Source of the DNA: Planotetraspora silvatica
GTDB taxonomy: Bacteria > Actinomycetota > Actinomycetes > Streptosporangiales > Streptosporangiaceae
Direction of reading: 5' to 3'
DNA: 64,000 nucleotides
NCBI RefSeq assembly: GCF_016863315.1
Contig: NZ_BOOQ01000028.1
Coordinates: 62,001-126,000, forward strand
The notes below the pieces were generated by a model that searched no databases, had not been told where the DNA came from, and saw nothing but the letters and a program-made list of their open reading frames with translations. The stretch's first letter is position 1. Each line of letters starts with the position of its first letter. The translations under genes were made by a program, and so were the position numbers. Positions 1-64,000 of this stretch are shown one piece after another.

Positions 1-1
1 T

Positions 2-484
2 GTCCGTCACCACGTACTGCTCTCGATCGTCGGCGTCGGCCGTATTGAAGGCAACGCGCATTACGCCGGCAAGCGCGAGCAGGAGCGCCTCGTGACCGAG
101 GGCCCGGTGCCGTGGACGATCGTTCCCGCCACGCAGTTCCACGACTTCGCCGCGACGGTGACGAGCTGGACCGAGCAGGACGGCGTCGCCACGCTTCCAC
201 CGCTGCTCGTCCAGCCGATCGCGCCCGCGGACGTGGCCGACATCCTCACCGAGATCGCCACGGGCGCACCGCAGGGGCGTCACCGCGATGTCGCCGGCCC
301 TGAGGCGCAGGACCTGGTGGACATGGCCCGGCGCACCAACGACGCGCGCGGACACACGGTCAAGCTCGTGCCGACCTGGTCATCGGTGCTCGGTCCGGAG
401 GCGGCCGGCGACGTACTCCTGCCCGGCGAGGGCGCCCGCATCGCGCCGACCACCTTCGAGGAGTGGCTCGCAAAGCAGCAGTAG
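2..484 (+). CDS. NAD(P)-binding SDR/NmrA-like oxidoreductase, 5'-truncated
   Basis: The reading frame is open from base 2 to a TAG at 482-484, so the N-terminal Rossmann part lies outside the window. The visible 160 residues begin with VRHHVLLSIVGVGRIEG, then a YAGKREQE stretch and PWTIVPATQFHDFA. This order is typical of atypical SDR/NmrA-like proteins: the Tyr-x3-Lys pair (YAGK) followed by a substrate-side WTIVRATQF-like strand. These are usually cytosolic NAD(P)-dependent reductases or NAD(P)-sensing proteins of unknown substrate. The C-terminal EEWLAKQQ ends a short helix as in family members. No substrate can be inferred. The next gene starts 179 bp downstream, so this is probably the last gene of its unit. 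Confidence 0.8.
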   Translation, partial: VRHHVLLSIVGVGRIEGNAHYAGKREQERLVTEGPVPWTIVPATQFHDFAATVTSWTEQDGVATLPPLLVQPIAPADVADILTEIATGAPQGRHRDVAGPEAQDLVDMARRTNDARGHTVKLVPTWSSVLGPEAAGDVLLPGEGARIAPTTFEEWLAKQQ

Positions 485-662
485 CGTCACCCCGGCCCAG
501 CCCCGAGCACGCGCGAGCGAAGCGAGCGCGATGAGAAACGAGAGTCGACCTCACGTATCACGCATCGATACCGAATCGCAACTTGCTGCTGCATAACTTG
601 GTGCTCCGGCGAAGAGTGGCAAGAGTAGCGGGGAACGAAGTTAACGTGACGGAAGGGGACAG

Positions 663-1619
663 ATGGGGATCGCACGTAATGCCTCCGCGATCTCTGCCGG
701 GGCATTGGCGTTCGCTCTCGCTGGCGCAATTCCCTTGGTGGCGGCCCAACCGGCGCAGGCGATGGACTGCACGGGAGGCGGCCTGGTCTCCTCGGTGACG
801 GGCGGCCTGTGCTCGATCCTCGGCGGGGTGGGCGACACGGTCGACGGGGTGACGGACGTGGTCGACGGGGTGACGGGCGGTGTGACGTCACCGGTGACCG
901 GAGGCCTCGACGACGTGGTCAGCGGCGTGACGGACGGGGTCGGCGGCACCGTCAACGGCGTCGGAGGTGCGGTGGACGACACCGTGGAATCCGCCGTCGA
1001 CGTGGTGGGCAGCACGGTCGACAAGGTCACGGACCCGCTGACCGGGGGCTCCGGCGGCTCAGGTGGTTCCGGCGGCTCAGGCGGCTCAGGCGGTTCCGGA
1101 TCCGGTGGTTCCGGCGGCGGAACGGGGCCGACTCCGGTCCCGTGCATCACGTTGCTCGGCCTCGGCGGCGACTGCGATGGGCAGGCGGTGCCGCCTCCGG
1201 CGAAGCCGCCCAAGAAGCCGAAGCCGGCGCCCGAACCACCGGCGAGAACGCCCGCGGGAACGCTCCCAGCCGAGCCGGCCCGCACGGTCGAGTTGCCCCG
1301 GTACACCCCGGCGGGCGGCAAGGACGTGGTGCCGGCGCCGGACCCGCGTGTGAACCTCGACGAGGACGGCGCCATCCCCCTGCTCTGGCCCGGCCGGGAC
1401 ATCCCCGGGCTGACCGGCAGGCTGAAGTCCGATCCGGTGCGTCCGTCGCAGCCGTACGACGCGGCGGGGACCGCGTTGACGGCGGCGCTGCTCCTGTCGG
1501 CGGTACTGGCCACGCGCGTGGTGTCGGCGCGGCGCGCCCGGATGGAGCAGCGCGAGTCGATCCCGCTCGAGGGAGGGGTCCGCGGCGCGCGGACTGCCGG
1601 TCGTCATCGTCTCGCCTGA
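663..1619 (+). CDS. Secreted, membrane-anchored low-complexity protein with Val/Gly/Asp repeats and Gly-Ser linker
   Basis: 318 aa; the ATG is preceded by a good GGAAGGGG ribosome site. Residues 1-33 look like a signal peptide ending in AQA. Residues 45-125 are degenerate repeats of the type D-x-V-x-G-V-T-D, followed by a pure Gly-Gly-Ser linker (about 129-155). After that come a second short Cys-containing segment (VPCITLLGLGGDC), a Pro/Lys-rich stretch (PPKKPKPAPEPP) and a C-terminal hydrophobic helix (TALTAALLLSAVLATRVV) with a basic tail. This is the layout of a surface protein whose head is held away from the membrane. Four cysteines are visible (two near each end of the repeat region) and could form disulfides. 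I do not recognise a family and assign no function. A strong bidirectional hairpin follows. Confidence 0.7.
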   Translation: MGIARNASAISAGALAFALAGAIPLVAAQPAQAMDCTGGGLVSSVTGGLCSILGGVGDTVDGVTDVVDGVTGGVTSPVTGGLDDVVSGVTDGVGGTVNGVGGAVDDTVESAVDVVGSTVDKVTDPLTGGSGGSGGSGGSGGSGGSGSGGSGGGTGPTPVPCITLLGLGGDCDGQAVPPPAKPPKKPKPAPEPPARTPAGTLPAEPARTVELPRYTPAGGKDVVPAPDPRVNLDEDGAIPLLWPGRDIPGLTGRLKSDPVRPSQPYDAAGTALTAALLLSAVLATRVVSARRARMEQRESIPLEGGVRGARTAGRHRLA

Positions 1620-1659
1620 GCGCCACTCGGCGGCACGGCGGCGAGACTCCGGGTGAGGG

Positions 1660-1693
1660 CCCGGCCGAGGAGGCATCACCTTCCTCGGCCGGG
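1660..1693. terminator. Bidirectional hairpin terminator
   Basis: A perfect 12-bp inverted repeat (CCCGGCCGAGGA and its complement) with a 10-nt loop lies between the convergent ends of the repeat protein (1619) and the GH95-like gene (1728). It can serve both. There is no clear U-tract, which is common in high-GC actinomycetes. Confidence 0.7.
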
Positions 1694-1727
1694 GGTCCGG
1701 TGTCCGGCCTTCGCGGAAACCTGTGGG

Positions 1728-4514
1728 TCAGGCCGCCGTGACGGTGTAGGTCGTTCCCGACTGGGTCGGGAAGTTGATCTGGTCGTTGCTCATGGTGACG
1801 GCGACCGTGGATCCGTCGGCCCTGGCGACCCTGACCGCGCGTCCCGGCCAGGGGTTCTGGAGACGTACGGCCTTGCCGGCGAGGCTGGTGATGTCGACGT
1901 AGCTCACCTGTCCCGCGCTGCGCGCGCTCGAGACGAGCATGCCGCCCTTGTCACGGAGCTTGACGAAGGAGGCGTTCTTCGCCGACGGCCAGACGGGGAA
2001 GACCCGCGTGACTCCGCCGTCGGTCTGCAGCAGCATGTCGTCGATCGCCTCGATCGCCCCGGTCTTCTCCAGCCCGTGGAAGGGGTCGCTGATGCGCAGG
2101 TTGGCGGCCATCTTGCCGTTGATCTGGGCCTTCAGCTTGTCGATGAGGCTCTGGGCGGGGTAGCCGACGCGGGCGGCCTGGGTGAACACCTTGGGGAAGC
2201 TGTTGTCCTGGCCCCAGGAGTTCATGACGTCGAGCGTGGCGATGGCGGTCTGCCTGTCGGCGGCGGGCCCGTTGATGCCGAGCACCTCACCCGGGTGGAT
2301 GAACTCCAGGTTGACGGTGTTGTCGCCCGGATGGATGTCGCGGGTGTCGCCGCCGGTGATCGTGCCGGGGTCGGCGAGCGCGTAGACCGTCTGGCCGTTG
2401 TAGGTGGTCTTCGGCGTGGCCGGGAGCTTGGACAGGATGTTCTGCCAGGTCGCGCGGGGGCCGGAGTCGACGTTGAGTTCGACGCTGGCGTTGATCACCG
2501 AGGTCAGCAGGTGCTTGAGCAGCCCGATGTCGGGGCTGGAGTTCCTGCCCCAGGTGCCCTCGTGCGGCCCCGACCACAGGACGTAGCGCTGGGCGGCGGC
2601 GTCGAACTCCAGATAGTTCTGGAAGAACGCGGCCACCTCCTTCATGAAGGGGTAGGCCGTGTTCTGCAGGAACGTCCGGTCCTGGGTGTAGTCGTAGTAC
2701 GAGATGTACTGCGTCGCGGTGAACAGCGAGTTCACCACCTGCTGGTGGTAGTTGTCGTCGGCGGTGGAGCCCGTCGTCGAGCTGAACGGCGCGATTCCGA
2801 CCGGGAAGAGCACACCGCTCGGCACTCCCCCGCTGGGGAATCGCCTGCTGATGTAGTCGGGCTTGACGCGGGTGAGGTCCTGCTGCGCCCGGCGCCGCGC
2901 CTCCGGGAGGTAGGCCGTCACCAGGTCGAAGTACGGCAGCGCCAGCTCGGGCCGGTTGCTGGAGTAGGTGCCGTAGAAGTTGGCCATCCAGTTGTAGTTG
3001 AGATGCATGTCCCCGCTGAACTGGGGGAAGTCGCTGGTCGCCCAGATGCCGTACAGTCCTGGCGCGGTCTTGCCCGGCCGGCTGGCCGAGCCGAGCAGGT
3101 AGAGGGAGCCGTAGTAGAAGCGCTCCAGTGTGTCGTCGTCGAGGTCGACGTAGGACTTGAGCCAGTACTGCTTCCACCAGTCGACGTGCCCGTTGTAGAG
3201 GCCGTCGAGCGACCCTGAGCTCTGGGCGTCGGCCAGCGAGCGCGCGGCGGGGGCGGGGTCGGCCGGGTTGGGGCCGCCGCCGGCCACGCCGGTCACGATG
3301 TTCACGGTCTGACCCGCGGGCAGGTCGAAGGTGAAGGTGCCGGCCGCGCCGCTCGCCGTCGGCGCGCCCACGAGGCCGCCTCCGACGACGCGGGTGGCGA
3401 GGGACGCCCGGGAGACCCACTTCGACCCGGCCGCCGTCTGGCGGGTGGCCCAGACGGTGTTGCCCGAGACGCCCGAGGTGCTCGTGAAGCCGGAACGCGC
3501 GTCGGGCGAGCCGGTCGAGGTCTGGACCTTCAGCCGAACGGCCGACGAGCCGAGCGACCTGACGCGGGTGACGACGAGGTTGTCGTTCGCGCCGGTCCAG
3601 GTCGTCATCGAGACGGGCGTGCCGCCGATCGTCATCGACGTCTCGACGTCGCCCTTGAGGATGTTCTGCTCCTCGGTGAACGGTCCCGAGGGCGTCGTGG
3701 GACCGCTTCCCGCGTACAGCTCGAACTGGCCGATGCGGCCGCGCGGGTTGTTGATCGAGTCCGCCGTGGTCCCCTGGGTCGGCTCGGTGATGTTCAGGCG
3801 CACGTAGCGCACGGTCTGTGAGGCGAAGGTCCGGTCGGTGACGTTCGCGGTGTTGTTGGTGACGGTGTCGACGGTGGACCAGGCCGAGTTGTCGGTGCTG
3901 ACCTGGAGGGTCCAGTTCTTGGTGTTGTTGGCCGTCTCCGCCGGGCGGGCCGCGGCGTCGTGCCGCAGGACGTACCGGTTGAAGGTCTTGGCCGTGCCGA
4001 GGTCGAGCGTGAGGGTCTGCGGCTTGCCGATGTCGGACACCCAGCCCTCGTAGCCGGACGCCCACCCGCCGTTGACCGCCCTGGCCGGAGGGAAGGACGG
4101 GTGGGAGCTCGACGCGGTCGCCGTCGCGCCGAGCGCGAGGTTGCCGGAGCCGCCGCCCGTGCCGGACGCCGGGGTGATCGTCACCGCGCCGAGCGCGACG
4201 AAGGACGGGCTCGGGTTGCCGGTCCAGAAATCGCCCTTGGAGATGTAGAAGGTCTTGTAGCCGTCGCCGCCTGCGGACGTGACGCCGACGTCGCCGTTGC
4301 CGAGCAGCGCGGTGTCGGGCATGGAGCGGCTGACCGCGTTGGTGTAGGCCTGGCTGGTCCAGCGGCCTTTGATCGCGCCGACGAGTTGCTGGACCTGGGT
4401 CCACTGCTGGTCGGGGGTGGGGGTCGCCGCCCCGGCCGGTTCCGCTGTCAGGAAGGTGGTGGTGAGGGCGGCGGTGAGAGTTGCGGCTAAGACTGCTCTT
4501 CGCGGTCTTCTCAT
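1728..4514 (-). CDS. Secreted GH95-like glycoside hydrolase with F5/8 type C domain
   Basis: 928 aa. An N-terminal signal peptide (RRPRRAVLAATLTAALTTTF, cleavage near residue 29) marks it as exported. The N-terminal beta domain begins with the substrate-side motif LLGNGDVGV. A discoidin-like F5/8 type C domain is inserted at about 125-265 (NLALGATATASSSHPSF at its start, VRYVRLNITEPT at its end). The C-terminal half is an (alpha/alpha)6 barrel with GDMHLNYNWMANFYG and a tail GGMLVSSARSAGQVSY. This matches the GH95 group (alpha-L-fucosidase/galactosidase) in layout. Sequence resemblance is moderate, so the exact sugar is uncertain. It is the last gene of the operon starting at 12732, 12 bp after the PpiC-like gene, which suggests extracellular trimming of a fucose- or galactose-bearing glycan. 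Confidence 0.75.
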   Translation of the reverse strand: MRRPRRAVLAATLTAALTTTFLTAEPAGAATPTPDQQWTQVQQLVGAIKGRWTSQAYTNAVSRSMPDTALLGNGDVGVTSAGGDGYKTFYISKGDFWTGNPSPSFVALGAVTITPASGTGGGSGNLALGATATASSSHPSFPPARAVNGGWASGYEGWVSDIGKPQTLTLDLGTAKTFNRYVLRHDAAARPAETANNTKNWTLQVSTDNSAWSTVDTVTNNTANVTDRTFASQTVRYVRLNITEPTQGTTADSINNPRGRIGQFELYAGSGPTTPSGPFTEEQNILKGDVETSMTIGGTPVSMTTWTGANDNLVVTRVRSLGSSAVRLKVQTSTGSPDARSGFTSTSGVSGNTVWATRQTAAGSKWVSRASLATRVVGGGLVGAPTASGAAGTFTFDLPAGQTVNIVTGVAGGGPNPADPAPAARSLADAQSSGSLDGLYNGHVDWWKQYWLKSYVDLDDDTLERFYYGSLYLLGSASRPGKTAPGLYGIWATSDFPQFSGDMHLNYNWMANFYGTYSSNRPELALPYFDLVTAYLPEARRRAQQDLTRVKPDYISRRFPSGGVPSGVLFPVGIAPFSSTTGSTADDNYHQQVVNSLFTATQYISYYDYTQDRTFLQNTAYPFMKEVAAFFQNYLEFDAAAQRYVLWSGPHEGTWGRNSSPDIGLLKHLLTSVINASVELNVDSGPRATWQNILSKLPATPKTTYNGQTVYALADPGTITGGDTRDIHPGDNTVNLEFIHPGEVLGINGPAADRQTAIATLDVMNSWGQDNSFPKVFTQAARVGYPAQSLIDKLKAQINGKMAANLRISDPFHGLEKTGAIEAIDDMLLQTDGGVTRVFPVWPSAKNASFVKLRDKGGMLVSSARSAGQVSYVDITSLAGKAVRLQNPWPGRAVRVARADGSTVAVTMSNDQINFPTQSGTTYTVTAA

Positions 4515-4526
4515 GCGGGGGGCCTC

Positions 4527-5267
4527 TCAGTGGCGGTGGGTGTGGTCCGGGTGGCCGATATCCCCGGGATGTTCGAAACCGGGCATGAGGAGCGCCCGGG
4601 CACAGGTGACGTCGGCCCACAGGGCGAAGTGCCGCCGCCGCCGCGCGGCGAGCAACGACGCCCTGATGGCCGGGGCCACTTTTTCGAAGCTGATCTCACG
4701 GCCCTGGAGCGGGCCGACGGTGAACACGTGACCGTCGAACGGGCCCACGCGGGAGCCCTCGGGAGCGGTGAAGACCGCATGGCCGGCCGGTTCGGGCAGT
4801 TCGCCCGGCGACACGGCGTACCACCGGCCGCCGTTGACCGGCCGGCCGTCCCGCCAGTGGGTGACCAGCCGGGCGGCCCTGGTCCGGTACCTGTCCTGGT
4901 TGGCGGTGTAGTAGCGGAGCACGTCCGCCTCGGGGACCGTGACGTCCGCCGTCATGTCGCGGTAGAGCGCCTGCGCGAGCGGGTCCTCCGCCAGGACGGC
5001 CGCGGTGACGCTGCCGAGTTCGAGTCTGGCGACGGCGTCCAGCGGCAGGGGCGGCTCCTCCGCGGCCACGACCCCGCGCCGGGCGGCCTCGTCCGCCACC
5101 ACCCTTTCGGCGACCATGACCTGCGTCACCCAGCGGCGCAGTTGGCGCCCCTCCGTCGTGCCGTCGGCAGGCAGCAGGTCGCCGCGCCGTCCTTCGCGCA
5201 GCCGCAGCACGCGGCGCTCGACCTCCTCGACGGTGATGGGCGTGCCCGCCACGACCGCGGCGATCAT
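4527..5267 (-). CDS. PpiC/SurA-like putative peptidyl-prolyl isomerase without signal peptide
   Basis: 246 aa. The start is the ATG that overlaps the stop of the GH38 gene (ATGA), implying translational coupling. The N-terminus (IAAVVAGTPITVEEVERRV) resembles the first strand-helix of SurA/PpiC chaperones. The helix with LYRDMTADVTVPEADVLRYY and the region ending SFEKVAPAIRASLLAARRRR also resemble that fold. A parvulin-like segment lies between (GRWYAVSPGELPEPAGHAVF, then VGPFDGHVFTVGPLQG). No signal peptide or lipobox is visible, so it should be cytosolic. That is odd for a SurA-like fold. A helper in folding the very large mannosidase is possible but is only inference. The family call is moderate. 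Confidence 0.55.
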   Translation of the reverse strand: MIAAVVAGTPITVEEVERRVLRLREGRRGDLLPADGTTEGRQLRRWVTQVMVAERVVADEAARRGVVAAEEPPLPLDAVARLELGSVTAAVLAEDPLAQALYRDMTADVTVPEADVLRYYTANQDRYRTRAARLVTHWRDGRPVNGGRWYAVSPGELPEPAGHAVFTAPEGSRVGPFDGHVFTVGPLQGREISFEKVAPAIRASLLAARRRRHFALWADVTCARALLMPGFEHPGDIGHPDHTHRH

Positions 5268-8200
5268 CCGTCGCTCCTGACCCGCAACGGCACGGCGGGC
5301 GAGTACGACACCCGGCCGAACCACATGCACTTCACCAGGACCCACCACGTGCCGGGACGCGTCCCCAGCGGCACGCCGACCTCGATCTCGAGCTCCCCGG
5401 TCGCCCCCGCGGGCACGGAGACCGGGTGGACGGCCGGTCCGACGAGGTCCCACGTCCCCCAGGGGCTGATCACCTGGGCCTCTCCCCGGATGTCGAAGCC
5501 GGCCAGGTTGCGCAGCCGCACGGTCCACGCGCCCTGCCGTCCCGGCGCGAGCTCCAAGCCCTCCTCCGGCACCTCGACCGCGAGGAGTCCGGCGTCGCCC
5601 CCTCGCGCGGGACGGCCGTGCCCGTCGACGAAGACGACGTCCTCATGCGTCTGGCCTCCGTGAGCGAGCCGGACCGCGACAGGCCACGGCCCGGATCCCG
5701 CGTCCGGCGGCGGGGTGAGGGTGACGTCGAACTCCGTCCAGCCGCCCGGGGCCAGCCGTACGGGCCGGTCCCGGGGGGAGGCGTCCCAGCCGTCGGGGAC
5801 CACGACGCACACCTCGCCCTCGGCTGCCGCGTCGGTCAGGTCGCTGGAGAGCGTCACACGCAGCCGCGCGGCGCCGTCGGCCGGGAGATCGTCGGCGGCG
5901 GCGCGGACGTGGACGCTCATGGGCTGGTACCCGAGCGGCGCCGACCCTCGGTTGTGCAGCCAGAATCGGGAGAAGACGGGCTGGGCGGGCTCGGCCGCCA
6001 GGCCCAGGGGCTCCACGGGTCCGTCCGCCGCCGTGTGCTCGGCGGGCTCGGCGCAATCGCCGGACCGGGTGCGCAGCACGTAGGTCGCGACCTGGCTGGG
6101 GCCGATGTCGGCGTGGAGGACGCCGTCGCGGGTCTTGGCCTCGCCGGTCTCGACCTCCAGGACGTCGGCGAGCGCGGCCTCCGCGAACGGCACGTGCGAG
6201 CCGAGGGTGAACGACGCGTCGCGCCCGTGGGGTTCGTACAGGCGGGCGGTGAGGCCTTCGCGTGGATCGGCCGGCCGTGCCCTGCCGTGCGCGGTCGGGT
6301 TCCCCGTGGCCTTGAACGCCGCCAGGACGGCTCCGCCCCGCGGCTCGACGTTCAGCAGCGCGGCCGAGGACGGCAGGCGCCCGTCGTGGGGTTCCTCGAC
6401 GACGGCGCGCAGCGGATGGTTGAAGTCGTGTGCCCGGGCCACGATGCCCGCGTCCCGCCAGTCTCCCGCGCCGGACGCGACGGCGTAGTCGAAGGTGTGG
6501 CTCCAGTGCTGGAGCTGGAAGCCGCTCCCGTCCGGGGCGGTCCGCCTCGGGGGGTCGATCCACACGCCGGAGGGCCACCCGGTGCACGACCGCATGAGCG
6601 ACAGGTGCAGGCGCCCCCGCGTGTCGACGGCGAAGCCGGGAACGCCCCGGTTGAGCACGGCGACGGTCCGGTGGTCGAGATCCTCCTCGCCGCACAGCTC
6701 GGACGGCTGCGTCACCTCGATCACGCTGTCGGCGAGGTCGGCGACCAGGTCCGCGACGGCCTCCCTGACGTCGCCCGCCGACGCGACCACCAGGACCGGC
6801 AGGTCGCCGGGCTCCCGCAGGTCGGCCTCGGGGTGGAAGGTCTCGCCGGCCGTCCTGGCGGCGGGGATCCAGAGCAGCGCCCGGCCGCCGGCCGCCAGGG
6901 CACGCTCCAGTTCCCGGGCGTAACGGGGGTCCGCGGCCGCCAGGACGGCGGCGGTGAACTCGTTGTCCGCGGGTCCGCCCACCACGATCCGGGCGTCCGG
7001 GAGGTTGGAGTCGAACGACAGCAGGCCGTACCTGTTGCCCTCCGCGTGCGTGCAGGTCGCGGTCACCCCCGACTGGGCGAGCCGGACGGCGAGGTCGCGC
7101 CCAAGGTCTGCGGCGTCGCTCTCGCGCGGCACCACGATCTCGGCGACCCCGATGGCGTGCGACCTGACCGGACCGCCGTCGCCGGGACGCAGCACGACCC
7201 TGGCCATGGAGCTCAGGCCGAACCACTGGTAGGCGGGGTTGTCGAGCGTCCAGGGGTGCAGGGCGGCGTCGACGTCGGGATGCGCGAACGAGCGCCCGAC
7301 GACCGCGTGGCCGACTTCGGAGACCGGTCGCGCGCCCTCCACGAGGGACGGCCAACGCAGCCGTACCAGCTTGTCCTCGCCGTCGAAGCCGTCGAGGTGG
7401 GTGCTGCAGTCGACCCGGTCGACCCCGCGCCACAAGGTGATCACCTGGGTGTAGCCGAGCGTGCCGATCGAGCCCGTGACCGTGACGCGCTCGCCCAGAG
7501 CCGAGCGCTCGGCCACGACGGAGCGGGCCGGCGCGGACGCCGAGCCGGCCGACACCCCCGTGGGCACCAGGTGCCAGGGCCCTTCGCGGAAGACGGGATG
7601 CTCGGTGTACTCGTCGTACACGACGATCTCGTTGCCGACCTCGCCGGGCGTGATGAGCTCGTGGCCGGTCGCCAGGTCGACCAGGCTCCGTACGGCTCCG
7701 CCGCGCCCGGGGTCGACCGCCAGCCGATGGTGCTCGTTGGCGATCACAGGCTCGGCGAGCGGTCGCCAGGCCACGGCGTCTCCGGAAGCCGCGCCCGCGA
7801 GGTGATAAGTGCGGTATCCCACCGAGGGCACGTCCGCGAGGAACACCAGCTCGGCTCCCGTGGCGTCCGCGTGCTCGACGACGACGGGTACGGCGGCGCC
7901 GTCCTCGTCGGTCAGGCCGTGGAACGGGCCGGGGACGGTGACACGGACGACGTCGGTGCGCGGCCAGGCCATGGCGTTGAACACGACGACGGAGCGGTCG
8001 CCCGTCCCGGAGCTGGTGTCGACGCGCGCGGCGAGATGACGCAACGCGGCGTCGTGCACCTGCCTGGCCAGGTCGAACGCCTCCCGCCAGCCGGCCAGCA
8101 GGTCGAGGTAGACCTGGTCGGACTCGGTTCCGGTGATCGCGTCGTGGTGCGCGCCGTACACGAGCTGCCGCCAGGCCTTGTCCAGCGCGGCCTCGGGATA

Positions 8201-9544
8201 TGCCGCGTCACCCGTCAGGCAGGCCAGCGCGGCGAACTTCTCCGCGTCGAGCAGCTCGTTCTCCGCGGCGCGCTGGGCCTGCTTGGTGTCGATGTAGGAG
8301 ACGTCCTTGCCGGTGTAGACCGGGTTCATGTCCCGTGTCTGCGGCGACAGCCGGGTGCCGGTGGCCGCGAGCTCGGCGGAGACGGCTCCGAAGAAGTCGC
8401 GGGGCAGCGCGCACACGACGCGCGGCCACGTGTAGCGGGAGTTCCAGTCGCGGTGGATCTCGGTCAGCCACTTGTTGGGCGGGCTGTAGTCGGTGCCGAC
8501 GGGGATCAGCACGTTCCGCGTCGCCGCCACCTTCTTCATCCGCAGGAACAGCCCGTACACCGACTCCTCGGCGTCGGCGAGCGTCTGCGCCGAGTCCATC
8601 GACCAGCCGGCGCTGTAGTGGGCGGCCATGAAGTTGGTGAGCAGCCCGCGCCCGCTCGGCGAGATCCACTCGAACTCGCTGCGGAACTGCATCCCGGACG
8701 GGTCGCCGTGCGGGGTGTCGTAGGTGCCCATCTCCAGCGAGGGCCCCCACTGGTGGAAGGGGCCGCGCGCCCACGCGCTGGAGGTCAGGCCGGCGTCGGC
8801 CATCAGACCGGGGAACTGCGGGTCGTGCCCGAACGCGTCGAGCTGCCAGGCGGTGGCCGGTTCGCCGCCCAGGATGTCGCGCTGGAACCCGACGCCGTAG
8901 ACCGCGTTGCGGATCGTGGTCTCCGCGCCGGTGAGGTTGGTGTTCGGCTCGTTGTAGGTGCCGCCCATGATCTCCAGGCGGCCCTCGGTGACCAGCCTGC
9001 GCAGGATCTCGCGGTTCTCCGGGAAGGCGTCCCAGTAGGGCTTGAGGTAGTCGACCTCCGCGAGCACGAAGCGGTAGTCGGCGTCGCGCCTGGCCAGTTC
9101 CAGGTGCGCGTCGATGAGCTGGAAGGCGGTGAACTGGAAGCTCATCCGCACGTCCTGGGCGTCCGGCAGCGCGTCCCACTCGCTGGCGTATCCGGCCTGG
9201 GTGTTCCACCAGACCGGGTCGTAGTGGAAGTGGGAGACCAGGAAGACCGTCCAGCCGGGCTCCGCGACGGTGAGCGTGCCCGACGCCGACGCCGTGCCGT
9301 CCCCGCCCGACGCCTCCACCGTGATCTCCACGACGCTTCCCGGGGCCGCGACGGTTATCACGGGGATCTCGTGCGTCCCCGTGCCCGGCACGCCGGAGAG
9401 CGTGCCGGCCGCGCCGCCGGAGACGGTCACGTCGATGGTCTCGGTGGGCGACATCGCCGAGGTCCGCACGCGCAGGACCTGGCGGGGGGCGTCGTCGGGA
9501 CCGACGAAGAGCTCGGTGGACTCGACGGCGTCGATCGTCAGCAT
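5264..9544 (-). CDS. Glycoside hydrolase family 38 alpha-mannosidase
   Basis: 1426 aa. The catalytic N-terminus carries the GH38 zinc site HFHYDP (H105, H107, D109) and the nucleophile region WQLDAFGHDPQFP (D236). The helical middle domain and beta-rich C-terminus follow. The last about 200 residues contain NEW3/CARDB-like beta domains with GAWTVRLRNLAGFDI, often found in sugar-acting enzymes of this size. There is no signal peptide (the N-terminus is MLTIDAVESTEL), so it probably acts in the cytosol on imported manno-oligosaccharides. It lies 61 bp downstream of the ABC permease genes, in the same operon as a sugar importer, which fits. The 3' end overlaps the PpiC-like gene by 4 nt. The antisense strand also carries a long open frame, which I treat as a GC artefact. 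Confidence 0.93.
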   Translation of the reverse strand: MLTIDAVESTELFVGPDDAPRQVLRVRTSAMSPTETIDVTVSGGAAGTLSGVPGTGTHEIPVITVAAPGSVVEITVEASGGDGTASASGTLTVAEPGWTVFLVSHFHYDPVWWNTQAGYASEWDALPDAQDVRMSFQFTAFQLIDAHLELARRDADYRFVLAEVDYLKPYWDAFPENREILRRLVTEGRLEIMGGTYNEPNTNLTGAETTIRNAVYGVGFQRDILGGEPATAWQLDAFGHDPQFPGLMADAGLTSSAWARGPFHQWGPSLEMGTYDTPHGDPSGMQFRSEFEWISPSGRGLLTNFMAAHYSAGWSMDSAQTLADAEESVYGLFLRMKKVAATRNVLIPVGTDYSPPNKWLTEIHRDWNSRYTWPRVVCALPRDFFGAVSAELAATGTRLSPQTRDMNPVYTGKDVSYIDTKQAQRAAENELLDAEKFAALACLTGDAAYPEAALDKAWRQLVYGAHHDAITGTESDQVYLDLLAGWREAFDLARQVHDAALRHLAARVDTSSGTGDRSVVVFNAMAWPRTDVVRVTVPGPFHGLTDEDGAAVPVVVEHADATGAELVFLADVPSVGYRTYHLAGAASGDAVAWRPLAEPVIANEHHRLAVDPGRGGAVRSLVDLATGHELITPGEVGNEIVVYDEYTEHPVFREGPWHLVPTGVSAGSASAPARSVVAERSALGERVTVTGSIGTLGYTQVITLWRGVDRVDCSTHLDGFDGEDKLVRLRWPSLVEGARPVSEVGHAVVGRSFAHPDVDAALHPWTLDNPAYQWFGLSSMARVVLRPGDGGPVRSHAIGVAEIVVPRESDAADLGRDLAVRLAQSGVTATCTHAEGNRYGLLSFDSNLPDARIVVGGPADNEFTAAVLAAADPRYARELERALAAGGRALLWIPAARTAGETFHPEADLREPGDLPVLVVASAGDVREAVADLVADLADSVIEVTQPSELCGEEDLDHRTVAVLNRGVPGFAVDTRGRLHLSLMRSCTGWPSGVWIDPPRRTAPDGSGFQLQHWSHTFDYAVASGAGDWRDAGIVARAHDFNHPLRAVVEEPHDGRLPSSAALLNVEPRGGAVLAAFKATGNPTAHGRARPADPREGLTARLYEPHGRDASFTLGSHVPFAEAALADVLEVETGEAKTRDGVLHADIGPSQVATYVLRTRSGDCAEPAEHTAADGPVEPLGLAAEPAQPVFSRFWLHNRGSAPLGYQPMSVHVRAAADDLPADGAARLRVTLSSDLTDAAAEGEVCVVVPDGWDASPRDRPVRLAPGGWTEFDVTLTPPPDAGSGPWPVAVRLAHGGQTHEDVVFVDGHGRPARGGDAGLLAVEVPEEGLELAPGRQGAWTVRLRNLAGFDIRGEAQVISPWGTWDLVGPAVHPVSVPAGATGELEIEVGVPLGTRPGTWWVLVKCMWFGRVSYSPAVPLRVRSDG

Positions 9545-9605
9545 GAAAAGCCTTTGCTCGAGTGGAGACGAGGGGGAAGGGGAACGGCGGCGGGGAGAGC
9601 GGCTG

Positions 9606-10436
9606 CTATCCCTTGACCGCGCCTCCGGTCAGGCCCTTCACGAAGTTCTTCTGCAGGGCGAGGTAGAAGACGAGGATCGGCAGCGTGGCGAGGAACATGA
9701 AGGCGAACACCGCGCCGAAGTCCGACTGGTGCTGGCCGATCGCTCGGTAGACGCCGACGGTCACGGTGGTGCCGCTGTCGGGCCCGAGGAGGATGAGCGG
9801 GGTCAGGAAGTCGTTCCAGATCCACACGCCGAGGAAGATCAGCACGCTTGCCGAGGCCGGCCGCAGGAGCGGGAAGACCACCTGCCAGAACACGCGCAGC
9901 TTGCTCGCGCCGTCGAGTTCCGCGGCCTCCTCCAGTTCCAGCGGGACGGACCTGACGAACCCCATGAACAGCAGGACGCCGAACGGCACGTAGTAGCCGA
10001 CGTTGACCAGGACGAGGCCCTGCAGGGAGGTCATCAGGCCCAGGGTCTTCAGCACGCCGGTGATCGGCTCGAGGATCACCGGCACCGGGATCATCAGCCC
10101 GCACAGCAGCGTCACCATCGCGACCTTGGCGAGCACGCGCTTCGACCTGGCGAGGTAGTGGCCGAGCATGGCCGACAGCACCGTCAGGATGGTGATCGAC
10201 AGCGCGGTCACCGCGATGCTGTTGATCAGGCCGAACGTGAAGAGGTTGTCGGGTCTCGACAGGACCGCGGAGATGTTGTCCAGCGTCGGCGGCAGGGGCA
10301 GGCCGGCCGGGTGCGGCACGATGTCGGCCCCCGGCTTGAACACGTTGACGACCACGAGGTAGAGCGGCAGGAAGAACACCGCCCCGACGAACACCGCCAC
10401 CAGGGGCCGCAGCCACGAATGCGTACGGTCGTCCAT
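9606..10436 (-). CDS. Carbohydrate ABC transporter permease (MalG type)
   Basis: 276 aa inner-membrane permease with six predicted helices, starting with WLRPLVAVFVGAVFFLPLYL. The EAA loop that docks the ATPase is visible as ELEEAAELDGASKLRVFWQV, followed by PLLRPASASVLIFLGVWIWN. The ATG overlaps the stop of the upstream MalF-type gene by one base (TGATG). A longer in-frame extension into that gene is rejected. No ATPase gene is present in the operon. In many actinomycetes a single MsiK-like ATPase serves several such importers, so that arrangement is likely here too. Confidence 0.9.
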   Translation of the reverse strand: MDDRTHSWLRPLVAVFVGAVFFLPLYLVVVNVFKPGADIVPHPAGLPLPPTLDNISAVLSRPDNLFTFGLINSIAVTALSITILTVLSAMLGHYLARSKRVLAKVAMVTLLCGLMIPVPVILEPITGVLKTLGLMTSLQGLVLVNVGYYVPFGVLLFMGFVRSVPLELEEAAELDGASKLRVFWQVVFPLLRPASASVLIFLGVWIWNDFLTPLILLGPDSGTTVTVGVYRAIGQHQSDFGAVFAFMFLATLPILVFYLALQKNFVKGLTGGAVKG

Positions 10437-11428
10437 CACTGCGTCACCTCGCGTCGCTGCAGCAGCCTCAAGACGATCACCGAGACGGTCGCGACCAGCA
10501 CGAGCATCACCGCCGCCATCGCCGAGGAGTAGCCGATGTGGTTGCCGTTGAAGGCGGTCTGCACGACCTGGAAGGCCATGGTGCTGGTCGTGCCGGTGCC
10601 GGGCCCGCCGTTGGTGATCACCTGGATCTGGTCGTACGCCTTGAACCCCGTGATCAGGAGCATCACCGTGTTGATCGTCAGAGCCGGGGCCAGCATGGGC
10701 CACGTGACGTTGCGGAAACGCGCCAGCCGCCCGGCTCCGTCGATCGACGCGGCCTCCTGCAGTTCGCGCGGGACGCCCTGGAGCCCGGCCAGGTAGACCA
10801 CGACGCAGAAGCCGAGCATCTGCCAGGTGATGATCCACGCGATCGAGTAGAGGGCGAGGTCGGGATCGGACAGCCATCCGGGGGGATGGTCGACGCCGAG
10901 GCCGCGCAGCAGGGAGTTCAGCAGGCCGTCGTCGGTGAGCACCGCCTGCCAGATGACGCTGATCACGACCGCGCTGAGCACCACGGGTGTGAAGAAGATG
11001 CCGCGCAGCGCGACGTAGAGCTTGGTCGGCCGGTCGAGCAGCATCGCGATGAGCAGGCCGCCGACGTTGGCGAACACCGTGACGATCACCGCGATGATCA
11101 CCGTGTTGACCAGGGCCTGGCGGAACTCCTGGTCGCCCAGCAGGTCACCGTAGTTGCGCAGCCCCACCCATTTGGTCGGCGGGTTGAAGGGATTGCGGTT
11201 GGTGAAGCTGTAGTAGCCCGTCATGCCGATCGGGATCAGGACGAACACCACGTACGCCACAAGCCCCGGCAGGGCGAACAGGCCGAACCGGCCGAGCTTG
11301 GGCCAGATGCGGGCGGAGGCGCGCCGCCGGATGGCGGCGCCCCTCTGCCGGGAACCGCCGTGTGAGGGTGATTGACGGGGCGCGGCGGGGTCGACCTCGC
11401 CGCGCGTGCCGTGCTGAATTTCTGTCAT
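10436..11428 (-). CDS. Carbohydrate ABC transporter permease (MalF type)
   Basis: About 330 aa, six-helix permease. After a basic cytosolic N-terminus comes FGLFALPGLVAYVVFVLIPI. The EAA motif is ELQEAASIDGAGRLARFRNV. The start is placed at the ATG 11428, just after the binding-protein gene; an ATG at 11467 would overlap that gene and adds a non-conserved leader. Its partner is the MalG-type permease immediately downstream, with which it forms the membrane channel. The substrate is presumably a manno-oligosaccharide or related glycan, judged from the GH38 and GH95-like enzymes in the operon. Confidence 0.88.
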   Translation of the reverse strand: MTEIQHGTRGEVDPAAPRQSPSHGGSRQRGAAIRRRASARIWPKLGRFGLFALPGLVAYVVFVLIPIGMTGYYSFTNRNPFNPPTKWVGLRNYGDLLGDQEFRQALVNTVIIAVIVTVFANVGGLLIAMLLDRPTKLYVALRGIFFTPVVLSAVVISVIWQAVLTDDGLLNSLLRGLGVDHPPGWLSDPDLALYSIAWIITWQMLGFCVVVYLAGLQGVPRELQEAASIDGAGRLARFRNVTWPMLAPALTINTVMLLITGFKAYDQIQVITNGGPGTGTTSTMAFQVVQTAFNGNHIGYSSAMAAVMLVLVATVSVIVLRLLQRREVTQ

Positions 11429-11445
11429 GAGAAGCGAGCCTGGTC

Positions 11446-12732
11446 CTACTGGGTCGCCTTGGCCCACTGGTCGTCAAGGTAGGACGCGAAATCCCCGGCC
11501 GACTTCTTGCCGGTGATCAGGTCCTGGACGCCCAGGGCGGACTTGTCGGCGAGGCCGGGGGGCAACGATCCGTCACCGGTCTCCTGCGAGAAGGCGTTGA
11601 CGATGGAGTTGTCCTTCATGCCCTGCTGGTAGATGGCGACGGTCGCCTGGTAGACGGGGCCCATGTCCGTCGGCGGGGTGTATCCCTTGATCGCCGGGAT
11701 GGAGCCGTCGAGCTTGACGAACGCGTCGTTGTTCTCCTTGTCCTCGTCGAACGCGAGCGCCCACTTCTTGGCGAGGTCCACGTTCGGGGCCGAGGCGCTG
11801 ACCGAGGTGCCGCCGCCGGTGAAGGTGGGGGTGACCGGGGTGCCGTCGTCGGACGGCCAGGGGAAGGCGCCGATCTCGAAGCCCGGCTTGTTGTTGTCGG
11901 CCGAGGTCGCGAACCAGGAACCCATCGGGTACATGGCGCCCTTGCCGTCGCGGAAGGCCTGCTCGGTGTCGGCGTAGGAGCGGCTCAGGCCCGCCGGGTC
12001 GATGTAGCCCTGCTTGGCCAGGTCGGCGACCTTCTGCGCGGCCTTGGTGAAGTCGGCGTCGGCGAACTTGACCTTGCCGTCCTTGCGCTGCGTCAGGAAG
12101 TCGGGCGTCTTGGCGTAGACGTCGGTGGCGACGGTCCCGGTCAGCGGATACATGTCCGCCCAGGTGTCCGCGCCGCCGCCGCCCACGACGAACGGGGTGA
12201 TGTTCTTCGCCTTGAGCTTCGCGCTGACGTCCAGAAGGTCCTTGTAGGTCTTCGGCGTCTCGGTGATGCCGGCCTTCGCGAAGGCGTCCTTGTTGTAGTA
12301 GACCACCGGGATGACCTGCGTGTTGTACGGCAACTGGTAGATCTTGCCGTCGACCGCGCCCGCCTTGGGGGCGATGAAGTTCGTCAGCTCGTCGTCGGTG
12401 AAGGCGGCGAGCTTGCCGGCCTCGGCGAAGCCCGCCGGGTTGACCGACTGCAGGATGTCGGGGAGGTGGCCTGACGCGTCCAGCTGCTTGGCGTAGCCGG
12501 TGCGGTCGACGTTGGGCGTCACGAGCTTCTTGATGGTCACGCCCGGAACCTTGGCCGAGGCGCGCGCGATGGCCGCGTCCCAGAAGGCCGCGTTCAGGTT
12601 GGGCGTCTCGAAGACCAGGAAGGACAGCTCGACCTTCCCACCGGACGCCGGCGTCGCCGCCGGCTTCTCACCGACTCCGCATCCGGCCACAGCAAGCGTT
12701 GTGACCAGGCAAAATACTATCGATCTGCGCAC
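11446..12732 (-). CDS. Extracellular sugar-binding lipoprotein (ABC family 1)
   Basis: 428 aa; a GTG start has the ribosome site GGGAGG about 10 nt upstream. The signal peptide ends in a lipobox LAVAGCG, so the mature protein is tethered to the outer face of the membrane. The body is a family 1 solute-binding protein: YQLPYNTQVIPVVYYNKDAF is the classic hinge-side segment, and TEQAFRDGKGAMYPMGSWF forms part of the sugar cleft. First gene of the operon that also encodes both permeases and the two glycosidases. It lies 46 bp downstream of the 12778 palindrome, so it is probably repressed by the divergent LacI protein. Confidence 0.92.
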   Translation of the reverse strand: MRRSIVFCLVTTLAVAGCGVGEKPAATPASGGKVELSFLVFETPNLNAAFWDAAIARASAKVPGVTIKKLVTPNVDRTGYAKQLDASGHLPDILQSVNPAGFAEAGKLAAFTDDELTNFIAPKAGAVDGKIYQLPYNTQVIPVVYYNKDAFAKAGITETPKTYKDLLDVSAKLKAKNITPFVVGGGGADTWADMYPLTGTVATDVYAKTPDFLTQRKDGKVKFADADFTKAAQKVADLAKQGYIDPAGLSRSYADTEQAFRDGKGAMYPMGSWFATSADNNKPGFEIGAFPWPSDDGTPVTPTFTGGGTSVSASAPNVDLAKKWALAFDEDKENNDAFVKLDGSIPAIKGYTPPTDMGPVYQATVAIYQQGMKDNSIVNAFSQETGDGSLPPGLADKSALGVQDLITGKKSAGDFASYLDDQWAKATQ

Positions 12733-12777
12733 AGCACAGACCTCCCTTGCCAGTTAGGGGCTCCCCGAAGCCAAGCT

Positions 12778-12793
12778 GAGATAACGTTATCTC
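12778..12793. promoter_or_regulatory. LacI-family operator palindrome
   Basis: The 16-bp perfect palindrome GAGATAACGTTATCTC has the central AACGTT typical of LacI/GalR operators. It lies in the divergent region between the sugar-uptake operon (start 12732, minus) and the LacI gene (plus). It is well placed to control the operon and the regulator itself. Confidence 0.75.
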
Positions 12794-12920
12794 GAAAGGT
12801 AGAGTGTTACTCAGAGGTTTCAAAGAGCGAGGCTTGCAACAAGTTGGTCACGACAGTCGTAATCCTTCCGGAATGGCCGATAGTGGCGATCATGCAGATG
12901 ATGAGCTCATGGGGGGAAAG

Positions 12921-13931
12921 GTGAGCGGCGGACGCCGCAGCCGGAGACCGACCATGGTGGACGTCGCCCGGGAGGCCGGTGTGGCGCTGCGGACGGTCTC
13001 ACGCGTCGTCAACCAGGATCCCACCGTGGGCCCCGATCTCGTTCAACGGGTCCGGGCGGCCATCGCCGACCTCGGGTATCGGCCCGACGAGCGGGCCCGT
13101 CATCTGCGCCTGGGCGTCACCGGAACACTCGGCGCGGCCGTACGGCAGCTCTCCCACGTCAACCCGGTCCTGCGCGCCGTCGAGCGTGCGGCCAGGGCCG
13201 CCGACCTGATGGTGCTGGCGGCCTCGACGGAGGACGACGAGAGCCTCGAGCGGCATGTGGTCGAGTCCATGTGCCGCCGCCGGTTCGACGGCATCGTGCT
13301 CGAACCCATCGGCGACGACCACCGCTATCTCGTGCCCGAGCTGGCGGCCGGCCTGTCACTGGTCGCCGTCGACCGTCCCGTGCTCGGTCTCGACGTCGAC
13401 TGCGTGCTGTCCGACAACAGGTCCGGCATCGAGAAGGCCTACCGCCATCTCGTACGGCACGGCCACGACCGCATCGCGTACATCGGAGACGACGAGCGGA
13501 TCTACACGGCCCGCGAGCGGGCGATGGCCTTCCGGGGGTGCGTCGCCGCGCACGGCGGCCCGCTCGGCACGATGCTGCACACGGGCGAGGTGGAGAGCGG
13601 GCGCATCCGCGAGGCCGTCCGCGCGGCGCTCAGCGGCTCCGCGCCCGCGACGGCGATCGTCACGGGCAACGCGCAGCTCAGCGTGGAAGTGCTCCGTCAC
13701 CTCGGTGCGGACGCGGTGGACGTGGCACTGATCGGCTTCGACGACTCCGAGCTCGCCACCCTGCTGCGGCCGGACCTGACCGTGGTCGCCCAGGACACCG
13801 ACGCGATCGGCAGCACGGCGATCGACATGCTCCGTGCCCGCATCGCCGACCCGGCGACCGAGGTGCGGACGGTCACCGTGCCGGTGGAGCTGATCACGCG
13901 AGGCTCGGGTGAGATCCCGCCGGCGCCCTGA
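12921..13931 (+). CDS. LacI-family transcriptional regulator
   Basis: 336 aa from the GTG at 12921, which follows a GGGGGG-AAAG ribosome site; in-frame ATGs at 12909 and 12873 are alternatives. The N-terminal helix-turn-helix is clear (TMVDVAREAGVALRTVSRVV) with the hinge helix near YRPDERARHLRLG. The rest is a periplasmic-binding-protein-like effector domain, with a late segment VDVALIGFDDSELATLLRP typical of the family. It likely senses an imported sugar or breakdown product and controls the divergent GH38/GH95 operon through the palindrome at 12778. It is convergent with fabI, with only six bases between the stops. Confidence 0.92.
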   Translation: MSGGRRSRRPTMVDVAREAGVALRTVSRVVNQDPTVGPDLVQRVRAAIADLGYRPDERARHLRLGVTGTLGAAVRQLSHVNPVLRAVERAARAADLMVLAASTEDDESLERHVVESMCRRRFDGIVLEPIGDDHRYLVPELAAGLSLVAVDRPVLGLDVDCVLSDNRSGIEKAYRHLVRHGHDRIAYIGDDERIYTARERAMAFRGCVAAHGGPLGTMLHTGEVESGRIREAVRAALSGSAPATAIVTGNAQLSVEVLRHLGADAVDVALIGFDDSELATLLRPDLTVVAQDTDAIGSTAIDMLRARIADPATEVRTVTVPVELITRGSGEIPPAP

Positions 13932-13937
13932 CGCCGG

Positions 13938-14702
13938 TCAGGCGCCCATCGCGTGCACGCCGCCGTCGACGTGGACGATCTCGCCGGTGGTGGCGGGGAA
14001 CCAGTCGGACAGCAGCGCGAGGCACGCCTTGGCGGCCGGCGCGGTGTCGGCGAGGTCCCAGCCGAGCGGGGCCTTGGCGGGCCAGCTCTCCTCGAACTCC
14101 TGGAAGCCGGGGATGCTCTTGGCGGCCATCGTGCGCAGCGGCCCGGCGGCGACGAGGTTGACCCTGATGCCGTGCTTGCCGAGGTCGCGTGCCAGATAGC
14201 GCGAGGCGGACTCCAGGCCGGCCTTGGCCACGCCCATCCAGTCGTAGACCGGCCAGGCCTTGGTCGCGTCGAAGTCGAGCCCGACGACCGCGCCGCCGTC
14301 CTTCATCAGCGGCAGGCACGCGACGGCGAGCGACTTGAACGAGAACGTCGAGACGTGCAGGGCCGTCGAGACGTCCTCCCACGAGGTGTTGAGGAAGTTC
14401 CCGCCGAGGCAGGTCTGCGGGGCGAAGCCGATGGAGTGCACGACTCCGTCGAGCCCGTCGAGGTGCGCGCCGACGCGGTCGGCCAGGGTGTCCAGGTGCT
14501 CGGTGTTCTGGACGTCCAGCTCGATCACCGGGGGCGGCTCGGGGAGGCGCTTGGCGATGCGCTCGACGAGGCTGAGGCGGCCGAAGCCCGTCAGCACGAC
14601 CTGGGCGCCCTCCTCCTGGGCCAGCTTCGCCACGTTGAAGGCGATGGAGGAGTCGGTGAGGACGCCGGTGACCAGCAGTCTCTTACCATCCAGCAAACCC
14701 AT
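13938..14702 (-). CDS. fabI: Enoyl-[acyl-carrier-protein] reductase (NADH)
   Basis: 254 aa, close to the usual 255-270. An InhA/FabI-type Rossmann fold is seen in LLVTGVLTDSSIAFNVAKLA. The catalytic pair is Y153 and K160 in YDWMGVAK, matching YNWMTVAK of InhA, and the tail segment VNLVAAGPLRTMAAKSIPGF is the flexible substrate loop. The enzyme does the last reduction of each fatty-acid elongation cycle in the cytosol and is the target of triclosan/isoniazid-type inhibitors. It lies 59 bp downstream of fabG on the same strand, the conserved actinobacterial pair. Confidence 0.96.
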   Translation of the reverse strand: MGLLDGKRLLVTGVLTDSSIAFNVAKLAQEEGAQVVLTGFGRLSLVERIAKRLPEPPPVIELDVQNTEHLDTLADRVGAHLDGLDGVVHSIGFAPQTCLGGNFLNTSWEDVSTALHVSTFSFKSLAVACLPLMKDGGAVVGLDFDATKAWPVYDWMGVAKAGLESASRYLARDLGKHGIRVNLVAAGPLRTMAAKSIPGFQEFEESWPAKAPLGWDLADTAPAAKACLALLSDWFPATTGEIVHVDGGVHAMGA

Positions 14703-14761
14703 TGTTCAGCTCCAGTCTCTCGTCGTTCCGGCGGGCGCGCGGCGGGGGCCGTGCGTACCGC

Positions 14762-15529
<768 letters not shown>

Positions 15530-15537
15530 TTAGGATC

Positions 15538-17037
15538 GTGGACATGCGCCAGATCGATCCCGATTTTCTCGCCCTGCCGCTTCGGCGTCTGGCGGACGCG
15601 GCCCTCCAGCGCGCCCGTGACCTGGGAGTCGAGCACGCGGCCTTCCGACTGGAACGGGTCCGCGCCGAGACTCTGCGCCTTTTCGACGCCAACCTCGAGG
15701 GCTCCATCGACGCCGACGACCTCGGCTTCGCCGTACGAGTGATCAAGGACGGGACCTGGGGGTTCGCGTCGGGCATCGAGCTGACCCCCGAGGCCGCCGC
15801 GCGCGCCGCCGAGGAGGCCGTCCGGGTGGCCGCCGTGAGCGCGCCGATCAACAGGGAGCCTGTCGAGCTGTCTCCCGAACCGGCCTACTCCGACGTCACC
15901 TGGGTGTCGGCCTACGACGTCGACCCCTTCGACGTGCCGCTCCGCGACAAGGTCGCCCTGCTGAGCGAGTGGTCCTCGGGCATGCTGGGCGCGGTCGACC
16001 ACGTGTCGGCCTCGCTCATGCAGGTCAAGGAGCAGAAGTTCTACGCCGACACCGCGGGCACCGTGACCACGCAGCAGCGCGTCCGGGTCCACCCGGCGCT
16101 GACCGCGATGAAGACCGACGGCGACCGATTCGACGACATGCGGACGCTCGCGCCTCCGGTCGGCCGGGGGTATGAGTACCTCACGGGCACCGGCTGGGAC
16201 TTCCCCGCGGAGCTGGCGGAGCTGCCCGACCTGCTGGCCGAGAAGCTCAAGGCGCCGTCGGTCGACGCGGGCGCCTACGACCTGGTCGTCCACCCCTCGA
16301 ACCTGTGGCTGACGATCCACGAGTCCATCGGGCACGCGACCGAGCTCGACCGGGCCCTCGGCTACGAGGCGGCCTACGCCGGGACCTCGTTCGCCACCTT
16401 CGACAAGCTGGGCAGCCTGCACTACGGCTCACCGGTCATGAACATCACCGGTGACCGTACGCAGGAGCACGGCCTGGCCACCGTCGGATGGGACGACGAG
16501 GGCGTCGCGGGCCAGTCGTTCGACATCGTCAAGGACGGCACGCTCGTTGGCTACCAGCTCGACCGCCGCATGGCGCTGATGAAGGGCTTCGGCCGTTCCA
16601 ACGGGTGCGCGTTCGCCGACTCCCCCGGCCACGTCCCGATCCAGCGGATGGCGAACGTGTCGCTGCGGCCGGCCGAGGACGGGCCGACCACCGACGAGCT
16701 CATCTCGCGGGTCGAGCGCGGCATCTACGTCCTGGGCGACAAGAGCTGGTCGATCGACATGCAGCGGTACAACTTCCAGTTCACCGGACAGCGGTTCTAC
16801 AAGATCGAGAACGGGCGGCTGGCCGGGCAGCTCCGCGACGTCGCCTACCAGGCGACGACGACGGACTTCTGGCGGTCGATGGAGGCCGTGGGCGGCCCGG
16901 GCACCTACGTGCTCGGCGGCGCCTTCAACTGCGGCAAGGGCCAGCCGGGGCAGGTGGCGCCGGTCAGCCACGGCGCGCCGTCGGCCCTGTTCCGCGGGGT
17001 GCGGATCCTCAACACCGTCCAGGAAGGTGGAAAGTGA
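15538..17037 (+). CDS. tldD: TldD metalloprotease subunit
   Basis: 499 aa from a GTG; an ATG two codons later (15544) is equally possible. The zinc motif is HESIGHATELD (H261, E262, H266). The C-terminal half carries the family signature ENGRLAGQLRDVAYQATTTDFW and a Gly-rich end. TldD and TldE form a cytosolic heterodimer in which TldD carries the active zinc. In other bacteria the pair trims unfolded peptides, including precursors of modified peptide natural products. The stop overlaps the tldE start (TGATG). The role here is unknown; a link to the lanthipeptide at 44 kb is not indicated by position. Confidence 0.93.
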   Translation: MDMRQIDPDFLALPLRRLADAALQRARDLGVEHAAFRLERVRAETLRLFDANLEGSIDADDLGFAVRVIKDGTWGFASGIELTPEAAARAAEEAVRVAAVSAPINREPVELSPEPAYSDVTWVSAYDVDPFDVPLRDKVALLSEWSSGMLGAVDHVSASLMQVKEQKFYADTAGTVTTQQRVRVHPALTAMKTDGDRFDDMRTLAPPVGRGYEYLTGTGWDFPAELAELPDLLAEKLKAPSVDAGAYDLVVHPSNLWLTIHESIGHATELDRALGYEAAYAGTSFATFDKLGSLHYGSPVMNITGDRTQEHGLATVGWDDEGVAGQSFDIVKDGTLVGYQLDRRMALMKGFGRSNGCAFADSPGHVPIQRMANVSLRPAEDGPTTDELISRVERGIYVLGDKSWSIDMQRYNFQFTGQRFYKIENGRLAGQLRDVAYQATTTDFWRSMEAVGGPGTYVLGGAFNCGKGQPGQVAPVSHGAPSALFRGVRILNTVQEGGK

Positions 17038-18404
17038 TGACGCCACAGGAGACGGTCGAGCGGGCGCTCGCGCTGAGCGAGGCCGACGACTGCATCGTGA
17101 TCGTGGACGAGGGGTCCACCGCCAACCTGCGCTTCGCGGGCAACACCCTGACGACCAACGGGGTCGCCCGGTCGTCGCAGCTGACCGTCATCTCCGTCGC
17201 CGGGCAGGGTGTGGGCGTCGTGTCCCGCGCCGCAGTACGGCCGGACCAGCTCGCCGACGTGGTCGCCGCGGCGGACGCCGCGGCCAGGGACGCGCGGCCG
17301 TCGGACGACGCGCGCCCGCTGGTCGAGGGCACCGCCCTGGACGGCTGGGACCGCGAGGTCGAGCCGACGTCCATCGAGGTCTTCCGCGACTTCGCACCGG
17401 CGCTCGGCGAGTCGTTCGCCGCCGCGGAGGCGTCCGGCCGGAGGCTGTACGGCTTCGCCGAGCACATCCTGACGTCCACGTTCGTGGGCTCGTCGAACGG
17501 CCTGCGGCTGCGGCACGACCAGCCGACGGGACGGCTGGAGCTCAACGCCAAGTCCCCGGACATGTCGAGGTCGGCGTGGACGGGAGTGGCCACGCGCGAC
17601 TTCACCGACGTCGACGTGGCGGCGCTCGACGCGACCCTGGCGCAGCGGCTCGAATGGTCCAAGCGGCGCGTCGACCTCGAGGCCGGACGCTACGAGACGA
17701 TCCTGCCGCCCACGGCGGTCGCCGACCTGATGATCTATCTGTACTGGACGGCGGGCGCGCGCGACGCGGCCGACGGCCGGACGGTCTTCTCCAAGACCGG
17801 CGGCGGCACCCGCGTCGGCGAGCGGCTGTCGCCGCTGCCGGTGCGGCTGTACAGCGACCCGGCGTATCCGGGCATCGAGTGCTCGCCGTTCCAGATCGCG
17901 CACGCCTCCAGCCGCGAGCAGTCGGTCTTCGACAACGGCATGCGACTGGGCGCGACGGACTGGATCGCGGACGGCACGCTGCGGAACCTGCTCCAGACCC
18001 GGCACTCGGCCGAGCTGACCGGCCTGGCCGCCACCCCGCAGATCGACAACCTGATCATGACGGGCCCCGACGGCGGCCGCTCGCTGGAGGAGATGATCGC
18101 CTCCACCGAGCGCGGACTGCTGCTCACCTGCCTGTGGTACATCCGAGAGGTCGACCCCCAGACGCTGCTGCTGACCGGCCTGACCAGGGACGGCGTCTAC
18201 CTGGTGGAGAACGGGGAGGTCGTCGGCGAGGTCAACAACTTCCGGTTCAACGAGTCGCCGGTCGACCTGCTCGGACGCGTGACCGAGGTGGGTGCGAGCG
18301 CGCAGACCCTGCCCCGCGAGTGGAACGACTACTTCACCCGCACGGTGATGCCGGCGGTGCGTGTGCCGGACTTCAACATGTCGACGGTGAGCCAGGCGAA
18401 CTGA
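17037..18404 (+). CDS. tldE: TldE/PmbA protein, partner of TldD
   Basis: 455 aa; the ATG overlaps the tldD stop, and a GTG one codon earlier is an alternative. It has the two-domain fold of TldD, but the HExxxH zinc motif is absent, as expected for the structural subunit. Recognisable segments are NTLTTNGVARSSQLTV in the N-terminal domain and LRLRHDQPTGRLELNAKS in the middle. The C-terminus has TRDGVYLVENGEVVGEVNNFRFNES, similar to TldD. It acts with TldD as a cytosolic protease. A strong hairpin follows the stop. Confidence 0.92.
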   Translation: MTPQETVERALALSEADDCIVIVDEGSTANLRFAGNTLTTNGVARSSQLTVISVAGQGVGVVSRAAVRPDQLADVVAAADAAARDARPSDDARPLVEGTALDGWDREVEPTSIEVFRDFAPALGESFAAAEASGRRLYGFAEHILTSTFVGSSNGLRLRHDQPTGRLELNAKSPDMSRSAWTGVATRDFTDVDVAALDATLAQRLEWSKRRVDLEAGRYETILPPTAVADLMIYLYWTAGARDAADGRTVFSKTGGGTRVGERLSPLPVRLYSDPAYPGIECSPFQIAHASSREQSVFDNGMRLGATDWIADGTLRNLLQTRHSAELTGLAATPQIDNLIMTGPDGGRSLEEMIASTERGLLLTCLWYIREVDPQTLLLTGLTRDGVYLVENGEVVGEVNNFRFNESPVDLLGRVTEVGASAQTLPREWNDYFTRTVMPAVRVPDFNMSTVSQAN

Positions 18405-18410
18405 CGGCGC

Positions 18411-18439
18411 GGCGCGGCCGCGACGACCTCGGCCGCGCC
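18411..18439. terminator. Bidirectional hairpin terminator
   Basis: A 10-bp stem (GGCGCGGCCG and its complement) with a 9-nt loop separates the convergent tldE and dodecin genes. It touches the dodecin stop codon and can end transcription from both sides. Confidence 0.65.
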
Positions 18440-18654
18440 TACCCGGCGTCCTCCAGGCGGAAGCCGACCTTCATGCCGACCTGGAAGTGGGCGACCTCGC
18501 CGTCCTCGATCTGCCCCCGCACCTCCGTCACCTCGAACCAGTCAAGGTGGCGGAGCGTCTGGGAGGCCCGGCGGACGCCGTTGCGGATGGCCTGGTCGAC
18601 GCTCTCCGCCGAGGTTCCGACGATCTCTGTCACCCGGTACGTACGGTCCGTCAT
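18439..18654 (-). CDS. Dodecin family flavin-binding protein
   Basis: 71 aa, the normal dodecin size (about 66-72). The sequence starts TDRTYRVTEIVGTSAESVDQ, then AIRNGVRRASQTLRHLDWFE. The VTEVRGQIEDGEVAHFQV strand is followed by MKVGFRLED. Dodecins form hollow 12-mers that bind flavin or flavin-like dimers between a conserved Trp and Gln, seen here as W39 in HLDWFEV and the Gln of HFQV. The likely role is flavin buffering in the cytosol. It is divergent from the DUF3099 gene, with 85 bp between them. Confidence 0.92.
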   Translation of the reverse strand: MTDRTYRVTEIVGTSAESVDQAIRNGVRRASQTLRHLDWFEVTEVRGQIEDGEVAHFQVGMKVGFRLEDAG

Positions 18655-18739
18655 CGTGCGCTCCTCGCCTCTCGTGTGGGCGCGATCGTATCGCCAAGGC
18701 GCCGACGCACCCGCGCCCGGCTGGGTCTACCGTGGAAAC

Positions 18740-19060
18740 GTGAACCCTTGGCGCAGGCTCAGAGGCGCCCCTGTCGTGCACAGCGTGACGGACGCCCAGC
18801 CCTCCCTGTCGGCCGACATCAAGCGCCGCGAGATCAGCTATCTGATCAAGATGGGCATCCGTCTCATCTGCCTCATCCTGGCCGTCGCCGTACCGGCTCC
18901 GTGGCCGGTGAAGGCGATCCTCGTGGCGGGCGCCGTCCTTTTGCCATACCTTGCCGTTATCGGGGCCAATCAACGAGGTCAGGACGTCATTTCACCTTCG
19001 GACATGACGGAATCTAACCAAAACGAGATACCACGCCATCGACGCGAGATCGGGTCGTGA
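18740..19060 (+). CDS. Small DUF3099 membrane protein
   Basis: 106 aa from a GTG at 18740. A soluble N-terminus (VHSVTDAQPSLSADIKRREI) is followed by two adjacent hydrophobic helices (IRLICLILAVAVPAPW and AILVAGAVLLPYLAVIGANQ), then a polar tail. This is the DUF3099 layout, a small inner-membrane protein widespread in actinobacteria with no known function. It sits immediately upstream of the 6C-like RNA. Longer in-frame extensions run into tldE and are rejected. Confidence 0.82.
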   Translation: MNPWRRLRGAPVVHSVTDAQPSLSADIKRREISYLIKMGIRLICLILAVAVPAPWPVKAILVAGAVLLPYLAVIGANQRGQDVISPSDMTESNQNEIPRHRREIGS

Positions 19061-19067
19061 CAAAGTC

Positions 19068-19099
19068 TTGACGTAACCCATGGGTCGGAGGTGTAGAGT
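19068..19099 (+). promoter_or_regulatory. Promoter of the 6C-like RNA
   Basis: TTGACG at 19068-19073 fits a -35 box. TAGAGT at 19094-19099 (or TGTAGA two bases earlier, giving an 18-bp spacer) fits a -10 box. No reading frame follows; a run of hairpins does. Confidence 0.55.
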
Positions 19100-19105
19100 C
19101 ATAAC

Positions 19106-19215
19106 CAAGCGCTCTGGTCCCCCGTCGGAGCGCTGGTGCCGGCGTTCCGGGCCCCCGTCGGAACGCCGATGAAAGCGACGCCGGGTGGTTTGCCCCCGTA
19201 ACCACCCGGCGTCGC
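19106..19215 (+). ncRNA. 6C-like small RNA with C-rich loops
   Basis: Three hairpins lie in a row with no reading frame: AGCGCTC/GAGCGCT at 19108-19134, GGCGTTCC/GGAACGCC at 19141-19167, and a 16-bp stem at 19175-19215 that would act as terminator. All three loops carry the same CCCCCGT element. Two C-rich loops followed by a terminator is the description of the actinobacterial 6C RNA, whose loops pair with G-rich ribosome sites of target mRNAs. Only five consecutive C are present per loop here, and I cannot run a covariance search, so the family call is probable but not certain. The start is estimated from the -10 box. Confidence 0.65.
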
Positions 19216-19263
19216 CCTTCCTCCACTCAGGCCGTTTCGCGCCGACTTTTCATCTCGCGTCCG

Positions 19264-19521
19264 CTACGCGTCGCCGGGTGTTTCCGCAGTCATCTTCTCC
19301 CAGTCACGCGCAAGACTTGACAACCTCTCGACGGCGCCGTCGGGCGCGGTCCCCGCACCCTGCGCGAGCCCGAGCAGGTAGGCGGTGAGGGGCGCGGCCG
19401 GCCGCGCGACACCATGGGCCACATCTCTCGTCAGGTCGAGCACGGCGTTCCTGTCCACCCGGGCCGGGTCGACGCCGAGCTCCCGGCAGACAAGCGCGGT
19501 CCACTCCTCAAGCACGTTCAT
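19264..19521 (-). CDS. DUF6457 protein linked to MobA
   Basis: 85 aa from the ATG preceded by GAGGAG; a GTG two codons earlier is the alternative. The sequence has LEEWTALVCRELGVDP, then DLTRDVAHGVARPAAPLTAY, which is the DUF6457 pattern. In actinobacteria this helical domain lies next to, or fused with, the molybdenum cofactor guanylyltransferase MobA, whose gene starts about 100 bp away on the same strand. The function is unknown; an accessory role in Moco nucleotide transfer is inferred from neighbourhood only. Confidence 0.75.
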   Translation of the reverse strand: MNVLEEWTALVCRELGVDPARVDRNAVLDLTRDVAHGVARPAAPLTAYLLGLAQGAGTAPDGAVERLSSLARDWEKMTAETPGDA

Positions 19522-19617
19522 GCGCACTCCTCGGTGATGACTGTTCGTCGTGACTGTTGCGGCGTTCCCGGTGCCCGCGACGCGTCGCGGGCACCGGATG
19601 TCCGGGCCTTGTTTCCA

Positions 19618-20340
19618 CTAGGCACCACGTGCCCGCTCGCGGGCGGCGCCGAGGTCGTCCATCGTGTCGCAGTCGAACCACGGTGCGCGACCGTCGCCGG
19701 GCGCCGGAAGATGTACGCGCACCGGTTCGAGCGGGCCCAGCAACCGGTACAACGACCGGCCCCGATACCCGTCCAGCGCGTCCGCGAGAGCCTCCGTCCG
19801 CCACACGCCGGTGAGCCACTGCTCCCTGCCGTCGTCGTCGACGAGCACGGCTCCCGCGGCAGCGGTGATCTCCCCCGCACGCGCGGCCAGGAACAGCGCC
19901 GTGATGTGGTGCGCGGAGAGGAAGGGCAGGTCGGCGGCGAGCAGAGCCAGCCATGGTGCGCGCACCTGCGCGAGCCCCGCGCGCAACGCGGGGACCGGAC
20001 CGCCCCCGGGGGGATCCTCACTGGTGAAGACCACTCCGTCGACGGCTTCGGGGCCCTCGTGGGAAGCGGCCCTCACCCCGGCCCCCTCCTCGGCCTGCGA
20101 CCTGTCGGCCGTCCGCGACGGCTCGTGCGCGAGGTCGCGCGGTGGGCCGACCACGATCAGCCGGGTGGCTTCACCGACGGCCGACGCCACACGTTCGATC
20201 AGTGACCGCCCGCCGACGAGGGCGCCGGGCTTGTCCAGCCCGCCCAGGCGCTCGGCCCGTCCGCCTGCCAGGATGACGGCGTCGTACGGCGTGACGCCGC
20301 CTCGGATGCCCGGGCCGCCCTCCGGTGTCGTGCTCATCAT
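19618..20340 (-). CDS. mobA: Molybdenum cofactor guanylyltransferase-like protein (MobA)
   Basis: 240 aa. The nucleotidyltransferase signature is AVILAGGRAERLGGLDKPGA, with the metal-binding LLAADLPFL (D of AADLPF) downstream. MobA attaches GMP to molybdopterin to make the bis-MGD or MGD cofactor in the cytosol. The body has a disordered insert (about 75-100, AEEGAGVRAASHEGPEA) not present in enterobacterial MobA. It follows moaA by 15 bp on the same strand and precedes DUF6457, so the three form a small Moco operon. Confidence 0.85.
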   Translation of the reverse strand: MMSTTPEGGPGIRGGVTPYDAVILAGGRAERLGGLDKPGALVGGRSLIERVASAVGEATRLIVVGPPRDLAHEPSRTADRSQAEEGAGVRAASHEGPEAVDGVVFTSEDPPGGGPVPALRAGLAQVRAPWLALLAADLPFLSAHHITALFLAARAGEITAAAGAVLVDDDGREQWLTGVWRTEALADALDGYRGRSLYRLLGPLEPVRVHLPAPGDGRAPWFDCDTMDDLGAARERARGA

Positions 20341-20355
20341 GGCTCGCCGGCCGTG

Positions 20356-21345
20356 TCAGCCGCCGATGGCGGACATGGGCCGGGCGGGCTGCAGGAAGGC
20401 CGGATCGTCGATGCCGTGCCCGGCCTTCTTCCCGCGGACGGCGGCCATCCATCGCTCCGCCAGATCGTCGTCGGTGGCGCCGCCGCGCAGGGCGGCGCGC
20501 AGATCCGACTCCTCGGTGGCGAACAGGCAGTTGCGCACCTGGCCGTCGGCGGTGATCCGGACGCGGTCGCAGGCACCGCAGAACGGCCGGGTGACCGAGC
20601 CGATCACGCCCACTCGCCGGGGTCCGCCGTCGACCAGGAACAACTCGGCGGGGGCGCTGCCGCGCTCGCCCGGATCGTCCTCCGTCAGCTCGAAGGCTGC
20701 GTTGAGACGGACGAGGATCTCGTCAGCGGTGATCATGTTCTCGCGCTGCCAGCCGTGCTGGGCGTCGAGTGGCATCTGCTCGATGAAGCGCAGCTCGTAC
20801 CCCTTGTCGAGGCAGTAACGCAGCAGCGGCACCGCCTCGTCCTCGTTGACACCGCGCATCAGCACCGTGTTGACCTTGACCGGCCTGAGTCCCGCCTCGT
20901 CGGCCGCGGCGAGCCCGGCGAGGACGTCACGGAGGCGGTCGCGATGCGAAAGCCGTACGAACGTTTCGGGGTCGAGGGTGTCGAGCGAGACGTTCACGCG
21001 GTCGAGCCCTGCTTCGGCGAGCGGCCCGGCGAGGCGCGCCAGGCCGATGCCGTTGGTCGTGAGCGAGATCTGGGGTCGCGGGCCGAGGGCGGCGGTCGCG
21101 GTGACGATCTCGATCAGCTCTCGGCGCAGGAGCGGCTCACCGCCGGTGAAGCGGACCTCGGTGATGCCGAGACGTTCCACGCCGATGCCGACGAGTCTGA
21201 CGATCTCATCCGCGGTGAGGAGCTCGGGCTTCGGAAGCCAGTCGAGGCCTTCGGGCGGCATGCAGTACGTGCACCGCAGGTTGCATCTGTCGGTCAGCGA
21301 GACCCGAAGATCAGTCGCCATCCGACCGAAAGAGTCAACCAGCAC
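20356..21345 (-). CDS. moaA: GTP 3',8-cyclase
   Basis: 329 aa. The radical-SAM cluster is C21-x3-C25-x2-C28 (CNLRCTYC) and the second cluster is in FCGACDRVRITADGQVRNCLF (residues split as C-x2-C-x13-C). The protein ends in Gly-Gly, which MoaA needs for activity. It converts GTP to 3',8-cyclo-GTP, the first step of molybdopterin synthesis. The GTG start at 21345 is chosen because a perfect GGAGGT lies 6 nt upstream and the family N-terminus MLVDSFGR is kept; an ATG eight codons later is less likely. First gene of the moaA-mobA-DUF6457 unit, divergent from rtcB. Confidence 0.95.
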   Translation of the reverse strand: MLVDSFGRMATDLRVSLTDRCNLRCTYCMPPEGLDWLPKPELLTADEIVRLVGIGVERLGITEVRFTGGEPLLRRELIEIVTATAALGPRPQISLTTNGIGLARLAGPLAEAGLDRVNVSLDTLDPETFVRLSHRDRLRDVLAGLAAADEAGLRPVKVNTVLMRGVNEDEAVPLLRYCLDKGYELRFIEQMPLDAQHGWQRENMITADEILVRLNAAFELTEDDPGERGSAPAELFLVDGGPRRVGVIGSVTRPFCGACDRVRITADGQVRNCLFATEESDLRAALRGGATDDDLAERWMAAVRGKKAGHGIDDPAFLQPARPMSAIGG

Positions 21346-21596
21346 GAGGGGACCTCCATGGCGAGAGAAGATCCAAGCCTAGAGGCCTGGGGTCTTCCTG
21401 GCGACAACCCGGCGCGATCACGCTTTGTTTCTGTTAACCACCGGGTGTCACCGTATCAACCAGAGTATCCGGCGGCGGCGGGCGGAACCGCTCCCGCCGG
21501 GCCCTTCCCGCGGCCCGGCATCCCCTGCCGGCCGGAAAACCAGTGGGATCTCCCTTGGGGCGTGTGCAAACTGGATCACGAACAGAGGAGATCATC

Positions 21597-22751
21597 ATGC
21601 CTAGCGAGGTCGCCCCGAACCTCCTGTCGTGGGCCAGCGAGATCGACGAGGGCGCCATCCAGCAGGCCGCGCGCACCGCACGGCTCCCCTTCGTGTCCGG
21701 ACACGTCGCGCTCATGCCCGACGCGCACATCGGCATCGGGGCGACGGTCGGATCCGTGATCCCCACCGAGGGAGCGATCATCCCGGCCGCCGTGGGCGTG
21801 GACATCGGCTGCGGGATGATCGCGACGGAGACGACGCTGACGGCCGCCGACCTGCCGGAGACGCTCGACGCGCTGATGCCACTGGTGGAGCGGCGGATCC
21901 CCGCCGGAGTCGGGAAGGGCCACGAGGACCGCGCCGTGGATCGTGCGCTGGACGACCTGGGCCGTCCGCACAGCGACCTCACGCCCAAGCAGGAGAAGGC
22001 CGTGTCGGTCCAGTTCGGCACCCTCGGCTCCGGCAACCACTTCGTCGAGGTCTGCCTCGACGAACGCGACCGGGTGTGGACGGTGCTGCACTCCGGCTCG
22101 CGCGGCATCGGCAACCAGCTCGCCACCCGGCACATCGTCGACGCCAAGAAGTCGATGAAGCGCCAGGCCATCGGGCTGGAGGACCCGGACCTCGCGTACC
22201 TGGTGCAGAGCACGCCCGAGTTCACCGCCTACATCGAGGACATGCTCTGGTCGCAGCGCTACGCCATGGCCTCGCGTGCCCGGATGGACACGGTGCTGAG
22301 CAACGCGCTGTTCCAGGTCGCCGGCAAGGGCGCGCGCGTCCGCACGATCAACTGCCACCACAACTTCACCCAGCAGGAGGAGCACGAGGGCCGGCGGCTG
22401 TGGATCACCCGCAAGGGGGCCATCAAGGCCGACACCGGCGACGAGGGGGTCATCCCCGGCTCGATGGGGACGCAGTCGTACATCGTGCGCGGCCGCGGCA
22501 ACGCGGCGTCGTACAACTCGTGCTCGCACGGCGCCGGGCGGAGGATGTCGCGCGGCCGGGCCAAGCGCGAACTGTCGGCGACGTCGCTGACGGAGGCGAT
22601 GCGCGGCCGCACGTGGAACGCCGGCCGGGCCGCCGCCCTGGTCGACGAGCACCCGGAGGCCTACAAGCCGATCGACCGGGTGATGGAGGACCAGAAGGAC
22701 CTGGTCGAGATCCGGCACACCCTCCACCAGGTGTTCAACTACAAGGGTTGA
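21597..22751 (+). CDS. rtcB: RNA-splicing ligase RtcB
   Basis: 384 aa. The start is the ATG after CAGAGGAG. Metal ligands are in DIGCGM (C72) and GSGNHFVEV, then HSGSRGIGNQ. The guanylylated histidine is H311 in SCSHGAGRRMSRG. RtcB joins RNA 2',3'-cyclic phosphate or 3'-phosphate ends to 5'-OH ends using GTP and Mn2+, for RNA repair. At 384 aa it is the short form common in actinomycetes. No archease or rtcA gene is adjacent. A longer in-frame ATG at 21543 lacks a ribosome site. Confidence 0.95.
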   Translation: MPSEVAPNLLSWASEIDEGAIQQAARTARLPFVSGHVALMPDAHIGIGATVGSVIPTEGAIIPAAVGVDIGCGMIATETTLTAADLPETLDALMPLVERRIPAGVGKGHEDRAVDRALDDLGRPHSDLTPKQEKAVSVQFGTLGSGNHFVEVCLDERDRVWTVLHSGSRGIGNQLATRHIVDAKKSMKRQAIGLEDPDLAYLVQSTPEFTAYIEDMLWSQRYAMASRARMDTVLSNALFQVAGKGARVRTINCHHNFTQQEEHEGRRLWITRKGAIKADTGDEGVIPGSMGTQSYIVRGRGNAASYNSCSHGAGRRMSRGRAKRELSATSLTEAMRGRTWNAGRAAALVDEHPEAYKPIDRVMEDQKDLVEIRHTLHQVFNYKG

Positions 22752-22774
22752 TCAGCCGCGGGGATGAGCTGAGG

Positions 22775-22806
22775 GAGCGCCCTGTCGCGTTGGCGGCAGG
22801 GCGCTC
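22775..22806 (+). terminator. Hairpin terminator after rtcB
   Basis: A 10-bp stem GAGCGCCCTG with its complement and a 12-nt loop lies 24 bp after the rtcB stop and before the convergent NTF2-like gene. Confidence 0.65.
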
Positions 22807-22844
22807 TCGTGTCTCCGGCCCCCGTCTCCGATACCCCTGGGCGG

Positions 22845-23177
22845 TCACGGGGCGATGGTCAGCGCGGAGATCTTGTCGCCGTCGACGGTGAACTCGAACC
22901 CCAGCACGACCGGGCTGCCGGGGAAGTCTCCCCCGACCTCGACGGAGACCAGCGTCCGGCCGCCGGCCTCCTTCACCTCTTTGACGTCGTAGGTCGCCCG
23001 GACCTTCTTGCTGGCCTCGTCGTTCCACGCCCGGATGGCGTCCGCGCCCTGATGGCGGTTTCCATCGTCGATGATCACCGCGTCCTCGGTGAGCGTGCCC
23101 ACCAGCCCCTCGCTGTCGTGGGCGCGCTTGGCACGCAGGTACGCGGCGACGGGTTCCGGCAGAGAGGGTGATGACAT
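22845..23177 (-). CDS. NTF2-like/SnoaL-type small protein
   Basis: 110 aa from an ATG with AGAGGA 8 nt upstream. The sequence VAAYLRAKRAHDSEGLVGTL, then TEDAVIIDDGNRHQGADAIR, is the start of an NTF2/SnoaL cone fold. It continues with a central YDVKEVKEAGGRTLVSVEV strand and VLGFEFTVDGDKISALTI at the end. Such proteins are isomerases, cyclases or ligand binders; no catalytic residue set is diagnostic here. It is divergent from a TetR regulator 109 bp away, which probably controls it. Substrate unknown. Confidence 0.8.
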   Translation of the reverse strand: MSSPSLPEPVAAYLRAKRAHDSEGLVGTLTEDAVIIDDGNRHQGADAIRAWNDEASKKVRATYDVKEVKEAGGRTLVSVEVGGDFPGSPVVLGFEFTVDGDKISALTIAP

Positions 23178-23254
23178 GGTCTGGTCCTCTGGATCGTCCC
23201 TGGTCACGGCCGGTTCTCGAGAGCGACACCGACCGATACGACCACTACAGGATG

Positions 23255-23280
23255 GAATGTAGCACTTGTAGCGCTATATT
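23255..23280. promoter_or_regulatory. Candidate TetR operator
   Basis: The divergent gap holds the 8-bp palindrome TAGCGCTA (23269-23276) and two TGTAGC repeats 11 bp apart (23259, 23268... within the same stretch). The gap between TetR and its likely target is the usual operator place. The site itself is weakly supported. Confidence 0.35.
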
Positions 23281-23286
23281 CGTTAC

Positions 23287-24048
23287 ATGAGTGCCCGTCC
23301 CAAGCCGAGCGTGACACGGGACCGGCTGCTGCTCGCCGCCGCGCAACTCCTGCACGAGTCTCCGGGCAAGCCGGTCTCCACCCGGGCCATCTGTGAACGT
23401 GCCGGGGTGCAGGCGCCCACGCTCTACCACCACTTCGGGAGCAAACAGGGGCTGCTCGACGCGGTGGTCAACTACGGCTTCACCCAGTACGTCCAGGCCG
23501 GCGCACCCGGCGCACCCGGCGCACCCGGCGACGCCGAGGACGGTGACGCCGGCGGCGACCCGGTCGCCCGCATCCGCCAGGGCTGGGACGACCACGTCGG
23601 ATACGGCCTGGACCATCCCTCGTTCTACGTCCTGCTCTACGGCCGGATCGAGCCGGGAGTCCCCTGCACCCTGACGTCTCGCGCTGAGGCCATGTTGCTC
23701 GGCCTGCTCACCGCGGTGGCCCGCGAGGGCCGGCTCCGCGTCACCCCCGCGGAGGCCGCCCGCCAGATCGCGGCCGCCAATGTCGGCGTCACGCTCAGCC
23801 TGATCGCCCGGCCGGACGGCGACGCCGACCTCGGGACCTCTCACCAGGTCCGCGAGGCCCTCATCGACGCGCTCATCGTCGACGCCTCCGAGTCGCCGGA
23901 GAAGGACGCCGCGCCGACGGTGCGGACCCTGGCCGTCGCGTTGTCGGCCGCGCTCGAGAGTGGCACGGCCGCGCTGAGCGCGGGCGAGGTGACCATGCTC
24001 CGCGAGTGGCTGCGACGGCTCGCCACCGATCAGTCCCCCTCCGCGTAA
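23287..24048 (+). CDS. TetR/AcrR-family transcriptional regulator
   Basis: 253 aa. The N-terminal helix-turn-helix is clear: TRDRLLLAAAQLLHE, then STRAICERAGVQAPTLYHHF, then GSKQGLLDAVVNYGF. After it comes a short low-complexity insert of GAPGAPGAPG type (about 73-82), encoded by a tandem repeat of GGCGCACCC, a slippage-prone stretch. The C-terminal helical ligand domain is longer than usual. It is divergent from the NTF2-like gene, its probable target. The inducer cannot be predicted. Confidence 0.88.
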   Translation: MSARPKPSVTRDRLLLAAAQLLHESPGKPVSTRAICERAGVQAPTLYHHFGSKQGLLDAVVNYGFTQYVQAGAPGAPGAPGDAEDGDAGGDPVARIRQGWDDHVGYGLDHPSFYVLLYGRIEPGVPCTLTSRAEAMLLGLLTAVAREGRLRVTPAEAARQIAAANVGVTLSLIARPDGDADLGTSHQVREALIDALIVDASESPEKDAAPTVRTLAVALSAALESGTAALSAGEVTMLREWLRRLATDQSPSA

Positions 24049-24097
24049 CCCAGGAGGGGTTCGCGACGGCCTCCCCTTCCGCGGGCGCGTGAATACG

Positions 24098-24135
24098 ATG
24101 GCATGCATCGGTTATCCATCGCATCTACATGCCAT
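24098..24135. promoter_or_regulatory. Inverted repeat upstream of the Moco-domain gene
   Basis: ATGGCATG (24098-24105) and CATGCCAT (24128-24135) form an 8-bp inverted repeat with a 22-bp spacer, in a stretch less GC-rich than its surroundings and about 125 bp before the start at 24260. It could be an operator for a dimeric regulator; no regulator is assigned. Confidence 0.35.
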
Positions 24136-24259
24136 TTTGACGGATATTTTGGAAGATGCGTGTAGGAACCTGACCGGCCGGGCAGGTTATCCGAGCGGCT
24201 CCGGCCGTTCGGATCCCCCGGATCGGGACGCTCGGACATCCGCACGAGGAGGGGGCGGT

Positions 24260-24754
24260 ATGCGGCCGGCTTCGATCGATGCGTCCGGCGCTCTCGCCGG
24301 GCATGTACGGCTGGCCGGCGATCTGCGCGCTCCTCACGTGATCGGCGTGGCCGCGCTGCGAGCCCTGCCCTGCCGTGACGTCGAGGTCGGTTTCCTGTGC
24401 CGAACGTCGGGAGCCCGGCGGCATCGTTTCGCGGGCCCGCTGCTCCTGGACGTGTTGCGGGCCGCCGAGCCGGACTTCGATCCCCGCGAGCGCAAGGACC
24501 GCCTGCGTTTCCTCGTGTCCGTCCTCGGGCGTGACGGCCACCGGGCGGTGTTGTCCTGGGGCGAGATCGACCCCGAGTTCGGCAACGTCCCGGCGGTGCT
24601 CGGGCTGCACATGGACGGGCGGGACCTGGCCGAGCACGGGCCGCATCTCGTCGTCCCCGGCGACCGGTGCGGAGGCCGGCACGTGAGCGAGGTGGTCGAG
24701 GTGCGCGTCAGCGCCGACGATCTGCTCTGGACCCGGGACCGCGCGGAGAGTTGA
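24260..24754 (+). CDS. Small molybdopterin-dependent oxidoreductase-like domain protein
   Basis: 164 aa from the ATG that follows GAGGAGGGGG. The sequence GHVRLAGDLRAPHVIGVAAL, the Cys segment VGFLCRTSGARRHRFAGPLL, and DVLRAAEPDFDPRERKDRLRF resemble the Moco-binding domain of the sulfite oxidase group. In that group a Cys ligates Mo and a G/S-V/P-L-L-D-L-L motif follows. There is no dimerisation domain, heme domain or signal peptide, so it is a minimal cytosolic form. Its place next to modCBA supports a molybdenum link. Whether it is catalytic or a Moco carrier is open. A longer start at 24089 has no ribosome site. Confidence 0.65.
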   Translation: MRPASIDASGALAGHVRLAGDLRAPHVIGVAALRALPCRDVEVGFLCRTSGARRHRFAGPLLLDVLRAAEPDFDPRERKDRLRFLVSVLGRDGHRAVLSWGEIDPEFGNVPAVLGLHMDGRDLAEHGPHLVVPGDRCGGRHVSEVVEVRVSADDLLWTRDRAES

Positions 24755-24791
24755 CCCGTCCGGCACCGGCCGCGTCGCAGGGGGTCTCCGG

Positions 24792-25859
24792 TCAGGCGGG
24801 ATAAGCGTGGGTCTCGGTGGCCTTGACCGCCGCCCACACCTCCTGCCCCGCCGTCAAGTCGAGGTCGGCCACGGCCGCGGGGGTGATGTCGGCGGCCACC
24901 GCGATCGGCCCTTCCAGGTGGACGCGGACGTTGTCGCCGTGGCGCTCGATGCCCTCGATCCTGGCCTGCCAGAGGTTGCGCGGCGTCCCGTCGGGGCGGG
25001 TGCGGAACAGCGCGACGGCGGAGGGCGGGAAGGCGATGAACACCGGGCCGTGTATCCGCTCGGTGACGCTGAAGACCACGTCGCCGACCGTGACCTGCTG
25101 CTCGTCCGCCACCCCCCGGTAGAGGTTGAGCCCGACCAGGCGGGCGACGTAGTCGGTGCGCGGGCGGCGTGCCACCTCCGCGGGTGCGCCCTGCTGGACC
25201 ACGCCGCCGTTCTCGATGACGACGAGGTGGTCGGCCAGCACCATCGCGTCCAGAGGGTCATGGGTGACCAGGATCGTCGCGCCGTCGAAGTCGCCGAGAT
25301 GGCGGCGGAGTCTCGACCGGATCTCCAGGCGGGTGTGGGCGTCGAGGGCGGCCAGGGGTTCGTCCAGCAGCAGCAACCGCGGCTCGACCGCCAGGGCGCG
25401 CGCGAGGGCGACCCGCTGCGCCTGCCCGCCGGACAGCTGGCGGGGCTTGGCCGCGGCGTGTTCCTCGAGATCGACCCGCTCCAGCCACGCGCTTGCCGTA
25501 CGGCGGGCGTCGTGCTTCGACGCGCCCCGGCAGCGCGGGCCGAAGGCGACGTTGTCGAGGGCGGACAGGTGCGGGAAGAGGAGGTAGTCCTGGAAGACCA
25601 CGCCGATCGGGCGGCGCTCGACCGGCAAGGAATGCAGGGGACGGCCGTCGAGGGTGATGTGTCCCTCGGAGAGCGGGGTGAGCCCGGCGAGCGCGCGCAG
25701 CGCCGTCGTCTTACCCGCGCCGTTGGGGCCGAGGAGCGCGATGACCTGTCCCGCGGCAGCGGTCAGCTCGATGTCCAGGCGGAACCGGGGACGTTCGACG
25801 ACCAGGTGGGCCCGCAACTGCGGCTCTCCGTGCCCGGGGTCCGGCTCGTGCTCGCTCAC
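24792..25859 (-). CDS. modC: Molybdate ABC transporter ATP-binding protein
   Basis: 355 aa. The GTG start overlaps the modB stop (GTGA). The Walker A motif is GPNGAGKTT (about 44-52), the signature is LSGGQAQRVALARAL, and Walker B is LLLLDEPLAALD, with the switch His in ILVTHDP. A TOBE/Mop domain at the C-terminus (about 285-350, QARIEGIERHGDNVRVHLEG) is typical of ModC and binds oxyanion. It powers molybdate import with ModB and ModA. The gene is the last of the operon. Confidence 0.93.
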   Translation of the reverse strand: MSEHEPDPGHGEPQLRAHLVVERPRFRLDIELTAAAGQVIALLGPNGAGKTTALRALAGLTPLSEGHITLDGRPLHSLPVERRPIGVVFQDYLLFPHLSALDNVAFGPRCRGASKHDARRTASAWLERVDLEEHAAAKPRQLSGGQAQRVALARALAVEPRLLLLDEPLAALDAHTRLEIRSRLRRHLGDFDGATILVTHDPLDAMVLADHLVVIENGGVVQQGAPAEVARRPRTDYVARLVGLNLYRGVADEQQVTVGDVVFSVTERIHGPVFIAFPPSAVALFRTRPDGTPRNLWQARIEGIERHGDNVRVHLEGPIAVAADITPAAVADLDLTAGQEVWAAVKATETHAYPA

Positions 25860-26686
25860 GCGCTCGTCACCCACCGATCGCGCAGGCCTGCCAGGATCGC
25901 CACCGACACGACCAGCAGGAGCAGGCTGAGGACGATCGCGGCGTCCGGTTCGGTCTCCAGCGCGAGATAGACGGCGAGCGGCATCGTCTGCGTCCGGCCG
26001 GGGAAGTTCCCCGCGAAGGTGATCGTGGCGCCGAACTCCCCGAGAGCGCGCGCCCAGCACAGCACGGCGCCGGCCACGATCCCCGGCGCGATGAGCGGCA
26101 TGGTGACCCGCCGGAAGACGATCCACCGCGAGGCGCCCAGCGTGGCGGCGGCCTCCTCATAGCGCAGGTCCGCCGCGCGCAGTGCTCCCTCCACGCTGAT
26201 GACCAGGAAGGGCATCGCGACGAAGGCCTCGGCGACCACCACCCCCGCGGTCGTGAAAGGAAGCGAGAAACCGAACGTGGACTCCAGCCACTGGCCGACC
26301 AGCCCGCGGCGGCCGAGCACCAGCAGCAGGGCCACGCCGCCGACCACGGGCGGGAGGACGAGGGGGATGGTGACCAGCGCGCGCACCAGCCGCCTGCCGG
26401 GGAAGGGCACGCGCGCCAGCAGCCACGCGAGCGGCACGCCCAGCACCAGGCAGACCGCCGTGGCGATGGTCGCCGTGACCAGTGACAGCCGCAGGGCCTC
26501 CAGGACCTGCGGCTCGGCCAGCCGCTCCGGCATCGTCGACCACGGAGCCCGGACCAGGAGCCCGGCGAGAGGCAGGACCAGGAAGGCCATGCCGGCGACG
26601 GCGAGCACCATGAGCACCCAGGGGACGCGTCCGGCCCCGGGTCTCTCGCGCGGGCTCCGTGGTCGGTACGGGAGCGGTCGTGTCAC
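25856..26686 (-). CDS. modB: Molybdate ABC transporter permease
   Basis: 276 aa, with five to six membrane helices beginning VLMVLAVAGMAFLVLPLAGL. The EAA loop is YEEAAATLGASRWIVFRRVT followed by PLIAPG. The late LGEFGATITFAGNFPGRTQT is the strongly conserved ModB signature. It forms the membrane channel of the ModABC importer. It lies 11 bp after modA and overlaps modC. Confidence 0.93.
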   Translation of the reverse strand: MTRPLPYRPRSPRERPGAGRVPWVLMVLAVAGMAFLVLPLAGLLVRAPWSTMPERLAEPQVLEALRLSLVTATIATAVCLVLGVPLAWLLARVPFPGRRLVRALVTIPLVLPPVVGGVALLLVLGRRGLVGQWLESTFGFSLPFTTAGVVVAEAFVAMPFLVISVEGALRAADLRYEEAAATLGASRWIVFRRVTMPLIAPGIVAGAVLCWARALGEFGATITFAGNFPGRTQTMPLAVYLALETEPDAAIVLSLLLLVVSVAILAGLRDRWVTSA

Positions 26687-26697
26687 GTCAGATCAGG

Positions 26698-27504
26698 TCA
26701 GGCGGCGTCGAACCCGGCCTTGACCAGCACGTCCTTGCCCTGCTGCGAAAGCACCAGGTCGACGAACTTCTTGGCCAGGTCGGGAGCGGGGGCCTTGGAC
26801 AGGGACGCGATCGGGTAGTCGTTGATCGCCTTGTCGGCCTCGGGGAAGTCGATGCCCGTGACCTTTCCGGCGGCGGACAGCACGTCGGTCTTGTAGACGA
26901 GCGCCGCGTCGACCTCACCGAGCTCGACCTTGGTCAGCGTGGCCTTGACGTCCTGCTCCAGGGTGACCGGGGTGACCTTCAGCCCCGCGGCGTCCAGCGC
27001 CTTGATCGCCGCGGCGCCGCACGGCACCTGCTCGGCGCACAGTGCCACCTTGACCTTGGAGTCGGCCAGGTCCTTCAACTCGTCGACCTTGGCGGGGTTG
27101 TCCGGCGGCACCGCGATCTCCAGCTTGTTGCGCACGAACGTGGTCGGCGCGGCGGCCAGGGAGGCGTCGGTGACGGTCTTCATCGTGGCGGGGCTGGCCG
27201 CGGCGAACACGTCGGCGGGGGCGCCCTGCGTGATCTGCTGCGCCAGCGTGGCGCTCGATCCGAAGTTGAACGTGACCTTGACGCCGGGGTTGGCCGCTTC
27301 GAAGGTCTTGCCCAGTTCGGTGAAGGTCTCGGTGAGGGAGGCGGCCGCGAACACGGTCAGCGCCGATGACGACGCCGCGGACGAGGCGGCGGGAGAGGCC
27401 GACGCCGCGGTGCCGGCGTCGTCGGATCCGCAGGCCGACAGGCCCGCGACGAGCGCTAAAGCGGCGGGGGCCGCGACGGCCCACCGGGTAAGACGCCTGA
27501 GCAC
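26698..27504 (-). CDS. modA: Molybdate-binding lipoprotein
   Basis: 268 aa from a GTG that has an ideal GAAGGAG 5-6 nt upstream. An ATG at 27525 overlaps the stop of the upstream HTH-TOBE gene (ATGA) and is the alternative. The lipobox is VAGLSACG, so it is tethered outside the membrane. ModA features are SALTVFAAASLTETFTELGK (oxyanion-binding Ser/Ala), FNFGSSATLAQQITQGAPAD and VYKTDVLSAAGKVTGIDFPE. It captures molybdate (and perhaps tungstate) for ModBC. A Ser/Ala-rich linker follows the lipobox. Confidence 0.93.
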   Translation of the reverse strand: MLRRLTRWAVAAPAALALVAGLSACGSDDAGTAASASPAASSAASSSALTVFAAASLTETFTELGKTFEAANPGVKVTFNFGSSATLAQQITQGAPADVFAAASPATMKTVTDASLAAAPTTFVRNKLEIAVPPDNPAKVDELKDLADSKVKVALCAEQVPCGAAAIKALDAAGLKVTPVTLEQDVKATLTKVELGEVDAALVYKTDVLSAAGKVTGIDFPEADKAINDYPIASLSKAPAPDLAKKFVDLVLSQQGKDVLVKAGFDAA

Positions 27505-27521
27505 GGGAACTCCTTCATGGG

Positions 27522-27935
27522 TCATGTACGCGCGTGGTCGGGGATCTCCACGACGACGTTTGTGGACTTGATGACGGCGATGGCCACCGCCCCGACCTCC
27601 AGGCCGAGCTCGTCGGCCGCCTGGCGGCTCATCAGAGAGACCACCCGGAACGGCCCGGCGGCGATCTCCACCTGGGCCATCACGGCGTCCCTGATCACAT
27701 CGGTCACGATGCCGCGGAAGCGGTTACGCGCCGACGACAGCCCGGAGCCGTCCTCCGTCTCGATCTGGGAGCGGGCGAACGAGGCCAGATCAGCGCCGGC
27801 CACCATCCGGTGGCCATGATCGTCGCGCTGCGCCGGCAGACGGCCCGCGTCGACCCAGCGCCGCACGGTGTCCGCGCTGACGCCGAGCAGCGCGGCGGCT
27901 TCGCTGATCCGGAACGTGGTCACGGCAGTCACCAT
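27522..27935 (-). CDS. HTH-TOBE molybdate-sensing regulator
   Basis: 137 aa from the ATG at 27935 (GTGs at 27932 and 27923 are alternatives). The N-terminus is a MerR/excisionase-type helix-turn-helix: FRISEAAALLGVSADTVRRW, then VDAGRLPAQRDDHGHR. The C-terminus (about 70-137) is a single TOBE/Mop domain, RFRGIVTDVIRDAVMAQVEI, ending VVEIPDHART. It thus combines DNA binding with oxyanion sensing, a simple alternative to ModE. It directly precedes modA and overlaps it by start/stop. It probably controls the mod operon in response to molybdate. Confidence 0.85.
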   Translation of the reverse strand: MVTAVTTFRISEAAALLGVSADTVRRWVDAGRLPAQRDDHGHRMVAGADLASFARSQIETEDGSGLSSARNRFRGIVTDVIRDAVMAQVEIAAGPFRVVSLMSRQAADELGLEVGAVAIAVIKSTNVVVEIPDHART

Positions 27936-28060
27936 ACCTTCGAAAATACAAGATTCAATCGTCACAAGTCCGCGCAGGAGCAAGGGTGATCAGGTCGTTA
28001 GCATTGCATCTGCGAGACGAGCCCCTCATCCATTCTTCCCCGTGTCCGTACCGACCGTAC

Positions 28061-28094
28061 GGGTGGCGCGGCCCGGGGGCGACTCGCGCCACCC
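28061..28094 (-). terminator. Hairpin terminator after the molbindin gene
   Basis: A perfect 10-bp stem GGGTGGCGCG with its complement and a 14-nt loop lies 8 bp beyond the stop of the minus-strand molbindin gene. It separates it from the HTH-TOBE-modABC operon. Confidence 0.65.
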
Positions 28095-28102
28095 GCCGCG
28101 GG

Positions 28103-28312
28103 TCAGTCCTCCACCGCGAGGATCACGTCCGAGGCCTTGACCATCGCGATCACCTGGCCGCCCCGGGCCAGGCCCAGCTCCCTGGCGGCCTCCACGGTGA
28201 TCGCGGCCACCAGGCGCACTCCCCCGGCGTCCAGTTCGACGTTCGCGGTGGCCTCACCATGGGTTATGGCGGTCACCCGGGCGGGGATCTTGTTGCGCGC
28301 GCTCAAACGCAT
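28103..28312 (-). CDS. Molbindin (single Mop/TOBE domain protein)
   Basis: 69 aa, exactly the usual molbindin size. The start ATG has AAGGAG 6 nt upstream. The sequence MRLSARNKIPARVTAITHGE, then ATANVELDAGG, and the second Mop motif ITVEAARELGLARGGQVIAM followed by VKASDVILAVED are diagnostic. Molbindins assemble into hexamers that store up to eight molybdate or tungstate ions in the cytosol. The neighbouring modABC and HTH-TOBE genes support that. It is separately transcribed, with its own terminator. Confidence 0.93.
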   Translation of the reverse strand: MRLSARNKIPARVTAITHGEATANVELDAGGVRLVAAITVEAARELGLARGGQVIAMVKASDVILAVED

Positions 28313-28471
28313 GACGCTCTCCTTGATCACAACACCGAAAAGGCCGCACCGGCGACCCGGGGCGGCCTTCCGACGTTAAGCCACGCCACTATCGGCAAGA
28401 AGCCGCCACGACGCTGCTACCAGCGCTTTTGCGCGCTTCTGCCTCCCCCTGACGAACGTGACGCGCGTCGC

Positions 28472-29071
28472 TCAGCGAGCGGGCCGCAGACCGCGCAGCA
28501 GGATCTCGATCGTGCCGGACACGACCGCGTCGACGGGCCGGTCACCGATCATGCCGCCGGTGATGATCGAGGCGAGGCCCTGGATGGTGGCCAGCAGGGC
28601 CATCGCGACCCGGTCGGGATCCTCACTGTCGATCTCCCCGGCCGCCTGGGCCCCGGCGATGAGCGCCACGGGGGCCGCGAACGCGCGGCCGTTGGCCTCC
28701 AGGAGTTCGGGGGCGCCGGGACGGTCCTTGCGCGCGAACATCAGCGCCAGGAGCGCCGGATGCGCGGTCGCGAACCGGACATAGGTGCGGGCGAAGACGG
28801 TCAGCCGGTCGGCGAAGGCCCCTTCGGCCTCACCGAGGGCCTCGTCGAGCTCGCACCCGAGCCGTTCGAGCCCGAGGACCGCCAGCGCGTCCAGCAGCGC
28901 CTGCTTGTCGGGGAAGTGCTGCCGGGGCGCGCCGTGGCTCACGCCGATCTCGCGGGCGAGCTCCCGCAGGGACAGTCCCTGGACGCCGGTCCTCTCGAGT
29001 TTCCGCTCGGCGGAGGCGAGCAGCTCGGCGCGCAGGTTGCCGTGGTGGTAACGCGGGATCGCCTCTGCCAT
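28472..29071 (-). CDS. TetR-family transcriptional regulator
   Basis: 199 aa from the ATG at 29071 (MAEAIPRYHHGNLRAELL). The helix-turn-helix is LSLRELAREIGVSHGAPRQH followed by FPDKQALLDALA. The ligand domain is of the TetR_C_13 type, with a hydrophobic core ALLATIQGLASIITGGMIGD. It is divergent from the SDR gene at 29167, with three TGACTA-containing direct repeats between them that are probably its operator. It likely represses the SDR gene and itself. Confidence 0.9.
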   Translation of the reverse strand: MAEAIPRYHHGNLRAELLASAERKLERTGVQGLSLRELAREIGVSHGAPRQHFPDKQALLDALAVLGLERLGCELDEALGEAEGAFADRLTVFARTYVRFATAHPALLALMFARKDRPGAPELLEANGRAFAAPVALIAGAQAAGEIDSEDPDRVAMALLATIQGLASIITGGMIGDRPVDAVVSGTIEILLRGLRPAR

Positions 29072-29093
29072 GCCCGACAACCTACTCCCCGTC

Positions 29094-29143
29094 TAGCCAT
29101 TGACTACATTTCTAGACACTGACTAGATTCTAGGCAGTGACTA
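29094..29143. promoter_or_regulatory. Triple direct-repeat operator TAGNCANTGACTA
   Basis: Three 13-bp direct repeats of the pattern TAGNCANTGACTA start at 29094, 29113 and 29131 (periods 19 and 18 bp). They fill the gap between the divergent TetR gene and the SDR gene. TCTAGA (29111) and CTAG-ATT-CTAG (29123-29133) add short palindromes. Binding of this array by the adjacent TetR protein is inferred. Confidence 0.6.
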
Positions 29144-29166
29144 CTTTTGATGAAGGAGACGCGGAC

Positions 29167-30051
29167 ATGGCACCCAGGACCTGGTTCATCACCGGCGCGG
29201 CGTCGGGATTCGGATACGAGCTCACCACGCTCCTGCTCGCCAGGGGCGAGCGCGTCGCGGCGACCAGCCGCCGCGACGACGCGCTGTCGCCCCTCATGGC
29301 CCAGTACGGCGACCGCCTGTGGACGGCGCCCCTGGACGTGGCCGACGCCTCCGCGATCCGCCGCGTGGTCGGCGAGGCGTTCTCCGCCTTCGGCCGGATC
29401 GACGTGGTCGTCTCCAACGCCGGGTTCGGCGTGCTCGGCGCGGCCGAGGAGGTCTCCGACGAACTCCTGCGCCGTCAGATCGAGGTCAACCTGATCGGCG
29501 CGATCCAGCTCACCCGGGCCGCGGTGCCGTACCTGCGGGCGCAGGGCGGGGGGCGGATCATGCAGATGTCCAGCTCGGGCGGGCAGGTTCCCGATCCCGG
29601 CATGAGCGTGTACAACGCGACCAAGTTCGGGGTCGAGGGGTTCTTCGAGTCGGTCGCCATCGAGCTCGCGCCGTTCGGCATCGAGGTCACCCTCGTCGAG
29701 CCGGGTGGCGCGCGGACCGGCTTCAACCGCAACCTCGCGGTCGCCGACCCGATCGGCGCGTACGCCACAGGCATCGTGGGCCGGATCCGCGGCATGCTGG
29801 GCGGCGACGCCGATCCGGAGTTCGTCCGAAGGGCCGTCGCCGGCGACCCCCGGAAGATCGCCAGGGCCGTCGCCGACTCGGCCGCCGCGGCGCCGGCGCC
29901 GCGGCGGCTCACGCTCGGCGGCAACGCCTACGAGGCGATCGAGGCGGCGCTCCAGGACAGGCTGTCGGCGCTGCGGGCGCAGCGCGAGCTCGCCTACGGC
30001 ACCGACGCCGACGACGTCGTCGCCGAGCGCGCGGGCGCCCCCGTCACCTGA
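29167..30051 (+). CDS. SDR-family oxidoreductase
   Basis: 294 aa from the ATG with GAAGGAG 8 nt upstream; a GTG at 29137 lies inside the operator repeats and is rejected. The cofactor motif is TGAASGFG, and the catalytic Ser is in MQMSSSGGQ, with Tyr and Lys in YNATK. The C-terminal extension (about 200-294) is typical of the classical SDR subgroup annotated as SDR family NAD(P)-dependent oxidoreductase. Cytosolic, substrate unknown. The TetR neighbour and operator suggest induction by a small hydrophobic compound. Confidence 0.9.
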   Translation: MAPRTWFITGAASGFGYELTTLLLARGERVAATSRRDDALSPLMAQYGDRLWTAPLDVADASAIRRVVGEAFSAFGRIDVVVSNAGFGVLGAAEEVSDELLRRQIEVNLIGAIQLTRAAVPYLRAQGGGRIMQMSSSGGQVPDPGMSVYNATKFGVEGFFESVAIELAPFGIEVTLVEPGGARTGFNRNLAVADPIGAYATGIVGRIRGMLGGDADPEFVRRAVAGDPRKIARAVADSAAAAPAPRRLTLGGNAYEAIEAALQDRLSALRAQRELAYGTDADDVVAERAGAPVT

Positions 30052-30127
30052 GCCTGGCCGGCCGTACGGTCCCTGTAAGAGGATCGACGGCGTCGTGCGC
30101 GGGCGCTCGCTGCTCGCGTGGGCGTCA

Positions 30128-31084
30128 TCAGGCGGCCGGAGCGGCCGCGGGAAAGGCGACTCCGGTGAGCTCTTCTGAGACGGCCCACAGGCGTGCGGCG
30201 TCCGCGTCGTTCAGCGCGCGCCTGGGCGCTCGCGCCACGGCCGGGCCGCCGGTGAGCCCGGCGAACCCGTCCGGGCCGTAGTAGGCGCCGCCTTCGGCCT
30301 CGGGACTGGTGGCGGCGTGGAGGAGCGGCAGGATGCCGGTGGGCACCTCCTGCCACATCCCCGGGATCCGGTACAGGAAGCCGTAGAGCAGGCGCGTCCG
30401 CGCCACGGCGACGCCACCGTGCGTCGGGCCGGTGACCTGCAGATTGGTGATCGTCGCACCGGGGTGCGCGGCGTTGCTGAGGATTCCCCAGCCGCCCTCC
30501 CTGCTGCGGCGGTCGAGTTCACGGGCGAACAGCAGGTTCGCGATCTTCGATCCTCCGTAGGAACGGTGCGGCCCGTACCGCTCGCTCTGCAGGTCGCCGA
30601 AGTTCAGGCGGCCGTACCACGCGGCGATGCTGCTGACCGTCGTCACCCGGGGCGCGGCCGCGGCCCGCAGCAACGGCAGCAGATGCGCGGTGAGCGCGAA
30701 ATGCCCGAGGTGGTTGCCGCCGAACTGCATCTCGAACCCGTCCCGGGTCACGGCCCGCTTCGGCAGCGCCATGACGCCGGCGTTGTTGATCAGGAAGTCG
30801 ATCGGGCGGCCCTCGGCGACAAGTTCCGCGCCCAGGGCCGCCACACTGTCGAGTGACGCCAGGTCGAGATGCCGGATGGTCAGCCGCGCATCCGGCACCT
30901 CCGCGCGGACCTTCTCCACCGCGACGGCCCCCTTGCCGCGGTCGCGGACGGCCAGGACGACCTCCGCGCCGGCCCTGGCGAAGCGGCCGGTGAGCCCGAG
31001 CCCGAGGCCGCTGTTCGCACCGGTGATCACCGCGCGCCTGCCCGTGAGGTCGGGGACGGTCACGTCGGGCGCAGAGCGTGCCAT
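30128..31084 (-). CDS. SDR-family oxidoreductase (retinol-dehydrogenase-like)
   Basis: 318 aa. The cofactor motif is [10 protein letters not shown], with NNAG at the end of strand 4 and catalytic Tyr and Lys in [18 protein letters not shown]. The segment [11 protein letters not shown] after the active site is characteristic of the RDH11-14/WWOX-like subgroup. The tail [20 protein letters not shown] also fits. Probably reduces or oxidises a lipophilic alcohol or aldehyde in the cytosol; the substrate is not known. It is convergent with the first SDR gene, 76 bp apart. Confidence 0.9.
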
Positions 31085-31139
31085 GGGGATCTCCAGGGGG
31101 ACGTACCGCCAGGGTCACCGGCAAACTATCCCATCGTGA

Positions 31140-31472
31140 TCACTTGTGGGGGGCGTACATGATGACGGCCACGCCCACGAGGCAGATGGCCGCCCCGACG
31201 ATGTCCCAGACGGTGGGGCGGAACCTGTCCACCACGACCCCCCATGCCAGCGACCCGGCCACGAACACGCCCCCGTAGGCGGCCAGAACCCGCCCGAAAT
31301 TGGCCTCAGGCTGAAATGTCGCGACGAAGCCGTACCCGCCGAGAGCGACGACCCCCGCGGCGATCCACCACAGGCCGCGATGTTCCCGCCATCCCTGCCA
31401 GACCAGCCACGCGCCGCCGATCTCGGCGAGAGCGGCCAGGAGGAAGAGCAGGACCGAACGAGCGACTGTCAC
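31140..31472 (-). CDS. YnfA/UPF0060 family small membrane protein
   Basis: 110 aa from a GTG, the normal UPF0060 length. Four membrane helices are visible: [60 protein letters not shown] and [17 protein letters not shown]. The conserved E in [11 protein letters not shown] and RFRPTVWD before the last helix match the YnfA family, distantly related to small multidrug transporters. Function unproven in most bacteria. A longer in-frame start at 31505 lacks support. Confidence 0.88.
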
Positions 31473-31519
31473 GACTCCGACCGTATCGGGCGAGGGGCCG
31501 CGCACTGCTGCCTGGAGGA

Positions 31520-34516
31520 TCAGGCGGGCGCCTCACGAAGCTGGTCGACCCGGACGCCGCGCAGCAGCAGTTCCGACGTCACGGCGGCGGCGACCACGCT
31601 CAGGACGAGCACGGCGCAGGCCACGGCGATGACGGGACCGGGCACGAGCGAGTAGTCCAGCGGCGGCGTCACGGGGGTCTCGGCGAACTCGGGCACGCGC
31701 GGCAGCGCGGCCCACGCCGCGACCAGACCGGCGAGCACTCCCGTCAACGCACCCCATGACAGTGTGATCGTCTGCTCCAGCAGCAGTGCCACCCGCAGGG
31801 GCCGCACGCGGGCGCCCGCCGCCTCCAGGGCCGCCATCTCGTACGTGCGCCGCCGCGCCGCCGTGTGGAGGGCGAGGACGGCCCGGCCGAGCGCGAGCAG
31901 CGCGGCGACGCCCGCCGACACGATGAGCAGGAGCAACGCCAGGCCGGGTCCCTGGGTGACGTAACCGGAGACGAGATCGTCCGTCGTGCGCGTGGCGAGG
32001 ACGGGGACGCTGTCTCTCCGCAGCGCCTCGCGCACCTCGTCCCCACGGCCGGGGGCCGCCCAGATCTGGAACTCCGTACGCGGCGAGTAGCCGTAGGCGA
32101 CCCGGTCGGCGGTCTCCAGGTCGACGACGACGCCGGGAGCGTTCAGACCCGGAAGGGCCTGCGCGGAGGCGACGGACTCGAAACCCGAGAAGTGGCCGTC
32201 GTCCAGACCCGGCAGCTTCTGGCCCGCGCCCGGCCCCGACGACAGCGCGGGCAGGGGGTCGGGGAAGGTGTCGGGCCTGACGGCGCCGGTGCCGAACGAT
32301 TCCAGCGACAGCGGGAGGCCTTCCCTGGGGACGAAGGCGGGCGTCCATCTGCTCGTGTCCGCGAGTCCCGCGTCGACGGTGCTCCACCGGCCGTCCTGCC
32401 GTACCTCGAGCTTCTTGACGACGACGCTGCCGGTCGGGCCGTCCTCGAGGCTCGCCCCCGAGGCCATCGTCACCTCCAGGCGCAGGCCGCGCAGCTCGCA
32501 GACGGCGTCGCGGCACCCCCGCGGCAACCCCCATTCGTGAACCTTGATCCGCGAGTCGGGGCGGCCGAGGGGGATGGTGGCGGGTTTGGTCTCACCGGTC
32601 ACCCGGAAATCGGCGTAGAGAATGGCGCTCCACCCGTCGGGCATCTTCGGCGTGCTGACGTCGGCGCGGATGCGGTCGCCACCCACGAGCACGCGGGGCG
32701 CGGCCGTCCGGGGGGCGAGTTTCGCCGTCATCGCGCTCAACGGCCGGTTCCCCGCGTACGACGGACGCCACAGGGCGACCGAGGCGAACCGGGCGGGGTC
32801 GGTGGCGAGCATCGCGGGAGGACCGGGCGTCACGATGACCGGCGCCGTGCCGGGAACGTCGGCCGAGATCTTCCTGAGCGTCGCCACGTCGCTTCGGGGA
32901 ACGACGAACACGGTCTCGGCGCCGTTGTGGACACGCGCGACCTCCTGGTAGTTGCGCGAGGTCACCGACCAGGCCGCGACGGCGAAGACCGCGAGGCCGA
33001 GTCCCGCGGCGAGCACGATCACGGTGCTCCCCGTCGCGGAGCCACGGGAGATCTGGCGCATGGCGAGGAAGGCCCCGATGTCGCCGTGGGTCCGGGTGAA
33101 CCGGAACAGCGCGCGGCAGACGAGCGGCAGGAGCCTTCTGGCGATCAGGGCGAGTGCCACCGCGAGCAGGCCCGGCGCGATGAGGGCGCTCGCGCGTTGC
33201 CCGGTCGCGTCGGTGATGACGTCTCCGGCGAGCAGTTCCGCGAGCCCCACGGCGGTGATCGCGAGCACCACGGCGTCGACGACCCACGTGCGACGGCGCG
33301 AACGCGGGGTGCGCCGCCACTGCTCGACGACGGGCTGCGTCACCGTCTGCCTGGCGGCCAGGGCCGTGGCCAGAAGACCACCGAAGACGGCGGCCACACC
33401 GCACAGCACGGTGAAGCCGTCCACCGTGACGACCAGGTCGTCACGGAGAAGCGTCGCGGCCATCCGGGAGACCACGGCCCAGCTCGCGGCGATCCCGATC
33501 GGCAGGGCCGCGAGGAGGAGGAAGGCCGGCTCCGACAGGCCGAAGGCCCAGATGCGCGACGTCGGCAGGCCGCGCAGCCGCGCCAGCGCGATCTCCTGCG
33601 CGCGGGCGGCGACGAGGTCGCGGACGGTGAGGAACAGCAGGAGCCAGCCCAGGGCGACGAGCTGGACCGTCACGAGCGTCGTGGGCACCGACAGGGAGTC
33701 GACCCGGAGGTGGACCGCCTCCAGGGTCTCGTCCAGGTAGCCGAAGACCGTGGTCGTCTCGCCCGTCTGCCCGAGGGCCCGCAACCTGGCATGGACGGAC
33801 TCCAGCGACGCGACGTCGTCACCTGTGATCTTGTTCGGGTCGATGTAGAGGATGGCGGTGCTGGTCCACGCGGCGCCGACGATCGCGTCGATCCGGTCGC
33901 CGCCGGTCTTCACACCGACCGTCCCCTGCGTCTCCGGCGCGGTGAGGAGAGGGTCGCCGTTGCCTTCTGTGACCCCGGCCGTCTGCGGGAACAGGCTCCG
34001 GCCGTACCAGATCGGGTCGGCGGCGTCGGTCGCGTAGACGCCGACCACACGCAGCGGCGTCAGGCGCCGTTTCTCGGCGCCGGGATCACTCAGCAGGCTC
34101 AGCTTCACCGTGTCGCCGACCGTGAATCCGGACGCGCGGCTGACCATGATCTCGTTGGCCGCCCGCGGGCACCGCCCCTCGGCCGTGGTCACGTGGTCGC
34201 ACTGCCCGTCGATCCACATCAGCGGGTAGGTCTTGGTGGCCTTGTCGTTGGGGCTGAGCAGTTCCGCCCCTCTGATCGGCGGGAGGAGGAACGGCGCCGT
34301 GATCTCCTTCACCAGCTCGCCCGCGTCGTCCGACACCGATGTGACCCGCCAGCCCCGGTGGTCGAGGATCGCCTTGTCCAGCGTCTCCCGTATCAGCGTG
34401 GTGCGGGCCGCGTCGGTGTACATCGGGCCGAGGGACCCTGCGACCACGGGGACGACCGCGACGATCAGCACGATGAGCGACAGCCAGCGCCGCCGCCACA
34501 ACCCGCGGAGCATCAT
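31520..34516 (-). CDS. FtsX-like ABC transporter permease (two-domain)
   Basis: 998 aa from the ATG overlapping the ATPase stop (ATGA). An N-terminal helix ([20 protein letters not shown]) is followed by an extracellular MacB-like region. A three-helix FtsX block ([20 protein letters not shown] onward), a second extracellular region and a final FtsX block ([20 protein letters not shown], ending [20 protein letters not shown]) complete it. This is the layout of mechanotransmission-type exporters for peptides, lipids or envelope factors, not of importers. It is the third gene of a three-gene unit with two separate ATPases. The substrate is unknown. Confidence 0.85.
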
Positions 34517-35319
34517 GACTCGGCCCGCCTGAGGACGACGCCGTCCGGCAGGGGCTCGACGCGGGCCATGGAGCCGGGCGGCAGCAGTTCGTGATACTCG
34601 GGCGGCAACTGGATGGCGCCCTCTCTTCCGACCACCACGAAGTCCTCCCCGTGCCTGCCCTCCGCGCCGATCCGCCCGTCCCTGATCGTGACCGTGCGGC
34701 TGGTCGCCTCGCTGACCCGCGGGTCGTGCGTCACGACCACAGAGGTGGTGCCGAGCTCCTTGATCAGCTCGATCACCGTCTGGCCGGTGGCCCGGTCGAG
34801 CTGGCTCGTCGGCTCGTCGGCGAGCAGCAGCCGGGGACGGTTGGCCAGGGCGACCGCGACGGCCAGCCGTTGCTGCTCTCCCCCGGACAGGCGCCCGGCG
34901 GGCTTGTCGCGGACACCGTTCAGCCCGACCCGGTCCAGCAGGTCGCCCGCCGCCCGCCTGGCCCGCCGCCTGACGGCGCGCTGGGCGAAGGTCACGTTCT
35001 GCACGGCCGAGGCGTACGGGATGAGGTTGCGGGCCGGGTTCTGCAGGACCACCCCGATCTGCGCGGCTCTGAGCCGGTCCAGCGCGCGCGGCCCGAGCCT
35101 GCCGATCTCGGTGCCGCCCAGCCAGAGCCGTCCGGCACTCGGCCGGAGCAGCCCGGCGAGCAGCCAGAGCAGCGTCGACTTGCCCGCGCCCGACGGCCCG
35201 AGGAACGCGACGCTCTCCCCCTCTTCGATGACCAGGTCGATGTCGCGCAGCGCCACGACCTCGATCTCCTTGGTCTTGTAGATCTGCACGACGCCGTCGC
35301 AGCGCACCGCCTGGGTCAT
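34513..35319 (-). CDS. ABC transporter ATP-binding protein (MacB/LolD type)
   Basis: 268 aa; the ATG overlaps the stop of the first ATPase gene (ATGA). Walker A is GPSGAGKSTLL, the signature is LSGGEQQRLAVAVALA, and Walker B is LLLADEPTSQLD, with a switch His in VVVTHDP. The C-terminal about 40 residues (FVVVGREGAIQLPPEYHELL) are an extension beyond the LolD core. It energises the FtsX-like permease encoded next. Confidence 0.9.
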   Translation of the reverse strand: MTQAVRCDGVVQIYKTKEIEVVALRDIDLVIEEGESVAFLGPSGAGKSTLLWLLAGLLRPSAGRLWLGGTEIGRLGPRALDRLRAAQIGVVLQNPARNLIPYASAVQNVTFAQRAVRRRARRAAGDLLDRVGLNGVRDKPAGRLSGGEQQRLAVAVALANRPRLLLADEPTSQLDRATGQTVIELIKELGTTSVVVTHDPRVSEATSRTVTIRDGRIGAEGRHGEDFVVVGREGAIQLPPEYHELLPPGSMARVEPLPDGVVLRRAES

Positions 35320-35954
35320 GGGACACCCGCCGTCGACCGCAACTCCACGACCCGGTCGCAACGATCGGCCACCTCGGGGTCATGTGTGGCGACGACGAGC
35401 GCGGCGGGAGCGGCCATCAGCGCCTCCAGGACGAGAACGCGGTTGACCTTGTCCTGCTCGGCCGTCGGCTCGTCGGCGAGGATGACGCTCGGCGCCAGGG
35501 CCAGGGCGCGGGCCACCGCCACACGTTGTTGCTGCCCGCCGGACAACTCCTCGATGAGGTGGTCCGCGTAGGCGGTGAGCCGCATGCCGTCCAGGACCCG
35601 GGCCGCCTCCGCGATCGCATCCCGTGGCGTACGGCCGGCGGCCCGCAGCGCGACCTCCACGTTCTCCGCGGCCGTAAGGAGCGAGACGAGCCCGTACGAC
35701 TGGAAGACCAGGGTGAGGTTCCTGCGCAGGGACGGCTGCTCGTCGAGGGGGACCGAGCCGACGAGGACGCGGCCCGCGGCCGGCGGGATCAGGCCGCCGA
35801 GCGTCGTGAGCAGCGTCGTCTTCCCCGAGCCGGAGGGCCCCATGATCGCGACCCGCTCGCCGGGCATGATCTCCAGCGAGATGTCCTTCACCACCTCCCT
35901 GCCGCCGGCTCGGCAGGCGAGCGACTGGCAGGACAGGGCTGGCTGGGGCACCAT
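35316..35954 (-). CDS. ABC transporter ATP-binding protein (LolD-like)
   Basis: 212 aa, standard for this class. Walker A is GPSGSGKTTLLTTLGGL, the signature is ELSGGQQQRVAVARALALAP, and Walker B is VILADEPTAEQD, with ATHDPEVADRCDRV after it. First gene of the exporter unit, read away from the repeat array at 36114. Two different ATPases for one permease suggest that the large permease has two nonequivalent halves or is served by a heterodimer. Confidence 0.9.
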   Translation of the reverse strand: MVPQPALSCQSLACRAGGREVVKDISLEIMPGERVAIMGPSGSGKTTLLTTLGGLIPPAAGRVLVGSVPLDEQPSLRRNLTLVFQSYGLVSLLTAAENVEVALRAAGRTPRDAIAEAARVLDGMRLTAYADHLIEELSGGQQQRVAVARALALAPSVILADEPTAEQDKVNRVLVLEALMAAPAALVVATHDPEVADRCDRVVELRSTAGVP

Positions 35955-35969
35955 CGGCCTCCCCCTGAT

Positions 35970-36005
35970 GCGACACGATCGCGTGGCCCTTACGCGACAT
36001 AATCG
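35970..36005. promoter_or_regulatory. Direct repeat upstream of the ABC exporter operon
   Basis: GCGACACGATCG (35970-35981) and GCGACATAATCG (35994-36005) are 12-bp direct repeats with two mismatches, 24 bp apart. They lie 16-51 bp upstream of the minus-strand exporter start. On the minus strand they read CGATnnTGTCGC, and the right copy also supplies a TATG-like -10 element. A regulator site is plausible; the regulator is unknown. Confidence 0.35.
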
Positions 36006-36113
36006 AATAGATCACCTTGTGCGCTCCGCCGACCCTAAGCCCGGGGAGATCACAGAGAAGTCACGATCACCGCACAGATCGAAGCCCCCGCATCACCGTC
36101 CGTCCCCTTGGTG

Positions 36114-36345
36114 GTGATCATGCACAAGTTCTTGATCATGCTGGCTGACCGGCCGACCCTTTGTCCGTGATCATGCACACTTTCGGTCACGCGTGGCCCG
36201 ACCAGCGCATATTCCGTTCGTGATCATGCACAGGTTCGATGCCGTGCCGTACGAGCAGGGTCAACGCGCTGCGTGATCATGCACAGGTTCGCTGTCGTGC
36301 CGTACGAGCAGGGTGAACGCACTGCGTGATCATGCGGATTCCGCC
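36114..36345 (+). repeat. 53-bp two-box repeat array 1 (five forward copies)
   Basis: Box A cores TGATCATGCAC begin at 36115, 36168, 36221 and 36274; a degenerate fifth begins at 36327 (TGATCATGCGG). All four intervals are exactly 53 bp. Box B (CTGACCAGC-like) precedes copies 2 and 3 at 36145-36153 and 36198-36206, in each case ending 14 bp before TGATCA. Copies 4 and 5 are preceded by nearly identical sequence, a recent duplication. An extra TGATCATGC lies 18 bp after copy 1. The array fills the gap between the minus-strand exporter and the plus-strand ubiA; no gene is visible in it. Confidence 0.9.
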
Positions 36346-36389
36346 GTGCCTGCGGGCCAGGTGGTGATCGGCGCCAGAGTTACGCTCTG

Positions 36390-37241
36390 GTGGTGGCGAT
36401 GGGGCGTGGCTCCTGGGCGGGGGCACTGGGCGGGCTCGCGAGGGCATGCCATCCCGGGCCGACCGTGGCCGTCACCGCCCTGGTCACCGCACTCGCGGTG
36501 GCCGCCGGACGCGACACCGCAGGCAGCGCCCTCGTGGCGGCGGCGATCCTCACCGGCCAACTCTCGGTGGGCTGGTGCAACGACGCCGTGGACGCGGGCC
36601 GCGACACCGCCGCCGGGCGTGCGGAGAAACCCATCGTCAGCGGCCAGGTCGGCGTGAAGACCGTTTATGTGTCCGCGTTCTCCGCGTTCGTCGTCTGCGT
36701 GCCGCTTTCGTTCGCCTGCGGCCTGCTGGCGGGCACCGTCCACCTCATCGCGGTCGCGGGAGCATGGGCCTACAACCTGCGACTGAAGGCGACGCTCTTC
36801 TCATGGGTGCCGTACGTCGTGGGGTTCGGCAGCCTGCCGGTGTTCGTGGTGACCGGGCTCCCCGGACGGCCGTGGCCGGCCTGGTGGGTGGTCGTCGCGG
36901 CGGCCGCCCTCGGCCTCGGGGCGCATCTCGCGAACGTCCTGCCGGACATCGGACAGGATGTGGCCGTCGGCGTCCGCGGATGGCCACAACGTCTGGGGGC
37001 GTCCCGCGTCCGCGCGTTGATCCCGGTGCCCCTGCTCGCCGCTTCCGCGCTGCTCGTGTTCGCACCTCCGGGGCCGCCCGACGCCGTCGCCTGGGCTGGA
37101 CTGGCCGCGGTGACCGCGTTCGGCCTTGCGGGTACGGCCCTCGGCGGCTTGTCGCCGAAGATCCCCTTCGCGACGGCCATCGCGTGCGCGGCCGTCGACG
37201 TCGGCCTCCTTCTCGCGTCCGGGACCGGAGTCGGCGCCTGA
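36390..37241 (+). CDS. UbiA-family prenyltransferase
   Basis: 283 aa from GTG 36390 (GTG 36393 or ATG 36399 also possible; no ribosome site, so a leaderless mRNA is conceivable). The first Asp-rich motif is NDAVDAGRD (N64, D65, D68, D72). The second is LPDIGQD in the cytosolic loop near residue 190. About eight membrane helices are predicted. These enzymes attach isoprenoid chains to aromatic acceptors in the membrane. The gene lies between two repeat half-arrays and upstream of a type III PKS, methyltransferase and monooxygenase. This is the gene set of the agq-type pathway, where the UbiA enzyme prenylates an alkylquinol. The acceptor is inferred, not shown. Confidence 0.85.
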   Translation: MVAMGRGSWAGALGGLARACHPGPTVAVTALVTALAVAAGRDTAGSALVAAAILTGQLSVGWCNDAVDAGRDTAAGRAEKPIVSGQVGVKTVYVSAFSAFVVCVPLSFACGLLAGTVHLIAVAGAWAYNLRLKATLFSWVPYVVGFGSLPVFVVTGLPGRPWPAWWVVVAAAALGLGAHLANVLPDIGQDVAVGVRGWPQRLGASRVRALIPVPLLAASALLVFAPPGPPDAVAWAGLAAVTAFGLAGTALGGLSPKIPFATAIACAAVDVGLLLASGTGVGA

Positions 37242-37274
37242 CGACGGCCCACAGTGCGGCGGCGGGCGCGCGAC

Positions 37275-37525
37275 CATCCACGCATGATCACGAACGGAGT
37301 ACGCGCTGGTCAGACGTTACGCGACCGAAAGTGTGCATGATCACGAACAAAGAGTCGGCTGGTCAGCGGGCATGCCCACGAATGCATGCATGATCACGCG
37401 CCGAGGTGGGGCTGGTCGTGGGGAGATTCACGAATCTGTGCATGATCACGACCGGGGAAATGGGCTGGTCGCCGGGCATAACTGCGAACCTGTGCATGAT
37501 CACCCCCAATCCCTTGGCCGGAGTG
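37275..37525 (-). repeat. 53-bp two-box repeat array 2 (five reverse copies)
   Basis: Reverse-oriented copies have TGATCA cores at 37285, 37338, 37391, 37443 and 37497 (intervals 53, 53, 52, 54). Upstream of each core on the plus strand is TGTGCA or a variant. Box B (GCTGGTCAG) begins 20-21 bp after the core start in the first four copies: 37305, 37358, 37411, 37464. The last copy has only a remnant. It occupies the whole gap between ubiA and the type III PKS gene. The two sides, array 1 and array 2, point inward to ubiA. Confidence 0.9.
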
Positions 37526-37596
37526 ATCGGCATGGGGACGCTCTTGGCGGGCAAAAGAGATATGCCGAAGGTTTCGCCAGCCCGGGGGATTTTGAT

Positions 37597-38652
37597 ATGA
37601 CGCGAATCGCCGCTGTCCACGGAGTCCTTCCCCCGAACCGGTACCCCCAGGAAGAGATCACCGACGTCTTCGCCAAGGTCTGCCTGCCCCAAGGCGGCGA
37701 CCGGAGACTGCTCGACCGGCTCCACACCAGCGCCCGCGTCTCGCACCGCAATCTCGTTCTCCCGCTCGACCAGTACGGCAAGCTCGACGGATTCGGCATG
37801 GCCAACGATCTGTTCATCGAGGCGGCCGTCGAGCTCGGCGCCGAGGCCATCACCGGCGCGCTCGACGCGGCGGGCCTCACCCCGGACGACGTCGACATGA
37901 TCATGTGCACGTCGGTGACCGGCATCGCGGCCCCATCCGTCGACGCGAGGCTGGTGAACCGCCTCGGCCTGCGTCCGGACGTGAAGCGGGTCCCCGTCTT
38001 CGGTCTGGGCTGCGTGGCCGGCGCCGCGGGGATCGCCCGCCTGCACGACTACCTGCGCGGCTGGCCCGGCCATGTGGCCGTCCTGCTCTCGGTGGAGTTG
38101 TGCTCGCTCACGCTCCAGCGGGGGGACGGATCGATCGCCAACCTGGTCGCGAGCGCGTTGTTCGGGGACGGCGCCGCGGCGGTCGTCGCCGTCGGGGACG
38201 AGCGGGCGGCGGGGCAGGGTCCCACGGTCGTGGACACCCGCAGCCACCTCTACCCGGAGTCCGGCCGGGTGATGGGCTGGGACGTCCGCGACTCCGGCTT
38301 CAAGGTCGTGCTGGACGCCGGCGTCCCCGACGTCGTACGGACCTACCTCGCCGGCGACGTGGACGCCTTCCTGCGCGGCCACGGGCTGGCCGCGCCCGAC
38401 ATGACGGCGTGGGTGTGCCATCCCGGCGGCCCGAAGGTCCTCGACGCGGTGGCCGAGGCGCTCGAGCTCCCGGGCGGCGCGCTCGACATGACCTGGCGGT
38501 CATTGGACGCGATCGGGAACCTGTCCTCCTCGTCCGTCCTCCACGTCCTCAGGGACACCCTCGCCCTCCGTCCGCCGCCGCCCGGCACCCCCGGGCTGCT
38601 GATCGCGATGGGCCCCGGCTTCTGTTCCGAGCTCGTCCTCCTGCGCTGGTAA
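37597..38652 (+). CDS. Type III polyketide synthase (alkylresorcinol/alkylpyrone type)
   Basis: 351 aa. The catalytic triad is C139 in FGLGCVAGAA, H275 in CHPGGPKVL and N308 in GNLSSSSVLH. The GFGPG-equivalent loop is MGPGFCSEL near the end. Such enzymes extend a fatty acyl starter with malonyl-CoA and cyclise it to resorcinols, pyrones or quinol precursors. The start is the ATG after GGGGGATTTTGAT; in-frame residues upstream are repeat-array DNA. The next two genes encode a methyltransferase and an FAD monooxygenase, as in the srsABC operon of Streptomyces griseus. The starter unit cannot be read from sequence. Confidence 0.92.
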   Translation: MTRIAAVHGVLPPNRYPQEEITDVFAKVCLPQGGDRRLLDRLHTSARVSHRNLVLPLDQYGKLDGFGMANDLFIEAAVELGAEAITGALDAAGLTPDDVDMIMCTSVTGIAAPSVDARLVNRLGLRPDVKRVPVFGLGCVAGAAGIARLHDYLRGWPGHVAVLLSVELCSLTLQRGDGSIANLVASALFGDGAAAVVAVGDERAAGQGPTVVDTRSHLYPESGRVMGWDVRDSGFKVVLDAGVPDVVRTYLAGDVDAFLRGHGLAAPDMTAWVCHPGGPKVLDAVAEALELPGGALDMTWRSLDAIGNLSSSSVLHVLRDTLALRPPPPGTPGLLIAMGPGFCSELVLLRW

Positions 38653-38669
38653 CCCGGAGGTTCCCGCAC

Positions 38670-39230
38670 GTGTCACCCTGGTACGCACTGCTCGTCGTCC
38701 TCGTCGCGGTGGAACGCCTCGCCGAACTGGTCGTGGCCCGCCGCAACGCGCGGTGGAGTCTGGCGCGAGGCGGGGTCGTCGCCGGACGCGGCCACTACCC
38801 CTGGATGGTCGCCCTCCACACGGGGCTGCTGATCGGGTGCCTGCTGGAGGTGTGGCTGGCGGGCAGGCCGTTCGTCCCCGCGCTCGGCTGGCCCATGGTC
38901 GTCCTCGTCCTGGCGGCGCAGGGCCTGCGCTGGTGGTGCATCACCACCCTCGGTCGTCAGTGGAACACCGAGGTCATCGTGGTGCCCGGCCTGCCCCTGG
39001 TGACCCGCGGGCCGTACAGCCTGCCGTGGCTGCGCCACCCGAACTACGTGGCGGTGGCGGTCGAGGGGGCGGCGCTGCCGCTGGTCCACACCGCGTGGCT
39101 GACCGCGGTCGTCTTCACCGTGCTGAACGCCGTCCTGATGGTCACCAGGATCCGGTGCGAGGAGTCCGTCATGGACGAGCTTTCCGCCGCGTCCACGGGC
39201 TCCGGTCCGCGGGGAGGGACGCAGCAGTGA
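38670..39230 (+). CDS. Isoprenylcysteine carboxyl methyltransferase-like protein (SrsB/AgqB type)
   Basis: 186 aa from a GTG with GGAGG 9 nt upstream. It has four to five membrane helices and the ICMT motif GPYSLPWLRHPNYVAVAVEG (RHPNY at 122-126, E132), plus RCEE at 162-165, which binds S-adenosylmethionine. In phenolic lipid clusters this enzyme O-methylates a resorcinol or quinol. The GTGA overlap with the FAD monooxygenase gene and the 17-bp gap after the PKS stop show one operon. Confidence 0.9.
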   Translation: MSPWYALLVVLVAVERLAELVVARRNARWSLARGGVVAGRGHYPWMVALHTGLLIGCLLEVWLAGRPFVPALGWPMVVLVLAAQGLRWWCITTLGRQWNTEVIVVPGLPLVTRGPYSLPWLRHPNYVAVAVEGAALPLVHTAWLTAVVFTVLNAVLMVTRIRCEESVMDELSAASTGSGPRGGTQQ

Positions 39231-40252
39231 TCGACGTCCTCGTCGCCGGCGGCGGCCCGGCGGGGCTCGCGACCGCGATCAACGCCGCGCGGGCCGGGAT
39301 GGAGGCGGTCGTGGTGGAGCCGCGGGCGGGCCCCGTGGACAAGGCCTGCGGCGAGGGACTGATGCCGACGGGGGCCGCCGCTCTCCGGTCGATGGGCGTG
39401 CTCATGGACGGCAGGCCGTTCCGGGGGATCAGTTACTTCGACGGATTCCATCGAGCGCAGGCGGCCTTCCGCGACGGCCTCGGGATCGGCGTGCGGCGGA
39501 CCGTCCTGCACGCGGCCCTCGCCGGCCGCGCGGAGGATCTCGGCGTCCGCGTCGTCTCCGGCCATGTGGACGGCGTATGCCAGGAGGCCGGCTCCGTGCT
39601 GGCGTCGGTCGGCGGCCGGCCCCTGCGGGCGAGGTGGCTGGTCGCCGCCGACGGGCTGCACTCCCCCATCCGGGCGATGCTCGGGCTGGAGCCGCGCCCT
39701 TCGCGCCTCCGGAGGTACGGCCTGCGCCGCCACTACCGCACGGCCCCGTGGACGGACTTCGTGGAGGTGCACTGGGCTCCCGGAGGGGAGGCATATGTCA
39801 CCCCGGTGGGCGACGACCTCGTCGGGGTGGCCGTGCTCAGCTCCCGGCGCCGGGCCTACGACGACCACCTGGCGGAGTTCCCCGATCTGCGCGCCCGGCT
39901 GGACGGCCCGGCGGCGACTCCGGTGCGCGGGGCGGGCCCTCTGCTCCAGCGCGTACGGTCCCGGGTGGCCGGCCGGGTGCTGCTCGTGGGCGACGCGGCC
40001 GGATACGTGGACGCGCTCACCGGTGAGGGTCTCTCGCTGGCGGTGTCGTCGTCGGAGGCTCTGGTGCGCTGCCTGCGGGAAGGGCGGCCCGAGAGCTACG
40101 AGCAGGCCTGGCGCCGCATCTCCCTGCGCCATCGGGTGCTGACCTCCGCGCTGCTGACGGCTCGGCGTCATCAGGGGTCCGCACGCCTGGTCGTTCCAGC
40201 GGCGCAGCGCCTGCCCGCCCTTTTCAGCGCGGCGGTCCGGGCACTCGCCTGA
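39227..40252 (+). CDS. FAD-dependent monooxygenase (SrsC/AgqC type)
   Basis: 341 aa from a GTG overlapping the previous stop. The FAD-binding GxGxxG is AGGGPAGLATA (G8, G10, G13). The second motif, GDAAGYVDALTGEGLSLA, is the GD-x6-P-like segment of group A flavoprotein hydroxylases. It also carries DKACGEGLMPTGAAAL, typical of geranylgeranyl reductase-like and aromatic hydroxylase members. It probably hydroxylates the alkylresorcinol ring to a hydroquinone. A geranylgeranyl reductase role is the alternative. Last gene of the three-gene operon. Confidence 0.85.
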   Translation: MIDVLVAGGGPAGLATAINAARAGMEAVVVEPRAGPVDKACGEGLMPTGAAALRSMGVLMDGRPFRGISYFDGFHRAQAAFRDGLGIGVRRTVLHAALAGRAEDLGVRVVSGHVDGVCQEAGSVLASVGGRPLRARWLVAADGLHSPIRAMLGLEPRPSRLRRYGLRRHYRTAPWTDFVEVHWAPGGEAYVTPVGDDLVGVAVLSSRRRAYDDHLAEFPDLRARLDGPAATPVRGAGPLLQRVRSRVAGRVLLVGDAAGYVDALTGEGLSLAVSSSEALVRCLREGRPESYEQAWRRISLRHRVLTSALLTARRHQGSARLVVPAAQRLPALFSAAVRALA

Positions 40253-40468
40253 GACTCCAGATTGTGCGCGGCCGCGGCCCGAATTCTCTATCCTCGATAA
40301 CCGAATCACGCACATCGCGACGATTCCGGCATCCATCCGGCGATTCGCAAATAGAACGCAATTCGACTCCGCATTAAGTCGCCATATTCATTGAACTTTC
40401 ATGCAATGATCTAGCCGTGCATCCGAGCAAGGCCGATCCTCTGGCGAGGGGGACTGGAGGATCTTCAC

Positions 40469-41176
40469 GTGCCCAGCTCCGCCATGCTCGCTCTCGCCGC
40501 CGTGACGATCTGCCTGCTGTGCGCCGCCGCCGCCATGCTTGTCCGGTGTTCACGACGGCCGGGCCCTCCTGACGGCGAGGCGCTGCGCAAGGCCGCGGCC
40601 GAGGCGCGTGAGCAGCTCGGCCGGGACGTGCACGACCTGGTCGGCAGCCGCCTCTGGCTGGCCTCCCTGCAGGGGGAGCTGGCCTACCGCCTCGCCGACG
40701 AGAACTCCCCCGTACGGCCGGCGCTGGCCAACGTGATCGAGTCCGTACGGCAGGCCGCGACCGACATCCGCAACGTCACCCGTTCCTACCAGGAGATCTC
40801 CCTCTGGTCGGAGATCGCCGACGCCCGGGCCGTCTTCACAGCGCGCGGCGTCGATTGCACGCTACGACTGGCGGAGGTGGACCTCACCCCCGAGGCGGGC
40901 GCCGTTTTCGCCGTCACGGTCCGCGAGGCCGTGACCAACGTCCTCCGGCACAGCGACGCACGCCATTGCCTCATCGAGATGAGGCTCACGGGACGCTCCG
41001 TCACGCTCACCGTCGCCAACGACGGCGTGGAACCCCTGACCCGCCCGCAGAGCGGCACCGGCATCGACAGCCTGCGCAACCGCGCGGCCGCGCTCGACGG
41101 CACGGTCAGCACGATCCTCGACCTGGACGGCTGGTTCCGGCTGGTGGCGGAGCTCCCCAGCCGCCCGTCCCGCTAA
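40469..41176 (+). CDS. DesK/NarX-type sensor histidine kinase
   Basis: 235 aa from a GTG with GGAGG 8 nt upstream. One membrane helix (about 5-25, AMLALAAVTICLLCAAAAML) is followed by a HisKA_3 domain with phospho-His H55 in GRDVHDLVGSRLWL. The HATPase has the N box VREAVTNVLRHSDARHC and the G box GTGIDSLRNRAAALDGTV. It has no obvious sensory loop, so it would sense through the membrane or a partner. It opens the ram-like locus, while a NarL-type response regulator closes it at 48180. The two are a likely pair, though on different strands. The 216-bp gap upstream is AT-richer but has no clear promoter. Confidence 0.88.
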   Translation: MPSSAMLALAAVTICLLCAAAAMLVRCSRRPGPPDGEALRKAAAEAREQLGRDVHDLVGSRLWLASLQGELAYRLADENSPVRPALANVIESVRQAATDIRNVTRSYQEISLWSEIADARAVFTARGVDCTLRLAEVDLTPEAGAVFAVTVREAVTNVLRHSDARHCLIEMRLTGRSVTLTVANDGVEPLTRPQSGTGIDSLRNRAAALDGTVSTILDLDGWFRLVAELPSRPSR

Positions 41177-41476
41177 CGGAGCCGAGCGCCGGCGCGGGCG
41201 CGTGACCACCGTTGCGCACCGCCGGCACCGAGACCGGCCCCGGCGGGTCGGCGCCCCCACCGCTCCCAGAATGCGGTCACGGGGCCTCTCACCTGTGAAT
41301 CCACCGGGTTTCCGCGTTCGCGTCCCGACCCCTCCATGGATCCATCATGCGATCACCCATGACCTGAATCACGGTCGGCCACATGACGTACGCCTATACA
41401 GCTGTTGACTCACGTAACTTGGCCCAACCCCTTAATTCCGGAATTCTTTGAAGTGTTCGACCTAAGGGGACATCTT
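41177..41476 (+). promoter_or_regulatory. Upstream region of the lanthipeptide operon
   Basis: No gene is seen in these 300 bp. The right part is AT-rich. TATACA at 41395-41400 fits a -10 box, but no good -35 lies 17-18 bp upstream, suggesting an activator-dependent promoter. ATCAC repeats at 41352 and 41368, and CATGAC at 41358 and 41381, could form part of an activator site. AAGGGG at 41464 is the ribosome site for the GTG at 41477. Confidence 0.45.
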
Positions 41477-44074
41477 GTGATTAACACGTATGAGAATTAT
41501 TGCTTCGCGGATCCTTTCTTCTATGACACGCTCGACCGGAAACGTGCCGAGCACCCGGACTTCTCCGTCACCGGCCTCGCCCTTCCGGACGGCTGGGCGC
41601 ACGTCGCGACGGACACGTGGTCGCACTACGCGCCGGCCGGCGGCCGGCTGCCGCAGCAGGGATGGAAGATCCACGTCTCCTCGTGTCTTGGTCAGGCCGA
41701 GCAGGTGCTCGCGGCGGTGTGGGACTACTGCGTCACCCGTGGGCTGGCGTTCAAGTTCCTGCGCGGCCGGCGCGTCATGATGATGCGGAACTCGAAGTAC
41801 GCCGGCCGCGACTCGAGCGGCAAGCTCGTGACGATCTACCCGGTCGACGAGGCCCAGTTGGAGCTCGTCCTCAAGGAGCTCGCGGGAATCCTCGAGGGCG
41901 TGGCGGGGCCGTACATCCTGAGCGACCTGCGGTACGGCCCCGGCCCGCTGTTCGTGCGGTACGGCGGGTTCGCGGAGCGGTACTGCGTGACGGAGAACGG
42001 CGAGCGGGTGCTCGCGATCGAGACCCCCGAGGGTGAGCTGGTCCCCGACGTCCGCGGGCCCGCCTTCGTCCTCCCCCCGTGGGTGACCCTTCCCGGGTTC
42101 CTCGAACCGCACCTGGCAGCCAGGAACTCCGTCACCATGGAGGGCCTGCCGTACCGGGTGGAGAGCGTGCTGCACTTCTCCAACGGCGGCGGGGTCTACC
42201 TCGGGACCGACGTCCGCACGGGAGAGCGGGTCGTGCTCAAGGAGGCGCGTCCGCACGCGGGGCTGGACACCGCCGGCCGGGACGCGGTCACCCGCCTGCG
42301 CCACGAGGCCGAGATCATGGAACGGCTGGCCGGGCTCGAGCAGGTGCCCGCCCTGCGGGATTACTTCACGCTCGGGGAGCACCACTTCCTCGTCCAGGAG
42401 CATGTGGACGGGACGACCCTGAGCCGCCTCATCGCACAGAAGCACCCGCTCACCAGCGCGGACGACGGGGACGACGTCCTCGCCGACTACACCGAGTGGG
42501 CGGCCGGCATGCTCGGCAAGGTGGGGCGGGCGCTGGCCGCCCTGCACGAGCGGGGTGTGGTGTTCGGCGACCTGCACCCGTTCAACGTCCTCGTCGACGG
42601 AGAACGTGTGGTGCTCATCGACTTCGAGGTCTCCTCGCTGGCGGCCGATCGGAAGCGCCCCACACTGGCGAACCCCGGCTTCGTCCCGCCGCCCGGGCGG
42701 TCGGGTGTGGAGGCGGACGAGTACGCGCTGGCCTGCCTGCACCTCGGCATGTTCGCCCCGATGGCCACGATGATGTTGCCGCTCCACCGGCCGAAGGCCG
42801 TCCATCTGGGCCGTCTGGTCACCGAGACCTTCCCGGTGTCTCCCGAGTTGGTCGTGGGAGCCGTACGGACGATCGTGGGCCACGAGCCGCCCCGGCCGCC
42901 CGCGAGCATGCTGGCGGAGGGCTGGCCTGCGATCAGGGAGTCGATCACCAGGGCGATCCTCGCGAGCGCGACGCCCGGCCGTGACGACCGGCTCTTCCCC
43001 GGCGACATCGTGCAGTTCCAGCCGGGCGGAGGCGTCAGCCTCGCCACCGGCGCCGCCGGCGTGCTGCACGCCCTGGCGGTCACGGGAGCCGGGCGCTTCC
43101 CCGACCATGAGAACTGGCTGGCCGAACGGGCCAAGGACCCCGCGGCCGGCATCGGGTTCTACAGCGGGCTGCACGGAGTGGCCTACGCGTTGGAGGCGCT
43201 CGGCCGCCGCGAGGACGCGCTCGACGTGGCCGAGGTCTGCGCCGGGGAGGACTGGGAGCGCCTCGACCTGAGCCTCTACCGCGGCATCGCCGGCATCGCG
43301 CTGAACCTGCTCCACTTCCACGACGTGACCGGCGAGGCGGCGTTCCGCGAGCGGGCCCTCCGGATGGTCGAGGCGGTGGCCGACCGGCTCGGCGGGCCGG
43401 ACGACGTGCCCGAGATCAGCGGAGGCGTGCACCCGCACGCCGGCCTGATGTACGGCTCGGCAGGACCGGCCCTCATGTTCCTGCACGCCTACGAGCGGAC
43501 GGGCGACGGCCACCTGCTCGACCTGGCCGCGACCGCCCTGCGGCAGGACCTGCGGCGCTGTGTACGGAGGGACGACGGCCAGCTCCACGTTCAGCAGGGC
43601 TGGCGGACCAACCCCTACCTCGACGAGGGGTCCGCCGGAATCGGGCTGGTCCTCGCCCGGTACCTCGCGCACCGGCGGGACGAGACGTTCGCCGAGTCGC
43701 TGGAGGCCGTCCGTCCCGTCACCACGCTGTCCTACTTCATCCAGCCGGGCCTGTTCGCCGGCCGCGCGGGGATGATCGCCTGCCTCGGGACGGAGGGACG
43801 GCCGGAGGCGGCCGCCCCTCAGATCTCCCGCCTCGCCTGGCATGAGCTGCCCTTCAGGGACGGCCTGGCCTTCCCCGGAGCCCAACTGCTCCGGTTGTCG
43901 ATGGACCTTTCCACGGGGAGCGCCGGAGTGCTGCTCGCACTCGGCACCGTGCTGCACGACGAGCCGGTGCGCCTCCCCTTCTTCGAGCCCCCCGGATGGC
44001 GTCAGGCGCAGGGGCCCCTGCGTAAGCCCGCCGGGTCCACCATCCCGACGAGTAGTGGAAGGAGGTGTTCGTAA
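41477..44074 (+). CDS. lanKC: Class III lanthipeptide synthetase (LanKC, RamC-like)
   Basis: 865 aa from GTG 41477, which has AAGGGG 8-9 nt upstream and gives the family-like N-terminus (YENYCFADPFFYD); TTG 41405 is an alternative. The N-terminal lyase domain covers about 1-200. The Ser/Thr kinase domain (about 225-470) has K255 (VVLKEA), the catalytic loop GDLHPFNV (D365, N370) and D382 in LIDFEVS. The C-terminal cyclase-like domain (about 500-850) has GIAGIALNLL, YGSAGPALMFLH, GSAGIGLVLARYL and GRAGMIA repeats. The Zn ligands of LanC are not seen, as usual in class III. The enzyme phosphorylates Ser, eliminates to Dha and closes (methyl)labionin or lanthionine rings. Its substrate is encoded immediately downstream. 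Confidence 0.95.
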   Translation: MINTYENYCFADPFFYDTLDRKRAEHPDFSVTGLALPDGWAHVATDTWSHYAPAGGRLPQQGWKIHVSSCLGQAEQVLAAVWDYCVTRGLAFKFLRGRRVMMMRNSKYAGRDSSGKLVTIYPVDEAQLELVLKELAGILEGVAGPYILSDLRYGPGPLFVRYGGFAERYCVTENGERVLAIETPEGELVPDVRGPAFVLPPWVTLPGFLEPHLAARNSVTMEGLPYRVESVLHFSNGGGVYLGTDVRTGERVVLKEARPHAGLDTAGRDAVTRLRHEAEIMERLAGLEQVPALRDYFTLGEHHFLVQEHVDGTTLSRLIAQKHPLTSADDGDDVLADYTEWAAGMLGKVGRALAALHERGVVFGDLHPFNVLVDGERVVLIDFEVSSLAADRKRPTLANPGFVPPPGRSGVEADEYALACLHLGMFAPMATMMLPLHRPKAVHLGRLVTETFPVSPELVVGAVRTIVGHEPPRPPASMLAEGWPAIRESITRAILASATPGRDDRLFPGDIVQFQPGGGVSLATGAAGVLHALAVTGAGRFPDHENWLAERAKDPAAGIGFYSGLHGVAYALEALGRREDALDVAEVCAGEDWERLDLSLYRGIAGIALNLLHFHDVTGEAAFRERALRMVEAVADRLGGPDDVPEISGGVHPHAGLMYGSAGPALMFLHAYERTGDGHLLDLAATALRQDLRRCVRRDDGQLHVQQGWRTNPYLDEGSAGIGLVLARYLAHRRDETFAESLEAVRPVTTLSYFIQPGLFAGRAGMIACLGTEGRPEAAAPQISRLAWHELPFRDGLAFPGAQLLRLSMDLSTGSAGVLLALGTVLHDEPVRLPFFEPPGWRQAQGPLRKPAGSTIPTSSGRRCS

Positions 44075-44212
44075 ATGGCACTTCTCGACCTGCAGACCCT
44101 CGAGACCCCCGGTGGTCACGGCGGCGGTCACGGTGGCGGCGGCGGCAGCAACCTGAGCCTGCTGGCCTGCACTCCGCACGAGAACAGCAGCCTCAGCCTG
44201 CTCTGCGGCTGA
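44075..44212 (+). CDS. lanA: Class III lanthipeptide precursor (SapB/AmfS-like)
   Basis: 45 aa, starting directly after the lanKC stop with GGAGGT 8 nt upstream. The leader has the class III recognition motif as LLDLQ at residues 3-7. Residues 13-24 are only Gly and His (H15, H19), an unusual linker. The core has two S-x2-S-x(2-3)-C units: S25, S28, C32 and S38, S41, C44, the spacing of labionin/lanthionine rings in SapB and AmfS. The predicted product is a short amphiphilic, Leu-rich two-ring peptide, probably a surfactant for aerial growth. This is inferred from the family. Leader cleavage site unknown. Confidence 0.93.
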   Translation: MALLDLQTLETPGGHGGGHGGGGGSNLSLLACTPHENSSLSLLCG

Positions 44213-44232
44213 TGACGATTTAGCACGACAGA

Positions 44233-44259
44233 CCTGGGCGGCCCTCGTGGCCGCCCAGG
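44233..44259 (+). terminator. Hairpin between precursor and exporter genes
   Basis: An 11-bp perfect stem (CCTGGGCGGCC and its complement) with a 5-nt loop lies 20 bp after the precursor stop and 75 bp before the first exporter ATG. It probably acts as a partial terminator, letting precursor mRNA exceed exporter mRNA, and as a 3' stabiliser. Confidence 0.65.
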
Positions 44260-44333
44260 CTCTCGTCTCCCCGGGGCGCTCCAGCCGAGGCCCCGGGGAG
44301 CGGCCGGTTCAGGCAGGTTCAGGGAAGGGGCCG

Positions 44334-46025
44334 ATGTCCTCACGAGCGGCGGACCAGCTGATCAGCACGGCCGCGCGGCACAGCGGACGGTGGCTGTGGC
44401 TCCTCGCCGCCACCGCGCTCGCCGGCTCCGTCGCGGAGTTGTTCCTCCCGATGGCGCTCGGCCGTACCCTCGACGCCCTGACCGGGACCACACCGGGCGG
44501 CCATGGATGGCTGCCCACGACCGTACTTCTCGTGATCTTCGTCGTGGCCTGCGACGCGCTCGGCGTCCTGTCGTCCGGAGCGAGCGGGGCACATGCGGCC
44601 CTGTGGTTGCGCCGCCGGGTGGTGGGCCACGTCCTCGCCGTCGGTGCGGCTATGACCAGGCGGTTCACGACCGGCGACCTGGTGACCCGCGCGGGGGTGA
44701 ACGTGGAGGAGGCCGCACGCGCGCCCGAGGCCGTCGTCACCGCCGCCTCGCTGGTCATCCCCTCCGCCGGAAGCGTCGTCGCCCTCGCCCTCATCGATCC
44801 GTGGCTGGCGGCGACGCTCGTCACCGGGCTCCTGGCCATCGTCGGCGTCGTCAGGGCGTTCATGCGCAAGACCACCGCCGCCGCGGCGGGTTACCAGCAG
44901 GCTCAGGGGGAGATCGCGGCCCGGCTCGTCGGCGCCCTCGCGGGCGCGAGCACCATCACCGCGGCGGGCACCCAGGACCAGGAGGCGGGCCGCGTCCTCA
45001 GGCCGCTCCCCCGTCTCCGCGCGCACGGGCTGGCGCTGTGGCGGCTCCACGCGCGCGCGGGTGTGCAGGCCGCCGTGGTGATCCCGCTGCTGGAGACGGC
45101 CGTGCTCGCCGTGGGCGGGCTCAGGCTCGCGAGCGGCGACCTCACCGTCGGCGAACTGCTCGCCGGAGCCCGCTACGCCGTCCTGGGCGCGGGCCTCGGC
45201 TCGGCGATCGGTTACGCGGGCCGGCTCGCCCGCGCGCGGTCGGCAGCCCACCGCCTCGAACGGCTGCTCGCGGAGCGGCCCCTCTCGTACGGCTCCCGCC
45301 CACCGGCGGGCGGGCGCGGGCGGCTGGAGTTCCGCCGGGTCACCGTGCGGGCGAACGGCACGCCGCTGCTGAGCGACATCGATCTGGTGGTCCCCGGCGG
45401 GTGCTGCGTGGCGGTCGTCGGCCGATCGGGCTCGGGCAAGTCGTCGCTCGCGGCGGTGGCGGGAAGGCTGGTCGACCCGGACTGGGGATCGGTGATGCTC
45501 GACGGCGTCCCGCTGCCGGAGATCGGGCGTGACCACTTGCGCCGCGCGGTCGGGTACGCGTTCGAGCGCCCGGTCCTGCTCGGCGCCACCGTCGGCGACG
45601 CCGTCGGCTTCGGGCAGCGGTGGCCGGACGCCGGCCGCATCCACGCCGCGTCGCAGGATGCCTGCGCCGACGCGTTCATCCGCCGCCTGCCCCGGGGATA
45701 CGCCACCCCGATGGCGGAGGCGCCGATGTCGGGCGGCCAGGCCCAGCGCGTCGGCCTCGCCCGGGCGTTCGCCCAGGCCGAGCGGCTGCTCATCCTCGAC
45801 GACGCCATGTCGAGCCTCGACACCCTCACCGAGCGCCAGGTCAGCCGCGCGCTCACCGGCCGGCTGGCCGACCGCACCCGCCTGGTCGTGGCCCACCGGG
45901 TCACCACGGCCGCCCGGGCCGACCAGGTCGTCTGGCTGGAGAACGGCCGCGTCCGCGCGCACGGCACGCACGAATCGCTGTGGGAAGACCCGGACTACCG
46001 GGCGGTCTTCCAGGGGGCCTCATGA
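44334..46025 (+). CDS. ABC exporter half-transporter (RamA/AmfB-like)
   Basis: 563 aa from the ATG preceded by GGGAAGGGG; an earlier in-frame start at 44247 overlaps the hairpin and is rejected. A six-helix membrane domain (from LWLLAATALAGSVAELFLPM) is fused to an ATPase. Walker A is GRSGSGKSSLAA, the signature is MSGGQAQRVGLARAFAQAER, and Walker B is LLILDDAMSSLD. The Walker B carries DD instead of DE, which suggests a degenerate site. It pairs with the next half-transporter to export the lanthipeptide. It overlaps the next gene by 4 nt (ATGA). Confidence 0.92.
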   Translation: MSSRAADQLISTAARHSGRWLWLLAATALAGSVAELFLPMALGRTLDALTGTTPGGHGWLPTTVLLVIFVVACDALGVLSSGASGAHAALWLRRRVVGHVLAVGAAMTRRFTTGDLVTRAGVNVEEAARAPEAVVTAASLVIPSAGSVVALALIDPWLAATLVTGLLAIVGVVRAFMRKTTAAAAGYQQAQGEIAARLVGALAGASTITAAGTQDQEAGRVLRPLPRLRAHGLALWRLHARAGVQAAVVIPLLETAVLAVGGLRLASGDLTVGELLAGARYAVLGAGLGSAIGYAGRLARARSAAHRLERLLAERPLSYGSRPPAGGRGRLEFRRVTVRANGTPLLSDIDLVVPGGCCVAVVGRSGSGKSSLAAVAGRLVDPDWGSVMLDGVPLPEIGRDHLRRAVGYAFERPVLLGATVGDAVGFGQRWPDAGRIHAASQDACADAFIRRLPRGYATPMAEAPMSGGQAQRVGLARAFAQAERLLILDDAMSSLDTLTERQVSRALTGRLADRTRLVVAHRVTTAARADQVVWLENGRVRAHGTHESLWEDPDYRAVFQGAS

Positions 46026-47719
46026 GGGGCGGGCTCGTGCGGATCTTCCTGCGCCGGTCGTTGTCGCGGGAGCCGTACCGGATCGCCCGTCTGGGCGCCT
46101 GGTCGCTGGCCGAGGTGGTGCCCGCGTTCGCGGGAGGCCACGCGGTGGCGCGGGCGGTCGACGACGGGTTCGCGGCGGGGCGTCCCGGGACCGGGCTCGC
46201 CTGGCTGGCCCTGCTCGCCGCCTCCTGGCTGCTGGCGGCCGTCGCGGCCCGGCAGATCCTGCTGAACATCGCCGCGGTGGTCGAGCCCTTCCGCGACGAT
46301 CTACTGACCCACGTGGTCTCCGCCGCGTTGCGGGCGGGACGTGACGGCGACGCCGCGGCGGTGGCCCGGATGAACCATCAGGTCGAGCTCGCCAGGGACG
46401 CATTCGGCGCGATCATCACCGTGGTGAGATCGTTCGTGTTCACGCTGGTCAGCGTGGCGCTCGGCATGCTGACGCTTGCGCCGGCCGTCGTGCCGCTCGT
46501 GCTTCCTCCCGTGCTGCTCGGACTGGTGCTGTTCCTCGTGTCGCTGCCCGCTCTGGCCCGGCGGCAGCGGGACTTCATCGTGGCCGACGAGCGGACGGCC
46601 TCGGCTGTCGCCGTCATGGCCGGCGGTCTGCGCGACGTCGCGGCCTGCGGAGCCGAGGTCCGCGTCGCCGCCACCGTGGGCCGCCAGATCGGCGGCCAGG
46701 CCCGGGCCGCCCGCGCGCTGGCCCGGGTCACGGCCACCCGCACGTTGTCACTCGCCGTGGGGGGCTGGCTGCCCGTCCTCCTGCTGCTCGCGGGCACACC
46801 GTGGCTGATCGACCAGGGGCTGACGGCGGGGGTGGTCCTCGGCGCGCTCACGTACGTCATGCAGTCGCTCACGCCCGCGCTGTCCGGGCTCGTCCAGGGG
46901 CTGGGTGTCAGTGGTGTACGGCTGGCCGTCACGATGGAGCGGATCCTCGGCGGTGCGGTCCGGCCGGAGGTCCCTGAGCCGCGGCGGCGCCCCGAGGGCA
47001 CGGGGCTGAAGCTGAGCGGAGTCACCTTCGCGTACGGTCCCGAGGCGGAGCCGGTGATCGACGGTCTCGACCTGGTCGTGCCGGAAGGCGACCACCTGGC
47101 GGTGGTCGGGCCGAGCGGGATCGGCAAGTCCACCCTCGCCGGCCTCGTCGCCGGAGTGCTGCGGCCGGCCGAGGGCTCCGTGCTGATCGGCGGCGTCCCC
47201 GCGAGTGAGGCGCACGAGGCGGCGCGGGCGCTGATCCCGCAGGAGGCCTACGTCTTCCATGGAAGCCTCGCCGACAACCTCACCTACCTCGCCCCTGAGG
47301 CGCCAGCCGGGGCGGTCGACGAGGCGGTGGCCGCCTTCGGCCTGGCCGACCTGGCCCAGCGGTTCGACGGCTACCACGCCGAGATCGACCCCGCCGAACT
47401 GTCCGCGGGCGAGCGGCAGTTGATCGCGCTGGCCAGGACCTATCTGTCGCCCGCGCGGCTGGTCGTGCTCGACGAGGCGACCTGCCATCTCGACCCCGCC
47501 GCCGAGGCCAGGGCCGAGGCCGCGTTCGCCGCGCGAGGGGGAACGCTGATCGTCGTCGCCCATCGGATCTCCTCCGCGCTCCGCGCCCGGCGGGTCCTGG
47601 TCATGGACGGCACCCGCGTCCTGCTCGGGACACATGAGGACCTGGTCGGCACCTCACCGCTGTACGCCGACCTCGTCGGCCTGTGGGCAGATCACCGCCT
47701 CCCCCATTCTTTGGCGTGA
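46022..47719 (+). CDS. ABC exporter half-transporter (RamB/AmfA-like)
   Basis: 565 aa from the ATG overlapping the previous stop. A membrane domain with six helices (for instance AWLALLAASWLLAAVAARQI) is fused to an ATPase. Walker A is GPSGIGKSTLAG, the signature is LSAGERQLIALARTYLSPAR, and Walker B is LVVLDEATCHLD. The intact DE indicates the catalytic partner of the heterodimer with a degenerate first subunit. The stop TGA (47717-47719) is itself the first three bases of the TGATCA core opening repeat array 3. Long in-frame extensions upstream lie inside the first half-transporter gene. Confidence 0.92.
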   Translation: MRGGLVRIFLRRSLSREPYRIARLGAWSLAEVVPAFAGGHAVARAVDDGFAAGRPGTGLAWLALLAASWLLAAVAARQILLNIAAVVEPFRDDLLTHVVSAALRAGRDGDAAAVARMNHQVELARDAFGAIITVVRSFVFTLVSVALGMLTLAPAVVPLVLPPVLLGLVLFLVSLPALARRQRDFIVADERTASAVAVMAGGLRDVAACGAEVRVAATVGRQIGGQARAARALARVTATRTLSLAVGGWLPVLLLLAGTPWLIDQGLTAGVVLGALTYVMQSLTPALSGLVQGLGVSGVRLAVTMERILGGAVRPEVPEPRRRPEGTGLKLSGVTFAYGPEAEPVIDGLDLVVPEGDHLAVVGPSGIGKSTLAGLVAGVLRPAEGSVLIGGVPASEAHEAARALIPQEAYVFHGSLADNLTYLAPEAPAGAVDEAVAAFGLADLAQRFDGYHAEIDPAELSAGERQLIALARTYLSPARLVVLDEATCHLDPAAEARAEAAFAARGGTLIVVAHRISSALRARRVLVMDGTRVLLGTHEDLVGTSPLYADLVGLWADHRLPHSLA

Positions 47720-48140
47720 TCATGCACAGGTTCGTGATCACCCGCACTCACCTGCCCACTTCCCGTGCGTGATCATGCACAGATTCGTGATCATGCCCGC
47801 CTACCAGCCCCTTTCCCCGCCGTGATCATGCACAACTTCGCGATCAACGTACCCGACCAGGGCAAATGACAACGGTGATCATGCATGAACTCGGCCAACG
47901 CTCGGGCCGCGCATGATCACGAACGGTGTTCCGGCAGGTCAGGCGTGCCGTACGCGAAGATGCGCATGATCACGCCAACGGAAGGCACTGGTCAGAGTTC
48001 GGATGCAGGAAGTTGTACATGATCACGGATTGCGAACGCGCAGGTCAGTGCCGCTTCTTGCGAACCTGTGCATGATCACGCACAAAGAAGTGCCTGGTGA
48101 GGGGGTGTGATCCCGAACCTGTGCATGATCACCGCCCGGG
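47716..48140. repeat. 53-bp two-box repeat array 3 (four forward, five reverse copies)
   Basis: Forward TGATCA cores are at 47717, 47770, 47823, 47876, all 53 bp apart. Reverse cores are at 47914, 47967, 48020, 48073, 48126, also all 53 bp apart. The turn-around is 38 bp, core to core. Box B is present in every forward gap (ending 47755, 47808, 47861) and after the first four reverse cores (offset 20-21). An extra TGATCA or near-copy lies 18 bp inside several cores (47735, 47788, 48108). It lies between the convergent exporter gene and the response regulator gene and fills nearly the whole 460-bp gap. Confidence 0.93.
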
Positions 48141-48179
48141 GGGCGTTGACTGAGCCGCCGCTCGAACTGCTCGCCTCAG

Positions 48180-48836
48180 TCAGCGCCGGGGGCGCTGGCG
48201 GAGGATGCCGATCTCGCGCCCGTTGGCCGGCCACAACCAGCCCGACTCGGAGGCGATCTGGATCGCCTCCACGCGTGACCGGGCGCCGAGTTTGGCGAGG
48301 ATGCGGGACAGGTAGTTCCGGACCGTTCCATGCGAGAGCGAAAACCGCTCGGCTATCTCGCTGACGGTGGCCCCCGCGGCGGCGGTCTCCAGGATGTCCA
48401 GTTCGCGGGCCGTGAGCGGGTTGCCGTCCGTGTCGAGCGCGGCCGCCGCGAGTTCGGGGTCGACCACGCGCTCACCAGCGTACACACGGCGGATGCAGTC
48501 GACGAGATGGCCGGGCTCGGCGTCCTTCACGATGAATCCCCGCACGTTGGCGTCCAGCGCCCGGCGCAGGGCCAGGGGCGTGCCGAGGCCGGTGAGGATC
48601 ACCGTCTTGCAGGTGGGTAATCGCCGGTGCAGTTCGGAGGCCGCGGTCAGCCCGTCGATCCCGGGCATCCCGATGTCGAGGAGGGCGACGTCCGGCCGGC
48701 GGAGACAGGCGAGCCTGACGATCTCCTCGCCTCTCGCGGTCTCGGCGACCACCTCGAGGTCGTCCTCGCAGGAGAGAAGCGCGATCAAGGCCTTACGGAT
48801 CAGGTGCATGTCCTCGGCGAGCAGCAGACGAATCAC
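48180..48836 (-). CDS. NarL/LuxR-type response regulator (RamR-like)
   Basis: 218 aa from a GTG. The receiver domain has acidic D9, phospho-acceptor D54 in VALLDIGMPGIDG and Lys near residue 105 (GFIVKDAEPGH). The C-terminal LuxR HTH is LTARELDILETAAAGATVSE, then IAERFSLSHGTVRNYLSRIL. In Streptomyces the ram operon is activated by the orphan regulator RamR, encoded next to ramB on the opposite strand. The same position here argues for a RamR equivalent. The sensor kinase at 40469 provides a plausible partner. The target promoter is probably upstream of lanKC. Confidence 0.92.
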   Translation of the reverse strand: MIRLLLAEDMHLIRKALIALLSCEDDLEVVAETARGEEIVRLACLRRPDVALLDIGMPGIDGLTAASELHRRLPTCKTVILTGLGTPLALRRALDANVRGFIVKDAEPGHLVDCIRRVYAGERVVDPELAAAALDTDGNPLTARELDILETAAAGATVSEIAERFSLSHGTVRNYLSRILAKLGARSRVEAIQIASESGWLWPANGREIGILRQRPRR

Positions 48837-49114
48837 AAGTGGTTCCCTCGCGCTTCCTTGTCCCCGACACCCGGACCGTGACGGCCGGGCTCACTCACTA
48901 TGGACGCCGGACATCGTTTTCGGTTGCCCTCTCTACCCCATCTATTACCTTTAATCGCGAGTCTTGTCGGCGAAAGCCGTACAGGTCTGGAAATTGCGCG
49001 AATAGCAGAAAAATGCCCGGCCCCACGAGGGAGCCGGGCACGAACGAGTAGCTAGAACCACCTCAGCCCGGTCGATTATGTGATTTTTCGGGCAAAGATG
49101 GAATTTATTGCAAT
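48837..49114. other. Intergenic region with promoter-like AT-rich stretch
   Basis: 278 bp with no gene. The part near 48930-49010 is distinctly less GC-rich than its surroundings (for example ATCTATTACCTTTAATCG) and probably holds the response-regulator promoter. The end carries the hairpin at 49014-49040. Confidence 0.5.
49014..49040 (-). terminator. Hairpin terminator downstream of the secreted protein gene
   Basis: An 8-bp perfect stem TGCCCGGC with its complement and an 11-nt loop lies about 75 bp after the stop of the minus-strand gene at 49115. It would also protect the start region of the response regulator from read-through. Confidence 0.55.
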
Positions 49115-50350
49115 TTATGGGTTCTTATCCGCACTGATGTCACCGGCGTAGTGACCGGTGCCCGCATATTCCGCACGCCAGACGCCATCGCCCATTCCGC
49201 GAAGGCGGCCGCTGAACCAGCCGTCCTTGTCGGTGACGGCCGTGCCCATCGTGCGCCAGGTCCCCGCGCCGGCGGGCCGGAAGCACAGGGCCACCGACTG
49301 ACCGGCGAACGGCCGGTAGTCCACCCGCCCGAGCGGGTCGACGCGCAGCAGCGTTCCGGTGATGCGGACCTGGTTGTCGTTGCGGACGACGTTCACCCCT
49401 TCGATCTCGGTCTGCCTCTTGAGGAAGAAGATCGTCCGAGAGGTGACGACGGTGCCTGCCGCGTTCCTCGCGGTGGCCGTGACCGTCCACTGGCCGCTGG
49501 GGTACCACCGCGACAGCGGTTTCTCCGGCAGGAACAGCCAGGTCTCCCATGCGGACCCGCTGCTGCTGGTGTTCGGGACCGACGTGGCAGCGGCCCGCAT
49601 GGATCCATGCGGGATGGTGTGCGCGGTCGTGACGGCGGCGGGCGTAGTGGACGCGGGCGTGGTCGACGGAGCGCTCCCGGTCTGCGCCGGGAGTTGCGCC
49701 GGAGTCTGGGCGGGAACCTTGGCCGGAGCCTGGGCCTGCGCGGGAGGCGGCGCCTGCGCCGGAACCGGCGCGGGAGCCTTCACCTGCACGGGAGTCTGGG
49801 CCGGAGCAGGCACCTTCGCCTGCACGGGGGCCTGGGCCGGAGCCTGAGCCGGAACCTGCACGGGGACCGGTGCCTGAACCGGGGCTTGGGCCGGAGCCGG
49901 CGGCTGGGCCGGGGCGACGACCTGCGGCGCGGCGGCGGGAGCCTGCGCGGGGACCTGAGCCGGAGCCTGAACCGGAGCTTGGGCGGGAGCTTGGAGCGGG
50001 ATCGGCACCGGCGCCTGAGCCGGCACTGGGGGTTGGGCGGGGACCCCCGGCACGACGTTGCCCGGGTTGGCGGGCTGCTGCGGGACGCCGGGCGCCGGTG
50101 GAGTCTTAGGACCATCTGGAGTCACAGGTCCGGTACGGCCAGGTTCGAGGAGAACGGAGACGGCGGTCGCACCCCGCGCCATCACCTCGATCACGACCTT
50201 GACCGAACCCGACGGCCCCACCACTGGGGTTCCCGGCTTCACCGTGATGGATCGGATGGCCAGTTCATCGGCGGCCGTCGCCGGGGCCGAACCGGCCGCC
50301 AACGTAACCGCCAGTCCGAGGATAGGCGTCGCAATCAAACGTCTCATCAT
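49115..50350 (-). CDS. Secreted Pro/Ala/Gln-rich spacer protein with C-terminal beta domain
   Basis: 411 aa from an ATG pair (50350/50347). A signal peptide RRLIATPILGLAVTLAAGSA ends near ATAAD. A small N-terminal beta domain (DELAIRSITVKPGTPVVGPS) is followed by about 140 residues of P-A-Q-A-P-V repeats (about 80-220) as an extended wall-spanning spacer. A Ser/Thr-rich stretch and a C-terminal Ig-like beta domain with VTATARNAAGTVVTSRTIFF follow. No sortase signal is seen. The stop follows GTGHYAGDISADKNP. An upstream in-frame extension encodes only array-4 DNA and is rejected. Function unknown; the position next to a ram-like locus suggests, but does not show, a morphogenetic role. Confidence 0.7.
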   Translation of the reverse strand: MMRRLIATPILGLAVTLAAGSAPATAADELAIRSITVKPGTPVVGPSGSVKVVIEVMARGATAVSVLLEPGRTGPVTPDGPKTPPAPGVPQQPANPGNVVPGVPAQPPVPAQAPVPIPLQAPAQAPVQAPAQVPAQAPAAAPQVVAPAQPPAPAQAPVQAPVPVQVPAQAPAQAPVQAKVPAPAQTPVQVKAPAPVPAQAPPPAQAQAPAKVPAQTPAQLPAQTGSAPSTTPASTTPAAVTTAHTIPHGSMRAAATSVPNTSSSGSAWETWLFLPEKPLSRWYPSGQWTVTATARNAAGTVVTSRTIFFLKRQTEIEGVNVVRNDNQVRITGTLLRVDPLGRVDYRPFAGQSVALCFRPAGAGTWRTMGTAVTDKDGWFSGRLRGMGDGVWRAEYAGTGHYAGDISADKNP

Positions 50351-50434
50351 GGCCAGTGACCGTACGCAGCCGGAGGTAATCCCCCCGCCCCTGACACACA
50401 CCCCAATGAGCAAAACCCACCCCCCACCCCCACC

Positions 50435-50935
50435 GTGATCATGCACACATTCGCAGATCAGCCCCCGACCAGCCACTTCTCTTATCGTGATCATGCACAG
50501 ATTCGGGGAAGGTGGCGCCGAACTGCGGGTGGGCACCCCTGATCATGCACAACTTCGTGCATCCGGTCCTTGACCAGCCTGTTCCTATGACCTGATCATG
50601 CACGACCCGCGGCACGCTCCATCAACGCTCTTCCAGCGCCCGGCGCCGCCTGAAGCCCCGACTACACCTGCCACCTGGTCGACGTATATGACGGGCCCGT
50701 ACGGCTCTGCATGATCACGGGCGGCATTTCCGCAGGCCATCGCTACTTGTTCCGAACCTGCGCATGATCACGGATGCCGTACCCGCAGGTCGGCACCGCT
50801 TTCCCCGAATCTGTGCATGATCACGACAGAGGAAGGGGCTGGCCAGGGGTGAATCCACGAATCCCTGCATGATCACGGGCCAAGGACCCGCTGGTCAGCG
50901 CTGCCTTCTTCGAACCTGTGCATGATCACGCGGGG
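50435..50935. repeat. 53-bp two-box repeat array 4 (four forward, five reverse copies)
   Basis: Forward TGATCA cores are at 50436, 50488, 50540, 50593 (intervals 52, 52, 53). Reverse cores are at 50712, 50765, 50818, 50870, 50923 (53, 53, 52, 53). The turn-around is 119 bp. Box B ends at 50473 and 50578 on the left. On the right GCTGGTCAG or a close variant starts exactly 20 bp after each of the first four reverse cores (50732, 50785, 50838, 50890). The array lies between the divergent secreted-protein gene (start 50350) and the POT transporter (51113). After it, 50936-51112 is AT-rich and probably holds the transporter promoter. Confidence 0.93.
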
Positions 50936-51112
50936 AGGGGCTCTCGGGAGGAAAGGGTTGTCACTTTGGGCACATTAGGGGGCTGTCGCCTCTATTGTGT
51001 GCCGGAATTACTCTTTTAAGTGATGATTTGGCATAGAAACTAACTAAAACGCAAAGAACGTCCATTTCGGGGGTAACGTGCTGTGGGCACTGCGTGAATC
51101 GGGGGAGAGCGC

Positions 51113-52598
<1,486 letters not shown>

Positions 52599-52609
<11 letters not shown>

Positions 52610-54026
52610 GGGTGAGCGACGCCGTCGGGCGGTAGCCGTTCCGGCCCGGCGAGGCGGCGATGCGGCGGACCGCGTCCTCCAGCACCTGGGGCGGCTGGGT
52701 GAACGGCAGCCGCAGGTAGCGCTCCAGCGTACCCTCCACGCCGAACCACGAGCCGGGCGCCAACCGTACGCCGCAGGAGGCCGCGGCCTCCACCACGGAC
52801 GTCGCGACCGGCGAGTCGAGCCGCACCCACAACGAGCCGCCCCCTCGCGGCACGGTGAAGCTCCAGGCGGGTAACTCCGCGCGCAAGGCCGCCACGAGCG
52901 CCGAGCGGGAGGCCCCCAGAGTGCGGCGGCGCTCGGCACGGCTGTCCTCGATGCGGCCGAACAGGCCCGTGACGACGAGTTGCTCGAAGACCGCGCTCGC
53001 GATGTCCACCGCGGCCCGCAGAACGGCCAGGCGGCGCACCAGCGCGGCCGTCCCCCGGATCCAGCCGATCCGCAGGCCGCCCCACCACAGTTTGGACGCG
53101 GAGCCGATGCTGATCACCCGGCCGTCGGTGTCGAACGATGCGAGCGGGGCCCGCGTGCCGACGTCGTCGATGGCGAGTTCCACCCACGTCTCGTCGACGA
53201 GCAGCGTCGTGTCGTACCGCCGGGCGGCCGCCACCAGTTCGGCGCGGTCGCCGTCGGCCATCAGGTGGCCGGTCGGGTTGTGGAAGTCCGGGATGACGTA
53301 GGCGAGCCTGGACGCCGACTGCCGCATCGCGCTGGTGATCAGGTCCATGTGCCAGCCGTCCTCGGGGATGCCCACGGGCACCAGGCGCGCTCCGCGCATC
53401 CGCGCGACGTCGAGGATGTGCGGGTAGGTGGGCGACTCAACCAGCACCGGGTCCCCCGCCCCGGACAGCAGCGTCATGAGCAGGTGGATGGCCTGCTGCG
53501 CGCCCGTGGTGACGATGATCTGGTCGGGCCGCGTGGCGAGCCCCCGCCGGCAGTATCTGTCGGCGATGGCCTCCCTCAATGTGGCGAGGCCGACCGGGTC
53601 GTAGCCGATCCCGAGGGCGTAGCGATGGTAGGCCTGTCCCGCCTCGGCGACCGCCTCACCGAGGAAACCGGTCGCCGACGGCGCCGCGCTGTGCAGCGGG
53701 AGCAGGCCGTCGTCGTCCGGCGCGATCCACGGGTTGTCGAGCCCGAGCGCGCCCGGTCCCGGAAGGGTGGTCCAGGTGCCCGATCCCTGGCGGCTGTCCA
53801 GATAGCCGTCCTCGCGCAGCCGGTCGTACGCGGTCGTCACGGTGGTCCGGCTGACTCCGAGGGCCTCGGCGAGGTGCCGCTCGGCGGGGACGCGCACCTT
53901 CACCGGCAGCCGCCCGTCCAGGATCAGGCCGCGTACGGCTCCCGCCAGAGCCTTGTAGTACGGGCGGGCGTCGGCCGGGACCTCCACGAGTCTCGCCAGC
54001 TGGGACGCACTAAGATACCGGTCCAT
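52599..54026 (-). CDS. MocR/PdxR-family regulator (GntR HTH fused to aminotransferase)
   Basis: 475 aa from ATG 54026 (ATG 54065 is the alternative). The wHTH (about 20-85) is VRVPAERHLAEALGVSRTTV, then TTAYDRLREDGYL. The aminotransferase class I fold follows, with the PLP lysine K312 in SIGSASKLWWGGLRIGW and the Tyr-based DFHNPTGH segment. MocR proteins use PLP or an amino compound as effector. The divergent YczE-like membrane protein gene is a frequent partner. Candidate operator direct repeats lie in between. Confidence 0.92.
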
Positions 54027-54042
54027 AAGGCCACTTTTCCTG

Positions 54043-54072
54043 ATTGGCTCTTTATTTGCAACCAATTGGCCC
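54043..54072. promoter_or_regulatory. Candidate MocR operator direct repeat
   Basis: ATTGGCTC (54043-54050) and ATTGGCCC (54065-54072) are direct repeats 22 bp apart, about two helical turns. They lie between the divergent MocR gene and the YczE-like gene. MocR regulators usually bind direct repeats at such spacing. Binding is inferred. Confidence 0.45.
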
Positions 54073-54089
54073 GAAAGATGGAAACCACT

Positions 54090-54695
54090 ATGACTGAGAT
54101 CTCGCTACCCCGGTTTGGTTCCCTCTCGTCCAGGCTCGTCCGCCTGTACGGCGGGCTCGTCGTCTACGGCGCCGGCATCGGACTGCTCGTTCAGTCCGGG
54201 CTCGGCCTCGACCCCTGGGAGGTCTTCCACCAGGGCCTGTCGTTCAGGACCGGCTGGTCGATGGGGTTCTGCATCAACCTGGTCGGCGCCCTCGTGCTGC
54301 TCCTGTGGATCCCGCTGCGGCAGCGGCCCGGCCTGGGCACGATCAGCAACGTCCTGATCGTGGGAAGCTGCGCCGACCTCGTGATGTGGCGGGTGGCCCC
54401 GCCCTCCCACCTCGTCGCCGAATGGGCCTTCCTGCTGGGCGGCATCGTCCTGGTCGCCGCGGCGGGCGGCCTCTACATCAACGCGGGCTTCGGCCCGGGG
54501 CCGCGCGACGGCCTGATGACGGGGCTCGCCCGGCTCGGCCTGTCGGTCCGGGTGGGCCGCACCCTGGTCGAGCTCACGGTGCTCGCGGCGGGCTGGATCC
54601 TCGGCGGGACGGTCGGCATCGGGACGATCGTCTTCGCCGTCACCATCGGGCCTCTCACCCAGGTGTTCATGAAGATGTGGCGGCCCGCCGGGTAG
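54090..54695 (+). CDS. YczE/YitT-like membrane protein
   Basis: 201 aa from ATG 54090, which has GATGGA 7 nt upstream; ATG 54078 is in frame four codons earlier. Five helices are visible: LYGGLVVYGAGIGLLVQSGL, GFCINLVGALVLLLWIPL, VLIVGSCADLVMW, WAFLLGGIVLVAAAGGLYIN and ILGGTVGIGTIVFAVTIGP. GLGLDPWEVFHQGLS and GFGPGPRDGLMTGLARLG are the paired family motifs. YczE is linked to a MocR regulator in Bacillus as well. Transport substrate unknown. Confidence 0.85.
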   Translation: MTEISLPRFGSLSSRLVRLYGGLVVYGAGIGLLVQSGLGLDPWEVFHQGLSFRTGWSMGFCINLVGALVLLLWIPLRQRPGLGTISNVLIVGSCADLVMWRVAPPSHLVAEWAFLLGGIVLVAAAGGLYINAGFGPGPRDGLMTGLARLGLSVRVGRTLVELTVLAAGWILGGTVGIGTIVFAVTIGPLTQVFMKMWRPAG

Positions 54696-54705
54696 CCTGG
54701 CCCGC

Positions 54706-56460
54706 ATGCTGATCGAGGACTACGCCCTCATCGGGGACATGCAGTCGGCCGCCCTCATCGGCCGCGACGGCTCGATCGACTGGCTCTGCCTCCCCCGGTT
54801 CGACTCCCCCGCCTGTTTCGCGAAACTCGTCGGCGACGAGTCCAACGGCTTCTGGCGGCTGGCCCCCACCGGGCAGGAGACGGCGACCCGGCGGGGGTAC
54901 GTCAAGGACACGCTGATCCTCGAGACCGTGTGGGAGACCCCCACGGGGACCGTCAAGGTCATCGACTTCATGCCGCCCCGCCACGACAACCCCGATCTGG
55001 TCCGGATCGTGGAGGGCGTCTCGGGGACGGTGGAGATGACCGCCGAGATCCGCATCCGGTTCGACTACGGGCGGATCATCCCGTGGGTCCGCCGCTCCGA
55101 CGGCGCCCTCCACGCCATCGGCGGGCCCGACTCGGTCTGGATCCACGCCCCCGTCCAGCTGAAGGGCAGCGGCTACCGGCACACCGGGACCTTCACGGTC
55201 TCCGCCGGAGAGCGCCAGGCCTTCGTGTTCACCTGGCATCCGTCCCACCAGCCGCAGCCCGACCGCATCGACGCCGTCGAGGAGCTCGCGGAGACCAAGC
55301 TGATCTGGGCGGAATGGGTCTCCCAGTGCGGCTACACCGGCCCCTGGCGCGACGAGGTCGTGCGTTCGCTCATCACCCTCAAGGCGCTCACCTACCGCCC
55401 GACGGGCGGCATCGTCGCCGCGCCCACCACCTCGCTGCCCGAGCACATCGGCGGGGTCCGCAACTGGGACTACCGCTTCTGCTGGCTTCGCGACGCCGCG
55501 ATGACGCTCGACGCGCTGACCGACTCCGGCTACATCGACGAGGCCGGCGCCTGGCGTGACTGGCTGCTGCGCGCCGTCGCGGGCCGCCCGGAGGACCTCC
55601 AGGTCATGTACGGCGTGGCCGGCGAGAGGCGGCTTCCCGAGCTCACGCTCGACTGGCTTTCCGGATACGAGGACTCCGCGCCCGTGCGGATCGGCAACGG
55701 CGCGGCCGACCAGCTCCAGCTCGACGTCTACGGCGAGGTCGTCAACTGCCTCTACCAGGCCCGCAAGAAGGGGCTGCCCCCGGACGACCACGCCTGGTCC
55801 ATCGTCCGCAGGCTCATGGACTTCCTGGAGCGCAGCTGGGACCAGCCCGATGAGGGGCTGTGGGAGGTCCGCGGCCCGCGGCGGCACTTCGTCCACTCCA
55901 AGGTCATGGCGTGGGTGGCGGCCGACCGCATGGTGCGCATCGTCGAGGAGCTCGGCCGTACGGGTCCGGTCGAGCGCTGGCGGGCCATGCGCGACCGGAT
56001 CCACGCCGAGGTCTGCGACAAGGGCTTCGACGCCGAGCGCGGCACCTTCACCCAGTCGTACGGCTCACGCGAGCTGGACGCGGCACTCCTCCTGATCCCG
56101 ATCGTCGGCTTCCTCCCGCCGGAGGACCCGCGGGTCGTCGGCACGATCGACGCGATCGAGCGCGAGCTGATGACGGACGGCTTCGTGTTGCGCTACCCGA
56201 TCGCCGAAAGCAACGACGTCGACGGCCTCCCCGGAGCCGAGGGCGCCTTCCTCGCCTGCAGCTTCTGGCTGGCCGAGGCCCTCGCCCTGGTCGGCCGCAA
56301 AGACGAGGCCCTGGAGCTGTTCGAGCGGCTGCTGGCCCTGTGCAACGACGTGGGCCTGCTCGCCGAGGAGTACGACCCGGTCGAGGGACGCCAGCTCGGC
56401 AACTTCCCGCAGGCCTTCACCCACATCCACCTGATCCGCACGGCCTATGCGCTCAGCTAG
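54706..56460 (+). CDS. GH15-family trehalase/glucoamylase-like enzyme
   Basis: 584 aa with the start MLIEDYALIGDMQSAALIGR and GSIDWLCLPRFDSPACFAKL, the classic N-terminus of the trehalase-like GH15 group of actinobacteria. The (alpha/alpha)6 barrel has NWDYRFCWLRDAAMTLDAL near 245-262. The acid region is GLWEVRGPRRHFVHSKVMAW, and the likely base is the Glu in GLLAEEYDP. No signal peptide, so cytosolic. Members with proven function hydrolyse trehalose; glucoamylase activity is the alternative. It lies 10 bp downstream of the YczE-like gene and may be cotranscribed with it. Confidence 0.9.
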   Translation: MLIEDYALIGDMQSAALIGRDGSIDWLCLPRFDSPACFAKLVGDESNGFWRLAPTGQETATRRGYVKDTLILETVWETPTGTVKVIDFMPPRHDNPDLVRIVEGVSGTVEMTAEIRIRFDYGRIIPWVRRSDGALHAIGGPDSVWIHAPVQLKGSGYRHTGTFTVSAGERQAFVFTWHPSHQPQPDRIDAVEELAETKLIWAEWVSQCGYTGPWRDEVVRSLITLKALTYRPTGGIVAAPTTSLPEHIGGVRNWDYRFCWLRDAAMTLDALTDSGYIDEAGAWRDWLLRAVAGRPEDLQVMYGVAGERRLPELTLDWLSGYEDSAPVRIGNGAADQLQLDVYGEVVNCLYQARKKGLPPDDHAWSIVRRLMDFLERSWDQPDEGLWEVRGPRRHFVHSKVMAWVAADRMVRIVEELGRTGPVERWRAMRDRIHAEVCDKGFDAERGTFTQSYGSRELDAALLLIPIVGFLPPEDPRVVGTIDAIERELMTDGFVLRYPIAESNDVDGLPGAEGAFLACSFWLAEALALVGRKDEALELFERLLALCNDVGLLAEEYDPVEGRQLGNFPQAFTHIHLIRTAYALS

Positions 56461-56912
56461 CCGATCCCAAGAAGAGAAAACGGCGTCCTGATACTTCTTT
56501 TGCGTTTGATCGATCCGCGACGGCGACCGCCAAGTGTGCGTCACGACATGTGAATGAACGCGTAATCCCGGTCGGCCTTCGTCGAATCATCCGGCCGGAT
56601 TCACCACCGCTCCGTCAGAGTCTCAGCGTCATCTTTACCATTGCCGCGCGGCCGGCCGGAAAGGCCGGCACCTGTCCGGCCACAGCGTTTTCCGGGAACC
56701 TCTTCCCCGGACGATCTCCCAACCTCACCAGCCACTCCGTCCGGGGACATCGGCAATCGTAAACAGAGATGTACCTCGTACGGGAGGTGCTTCGCACCCA
56801 GGCAGAAGGCTTTCCGGTGAACGAATTCGCTCACTAATCTGCTCTCTCAGGGCCCACGTAGCCCGCGTGGCCGCAGCACGACGTCGCCTGGATCCGAAAG
56901 GAGAGGGCACCC
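56461..56912. other. 452-bp intergenic region
   Basis: No convincing gene is present; short open frames here have no ribosome site. A 7-bp perfect hairpin GCCGGCC-GGAAA-GGCCGGC at 56651-56669 could terminate the GH15 transcript. The right end carries AAGGAGA at 56898, the ribosome site for the small membrane peptide at 56913. Confidence 0.5.
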
Positions 56913-57089
56913 ATGAACGTGGCCGAGCTTGAACATTGGAAGACGCTGTTGGTCGCCCTGTGCGGAGTCCTTCTCTGGATCGCGGTGTCCGCGGCGGCAC
57001 TCCTGAGGTACTGGCTGGCCGGTTCACATCACAGATCTCGGGACTCCGACGATCCGCTCAGGACGTCGGGCAGCGGGAAGCGCCGGTGA
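56913..57089 (+). CDS. Small single-helix membrane peptide coupled to a sensor kinase
   Basis: 58 aa, ATG with AAAGGAGA 9 nt upstream. The soluble start MNVAELEHWKT is followed by one hydrophobic helix (about 12-34, LLVALCGVLLWIAVSAAALL) and a basic, polar C-terminus (GSHHRSRDSDDPLRTSGSGK). The stop TGA overlaps the GTG of the sensor kinase (GTGA at 57086-57089), so translation of the two is coupled. Codon use fits its neighbours. I know no family. It may be a small regulator or assembly partner of the kinase; this is inference from the coupling only. Confidence 0.7.
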   Translation: MNVAELEHWKTLLVALCGVLLWIAVSAAALLRYWLAGSHHRSRDSDDPLRTSGSGKRR

Positions 57090-58555
57090 CGCCGGAGCTG
57101 AGCCGGCGGCCGGTCGACGCACCTGAGGGCGCCGGCCACGACAGGATCGCGAAGCGCCTGCCCGATGTGGCCGGAGTCGCCACCCGGCGAGCCTCCCGCA
57201 CCGGCGTCCTTCGCCGGAGACCACGATCGATCCGCAGGCACTACACCATCATGTTCGCCACCGTCTCCTTCCTGTTCCTGACCACCCTCGGCGCGACTCT
57301 CGACATGCTCATAGAGAAGAACATGGAAGTCGAGGCCATCGGTACGACCGAGCAGGTCGCCACCGAGTGGAGCGCCCGGGTCCGAGCCGGGCACATTCCA
57401 CGGATCATCCCGTCCACAGATCACGTCAGTCTCATCCAGGTGCTCGATCCTCGCGGCCGTGTCGTCGACGCGAGCCGAGCGGCCATCACACGGCCGCTCA
57501 GCGGATTCCATCCCTCTTCCAGTGATCGGGTCCAGAGCTTCACGCAACAGTCGCAAGGCGGTGAACCACTCGTTCTCACCGCCGTCCGCGTCACACCGGC
57601 CCGGAACTCCTCGTACGTGTATGCCGGGTTGCTCGAGTCCTATCTGCTGGCCGACCACCGGCTGGAAATCGACACCGCGGCGTGCGGCGCCTTCCTGCTG
57701 CTCCTCGAGACATGGCTGGCATGGAGTCTGGGAGGTCAGATCCTGCGCCCGGTGGACTCCATGCGCGCGTCGCTGTCGAAGATCACCTCTCCCCGCCCCG
57801 GCCTTCGGGTTCCCGTGCCTCCCGGTCAGGACGAGATAGCCCTGCTCGCCCGCACCGTGAACGAGACGCTGGCGCGGTTGGGGACGGCGGCCGAACGGCA
57901 ACGCCGCTTCGCGTCGGACGTCTCCCACGAACTGCGGACACCCCTCACCGGCCTGCGGGCGCGTCTGGAGGAGGCGGTGCTCTATCCGGGAGACACCGAT
58001 CCGCACAAGGCCATCAGGGGGGCGCTGTCCACCGCGGACCATCTCCAAGAGGTCATGGAGGACCTGCTGGTCCTCGGCCGCCTGCACGCGGCCGGTCCAT
58101 CACCAGGCGCGCCGATCGATCTCGGGGCCCTCGTGGCGGAGATGGCGGCGATCCGTACCGGGACGATCCCGGTACGGGTCCAGATCGTGCCCGGCGTCCG
58201 CGTCCGGAGCTCGCGTGTCCAGCTGGTCAGAATCATGGAGAACCTGCTGGCCAACGCGCGAAGGCATGCCGATTCCCGCATCGACGTCACGGTCGCCGCC
58301 ACGGGGAGGTGGGCGGTGATGACCCTGGCCGACGACGGGGCCGGCATCGCGCCGCACGACCGCGAGCGCGTATTCGAGCGCTTCACCCGTCTGGACGAGG
58401 CCCGTTCCCGCGATCCGGAAGGCAGCGGCCTCGGCCTCGCCATCTCACGGGAGATCGCCGAAGCGCACGGCGGAACGCTGCGCCTGGAGGACTCCCCCGG
58501 AGGGGCCCGTTTCGTGCTCAGACTGCCTCTGCTGCAGGACCGCGATCCCGACTGA
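57086..58555 (+). CDS. HAMP-containing sensor histidine kinase
   Basis: 489 aa from GTG 57086, overlapping the small peptide stop; a TTG at 56936 would read through the small gene and is rejected. Helix 1 (about 50-75) is YTIMFATVSFLFLTTLGATL. The extracellular domain of about 115 residues has VSLIQVLDPRGRVVDASR. Helix 2 is AACGAFLLLLETWLAWSLGG, then HAMP. HisKA has phospho-His in FASDVSHELRTPLTGLR. HATPase has the N box ENLLANARRHA and the G boxes DDGAGIAPHDRERVFE, GSGLGLAISREIAEAHGG. No response regulator is adjacent, so its partner lies outside the window or upstream is missing. Confidence 0.9.
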   Translation: MTPELSRRPVDAPEGAGHDRIAKRLPDVAGVATRRASRTGVLRRRPRSIRRHYTIMFATVSFLFLTTLGATLDMLIEKNMEVEAIGTTEQVATEWSARVRAGHIPRIIPSTDHVSLIQVLDPRGRVVDASRAAITRPLSGFHPSSSDRVQSFTQQSQGGEPLVLTAVRVTPARNSSYVYAGLLESYLLADHRLEIDTAACGAFLLLLETWLAWSLGGQILRPVDSMRASLSKITSPRPGLRVPVPPGQDEIALLARTVNETLARLGTAAERQRRFASDVSHELRTPLTGLRARLEEAVLYPGDTDPHKAIRGALSTADHLQEVMEDLLVLGRLHAAGPSPGAPIDLGALVAEMAAIRTGTIPVRVQIVPGVRVRSSRVQLVRIMENLLANARRHADSRIDVTVAATGRWAVMTLADDGAGIAPHDRERVFERFTRLDEARSRDPEGSGLGLAISREIAEAHGGTLRLEDSPGGARFVLRLPLLQDRDPD

Positions 58556-58582
58556 CCCTGGTCCCCGGGCGGAGAACGGGGC

Positions 58583-59503
58583 TCAGCGGGACGTTCCGGC
58601 GATGCGGGCGAGCAGACGGGCGAACTCCGGCGGCGGCGCCACGACCAGGCGGGTCTGCCCGTCATGGGTGATCAGATCGGCCTGGATTCGGGTCAGCCTG
58701 CCGCGGTGCCACCAGTAGACGTGGGGGCTGATCCCGTCGTCCCTGGTGTCGAACTCCCGCTGGGCGAACAGCCGGAGCCGCTCGATGGCCCGCACCACGC
58801 CGATGCCGGCGACGGGGTGGACGGCCACCGCCCCCCGGTGCGGGAGCACGGTGAGCGCACCGTCGGACGGCACGAGCACGTGGTCGGCCAGGCGGCGCAG
58901 GTGCGCGGCGGCGCTCGGCGCGGTCAGGAGCGACACGCGCGTGCCACCGAGGTCGAGCCACTCGGTCATCGGCCGCTCGTCCGCCAGCGCGTTGTCCAGC
59001 GCGAGGTCGAGGGCCTCGCCCGGGGGGATCGGCCAGCAGAACGCCTCCTCGGGGCGGACCGGCCGCGCACCGATGGTGAGCACCTCGATCAGGTCGGCGC
59101 TCAGGTGGCGGCCGATGATCCGGGAGGGGTCGGGAATGGCCGGGTCGTCCGCGGCGTGAACCCTCGTGCGCAGCAACGGCCGGATGGGCGCGAGGTTGCA
59201 GGCGTCGAACGGCTCACCCGACACGGCGTGGGCGAGGTGCTCGGAGACCAGCATCGGCCAGTCCTCGCGGGCACGTCGCGCGGCCTCCCTGCGCAGTCCC
59301 ACGAGGTTGACCACGCGCCCGCTCTCCGGGGTCTCGTCGGCCGAACCGAGCGTGAGCGAGGTCCCGTCCTCAGCGAAGCCGCAGGTGAACCCCATCGTCT
59401 CGGCGACCAGCGCGAGCAGGGAGTCGAGGTCGGCATCCTCCGCCGATCTCGATGGAGGGAGATCAGGTTGCGTCCGGCCGAGCAGTCGCCGCAAGAGTCG
59501 CAA
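58583..59503 (-). CDS. Uncharacterised protein
   Basis: 306 aa from a TTG start that has GGAGGG 8 nt upstream. I recognise no family with confidence. The first half has helical segments (LDSLLALVAETMGFTCGFAE, then VNLVGLRREAARRAREDWPM). The middle has FCWPIPPGEALDLALDNALA and the late part VYWWHRGRLTRIQADLITHD. There is some likeness to DUF1444-type proteins (a Leu-rich start, VSEHLAHAVSG), but I do not claim it. No signal peptide or membrane helix; cytosolic. It is convergent with the sensor kinase and follows the S66 peptidase gene on the same strand. Confidence 0.55.
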   Translation of the reverse strand: MRLLRRLLGRTQPDLPPSRSAEDADLDSLLALVAETMGFTCGFAEDGTSLTLGSADETPESGRVVNLVGLRREAARRAREDWPMLVSEHLAHAVSGEPFDACNLAPIRPLLRTRVHAADDPAIPDPSRIIGRHLSADLIEVLTIGARPVRPEEAFCWPIPPGEALDLALDNALADERPMTEWLDLGGTRVSLLTAPSAAAHLRRLADHVLVPSDGALTVLPHRGAVAVHPVAGIGVVRAIERLRLFAQREFDTRDDGISPHVYWWHRGRLTRIQADLITHDGQTRLVVAPPPEFARLLARIAGTSR

Positions 59504-59546
59504 TGCACCATCCCTCCACCGCTGCCCGGATAATTCCAGGCGGCTT

Positions 59547-60479
59547 TCAGGGTGCCCTGTCCGGATAGCGGAACATGCCAGTCAGAGAGCACGATTTGGT
59601 ATCAATAACCCCATCTGTCTCCAGCCACACACCGAACTGTGGTGATCCATGTCCGATGGGAAGGCCCGCGATGATGGGCACACCAAGGGATGCGAGCCGT
59701 TCGGTCAGCACCGGCAGCGGATCTCCGCAGTCCACCCACGACCCGAGCACGAAGCCCAGCGCACCGTCGAGGCAACCCGCCTGGAGCAACTGCGTCAGCA
59801 TGCGGTCGATCCGGTACGGCTCCTCGCTCACGTCCTCGAGCAGGACGATGCGGCCCTGCGCGCGCATGGCGTACGGCGTGCCCGCCAGAGCGGCGAGCAA
59901 GGTGAGGTTGCCCCCGGTGACGGGGGCCGTCACCGAGCCCTCGGCACCGATCGACGCGGTACCGGTCACCGGCCCGGCCGTCCCTCCTTCGAACAGGGTG
60001 CCCTTGAGGTGGGCGAGGGTCATCGGCTCGGGGCCCGCCTCGTCCGCCATGGTCGCGGAGGCCGGCATCGGGCCGAAGAGCGTCGAGACGCCGAGTCTGC
60101 GGGCGAAGGCCCGATGCAACGCGGTGATGTCACTGGAGCCGAGGAGGATCTTGGGTTCCGCCTCCCCCATCGCGTCCCAGTCGAGCAGGTCGAGCAGCCG
60201 GGTCGCGCCGTAGCCGCCTCGTGCGCAGATCACCGCCGCCACCCGCGGGTCGCACCACGCCTCCTGGAGTTCGGCCGCCCGCGCGGAGTCTGATCCGGCC
60301 AGGTACCCCTGCCTGTCCAGCAGGCGGTGCGACGTCCCCACCTCGAGGCCGAGATCCAGGAGGACCTGCTCGCCCCGGGCCAGCCGTACGGGGTCGACGG
60401 GGCCGGAGGGCGCCACCAGGGCGACGCGGTCCCCCCGCCGCAGCCGCCGGGGCGGGCTAACCACGGGCACGCCCGTCAC
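59547..60479 (-). CDS. LD-carboxypeptidase (peptidase family S66)
   Basis: 310 aa from GTG 60479; GTGs a few codons later are alternatives and there is no ribosome site. The nucleophile Ser is S116 in ILLGSSDITALH. The other triad members are the Glu in LLEDVSEEPYRIDRM and the His in GLPIGHGSPQFG. ARGGYGATRLLDLLDW (from about 87) is the conserved N-domain motif. These enzymes remove D-alanine from tetrapeptides in peptidoglycan recycling (LdcA) or self-immunity (MccF). No signal peptide, so cytosolic. No microcin-like gene is adjacent, so the recycling role is favoured. Confidence 0.93.
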   Translation of the reverse strand: MTGVPVVSPPRRLRRGDRVALVAPSGPVDPVRLARGEQVLLDLGLEVGTSHRLLDRQGYLAGSDSARAAELQEAWCDPRVAAVICARGGYGATRLLDLLDWDAMGEAEPKILLGSSDITALHRAFARRLGVSTLFGPMPASATMADEAGPEPMTLAHLKGTLFEGGTAGPVTGTASIGAEGSVTAPVTGGNLTLLAALAGTPYAMRAQGRIVLLEDVSEEPYRIDRMLTQLLQAGCLDGALGFVLGSWVDCGDPLPVLTERLASLGVPIIAGLPIGHGSPQFGVWLETDGVIDTKSCSLTGMFRYPDRAP

Positions 60480-60616
60480 CCGAAGGGGGGACGACCGAAG
60501 ATCGGTACGTTCGCGCAGGCGGGGGCGGGTGCCGGACCGTTATCGAGGCGTCATCGTCCGCCCTGGCCGGGATGCGTCCTTTCACCCCCCAAAGGGTGTC
60601 AGACTTAGCCGTACCT

Positions 60617-61495
60617 ATGCGACCTCCGACGCACATTCTCGTGGTCAACGGCGTGAAGGTCCGCCAGCCGGTGTTCGTGGTCGCCGCCCCGCACTCCGGA
60701 GCGGGCCTCTTGGGCCGTGCCCTGAAACGATCACCTGGCTTCCACCTGACGATGGGCCGCGGACCTGTCGCGCGGGTGGTCTACGCCTTCGCGCGGAGGC
60801 CGTCGATCGCGCGCAGCGGCGGGGCGCCGACCGTGATCCGCGACGTGCTGGCCGAGGCCTGGCAGGTCGTGCCCGGAGCCTGCACGGAGTGCACCGCGAC
60901 CTGCCGGGAGGCGGGCGGCGTCATCGGCGCCGGGCCCTGCGTGGGAACGGCGAACATCACCAGGTTCGGGGACGCCAGCCCCGATCTCCTCTACAGCTCG
61001 CCCGTGCTGCTCCAGGCCTTCACCGACGCCCGGATCATCCAGATCATCAGGGACGGCCGCGACGTCGTCACCGACATGCTCGACGACCCCGCCTCCATGA
61101 CCTGGTTCAAACCCCACATGCTCAGCGAGGACGCGGAGTTCCCCAACCCGTTCCTGGGCGTCAAGTCCGCCGAACACCGCGACCGGTGGAACGCCATGCC
61201 CCCCGCGGGCAAGTGCGCCCTGCGCTGGCGCAGCGCCGTACGGCTCAGCGCGACCCTGCGCAGGGAGGTGCCCAGGGAACAGCTGCTCACCCTGCGCTAT
61301 GAGGAGATGCTCGACTCCCCCGCCGAGACGAGCAAGGCCGTGTCGGAGTTCCTGGAGACCAGGGTCTCCACCATCGCCCTGTACGGCACGGCCGCCCCCA
61401 AGCCGGGCAGATGGCGCAAGGCCCTGGCGCCCTCGGACGCCGAACTCGTCGAGAAGGTGGCCCGCGAGGAGCTCACCCGCCTGGGCTACCTGTGA
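60617..61495 (+). CDS. Sulfotransferase family protein
   Basis: 292 aa from ATG 60617. The PAPS 5'-phosphosulfate loop is FVVAAPHSGAGLLGRALKRS (about 20-39), and the 3'-phosphate motif is RIIQIIRDGRDVVTDMLDD. A Cys-rich segment CTECTATCREAGGVIGAGPC lies between; its four Cys may bind a metal. The acceptor is not predictable; bacterial members sulfate lipids, glycans or secondary metabolites. The gene starts 17 bp after a TTAGCC -10-like element and has no ribosome site, so it may be leaderless. The 3' end overlaps the convergent ABC gene by 23 bp. Confidence 0.85.
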   Translation: MRPPTHILVVNGVKVRQPVFVVAAPHSGAGLLGRALKRSPGFHLTMGRGPVARVVYAFARRPSIARSGGAPTVIRDVLAEAWQVVPGACTECTATCREAGGVIGAGPCVGTANITRFGDASPDLLYSSPVLLQAFTDARIIQIIRDGRDVVTDMLDDPASMTWFKPHMLSEDAEFPNPFLGVKSAEHRDRWNAMPPAGKCALRWRSAVRLSATLRREVPREQLLTLRYEEMLDSPAETSKAVSEFLETRVSTIALYGTAAPKPGRWRKALAPSDAELVEKVAREELTRLGYL

Positions 61496-63368
61496 GGTCC
61501 GGGCTGCCGGTGAACTGGGTTCGGTACAGCTCCGCGTAGACGCCGTCGCGCTCGAGCAGCGAGTCGTGGTCTCCGCGCTCCACGACCGTCCCGTCCTCGA
61601 TCACCAGGATGGTGTCGGCCTCGCGGATCGTGGACAGCCGGTGGGCGATCACCAGGGAGGTCCGCCCGTGGAGGGCCGACTTCAGCGCCTTCTGCACCGC
61701 GGCCTCGGACTCGGAGTCGAGATGGGCGGTGGCCTCGTCGAGGACCACGACCCTGGGCGCCTTCAGCAGGAGCCGGGCCAGGGCGATCCGCTGCTTCTCC
61801 CCGCCCGACAACCGGTAGCCCCGGTCGCCCACGACCGTGTCGAGCCCCTCGGGCAGGCCGCCGACCAGGTCGGAGATCTGCGCCGCGCGCAGCGCCTCCC
61901 AGATCTCCTCGTCGGTCGCCTCCGGCCGGGCATAGCGGAGGTTGCTGCCGATCGTGTCGTGGAACAGGTGGGCGTCCTGCATGACGACGCCCACGGTGTC
62001 CCGGATGCTCGCCAGCGTGGCGTCGCGGACGTCCGTGCCGTTGATCCGGACGGCGCCCTCGTCGACGTCGTAGAGCCGGGACACGAGCGAGGTGAGCGTG
62101 GTCTTGCCCGCCCCCGAGTGCCCCACGAGGGCCACGAGCTCACCTGGCCGCGCCGTGAACGTCACGCCCTTGAGCACTTCCTGCGACGGCCCCGTGTCAG
62201 GCCGGGCCACCGACTCCAGGGACGCCAGCGACACCTCCGAGGCCGCCGGATAGCGGAACCGGACGTCGTCGAACTCGATCGTCACCGGACCGTCCGGGAT
62301 CGGCGCGGCGCCGGGACGCTCGGCGACCATCGGCTTGAGGTCGAGGACCTCGAAGACCCGGTCGAAGCTCACCAGCGCGGTCATCACGTCCACGTGGACG
62401 TTGGACAGGCTCGTCAGCGGGCCGTAGAGCCGCATGAGCAGGGACGACATGGCGACCAGCGTGCCGAGCGCGAAGAAGCCCGAGACGGCCAGCTGGCCGC
62501 CGAGACCGTAGACGAGCGCGGTGGCGAGCGCGGCGACCAGGCCGAGCGCGATCCGGAACACCGCGCCGTACATCGCGACGATGATGCCCACGTCACGGAC
62601 CCGTCCGGCCCGCTGGCCGAAGTGGAGCGCCTCGTCCTCCGGCCTGCCGTACAGCTTGGCGACCATGGCGCCGGCGACGTTGAAGCGCTCGGTCATCACC
62701 GAGCTCATCTCCGCGTCGAGCTGCATCTGCTCACGGGTGAGCTTCGACATCCGGCGGCCGACCCACTTCGCGGGGAAGATGAAGATCGGCAGCAGGATCA
62801 GCGCGACCACCGTGATCTGCCACGAGAGCACGAGCATGGCGCCGAGCACCATGACCAGGCTCACCACGTTGGAGACCACGGACGACAGCGTCGTGGTGAG
62901 CGCCCGCTGGGCGCCGATGACGTCGCTGTTCAGCCGGGAGACCAGAGCGCCGGTCTGGGCGCGCATGAAGAACGCCACCGGCATGCGCTGCACGTGGTCG
63001 AAGACCTCGGTGCGCAGGTTGTAGATCAGGCCCTCGCCGATCCGCGCGGAGAACCACCGCTGGACCAGGCCGAGCCCGGCGTCGAGGACGGCGAGCACGC
63101 CGATCGCGCCGGCCAGCCAGAGCACCACGTCGGCCCGCTTGGGGACGATGCCGTCGTCGATGATCGCCTTCATCAGGAGCGGGTTGGCGATCACGATCAC
63201 GGCGTCGACCACGACGAGCGCCAGGAAGCCGACGATCTGCCTCTTGAACGGGCTGGCGTAGCGCGCGATCCGGCGAACCGTCCCAGGCGCGATCCGCTCC
63301 TTGACGACCGAACTGTCACGCCGGAGAGATCGCATCACCTGTGGGCCGTAGCCACCACTCATCGCCAT
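61473..63368 (-). CDS. ABC transporter permease/ATPase fusion (multidrug/lipid exporter type)
   Basis: 631 aa. The six-helix ABC membrane domain (about 35-320) has FKRQIVGFLALVVVDAVIVI, MVLGAMLVLSWQITVVALIL and RIALGLVAALATALVYGLGG. In the ATPase, Walker A is GHSGAGKTTLTSLV, the signature is RLSGGEKQRIALARLLLKAP and Walker B is VVVLDEATAHLD, followed by the His of VIAHRLS. A single-polypeptide half-transporter that works as a homodimer. The substrate is unknown. Two in-frame starts (63368 and 63362) exist near MAMSGGYG. Confidence 0.93.
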   Translation of the reverse strand: MAMSGGYGPQVMRSLRRDSSVVKERIAPGTVRRIARYASPFKRQIVGFLALVVVDAVIVIANPLLMKAIIDDGIVPKRADVVLWLAGAIGVLAVLDAGLGLVQRWFSARIGEGLIYNLRTEVFDHVQRMPVAFFMRAQTGALVSRLNSDVIGAQRALTTTLSSVVSNVVSLVMVLGAMLVLSWQITVVALILLPIFIFPAKWVGRRMSKLTREQMQLDAEMSSVMTERFNVAGAMVAKLYGRPEDEALHFGQRAGRVRDVGIIVAMYGAVFRIALGLVAALATALVYGLGGQLAVSGFFALGTLVAMSSLLMRLYGPLTSLSNVHVDVMTALVSFDRVFEVLDLKPMVAERPGAAPIPDGPVTIEFDDVRFRYPAASEVSLASLESVARPDTGPSQEVLKGVTFTARPGELVALVGHSGAGKTTLTSLVSRLYDVDEGAVRINGTDVRDATLASIRDTVGVVMQDAHLFHDTIGSNLRYARPEATDEEIWEALRAAQISDLVGGLPEGLDTVVGDRGYRLSGGEKQRIALARLLLKAPRVVVLDEATAHLDSESEAAVQKALKSALHGRTSLVIAHRLSTIREADTILVIEDGTVVERGDHDSLLERDGVYAELYRTQFTGSPDLTGSPGG

Positions 63369-63422
63369 ATATGTTGTTCCTCCCGCTGCTGAAGCACGCG
63401 GAGGATACCCCCGATTCCCGCG

Positions 63423-64000
63423 TCAGCTGGAGGCGAACAGTGCCCTGATGCGCGCCGCCTGTTCGGTGCGCTCGGCCGCCGACTGCTCCTCCAGCGTGCG
63501 CCCGGGCGCCCCCTGCAGGAGCCGCTTGGTCGCCGTCGCGGCCGCCCGGTCGGTGGCCAGCAACGCCGTCGCCAGATCCTGTACGGCCTGTGCCAGTTCG
63601 TCCGGCGGGACGGCCATCTCCGCCAGGCCGAGCTGCAGGGCCTCGGCCGCGCCGACGGTGCGCGCGGTCAGGCAGATCTCGATCGCCCGCGGAACGCCGA
63701 CGAGCTCCACGAGCGGCTTGGTGCCCGTCAGGTCGGGAACCAGCCCGAGAGCGGGTTCCTTCATGCAGAACTTCACGTCGTCGGCGACGATCCGGAGATC
63801 GCACGACAGGGCCAGCTGGAACCCCGCACCGATGGCGTGGCCCTGAACCGCGGCGATGGACACGATGTCGGGACGGCGCAACCAGAGAAAGCCGCGCTGA
63901 TATTCCGCGACCTGCCGCTGGAACGCGTCGTCGTCGAGTGTGGCGACGGTCGCGAGCGAGTCCTGCCCGGGAGTTCCCCCGGGCGTGAACATGCTCAGGT
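63423..64000 (-). CDS. Enoyl-CoA hydratase/isomerase family protein, 5'-truncated
   Basis: The frame stays open to the right edge, so the N-terminus lies outside. The visible about 192 residues contain VSIAAVQGHAIGAGFQLALS with CDLRIVADDVKFCMKEPALG and LVPDLTGTKPLVELVGVPRA, the crotonase oxyanion-hole region. The first Glu/Gly pair of the crotonase active site would be in AIGAGFQL and EPALGLVPD. The C-terminal helices end TEQAARIRALFASS. Likely beta-oxidation or a related CoA-ester step, cytosolic. Substrate unknown. Confidence 0.88.
   Translation of the reverse strand, partial: LSMFTPGGTPGQDSLATVATLDDDAFQRQVAEYQRGFLWLRRPDIVSIAAVQGHAIGAGFQLALSCDLRIVADDVKFCMKEPALGLVPDLTGTKPLVELVGVPRAIEICLTARTVGAAEALQLGLAEMAVPPDELAQAVQDLATALLATDRAAATATKRLLQGAPGRTLEEQSAAERTEQAARIRALFASS

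What the first reader, a model, noticed from the sequence alone, without database searches (positions are those of the whole stretch)
36114..50935. A new-looking family of two-box, 53-bp-phased intergenic repeats
I count 28 copies of a box-A core TGATCATGCAC (extended GTGATCATGCACAGGTTCG) in four clusters. The second box, CTGACCAGC, sits at a constant offset: it ends 14 bp before TGATCA in forward copies. The copy-to-copy period is 53 bp in most cases (range 52-54), about five turns of B-DNA, so all sites face the same side. The sequence between boxes varies. 53 is not a multiple of 3, so it is not coding. I found no such cluster elsewhere in the window. This looks like a phased protein-binding array or a novel dispersed element and matches no family I know.
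Basis: seen in the sequence. Interest (0 to 1): 0.88.

Follow-up and report, generated by a model that had tools for sequence, protein, structure and literature searches.

The report
Nuclease-linked phased repeat arrays
Hundreds of regularly spaced DNA repeat arrays lie between the genes of these soil bacteria, and one more pair brackets a single gene for a probable DNA-cutting enzyme, which suggests a repeat-and-enzyme system resembling, but not related to, known mobile repeats.

Summary
The window's 28 boxes belong to 711 exact copies of TGATCATGCAC in its Planotetraspora genome (reversed control 0). They form about 53-bp lattices that almost always face inward (+ units then - units). Units are box A (CGTGATCATGCACAGGTTCG) with box B between, in intergenic DNA, a median 16 bp from the neighbour's stop codon where a 3' end faces the array.

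The box changes genome-wide between species ("dialects") while arrays stay at orthologous places. The same core with other tails recurs in other families of Actinomycetes. It is not a hairpin REP, not a CRISPR, and this genome has no Y1/RAYT transposase match.

Key result: in 13 of 44 scanned places holding a PF18741 (Vsr-like PD-(D/E)XK) gene, boxes lie on both sides. These are one place in each of 13 genomes from four families, including the window's own (G000:C26, about 7771-8739). A 14th (G415) has a variant-core inverted repeat. The protein fuses an AbiEi-type DNA-binding region to the nuclease.

Best reading: a REPIN/RAYT-like but non-homologous repeat-nuclease system, with the window's arrays as satellites. 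Binding and cutting are inferred, not shown; a terminator role is a serious rival.

The parts
36115..36337 (+). Left half-array of a bracketing pair: five A boxes at 36115, 36168, 36221, 36274, 36327 (53-bp steps) with B boxes between
36465..37241 (+). UbiA-family gene (PF01040, E 1.4e-17) bracketed by the two half-arrays; in G205 and G058 it lies in the opposite orientation
   Evidence: only strictly bracketed gene of 783 called in the fetched G000 pieces
37280..37502 (-). Right half-array of the pair: A boxes at 37280, 37333, 37386, 37438, 37492; 116 bp of it is an 82% inverted copy of the left half
   Evidence: (I1)
47717..47886 (+). Left half of array 3; the TGA of the first TGATCA is the stop codon of the called gene 46022-47719
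47909..48131 (-). Right half of array 3, in a convergent intergenic region; the whole array is absent in G205 and Planotetraspora sp. A-T 1434 (G058)
50436..50603 (+). Left half of array 4; an array is present at the same place in all five relatives examined
50707..50928 (-). Right half of array 4
50412..50433 (+). Example of the C-rich, G-poor tract outside an outermost A box

Best explanation
The arrays are satellites of a nuclease-linked repeat system. Its core is one gene for a fusion of an AbiEi-type winged-helix DNA-binding region and a Vsr-like PD-(D/E)XK nuclease, bracketed by inward-facing arrays of the same boxes (in the window's genome at G000:C26 about 7771-8739, outside the window). 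The dispersed arrays are copies of the ends without the gene. Shown here: the inward-facing lattice, the dialects, the bracketed gene and its conserved motif residues, copying of array blocks with borders at or near A boxes, and a locus shared by two genera. Inferred: the protein binds box A (and perhaps B) in phased multimers, nicks or cuts there, and repair copies array sequence between sites. That would spread and homogenise the boxes (dialects), keep the 53-bp lattice and trigger inversions at arrays. Arrays persist mainly just after stop codons, where insertion is harmless or may even serve as a terminator.
For: Of 44 distinct PF18741-gene places scanned, 13 have GTGATCNTG boxes on both sides: 11 strictly + on the left and - on the right (G000, G202, G203, G205, G066, G070, G075, G369, G428, G575, G487) and 2 in mixed orientation (G017, G018). 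They are one per genome, in four families, each with that genome's own tail (by eye). A 14th, G415, has a 48-nt inverted repeat (83% complementary) with core CTGATCATGCAC. In the fetched G000 pieces only 1 of 783 called genes is strictly bracketed. The locus is orthologous between Planotetraspora and another genus: flanks 83-86% identical. E192-S, D224, E235-Y-D-G, H242, D251, R254, R255, G262-W are invariant in 14 of 14 aligned proteins: 11 from bracketed places, G027 (one side), G415 (variant core) and G138 (no boxes). At E<=0.01 PF18741 matches 14 of 14 and two PADLOC AbiEi profiles match 14 of 14. In three paralogous pairs inspected the copied block ends at, or within 11 bp of, A boxes. 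Dialect shifts occur at orthologous arrays: +10 is G in 18 of 25 boxes in G205 against C in 27 of 33 in G000.
Against: Binding, cutting and movement are not shown. There was no target-site duplication (65 elements). In 8 of the 23 array-bearing genomes (G204, G058, G072, G019, G086, G211, G212, G021) no bracketed copy was located, though not every homolog there was scanned; G058 keeps 568 boxes. PF18741 homologs also occur in array-poor genomes (37 of 41 genomes matched), and a conserved homolog in Nonomuraea gerenzanensis has no box above chance within 5.7 kb. In G415 the box occurs only beside the gene in 332 kb, so my prediction of dispersed copies there failed. In G204 and G058 half-arrays are shorter, but the share of exact cores (0.79, 0.66) is not clearly below that of genomes with the gene (0.69-0.96). 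The copied blocks could also come from ordinary gene conversion.
Confidence: 0.55

Rival explanations
1. The arrays are polar, protein-bound transcription terminators (roadblocks): each half faces the gene whose 3' end it abuts and stops RNA polymerase; the nuclease protein, or another protein, is only the DNA-binding part.
For: Outer A box lies a median 16 bp from gene 3' ends (n=122) against 105 bp from 5' ends (n=57). 29 of 61 paired arrays are in convergent regions, against 140 of 799 of all intergenic regions >=60 bp in the pool. Convergent gene ends with arrays (n=81) have weaker hairpins than a sample of 150 without (best 40-nt energy -15.4 against -22.0 kcal/mol). At C2:303.6k three genomes have a hairpin where G058 has an array (by eye); at locus L165 two genomes have an array and no array is seen in 13 others.
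Against: Part of the hairpin difference is base composition (shuffled means -13.4 and -17.4). 9 of 61 paired arrays lie between divergent genes. The C-rich tract is equally strong where the neighbour's 5' end faces the array (skew 0.62/0.47 against 0.51/0.57), so it belongs to the element, not to a transcript. It does not explain bracketing of one gene family or copied blocks. At C2:303.6k the left neighbour also differs in G058.
Confidence: 0.2
2. A conventional transposon whose ends are the arrays, the dispersed copies being MITEs moved by cut-and-paste by the nuclease or by an unrelated transposase.
For: Inward-facing ends, gene between ends, copied blocks bounded at or near A boxes, presence/absence at array 3.
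Against: No target-site duplication in 65 elements. All 6 arrays of C2:235-313k are at the same places in P. mira. The bracketed gene sits at one shared locus in two genera.
Confidence: 0.12
3. Chromosome-organising sites: convergent phased arrays bound by an architectural protein, like loop anchors or insulators.
For: Of 144 clusters none shows - before + and 67 are + then -; a laxer scan of G000 pieces gives 16 + then - and 1 exception at C2:346754. Phasing near five helical turns; L-gene-R brackets.
Against: Brackets can be explained by inversion with inverted duplication: L and R copies are 82-92% alike in five cases and the UbiA gene is inverted in G205 and G058. Spacing is not fixed in other families (31-88 bp between neighbours).
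Confidence: 0.06
4. Orphan defence or toxin-antitoxin module: the AbiEi-nuclease is an antiphage enzyme and the arrays are operator or decoy sites that hold it.
For: PADLOC AbiEi profiles match 14 of 14; AbiEi proteins bind inverted repeats in their own promoter (PMC7319586, abstract); in G000 boxes lie about 100 bp 5' of the gene's probable start.
Against: No AbiEii-like toxin among the neighbouring genes seen in G000 (by eye); hundreds of sites far from the gene; only one phage record has a weak relative (28.6% identity, E 3e-8) and none was confirmed in viral contigs.
Confidence: 0.07

Closest known systems
REPIN / RAYT (REP doublets with a REP-associated tyrosine transposase; PMC3116915, abstract and passages read)
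   Same: Hundreds of extragenic short repeats per genome, inverted doublets and clusters, species-specific repeat variants, a single-copy enzyme gene beside its own repeats, mostly vertical inheritance
   Different: No Y1/HUH transposase match in G000; box A lacks the GTAG/CGTC tag of most REPs (tags: PMC3733652, search listing only) and shows no hairpin signal; 53-bp phased two-box lattice; the linked enzyme is an AbiEi-Vsr-like PD-(D/E)XK fusion
AbiEi antitoxins of type IV toxin-antitoxin AbiE (PMC7319586, abstract read)
   Same: N-terminal DNA-binding region; known members bind inverted repeats at their own promoter
   Different: Fused to a nuclease domain, no toxin partner seen next to it in G000, boxes dispersed in hundreds
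Vsr-family / REase_MTES_1575 (PF18741) nucleases (PMC3710099, passages read)
   Same: Same nuclease domain with conserved E, D, EYDG-H residues
   Different: Described there as part of giant helicase-HEPN proteins; here a small AbiEi fusion linked to repeats
MITEs and IS terminal repeats (recalled)
   Same: Inward-facing ends, with and without a gene between
   Different: Nested ends in a lattice, no target-site duplication
CRISPR arrays (recalled)
   Same: Short repeat, near-constant spacing, varied spacer
   Different: A conserved second box within the spacer, inverted pairs, many dispersed loci

Membership tests
REPIN/RAYT | Y1 (HUH) REP-associated transposase, PF01797, in the genome | tested here: not met
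   0 matches in G000, G202, G203, G204, G017, G018 (G205 has 4, G066 3, G072 2)
REPIN/RAYT | Repeat is a hairpin-forming palindrome with GTAG or CGTC tag | tested here: not met
   Box A has no such tag (sequence); left/right spacer identity at matching rank 0.388 vs 0.375 at other ranks
REPIN/RAYT | Extragenic, inverted doublets, hundreds of copies | tested here: met
   (8 of the 130 multi-box clusters overlap a called gene by more than 20 bp)
REPIN/RAYT | Single-copy enzyme gene adjacent to its own repeats | tested here: met
   Met by a different enzyme: PF18741 gene with boxes on both sides in 13 genomes
MITE / insertion sequence | Target-site duplication | tested here: not met
   65 elements, k = 3, 4, 5, 6, 8 not above shuffled partners
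MITE / insertion sequence | Near-identical dispersed copies | tested here: inconclusive
   7 within-species hits >=120 bp and >=80% identical among 125 elements; some are L/R pairs of one locus
CRISPR | Spacers without conserved sequence | tested here: not met
   Box B core in 54-64% of spacers at ranks 2-5
Intrinsic terminator | GC hairpin with T tract | tested here: inconclusive
   Array-bearing gene ends have weaker hairpins than array-free ones, partly by composition; T tract not tested
Type IV TA (AbiE) | AbiEi-type DNA-binding domain | tested here: met
   AbiEi_1 in 8 of 14, AbiEi_4 in 5 of 14, PADLOC AbiEi in 14 of 14
Type IV TA (AbiE) | Adjacent AbiEii nucleotidyltransferase toxin | tested here: not met
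   Neighbours in G000 look like a GDP-mannose dehydratase and a P450 (read by eye, no profile search)
Vsr-like nuclease (PF18741) | Domain match and conserved motif residues | tested here: met
   PF18741 in 14 of 14 at E<=0.01, invariant residues; by sequence no significant PDB match
Vsr-like nuclease (PF18741) | DNA cleavage | not testable with these tools
   needs biochemistry

The most novel reading that the evidence does not exclude
A new class of genome-resident repeat system, widespread in Actinomycetes. A domesticated AbiEi-Vsr-like nuclease recognises a deeply conserved core (GTGATCATGCA) plus a fast-changing tail, and drives spreading, in-step rewriting (dialects) and helically phased amplification of inward-facing arrays by break-and-copy at its own sites. 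The arrays have taken over as terminators of many genes.
Probability: 0.35. Interest if true: 0.93.

Novelty: categorically new. Interest (0 to 1): 0.86.

Why it matters
If right, bacteria evolved a repeat-enzyme partnership resembling REPIN-RAYT a second time, with an unrelated enzyme fold. It would give a tractable case of concerted evolution: five sister species with two box dialects at the same loci, and two relatives (G204, G058) in which the enzyme was not found and half-arrays are shorter. It would also suggest a function for one of the many orphan DUF559/AbiEi-type proteins of actinobacteria, and offer a putative sequence-specific nuclease family whose recognition tail has changed many times naturally.

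Tried and rejected
RNA hairpin: left/right spacer identity at matching rank 0.388 against 0.375 for other ranks and 0.354 between elements. Rfam: only two sub-threshold hits in 35.5-51.5 kb, taken as chance. RAYT: absent from G000. Target-site duplication: none. G-quadruplex at the C tract: 10.8% against 8.2% in shuffles and 0.7% at array-free gene ends. Rho-type C-rich RNA leader: rejected as the sole reading, because the C tract is independent of the neighbour's direction. Loop anchors from alternation of solitary halves along C2: a small sample, later better explained by inversion and duplication. Structure: AlphaFold of a 287-residue part of the P. kaengkrachanensis protein without an alignment failed (pLDDT 37), so no fold search was made. 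Relatives in viral contigs: none confirmed. Dispersed boxes in G415: predicted, not found in 332 kb. PDB by sequence: nothing significant; best were tannases (E 0.29), with Vsr at E about 0.6.

Limits: gene calls come from a home-made codon scorer, not a standard annotator; stop-codon distances depend on it. Most array statistics use a pool chosen partly by having three phased boxes (80 of the 81 stretches), plus G000 pieces; no cluster is an exact duplicate, but some are orthologs in different species and so not independent.
Full report
OBSERVATION. One search confirms the boxes (63 matches with up to 2 mismatches, shuffled mean 10.85, maximum 19). The window lies in G000:C28, an 8.66-Mb draft genome. 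TGATCATGCAC occurs 711 times in it and its reversed control 0 times. A position matrix of box A finds 110 units in the first 600 kb of contig C2 and 1 in the reversed sequence.

WHERE IT OCCURS. In the family (341 genomes) the exact 11-mer is abundant in all five genomes of the window's genus (711, 664, 639, 242, 175) and in G058 (568); four others have 25-42 and the rest 12 or fewer. Contig lengths identify G203 as P. mira, G204 as P. phitsanulokensis and G058 as Planotetraspora sp. A-T 1434 (inference). A wider pattern (GTGATCWTGCAS) raises G205 to 1022 and shows further carriers (G212 253, G018 221, G075 185, G086 169, G017 169, G211 93, G027 90, G070 63, G066 57). A two-box pattern over 394 genomes of the class hits 40, most with only one or two matches. 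Strong cases outside the family are G369 (165), G428 (95) and G367 (22), with G575 (13) and G487 (6) weaker; the reversed control was 0 in the rows shown.

ANATOMY. The A box is CGTGATCATGCAC-A-G-G/A-TTCG, with B (yTGACCwGC) between successive A boxes. Spacings are 53 bp (361), 52 (30) and 54 (3). In 144 clusters there are 67 paired (+ then -), 30 only +, 33 only - and 14 single boxes; none has - before +. A laxer scan of four G000 pieces gives 16 + then - and one exception, a - box 55 bp before a + array at C2:346754. Box A weakens inward (mean scores 34.3, 33.6, 29.2, 24.3, 22.0). The outermost box usually lacks B (core in 4%), so the element seems to end at box A. Facing inner boxes are often 22 bp apart (7 of 65) or 75 bp (10 of 65), so the lattice runs through a dyad centre. 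Outside the outermost box lies a C-rich tract (C 56%, G 16% at -20 to -10). It is present whichever way the neighbour points.

GENE CONTEXT. Arrays are intergenic: 8 of 130 multi-box clusters overlap a called gene by more than 20 bp. The outer box lies a median 16 bp from 3' ends (n=122; in 30 the TGA of TGATCA is the stop codon) and 105 bp from 5' ends (n=57). Gene ends with arrays have weaker hairpins, partly through composition. At C2:303.6k, G000, G203 and G205 carry a hairpin where G058 has an array and also a new left neighbour (by eye). At the L165 locus of genus g30, G075 and G070 have an array; none is seen in the stretches printed for the 13 other genomes, which hold other intergenic sequence or an extra gene; in four of these only the right side was anchored. 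Two of the 13 (G066, G072) carry arrays elsewhere.

EVOLUTION. All six arrays of C2:235-313k are at the same places in P. mira, and some are shared with G205 and G058. In the window, an array is present at the place of array 4 in all five relatives, and array 3 is absent from G205 and G058. At orthologous arrays the box differs by species: +10 is C in 27 of 33 boxes in G000 and 27 of 29 in P. mira, but G in 18 of 25 in G205; +17 is C in 9 of 15 in G058. Within species a few array blocks are copied between loci (7 hits of at least 120 bp and 80% among 125 elements). In the three pairs inspected the homology starts and stops at, or within 11 bp of, A boxes. Half-arrays that bracket a gene are often inverted copies of each other (82-92% in five cases). 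The window's UbiA gene is inverted in G205 and G058, so its bracket probably arose by inversion with duplication.

OTHER FAMILIES. G369, G428, G575 and G487 have the same core CGTGATCATGCA after a C-rich tract, with their own tails and variable spacing (31-88 bp between neighbours, two gaps over 200). Neighbouring opposite boxes there are + then - 13 times and - then + 3 times. G367 has 22-bp tandem copies. G017 and G018 (same family as the window) show alternating orientations.

THE LINKED GENE. Among bracketed genes, those of G575 and G487 were homologous, and one weakly matched PF18741. A PF18741 search of 41 genomes matched 37, array-poor ones included, so mere presence means little. I then scanned 44 distinct places (23 loci and 24, two loci and one place counted twice), not all matches. 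In 13 the gene has boxes on both sides: 11 strictly + left and - right (G000, G202, G203, G205, G066, G070, G075, G369, G428, G575, G487) and 2 in mixed orientation (G017, G018). Two have boxes on one side (G367, G027). A short fragment (G017 C14) and a dissimilar PF18741 protein (G212) have boxes on one side. The remaining 27 had no array beside the gene on the GTGATC pattern (two held a single stray match). One of these, G415, proved to have a 48-nt inverted repeat with core CTGATCATGCAC, but no other copy in 332 kb. In the fetched G000 pieces 1 of 783 called genes is strictly bracketed. Each bracket uses the local tail (G205: CGTGATCATGCAGAAGTTCG). In G000 the gene is at C26 about 7771-8739 (L309:1393-2361, 322 aa). 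Its flanks are orthologous between Planotetraspora and genus g30 (83-86%); in both it lies between a GDP-mannose dehydratase-like and a P450-like gene (by eye). G369 and G575 carry it near clpX- and valS-like genes (by eye). A homolog in Nonomuraea gerenzanensis (47.5% identity) has no box above chance nearby.

THE PROTEIN. Alignment A1 (14 sequences: 11 bracketed, plus G027, G415 and G138) keeps E192-S, D224, E235-Y-D-G, H242, D251, R254, R255, G262-W. At E<=0.01 PF18741 matches 14 of 14, AbiEi_1 8, AbiEi_4 5, DUF559 5; PADLOC AbiEi 14 of 14. It is therefore an AbiEi-type DNA-binding region fused to a Vsr-like nuclease domain. PMC7319586 (abstract) reports that AbiEi binds inverted repeats in its own promoter.

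LOSS. No bracketed copy was located in G204, G058, G072, G019, G086, G211, G212, G021; not every homolog there was scanned. In G204 and G058 half-arrays are shorter (2.8 and 2.73 units against 3.5-4.5), on small samples (5 and 15 halves); the share of exact cores (0.79, 0.66) does not separate them clearly from the others (0.69-0.96).

MECHANISM. The simplest account is a repeat-enzyme partnership working like REPIN-RAYT (PMC3116915, abstract and passages) with a non-homologous enzyme. Binding, cutting and break-copying are inference. The 3'-end position allows a secondary or alternative terminator role.

NOVELTY. Eight paper searches in the held open-access library listed no title or abstract start describing the motif or such a nuclease-repeat link. 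Searches listed 5 and 12 papers containing the bare letters, judged unrelated from titles and abstract starts and not opened. Subscription papers and preprints were not searched.

Noticed in passing
window 49115-50536 (-): ORF with long Pro/Ala/Gln repeats (12-bp tandem units), perhaps secreted; similar ORFs lie next to the array in P. mira (L105) and P. phitsanulokensis (L078)
   Followed up: partly
L320:1086-1330 (G138): The PF18741 homolog of an array-poor genome (probably Nonomuraea) is abutted by a 49-bp tandem repeat of unrelated sequence on one side and short G-rich repeats on the other
   Followed up: no
L292:7885-8280 (G367): 18 tandem 22-bp copies of GTGATCATGCAGCCGCTCGGCC or near it
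   Followed up: no
L149, L161, L165, L169 (G075): Outermost boxes have a different sequence (GTGATCTTGTAGTTTGTCGCA) from inner ones; it holds stops in two frames
   Followed up: partly
L154, L158, L170 (G086): Same design with a 41-bp period (about four helical turns) instead of 53
   Followed up: partly
L164 (G018): Boxes alternate in orientation with 57/31-bp steps, like tandem palindromes
   Followed up: no
L306 (G017 C14): A 119-aa PF18741 fragment beside an inverted box pair, perhaps a decayed second unit
   Followed up: no
L128 about 9221-9299 (G202): A 20-bp tandem CGTGACCACGCCCCCCTGGC just outside array 3, resembling a decayed or alternative box
   Followed up: no
G000:C2:346754: The only - box found close before a + array (55 bp) in the G000 pieces scanned
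   Followed up: no
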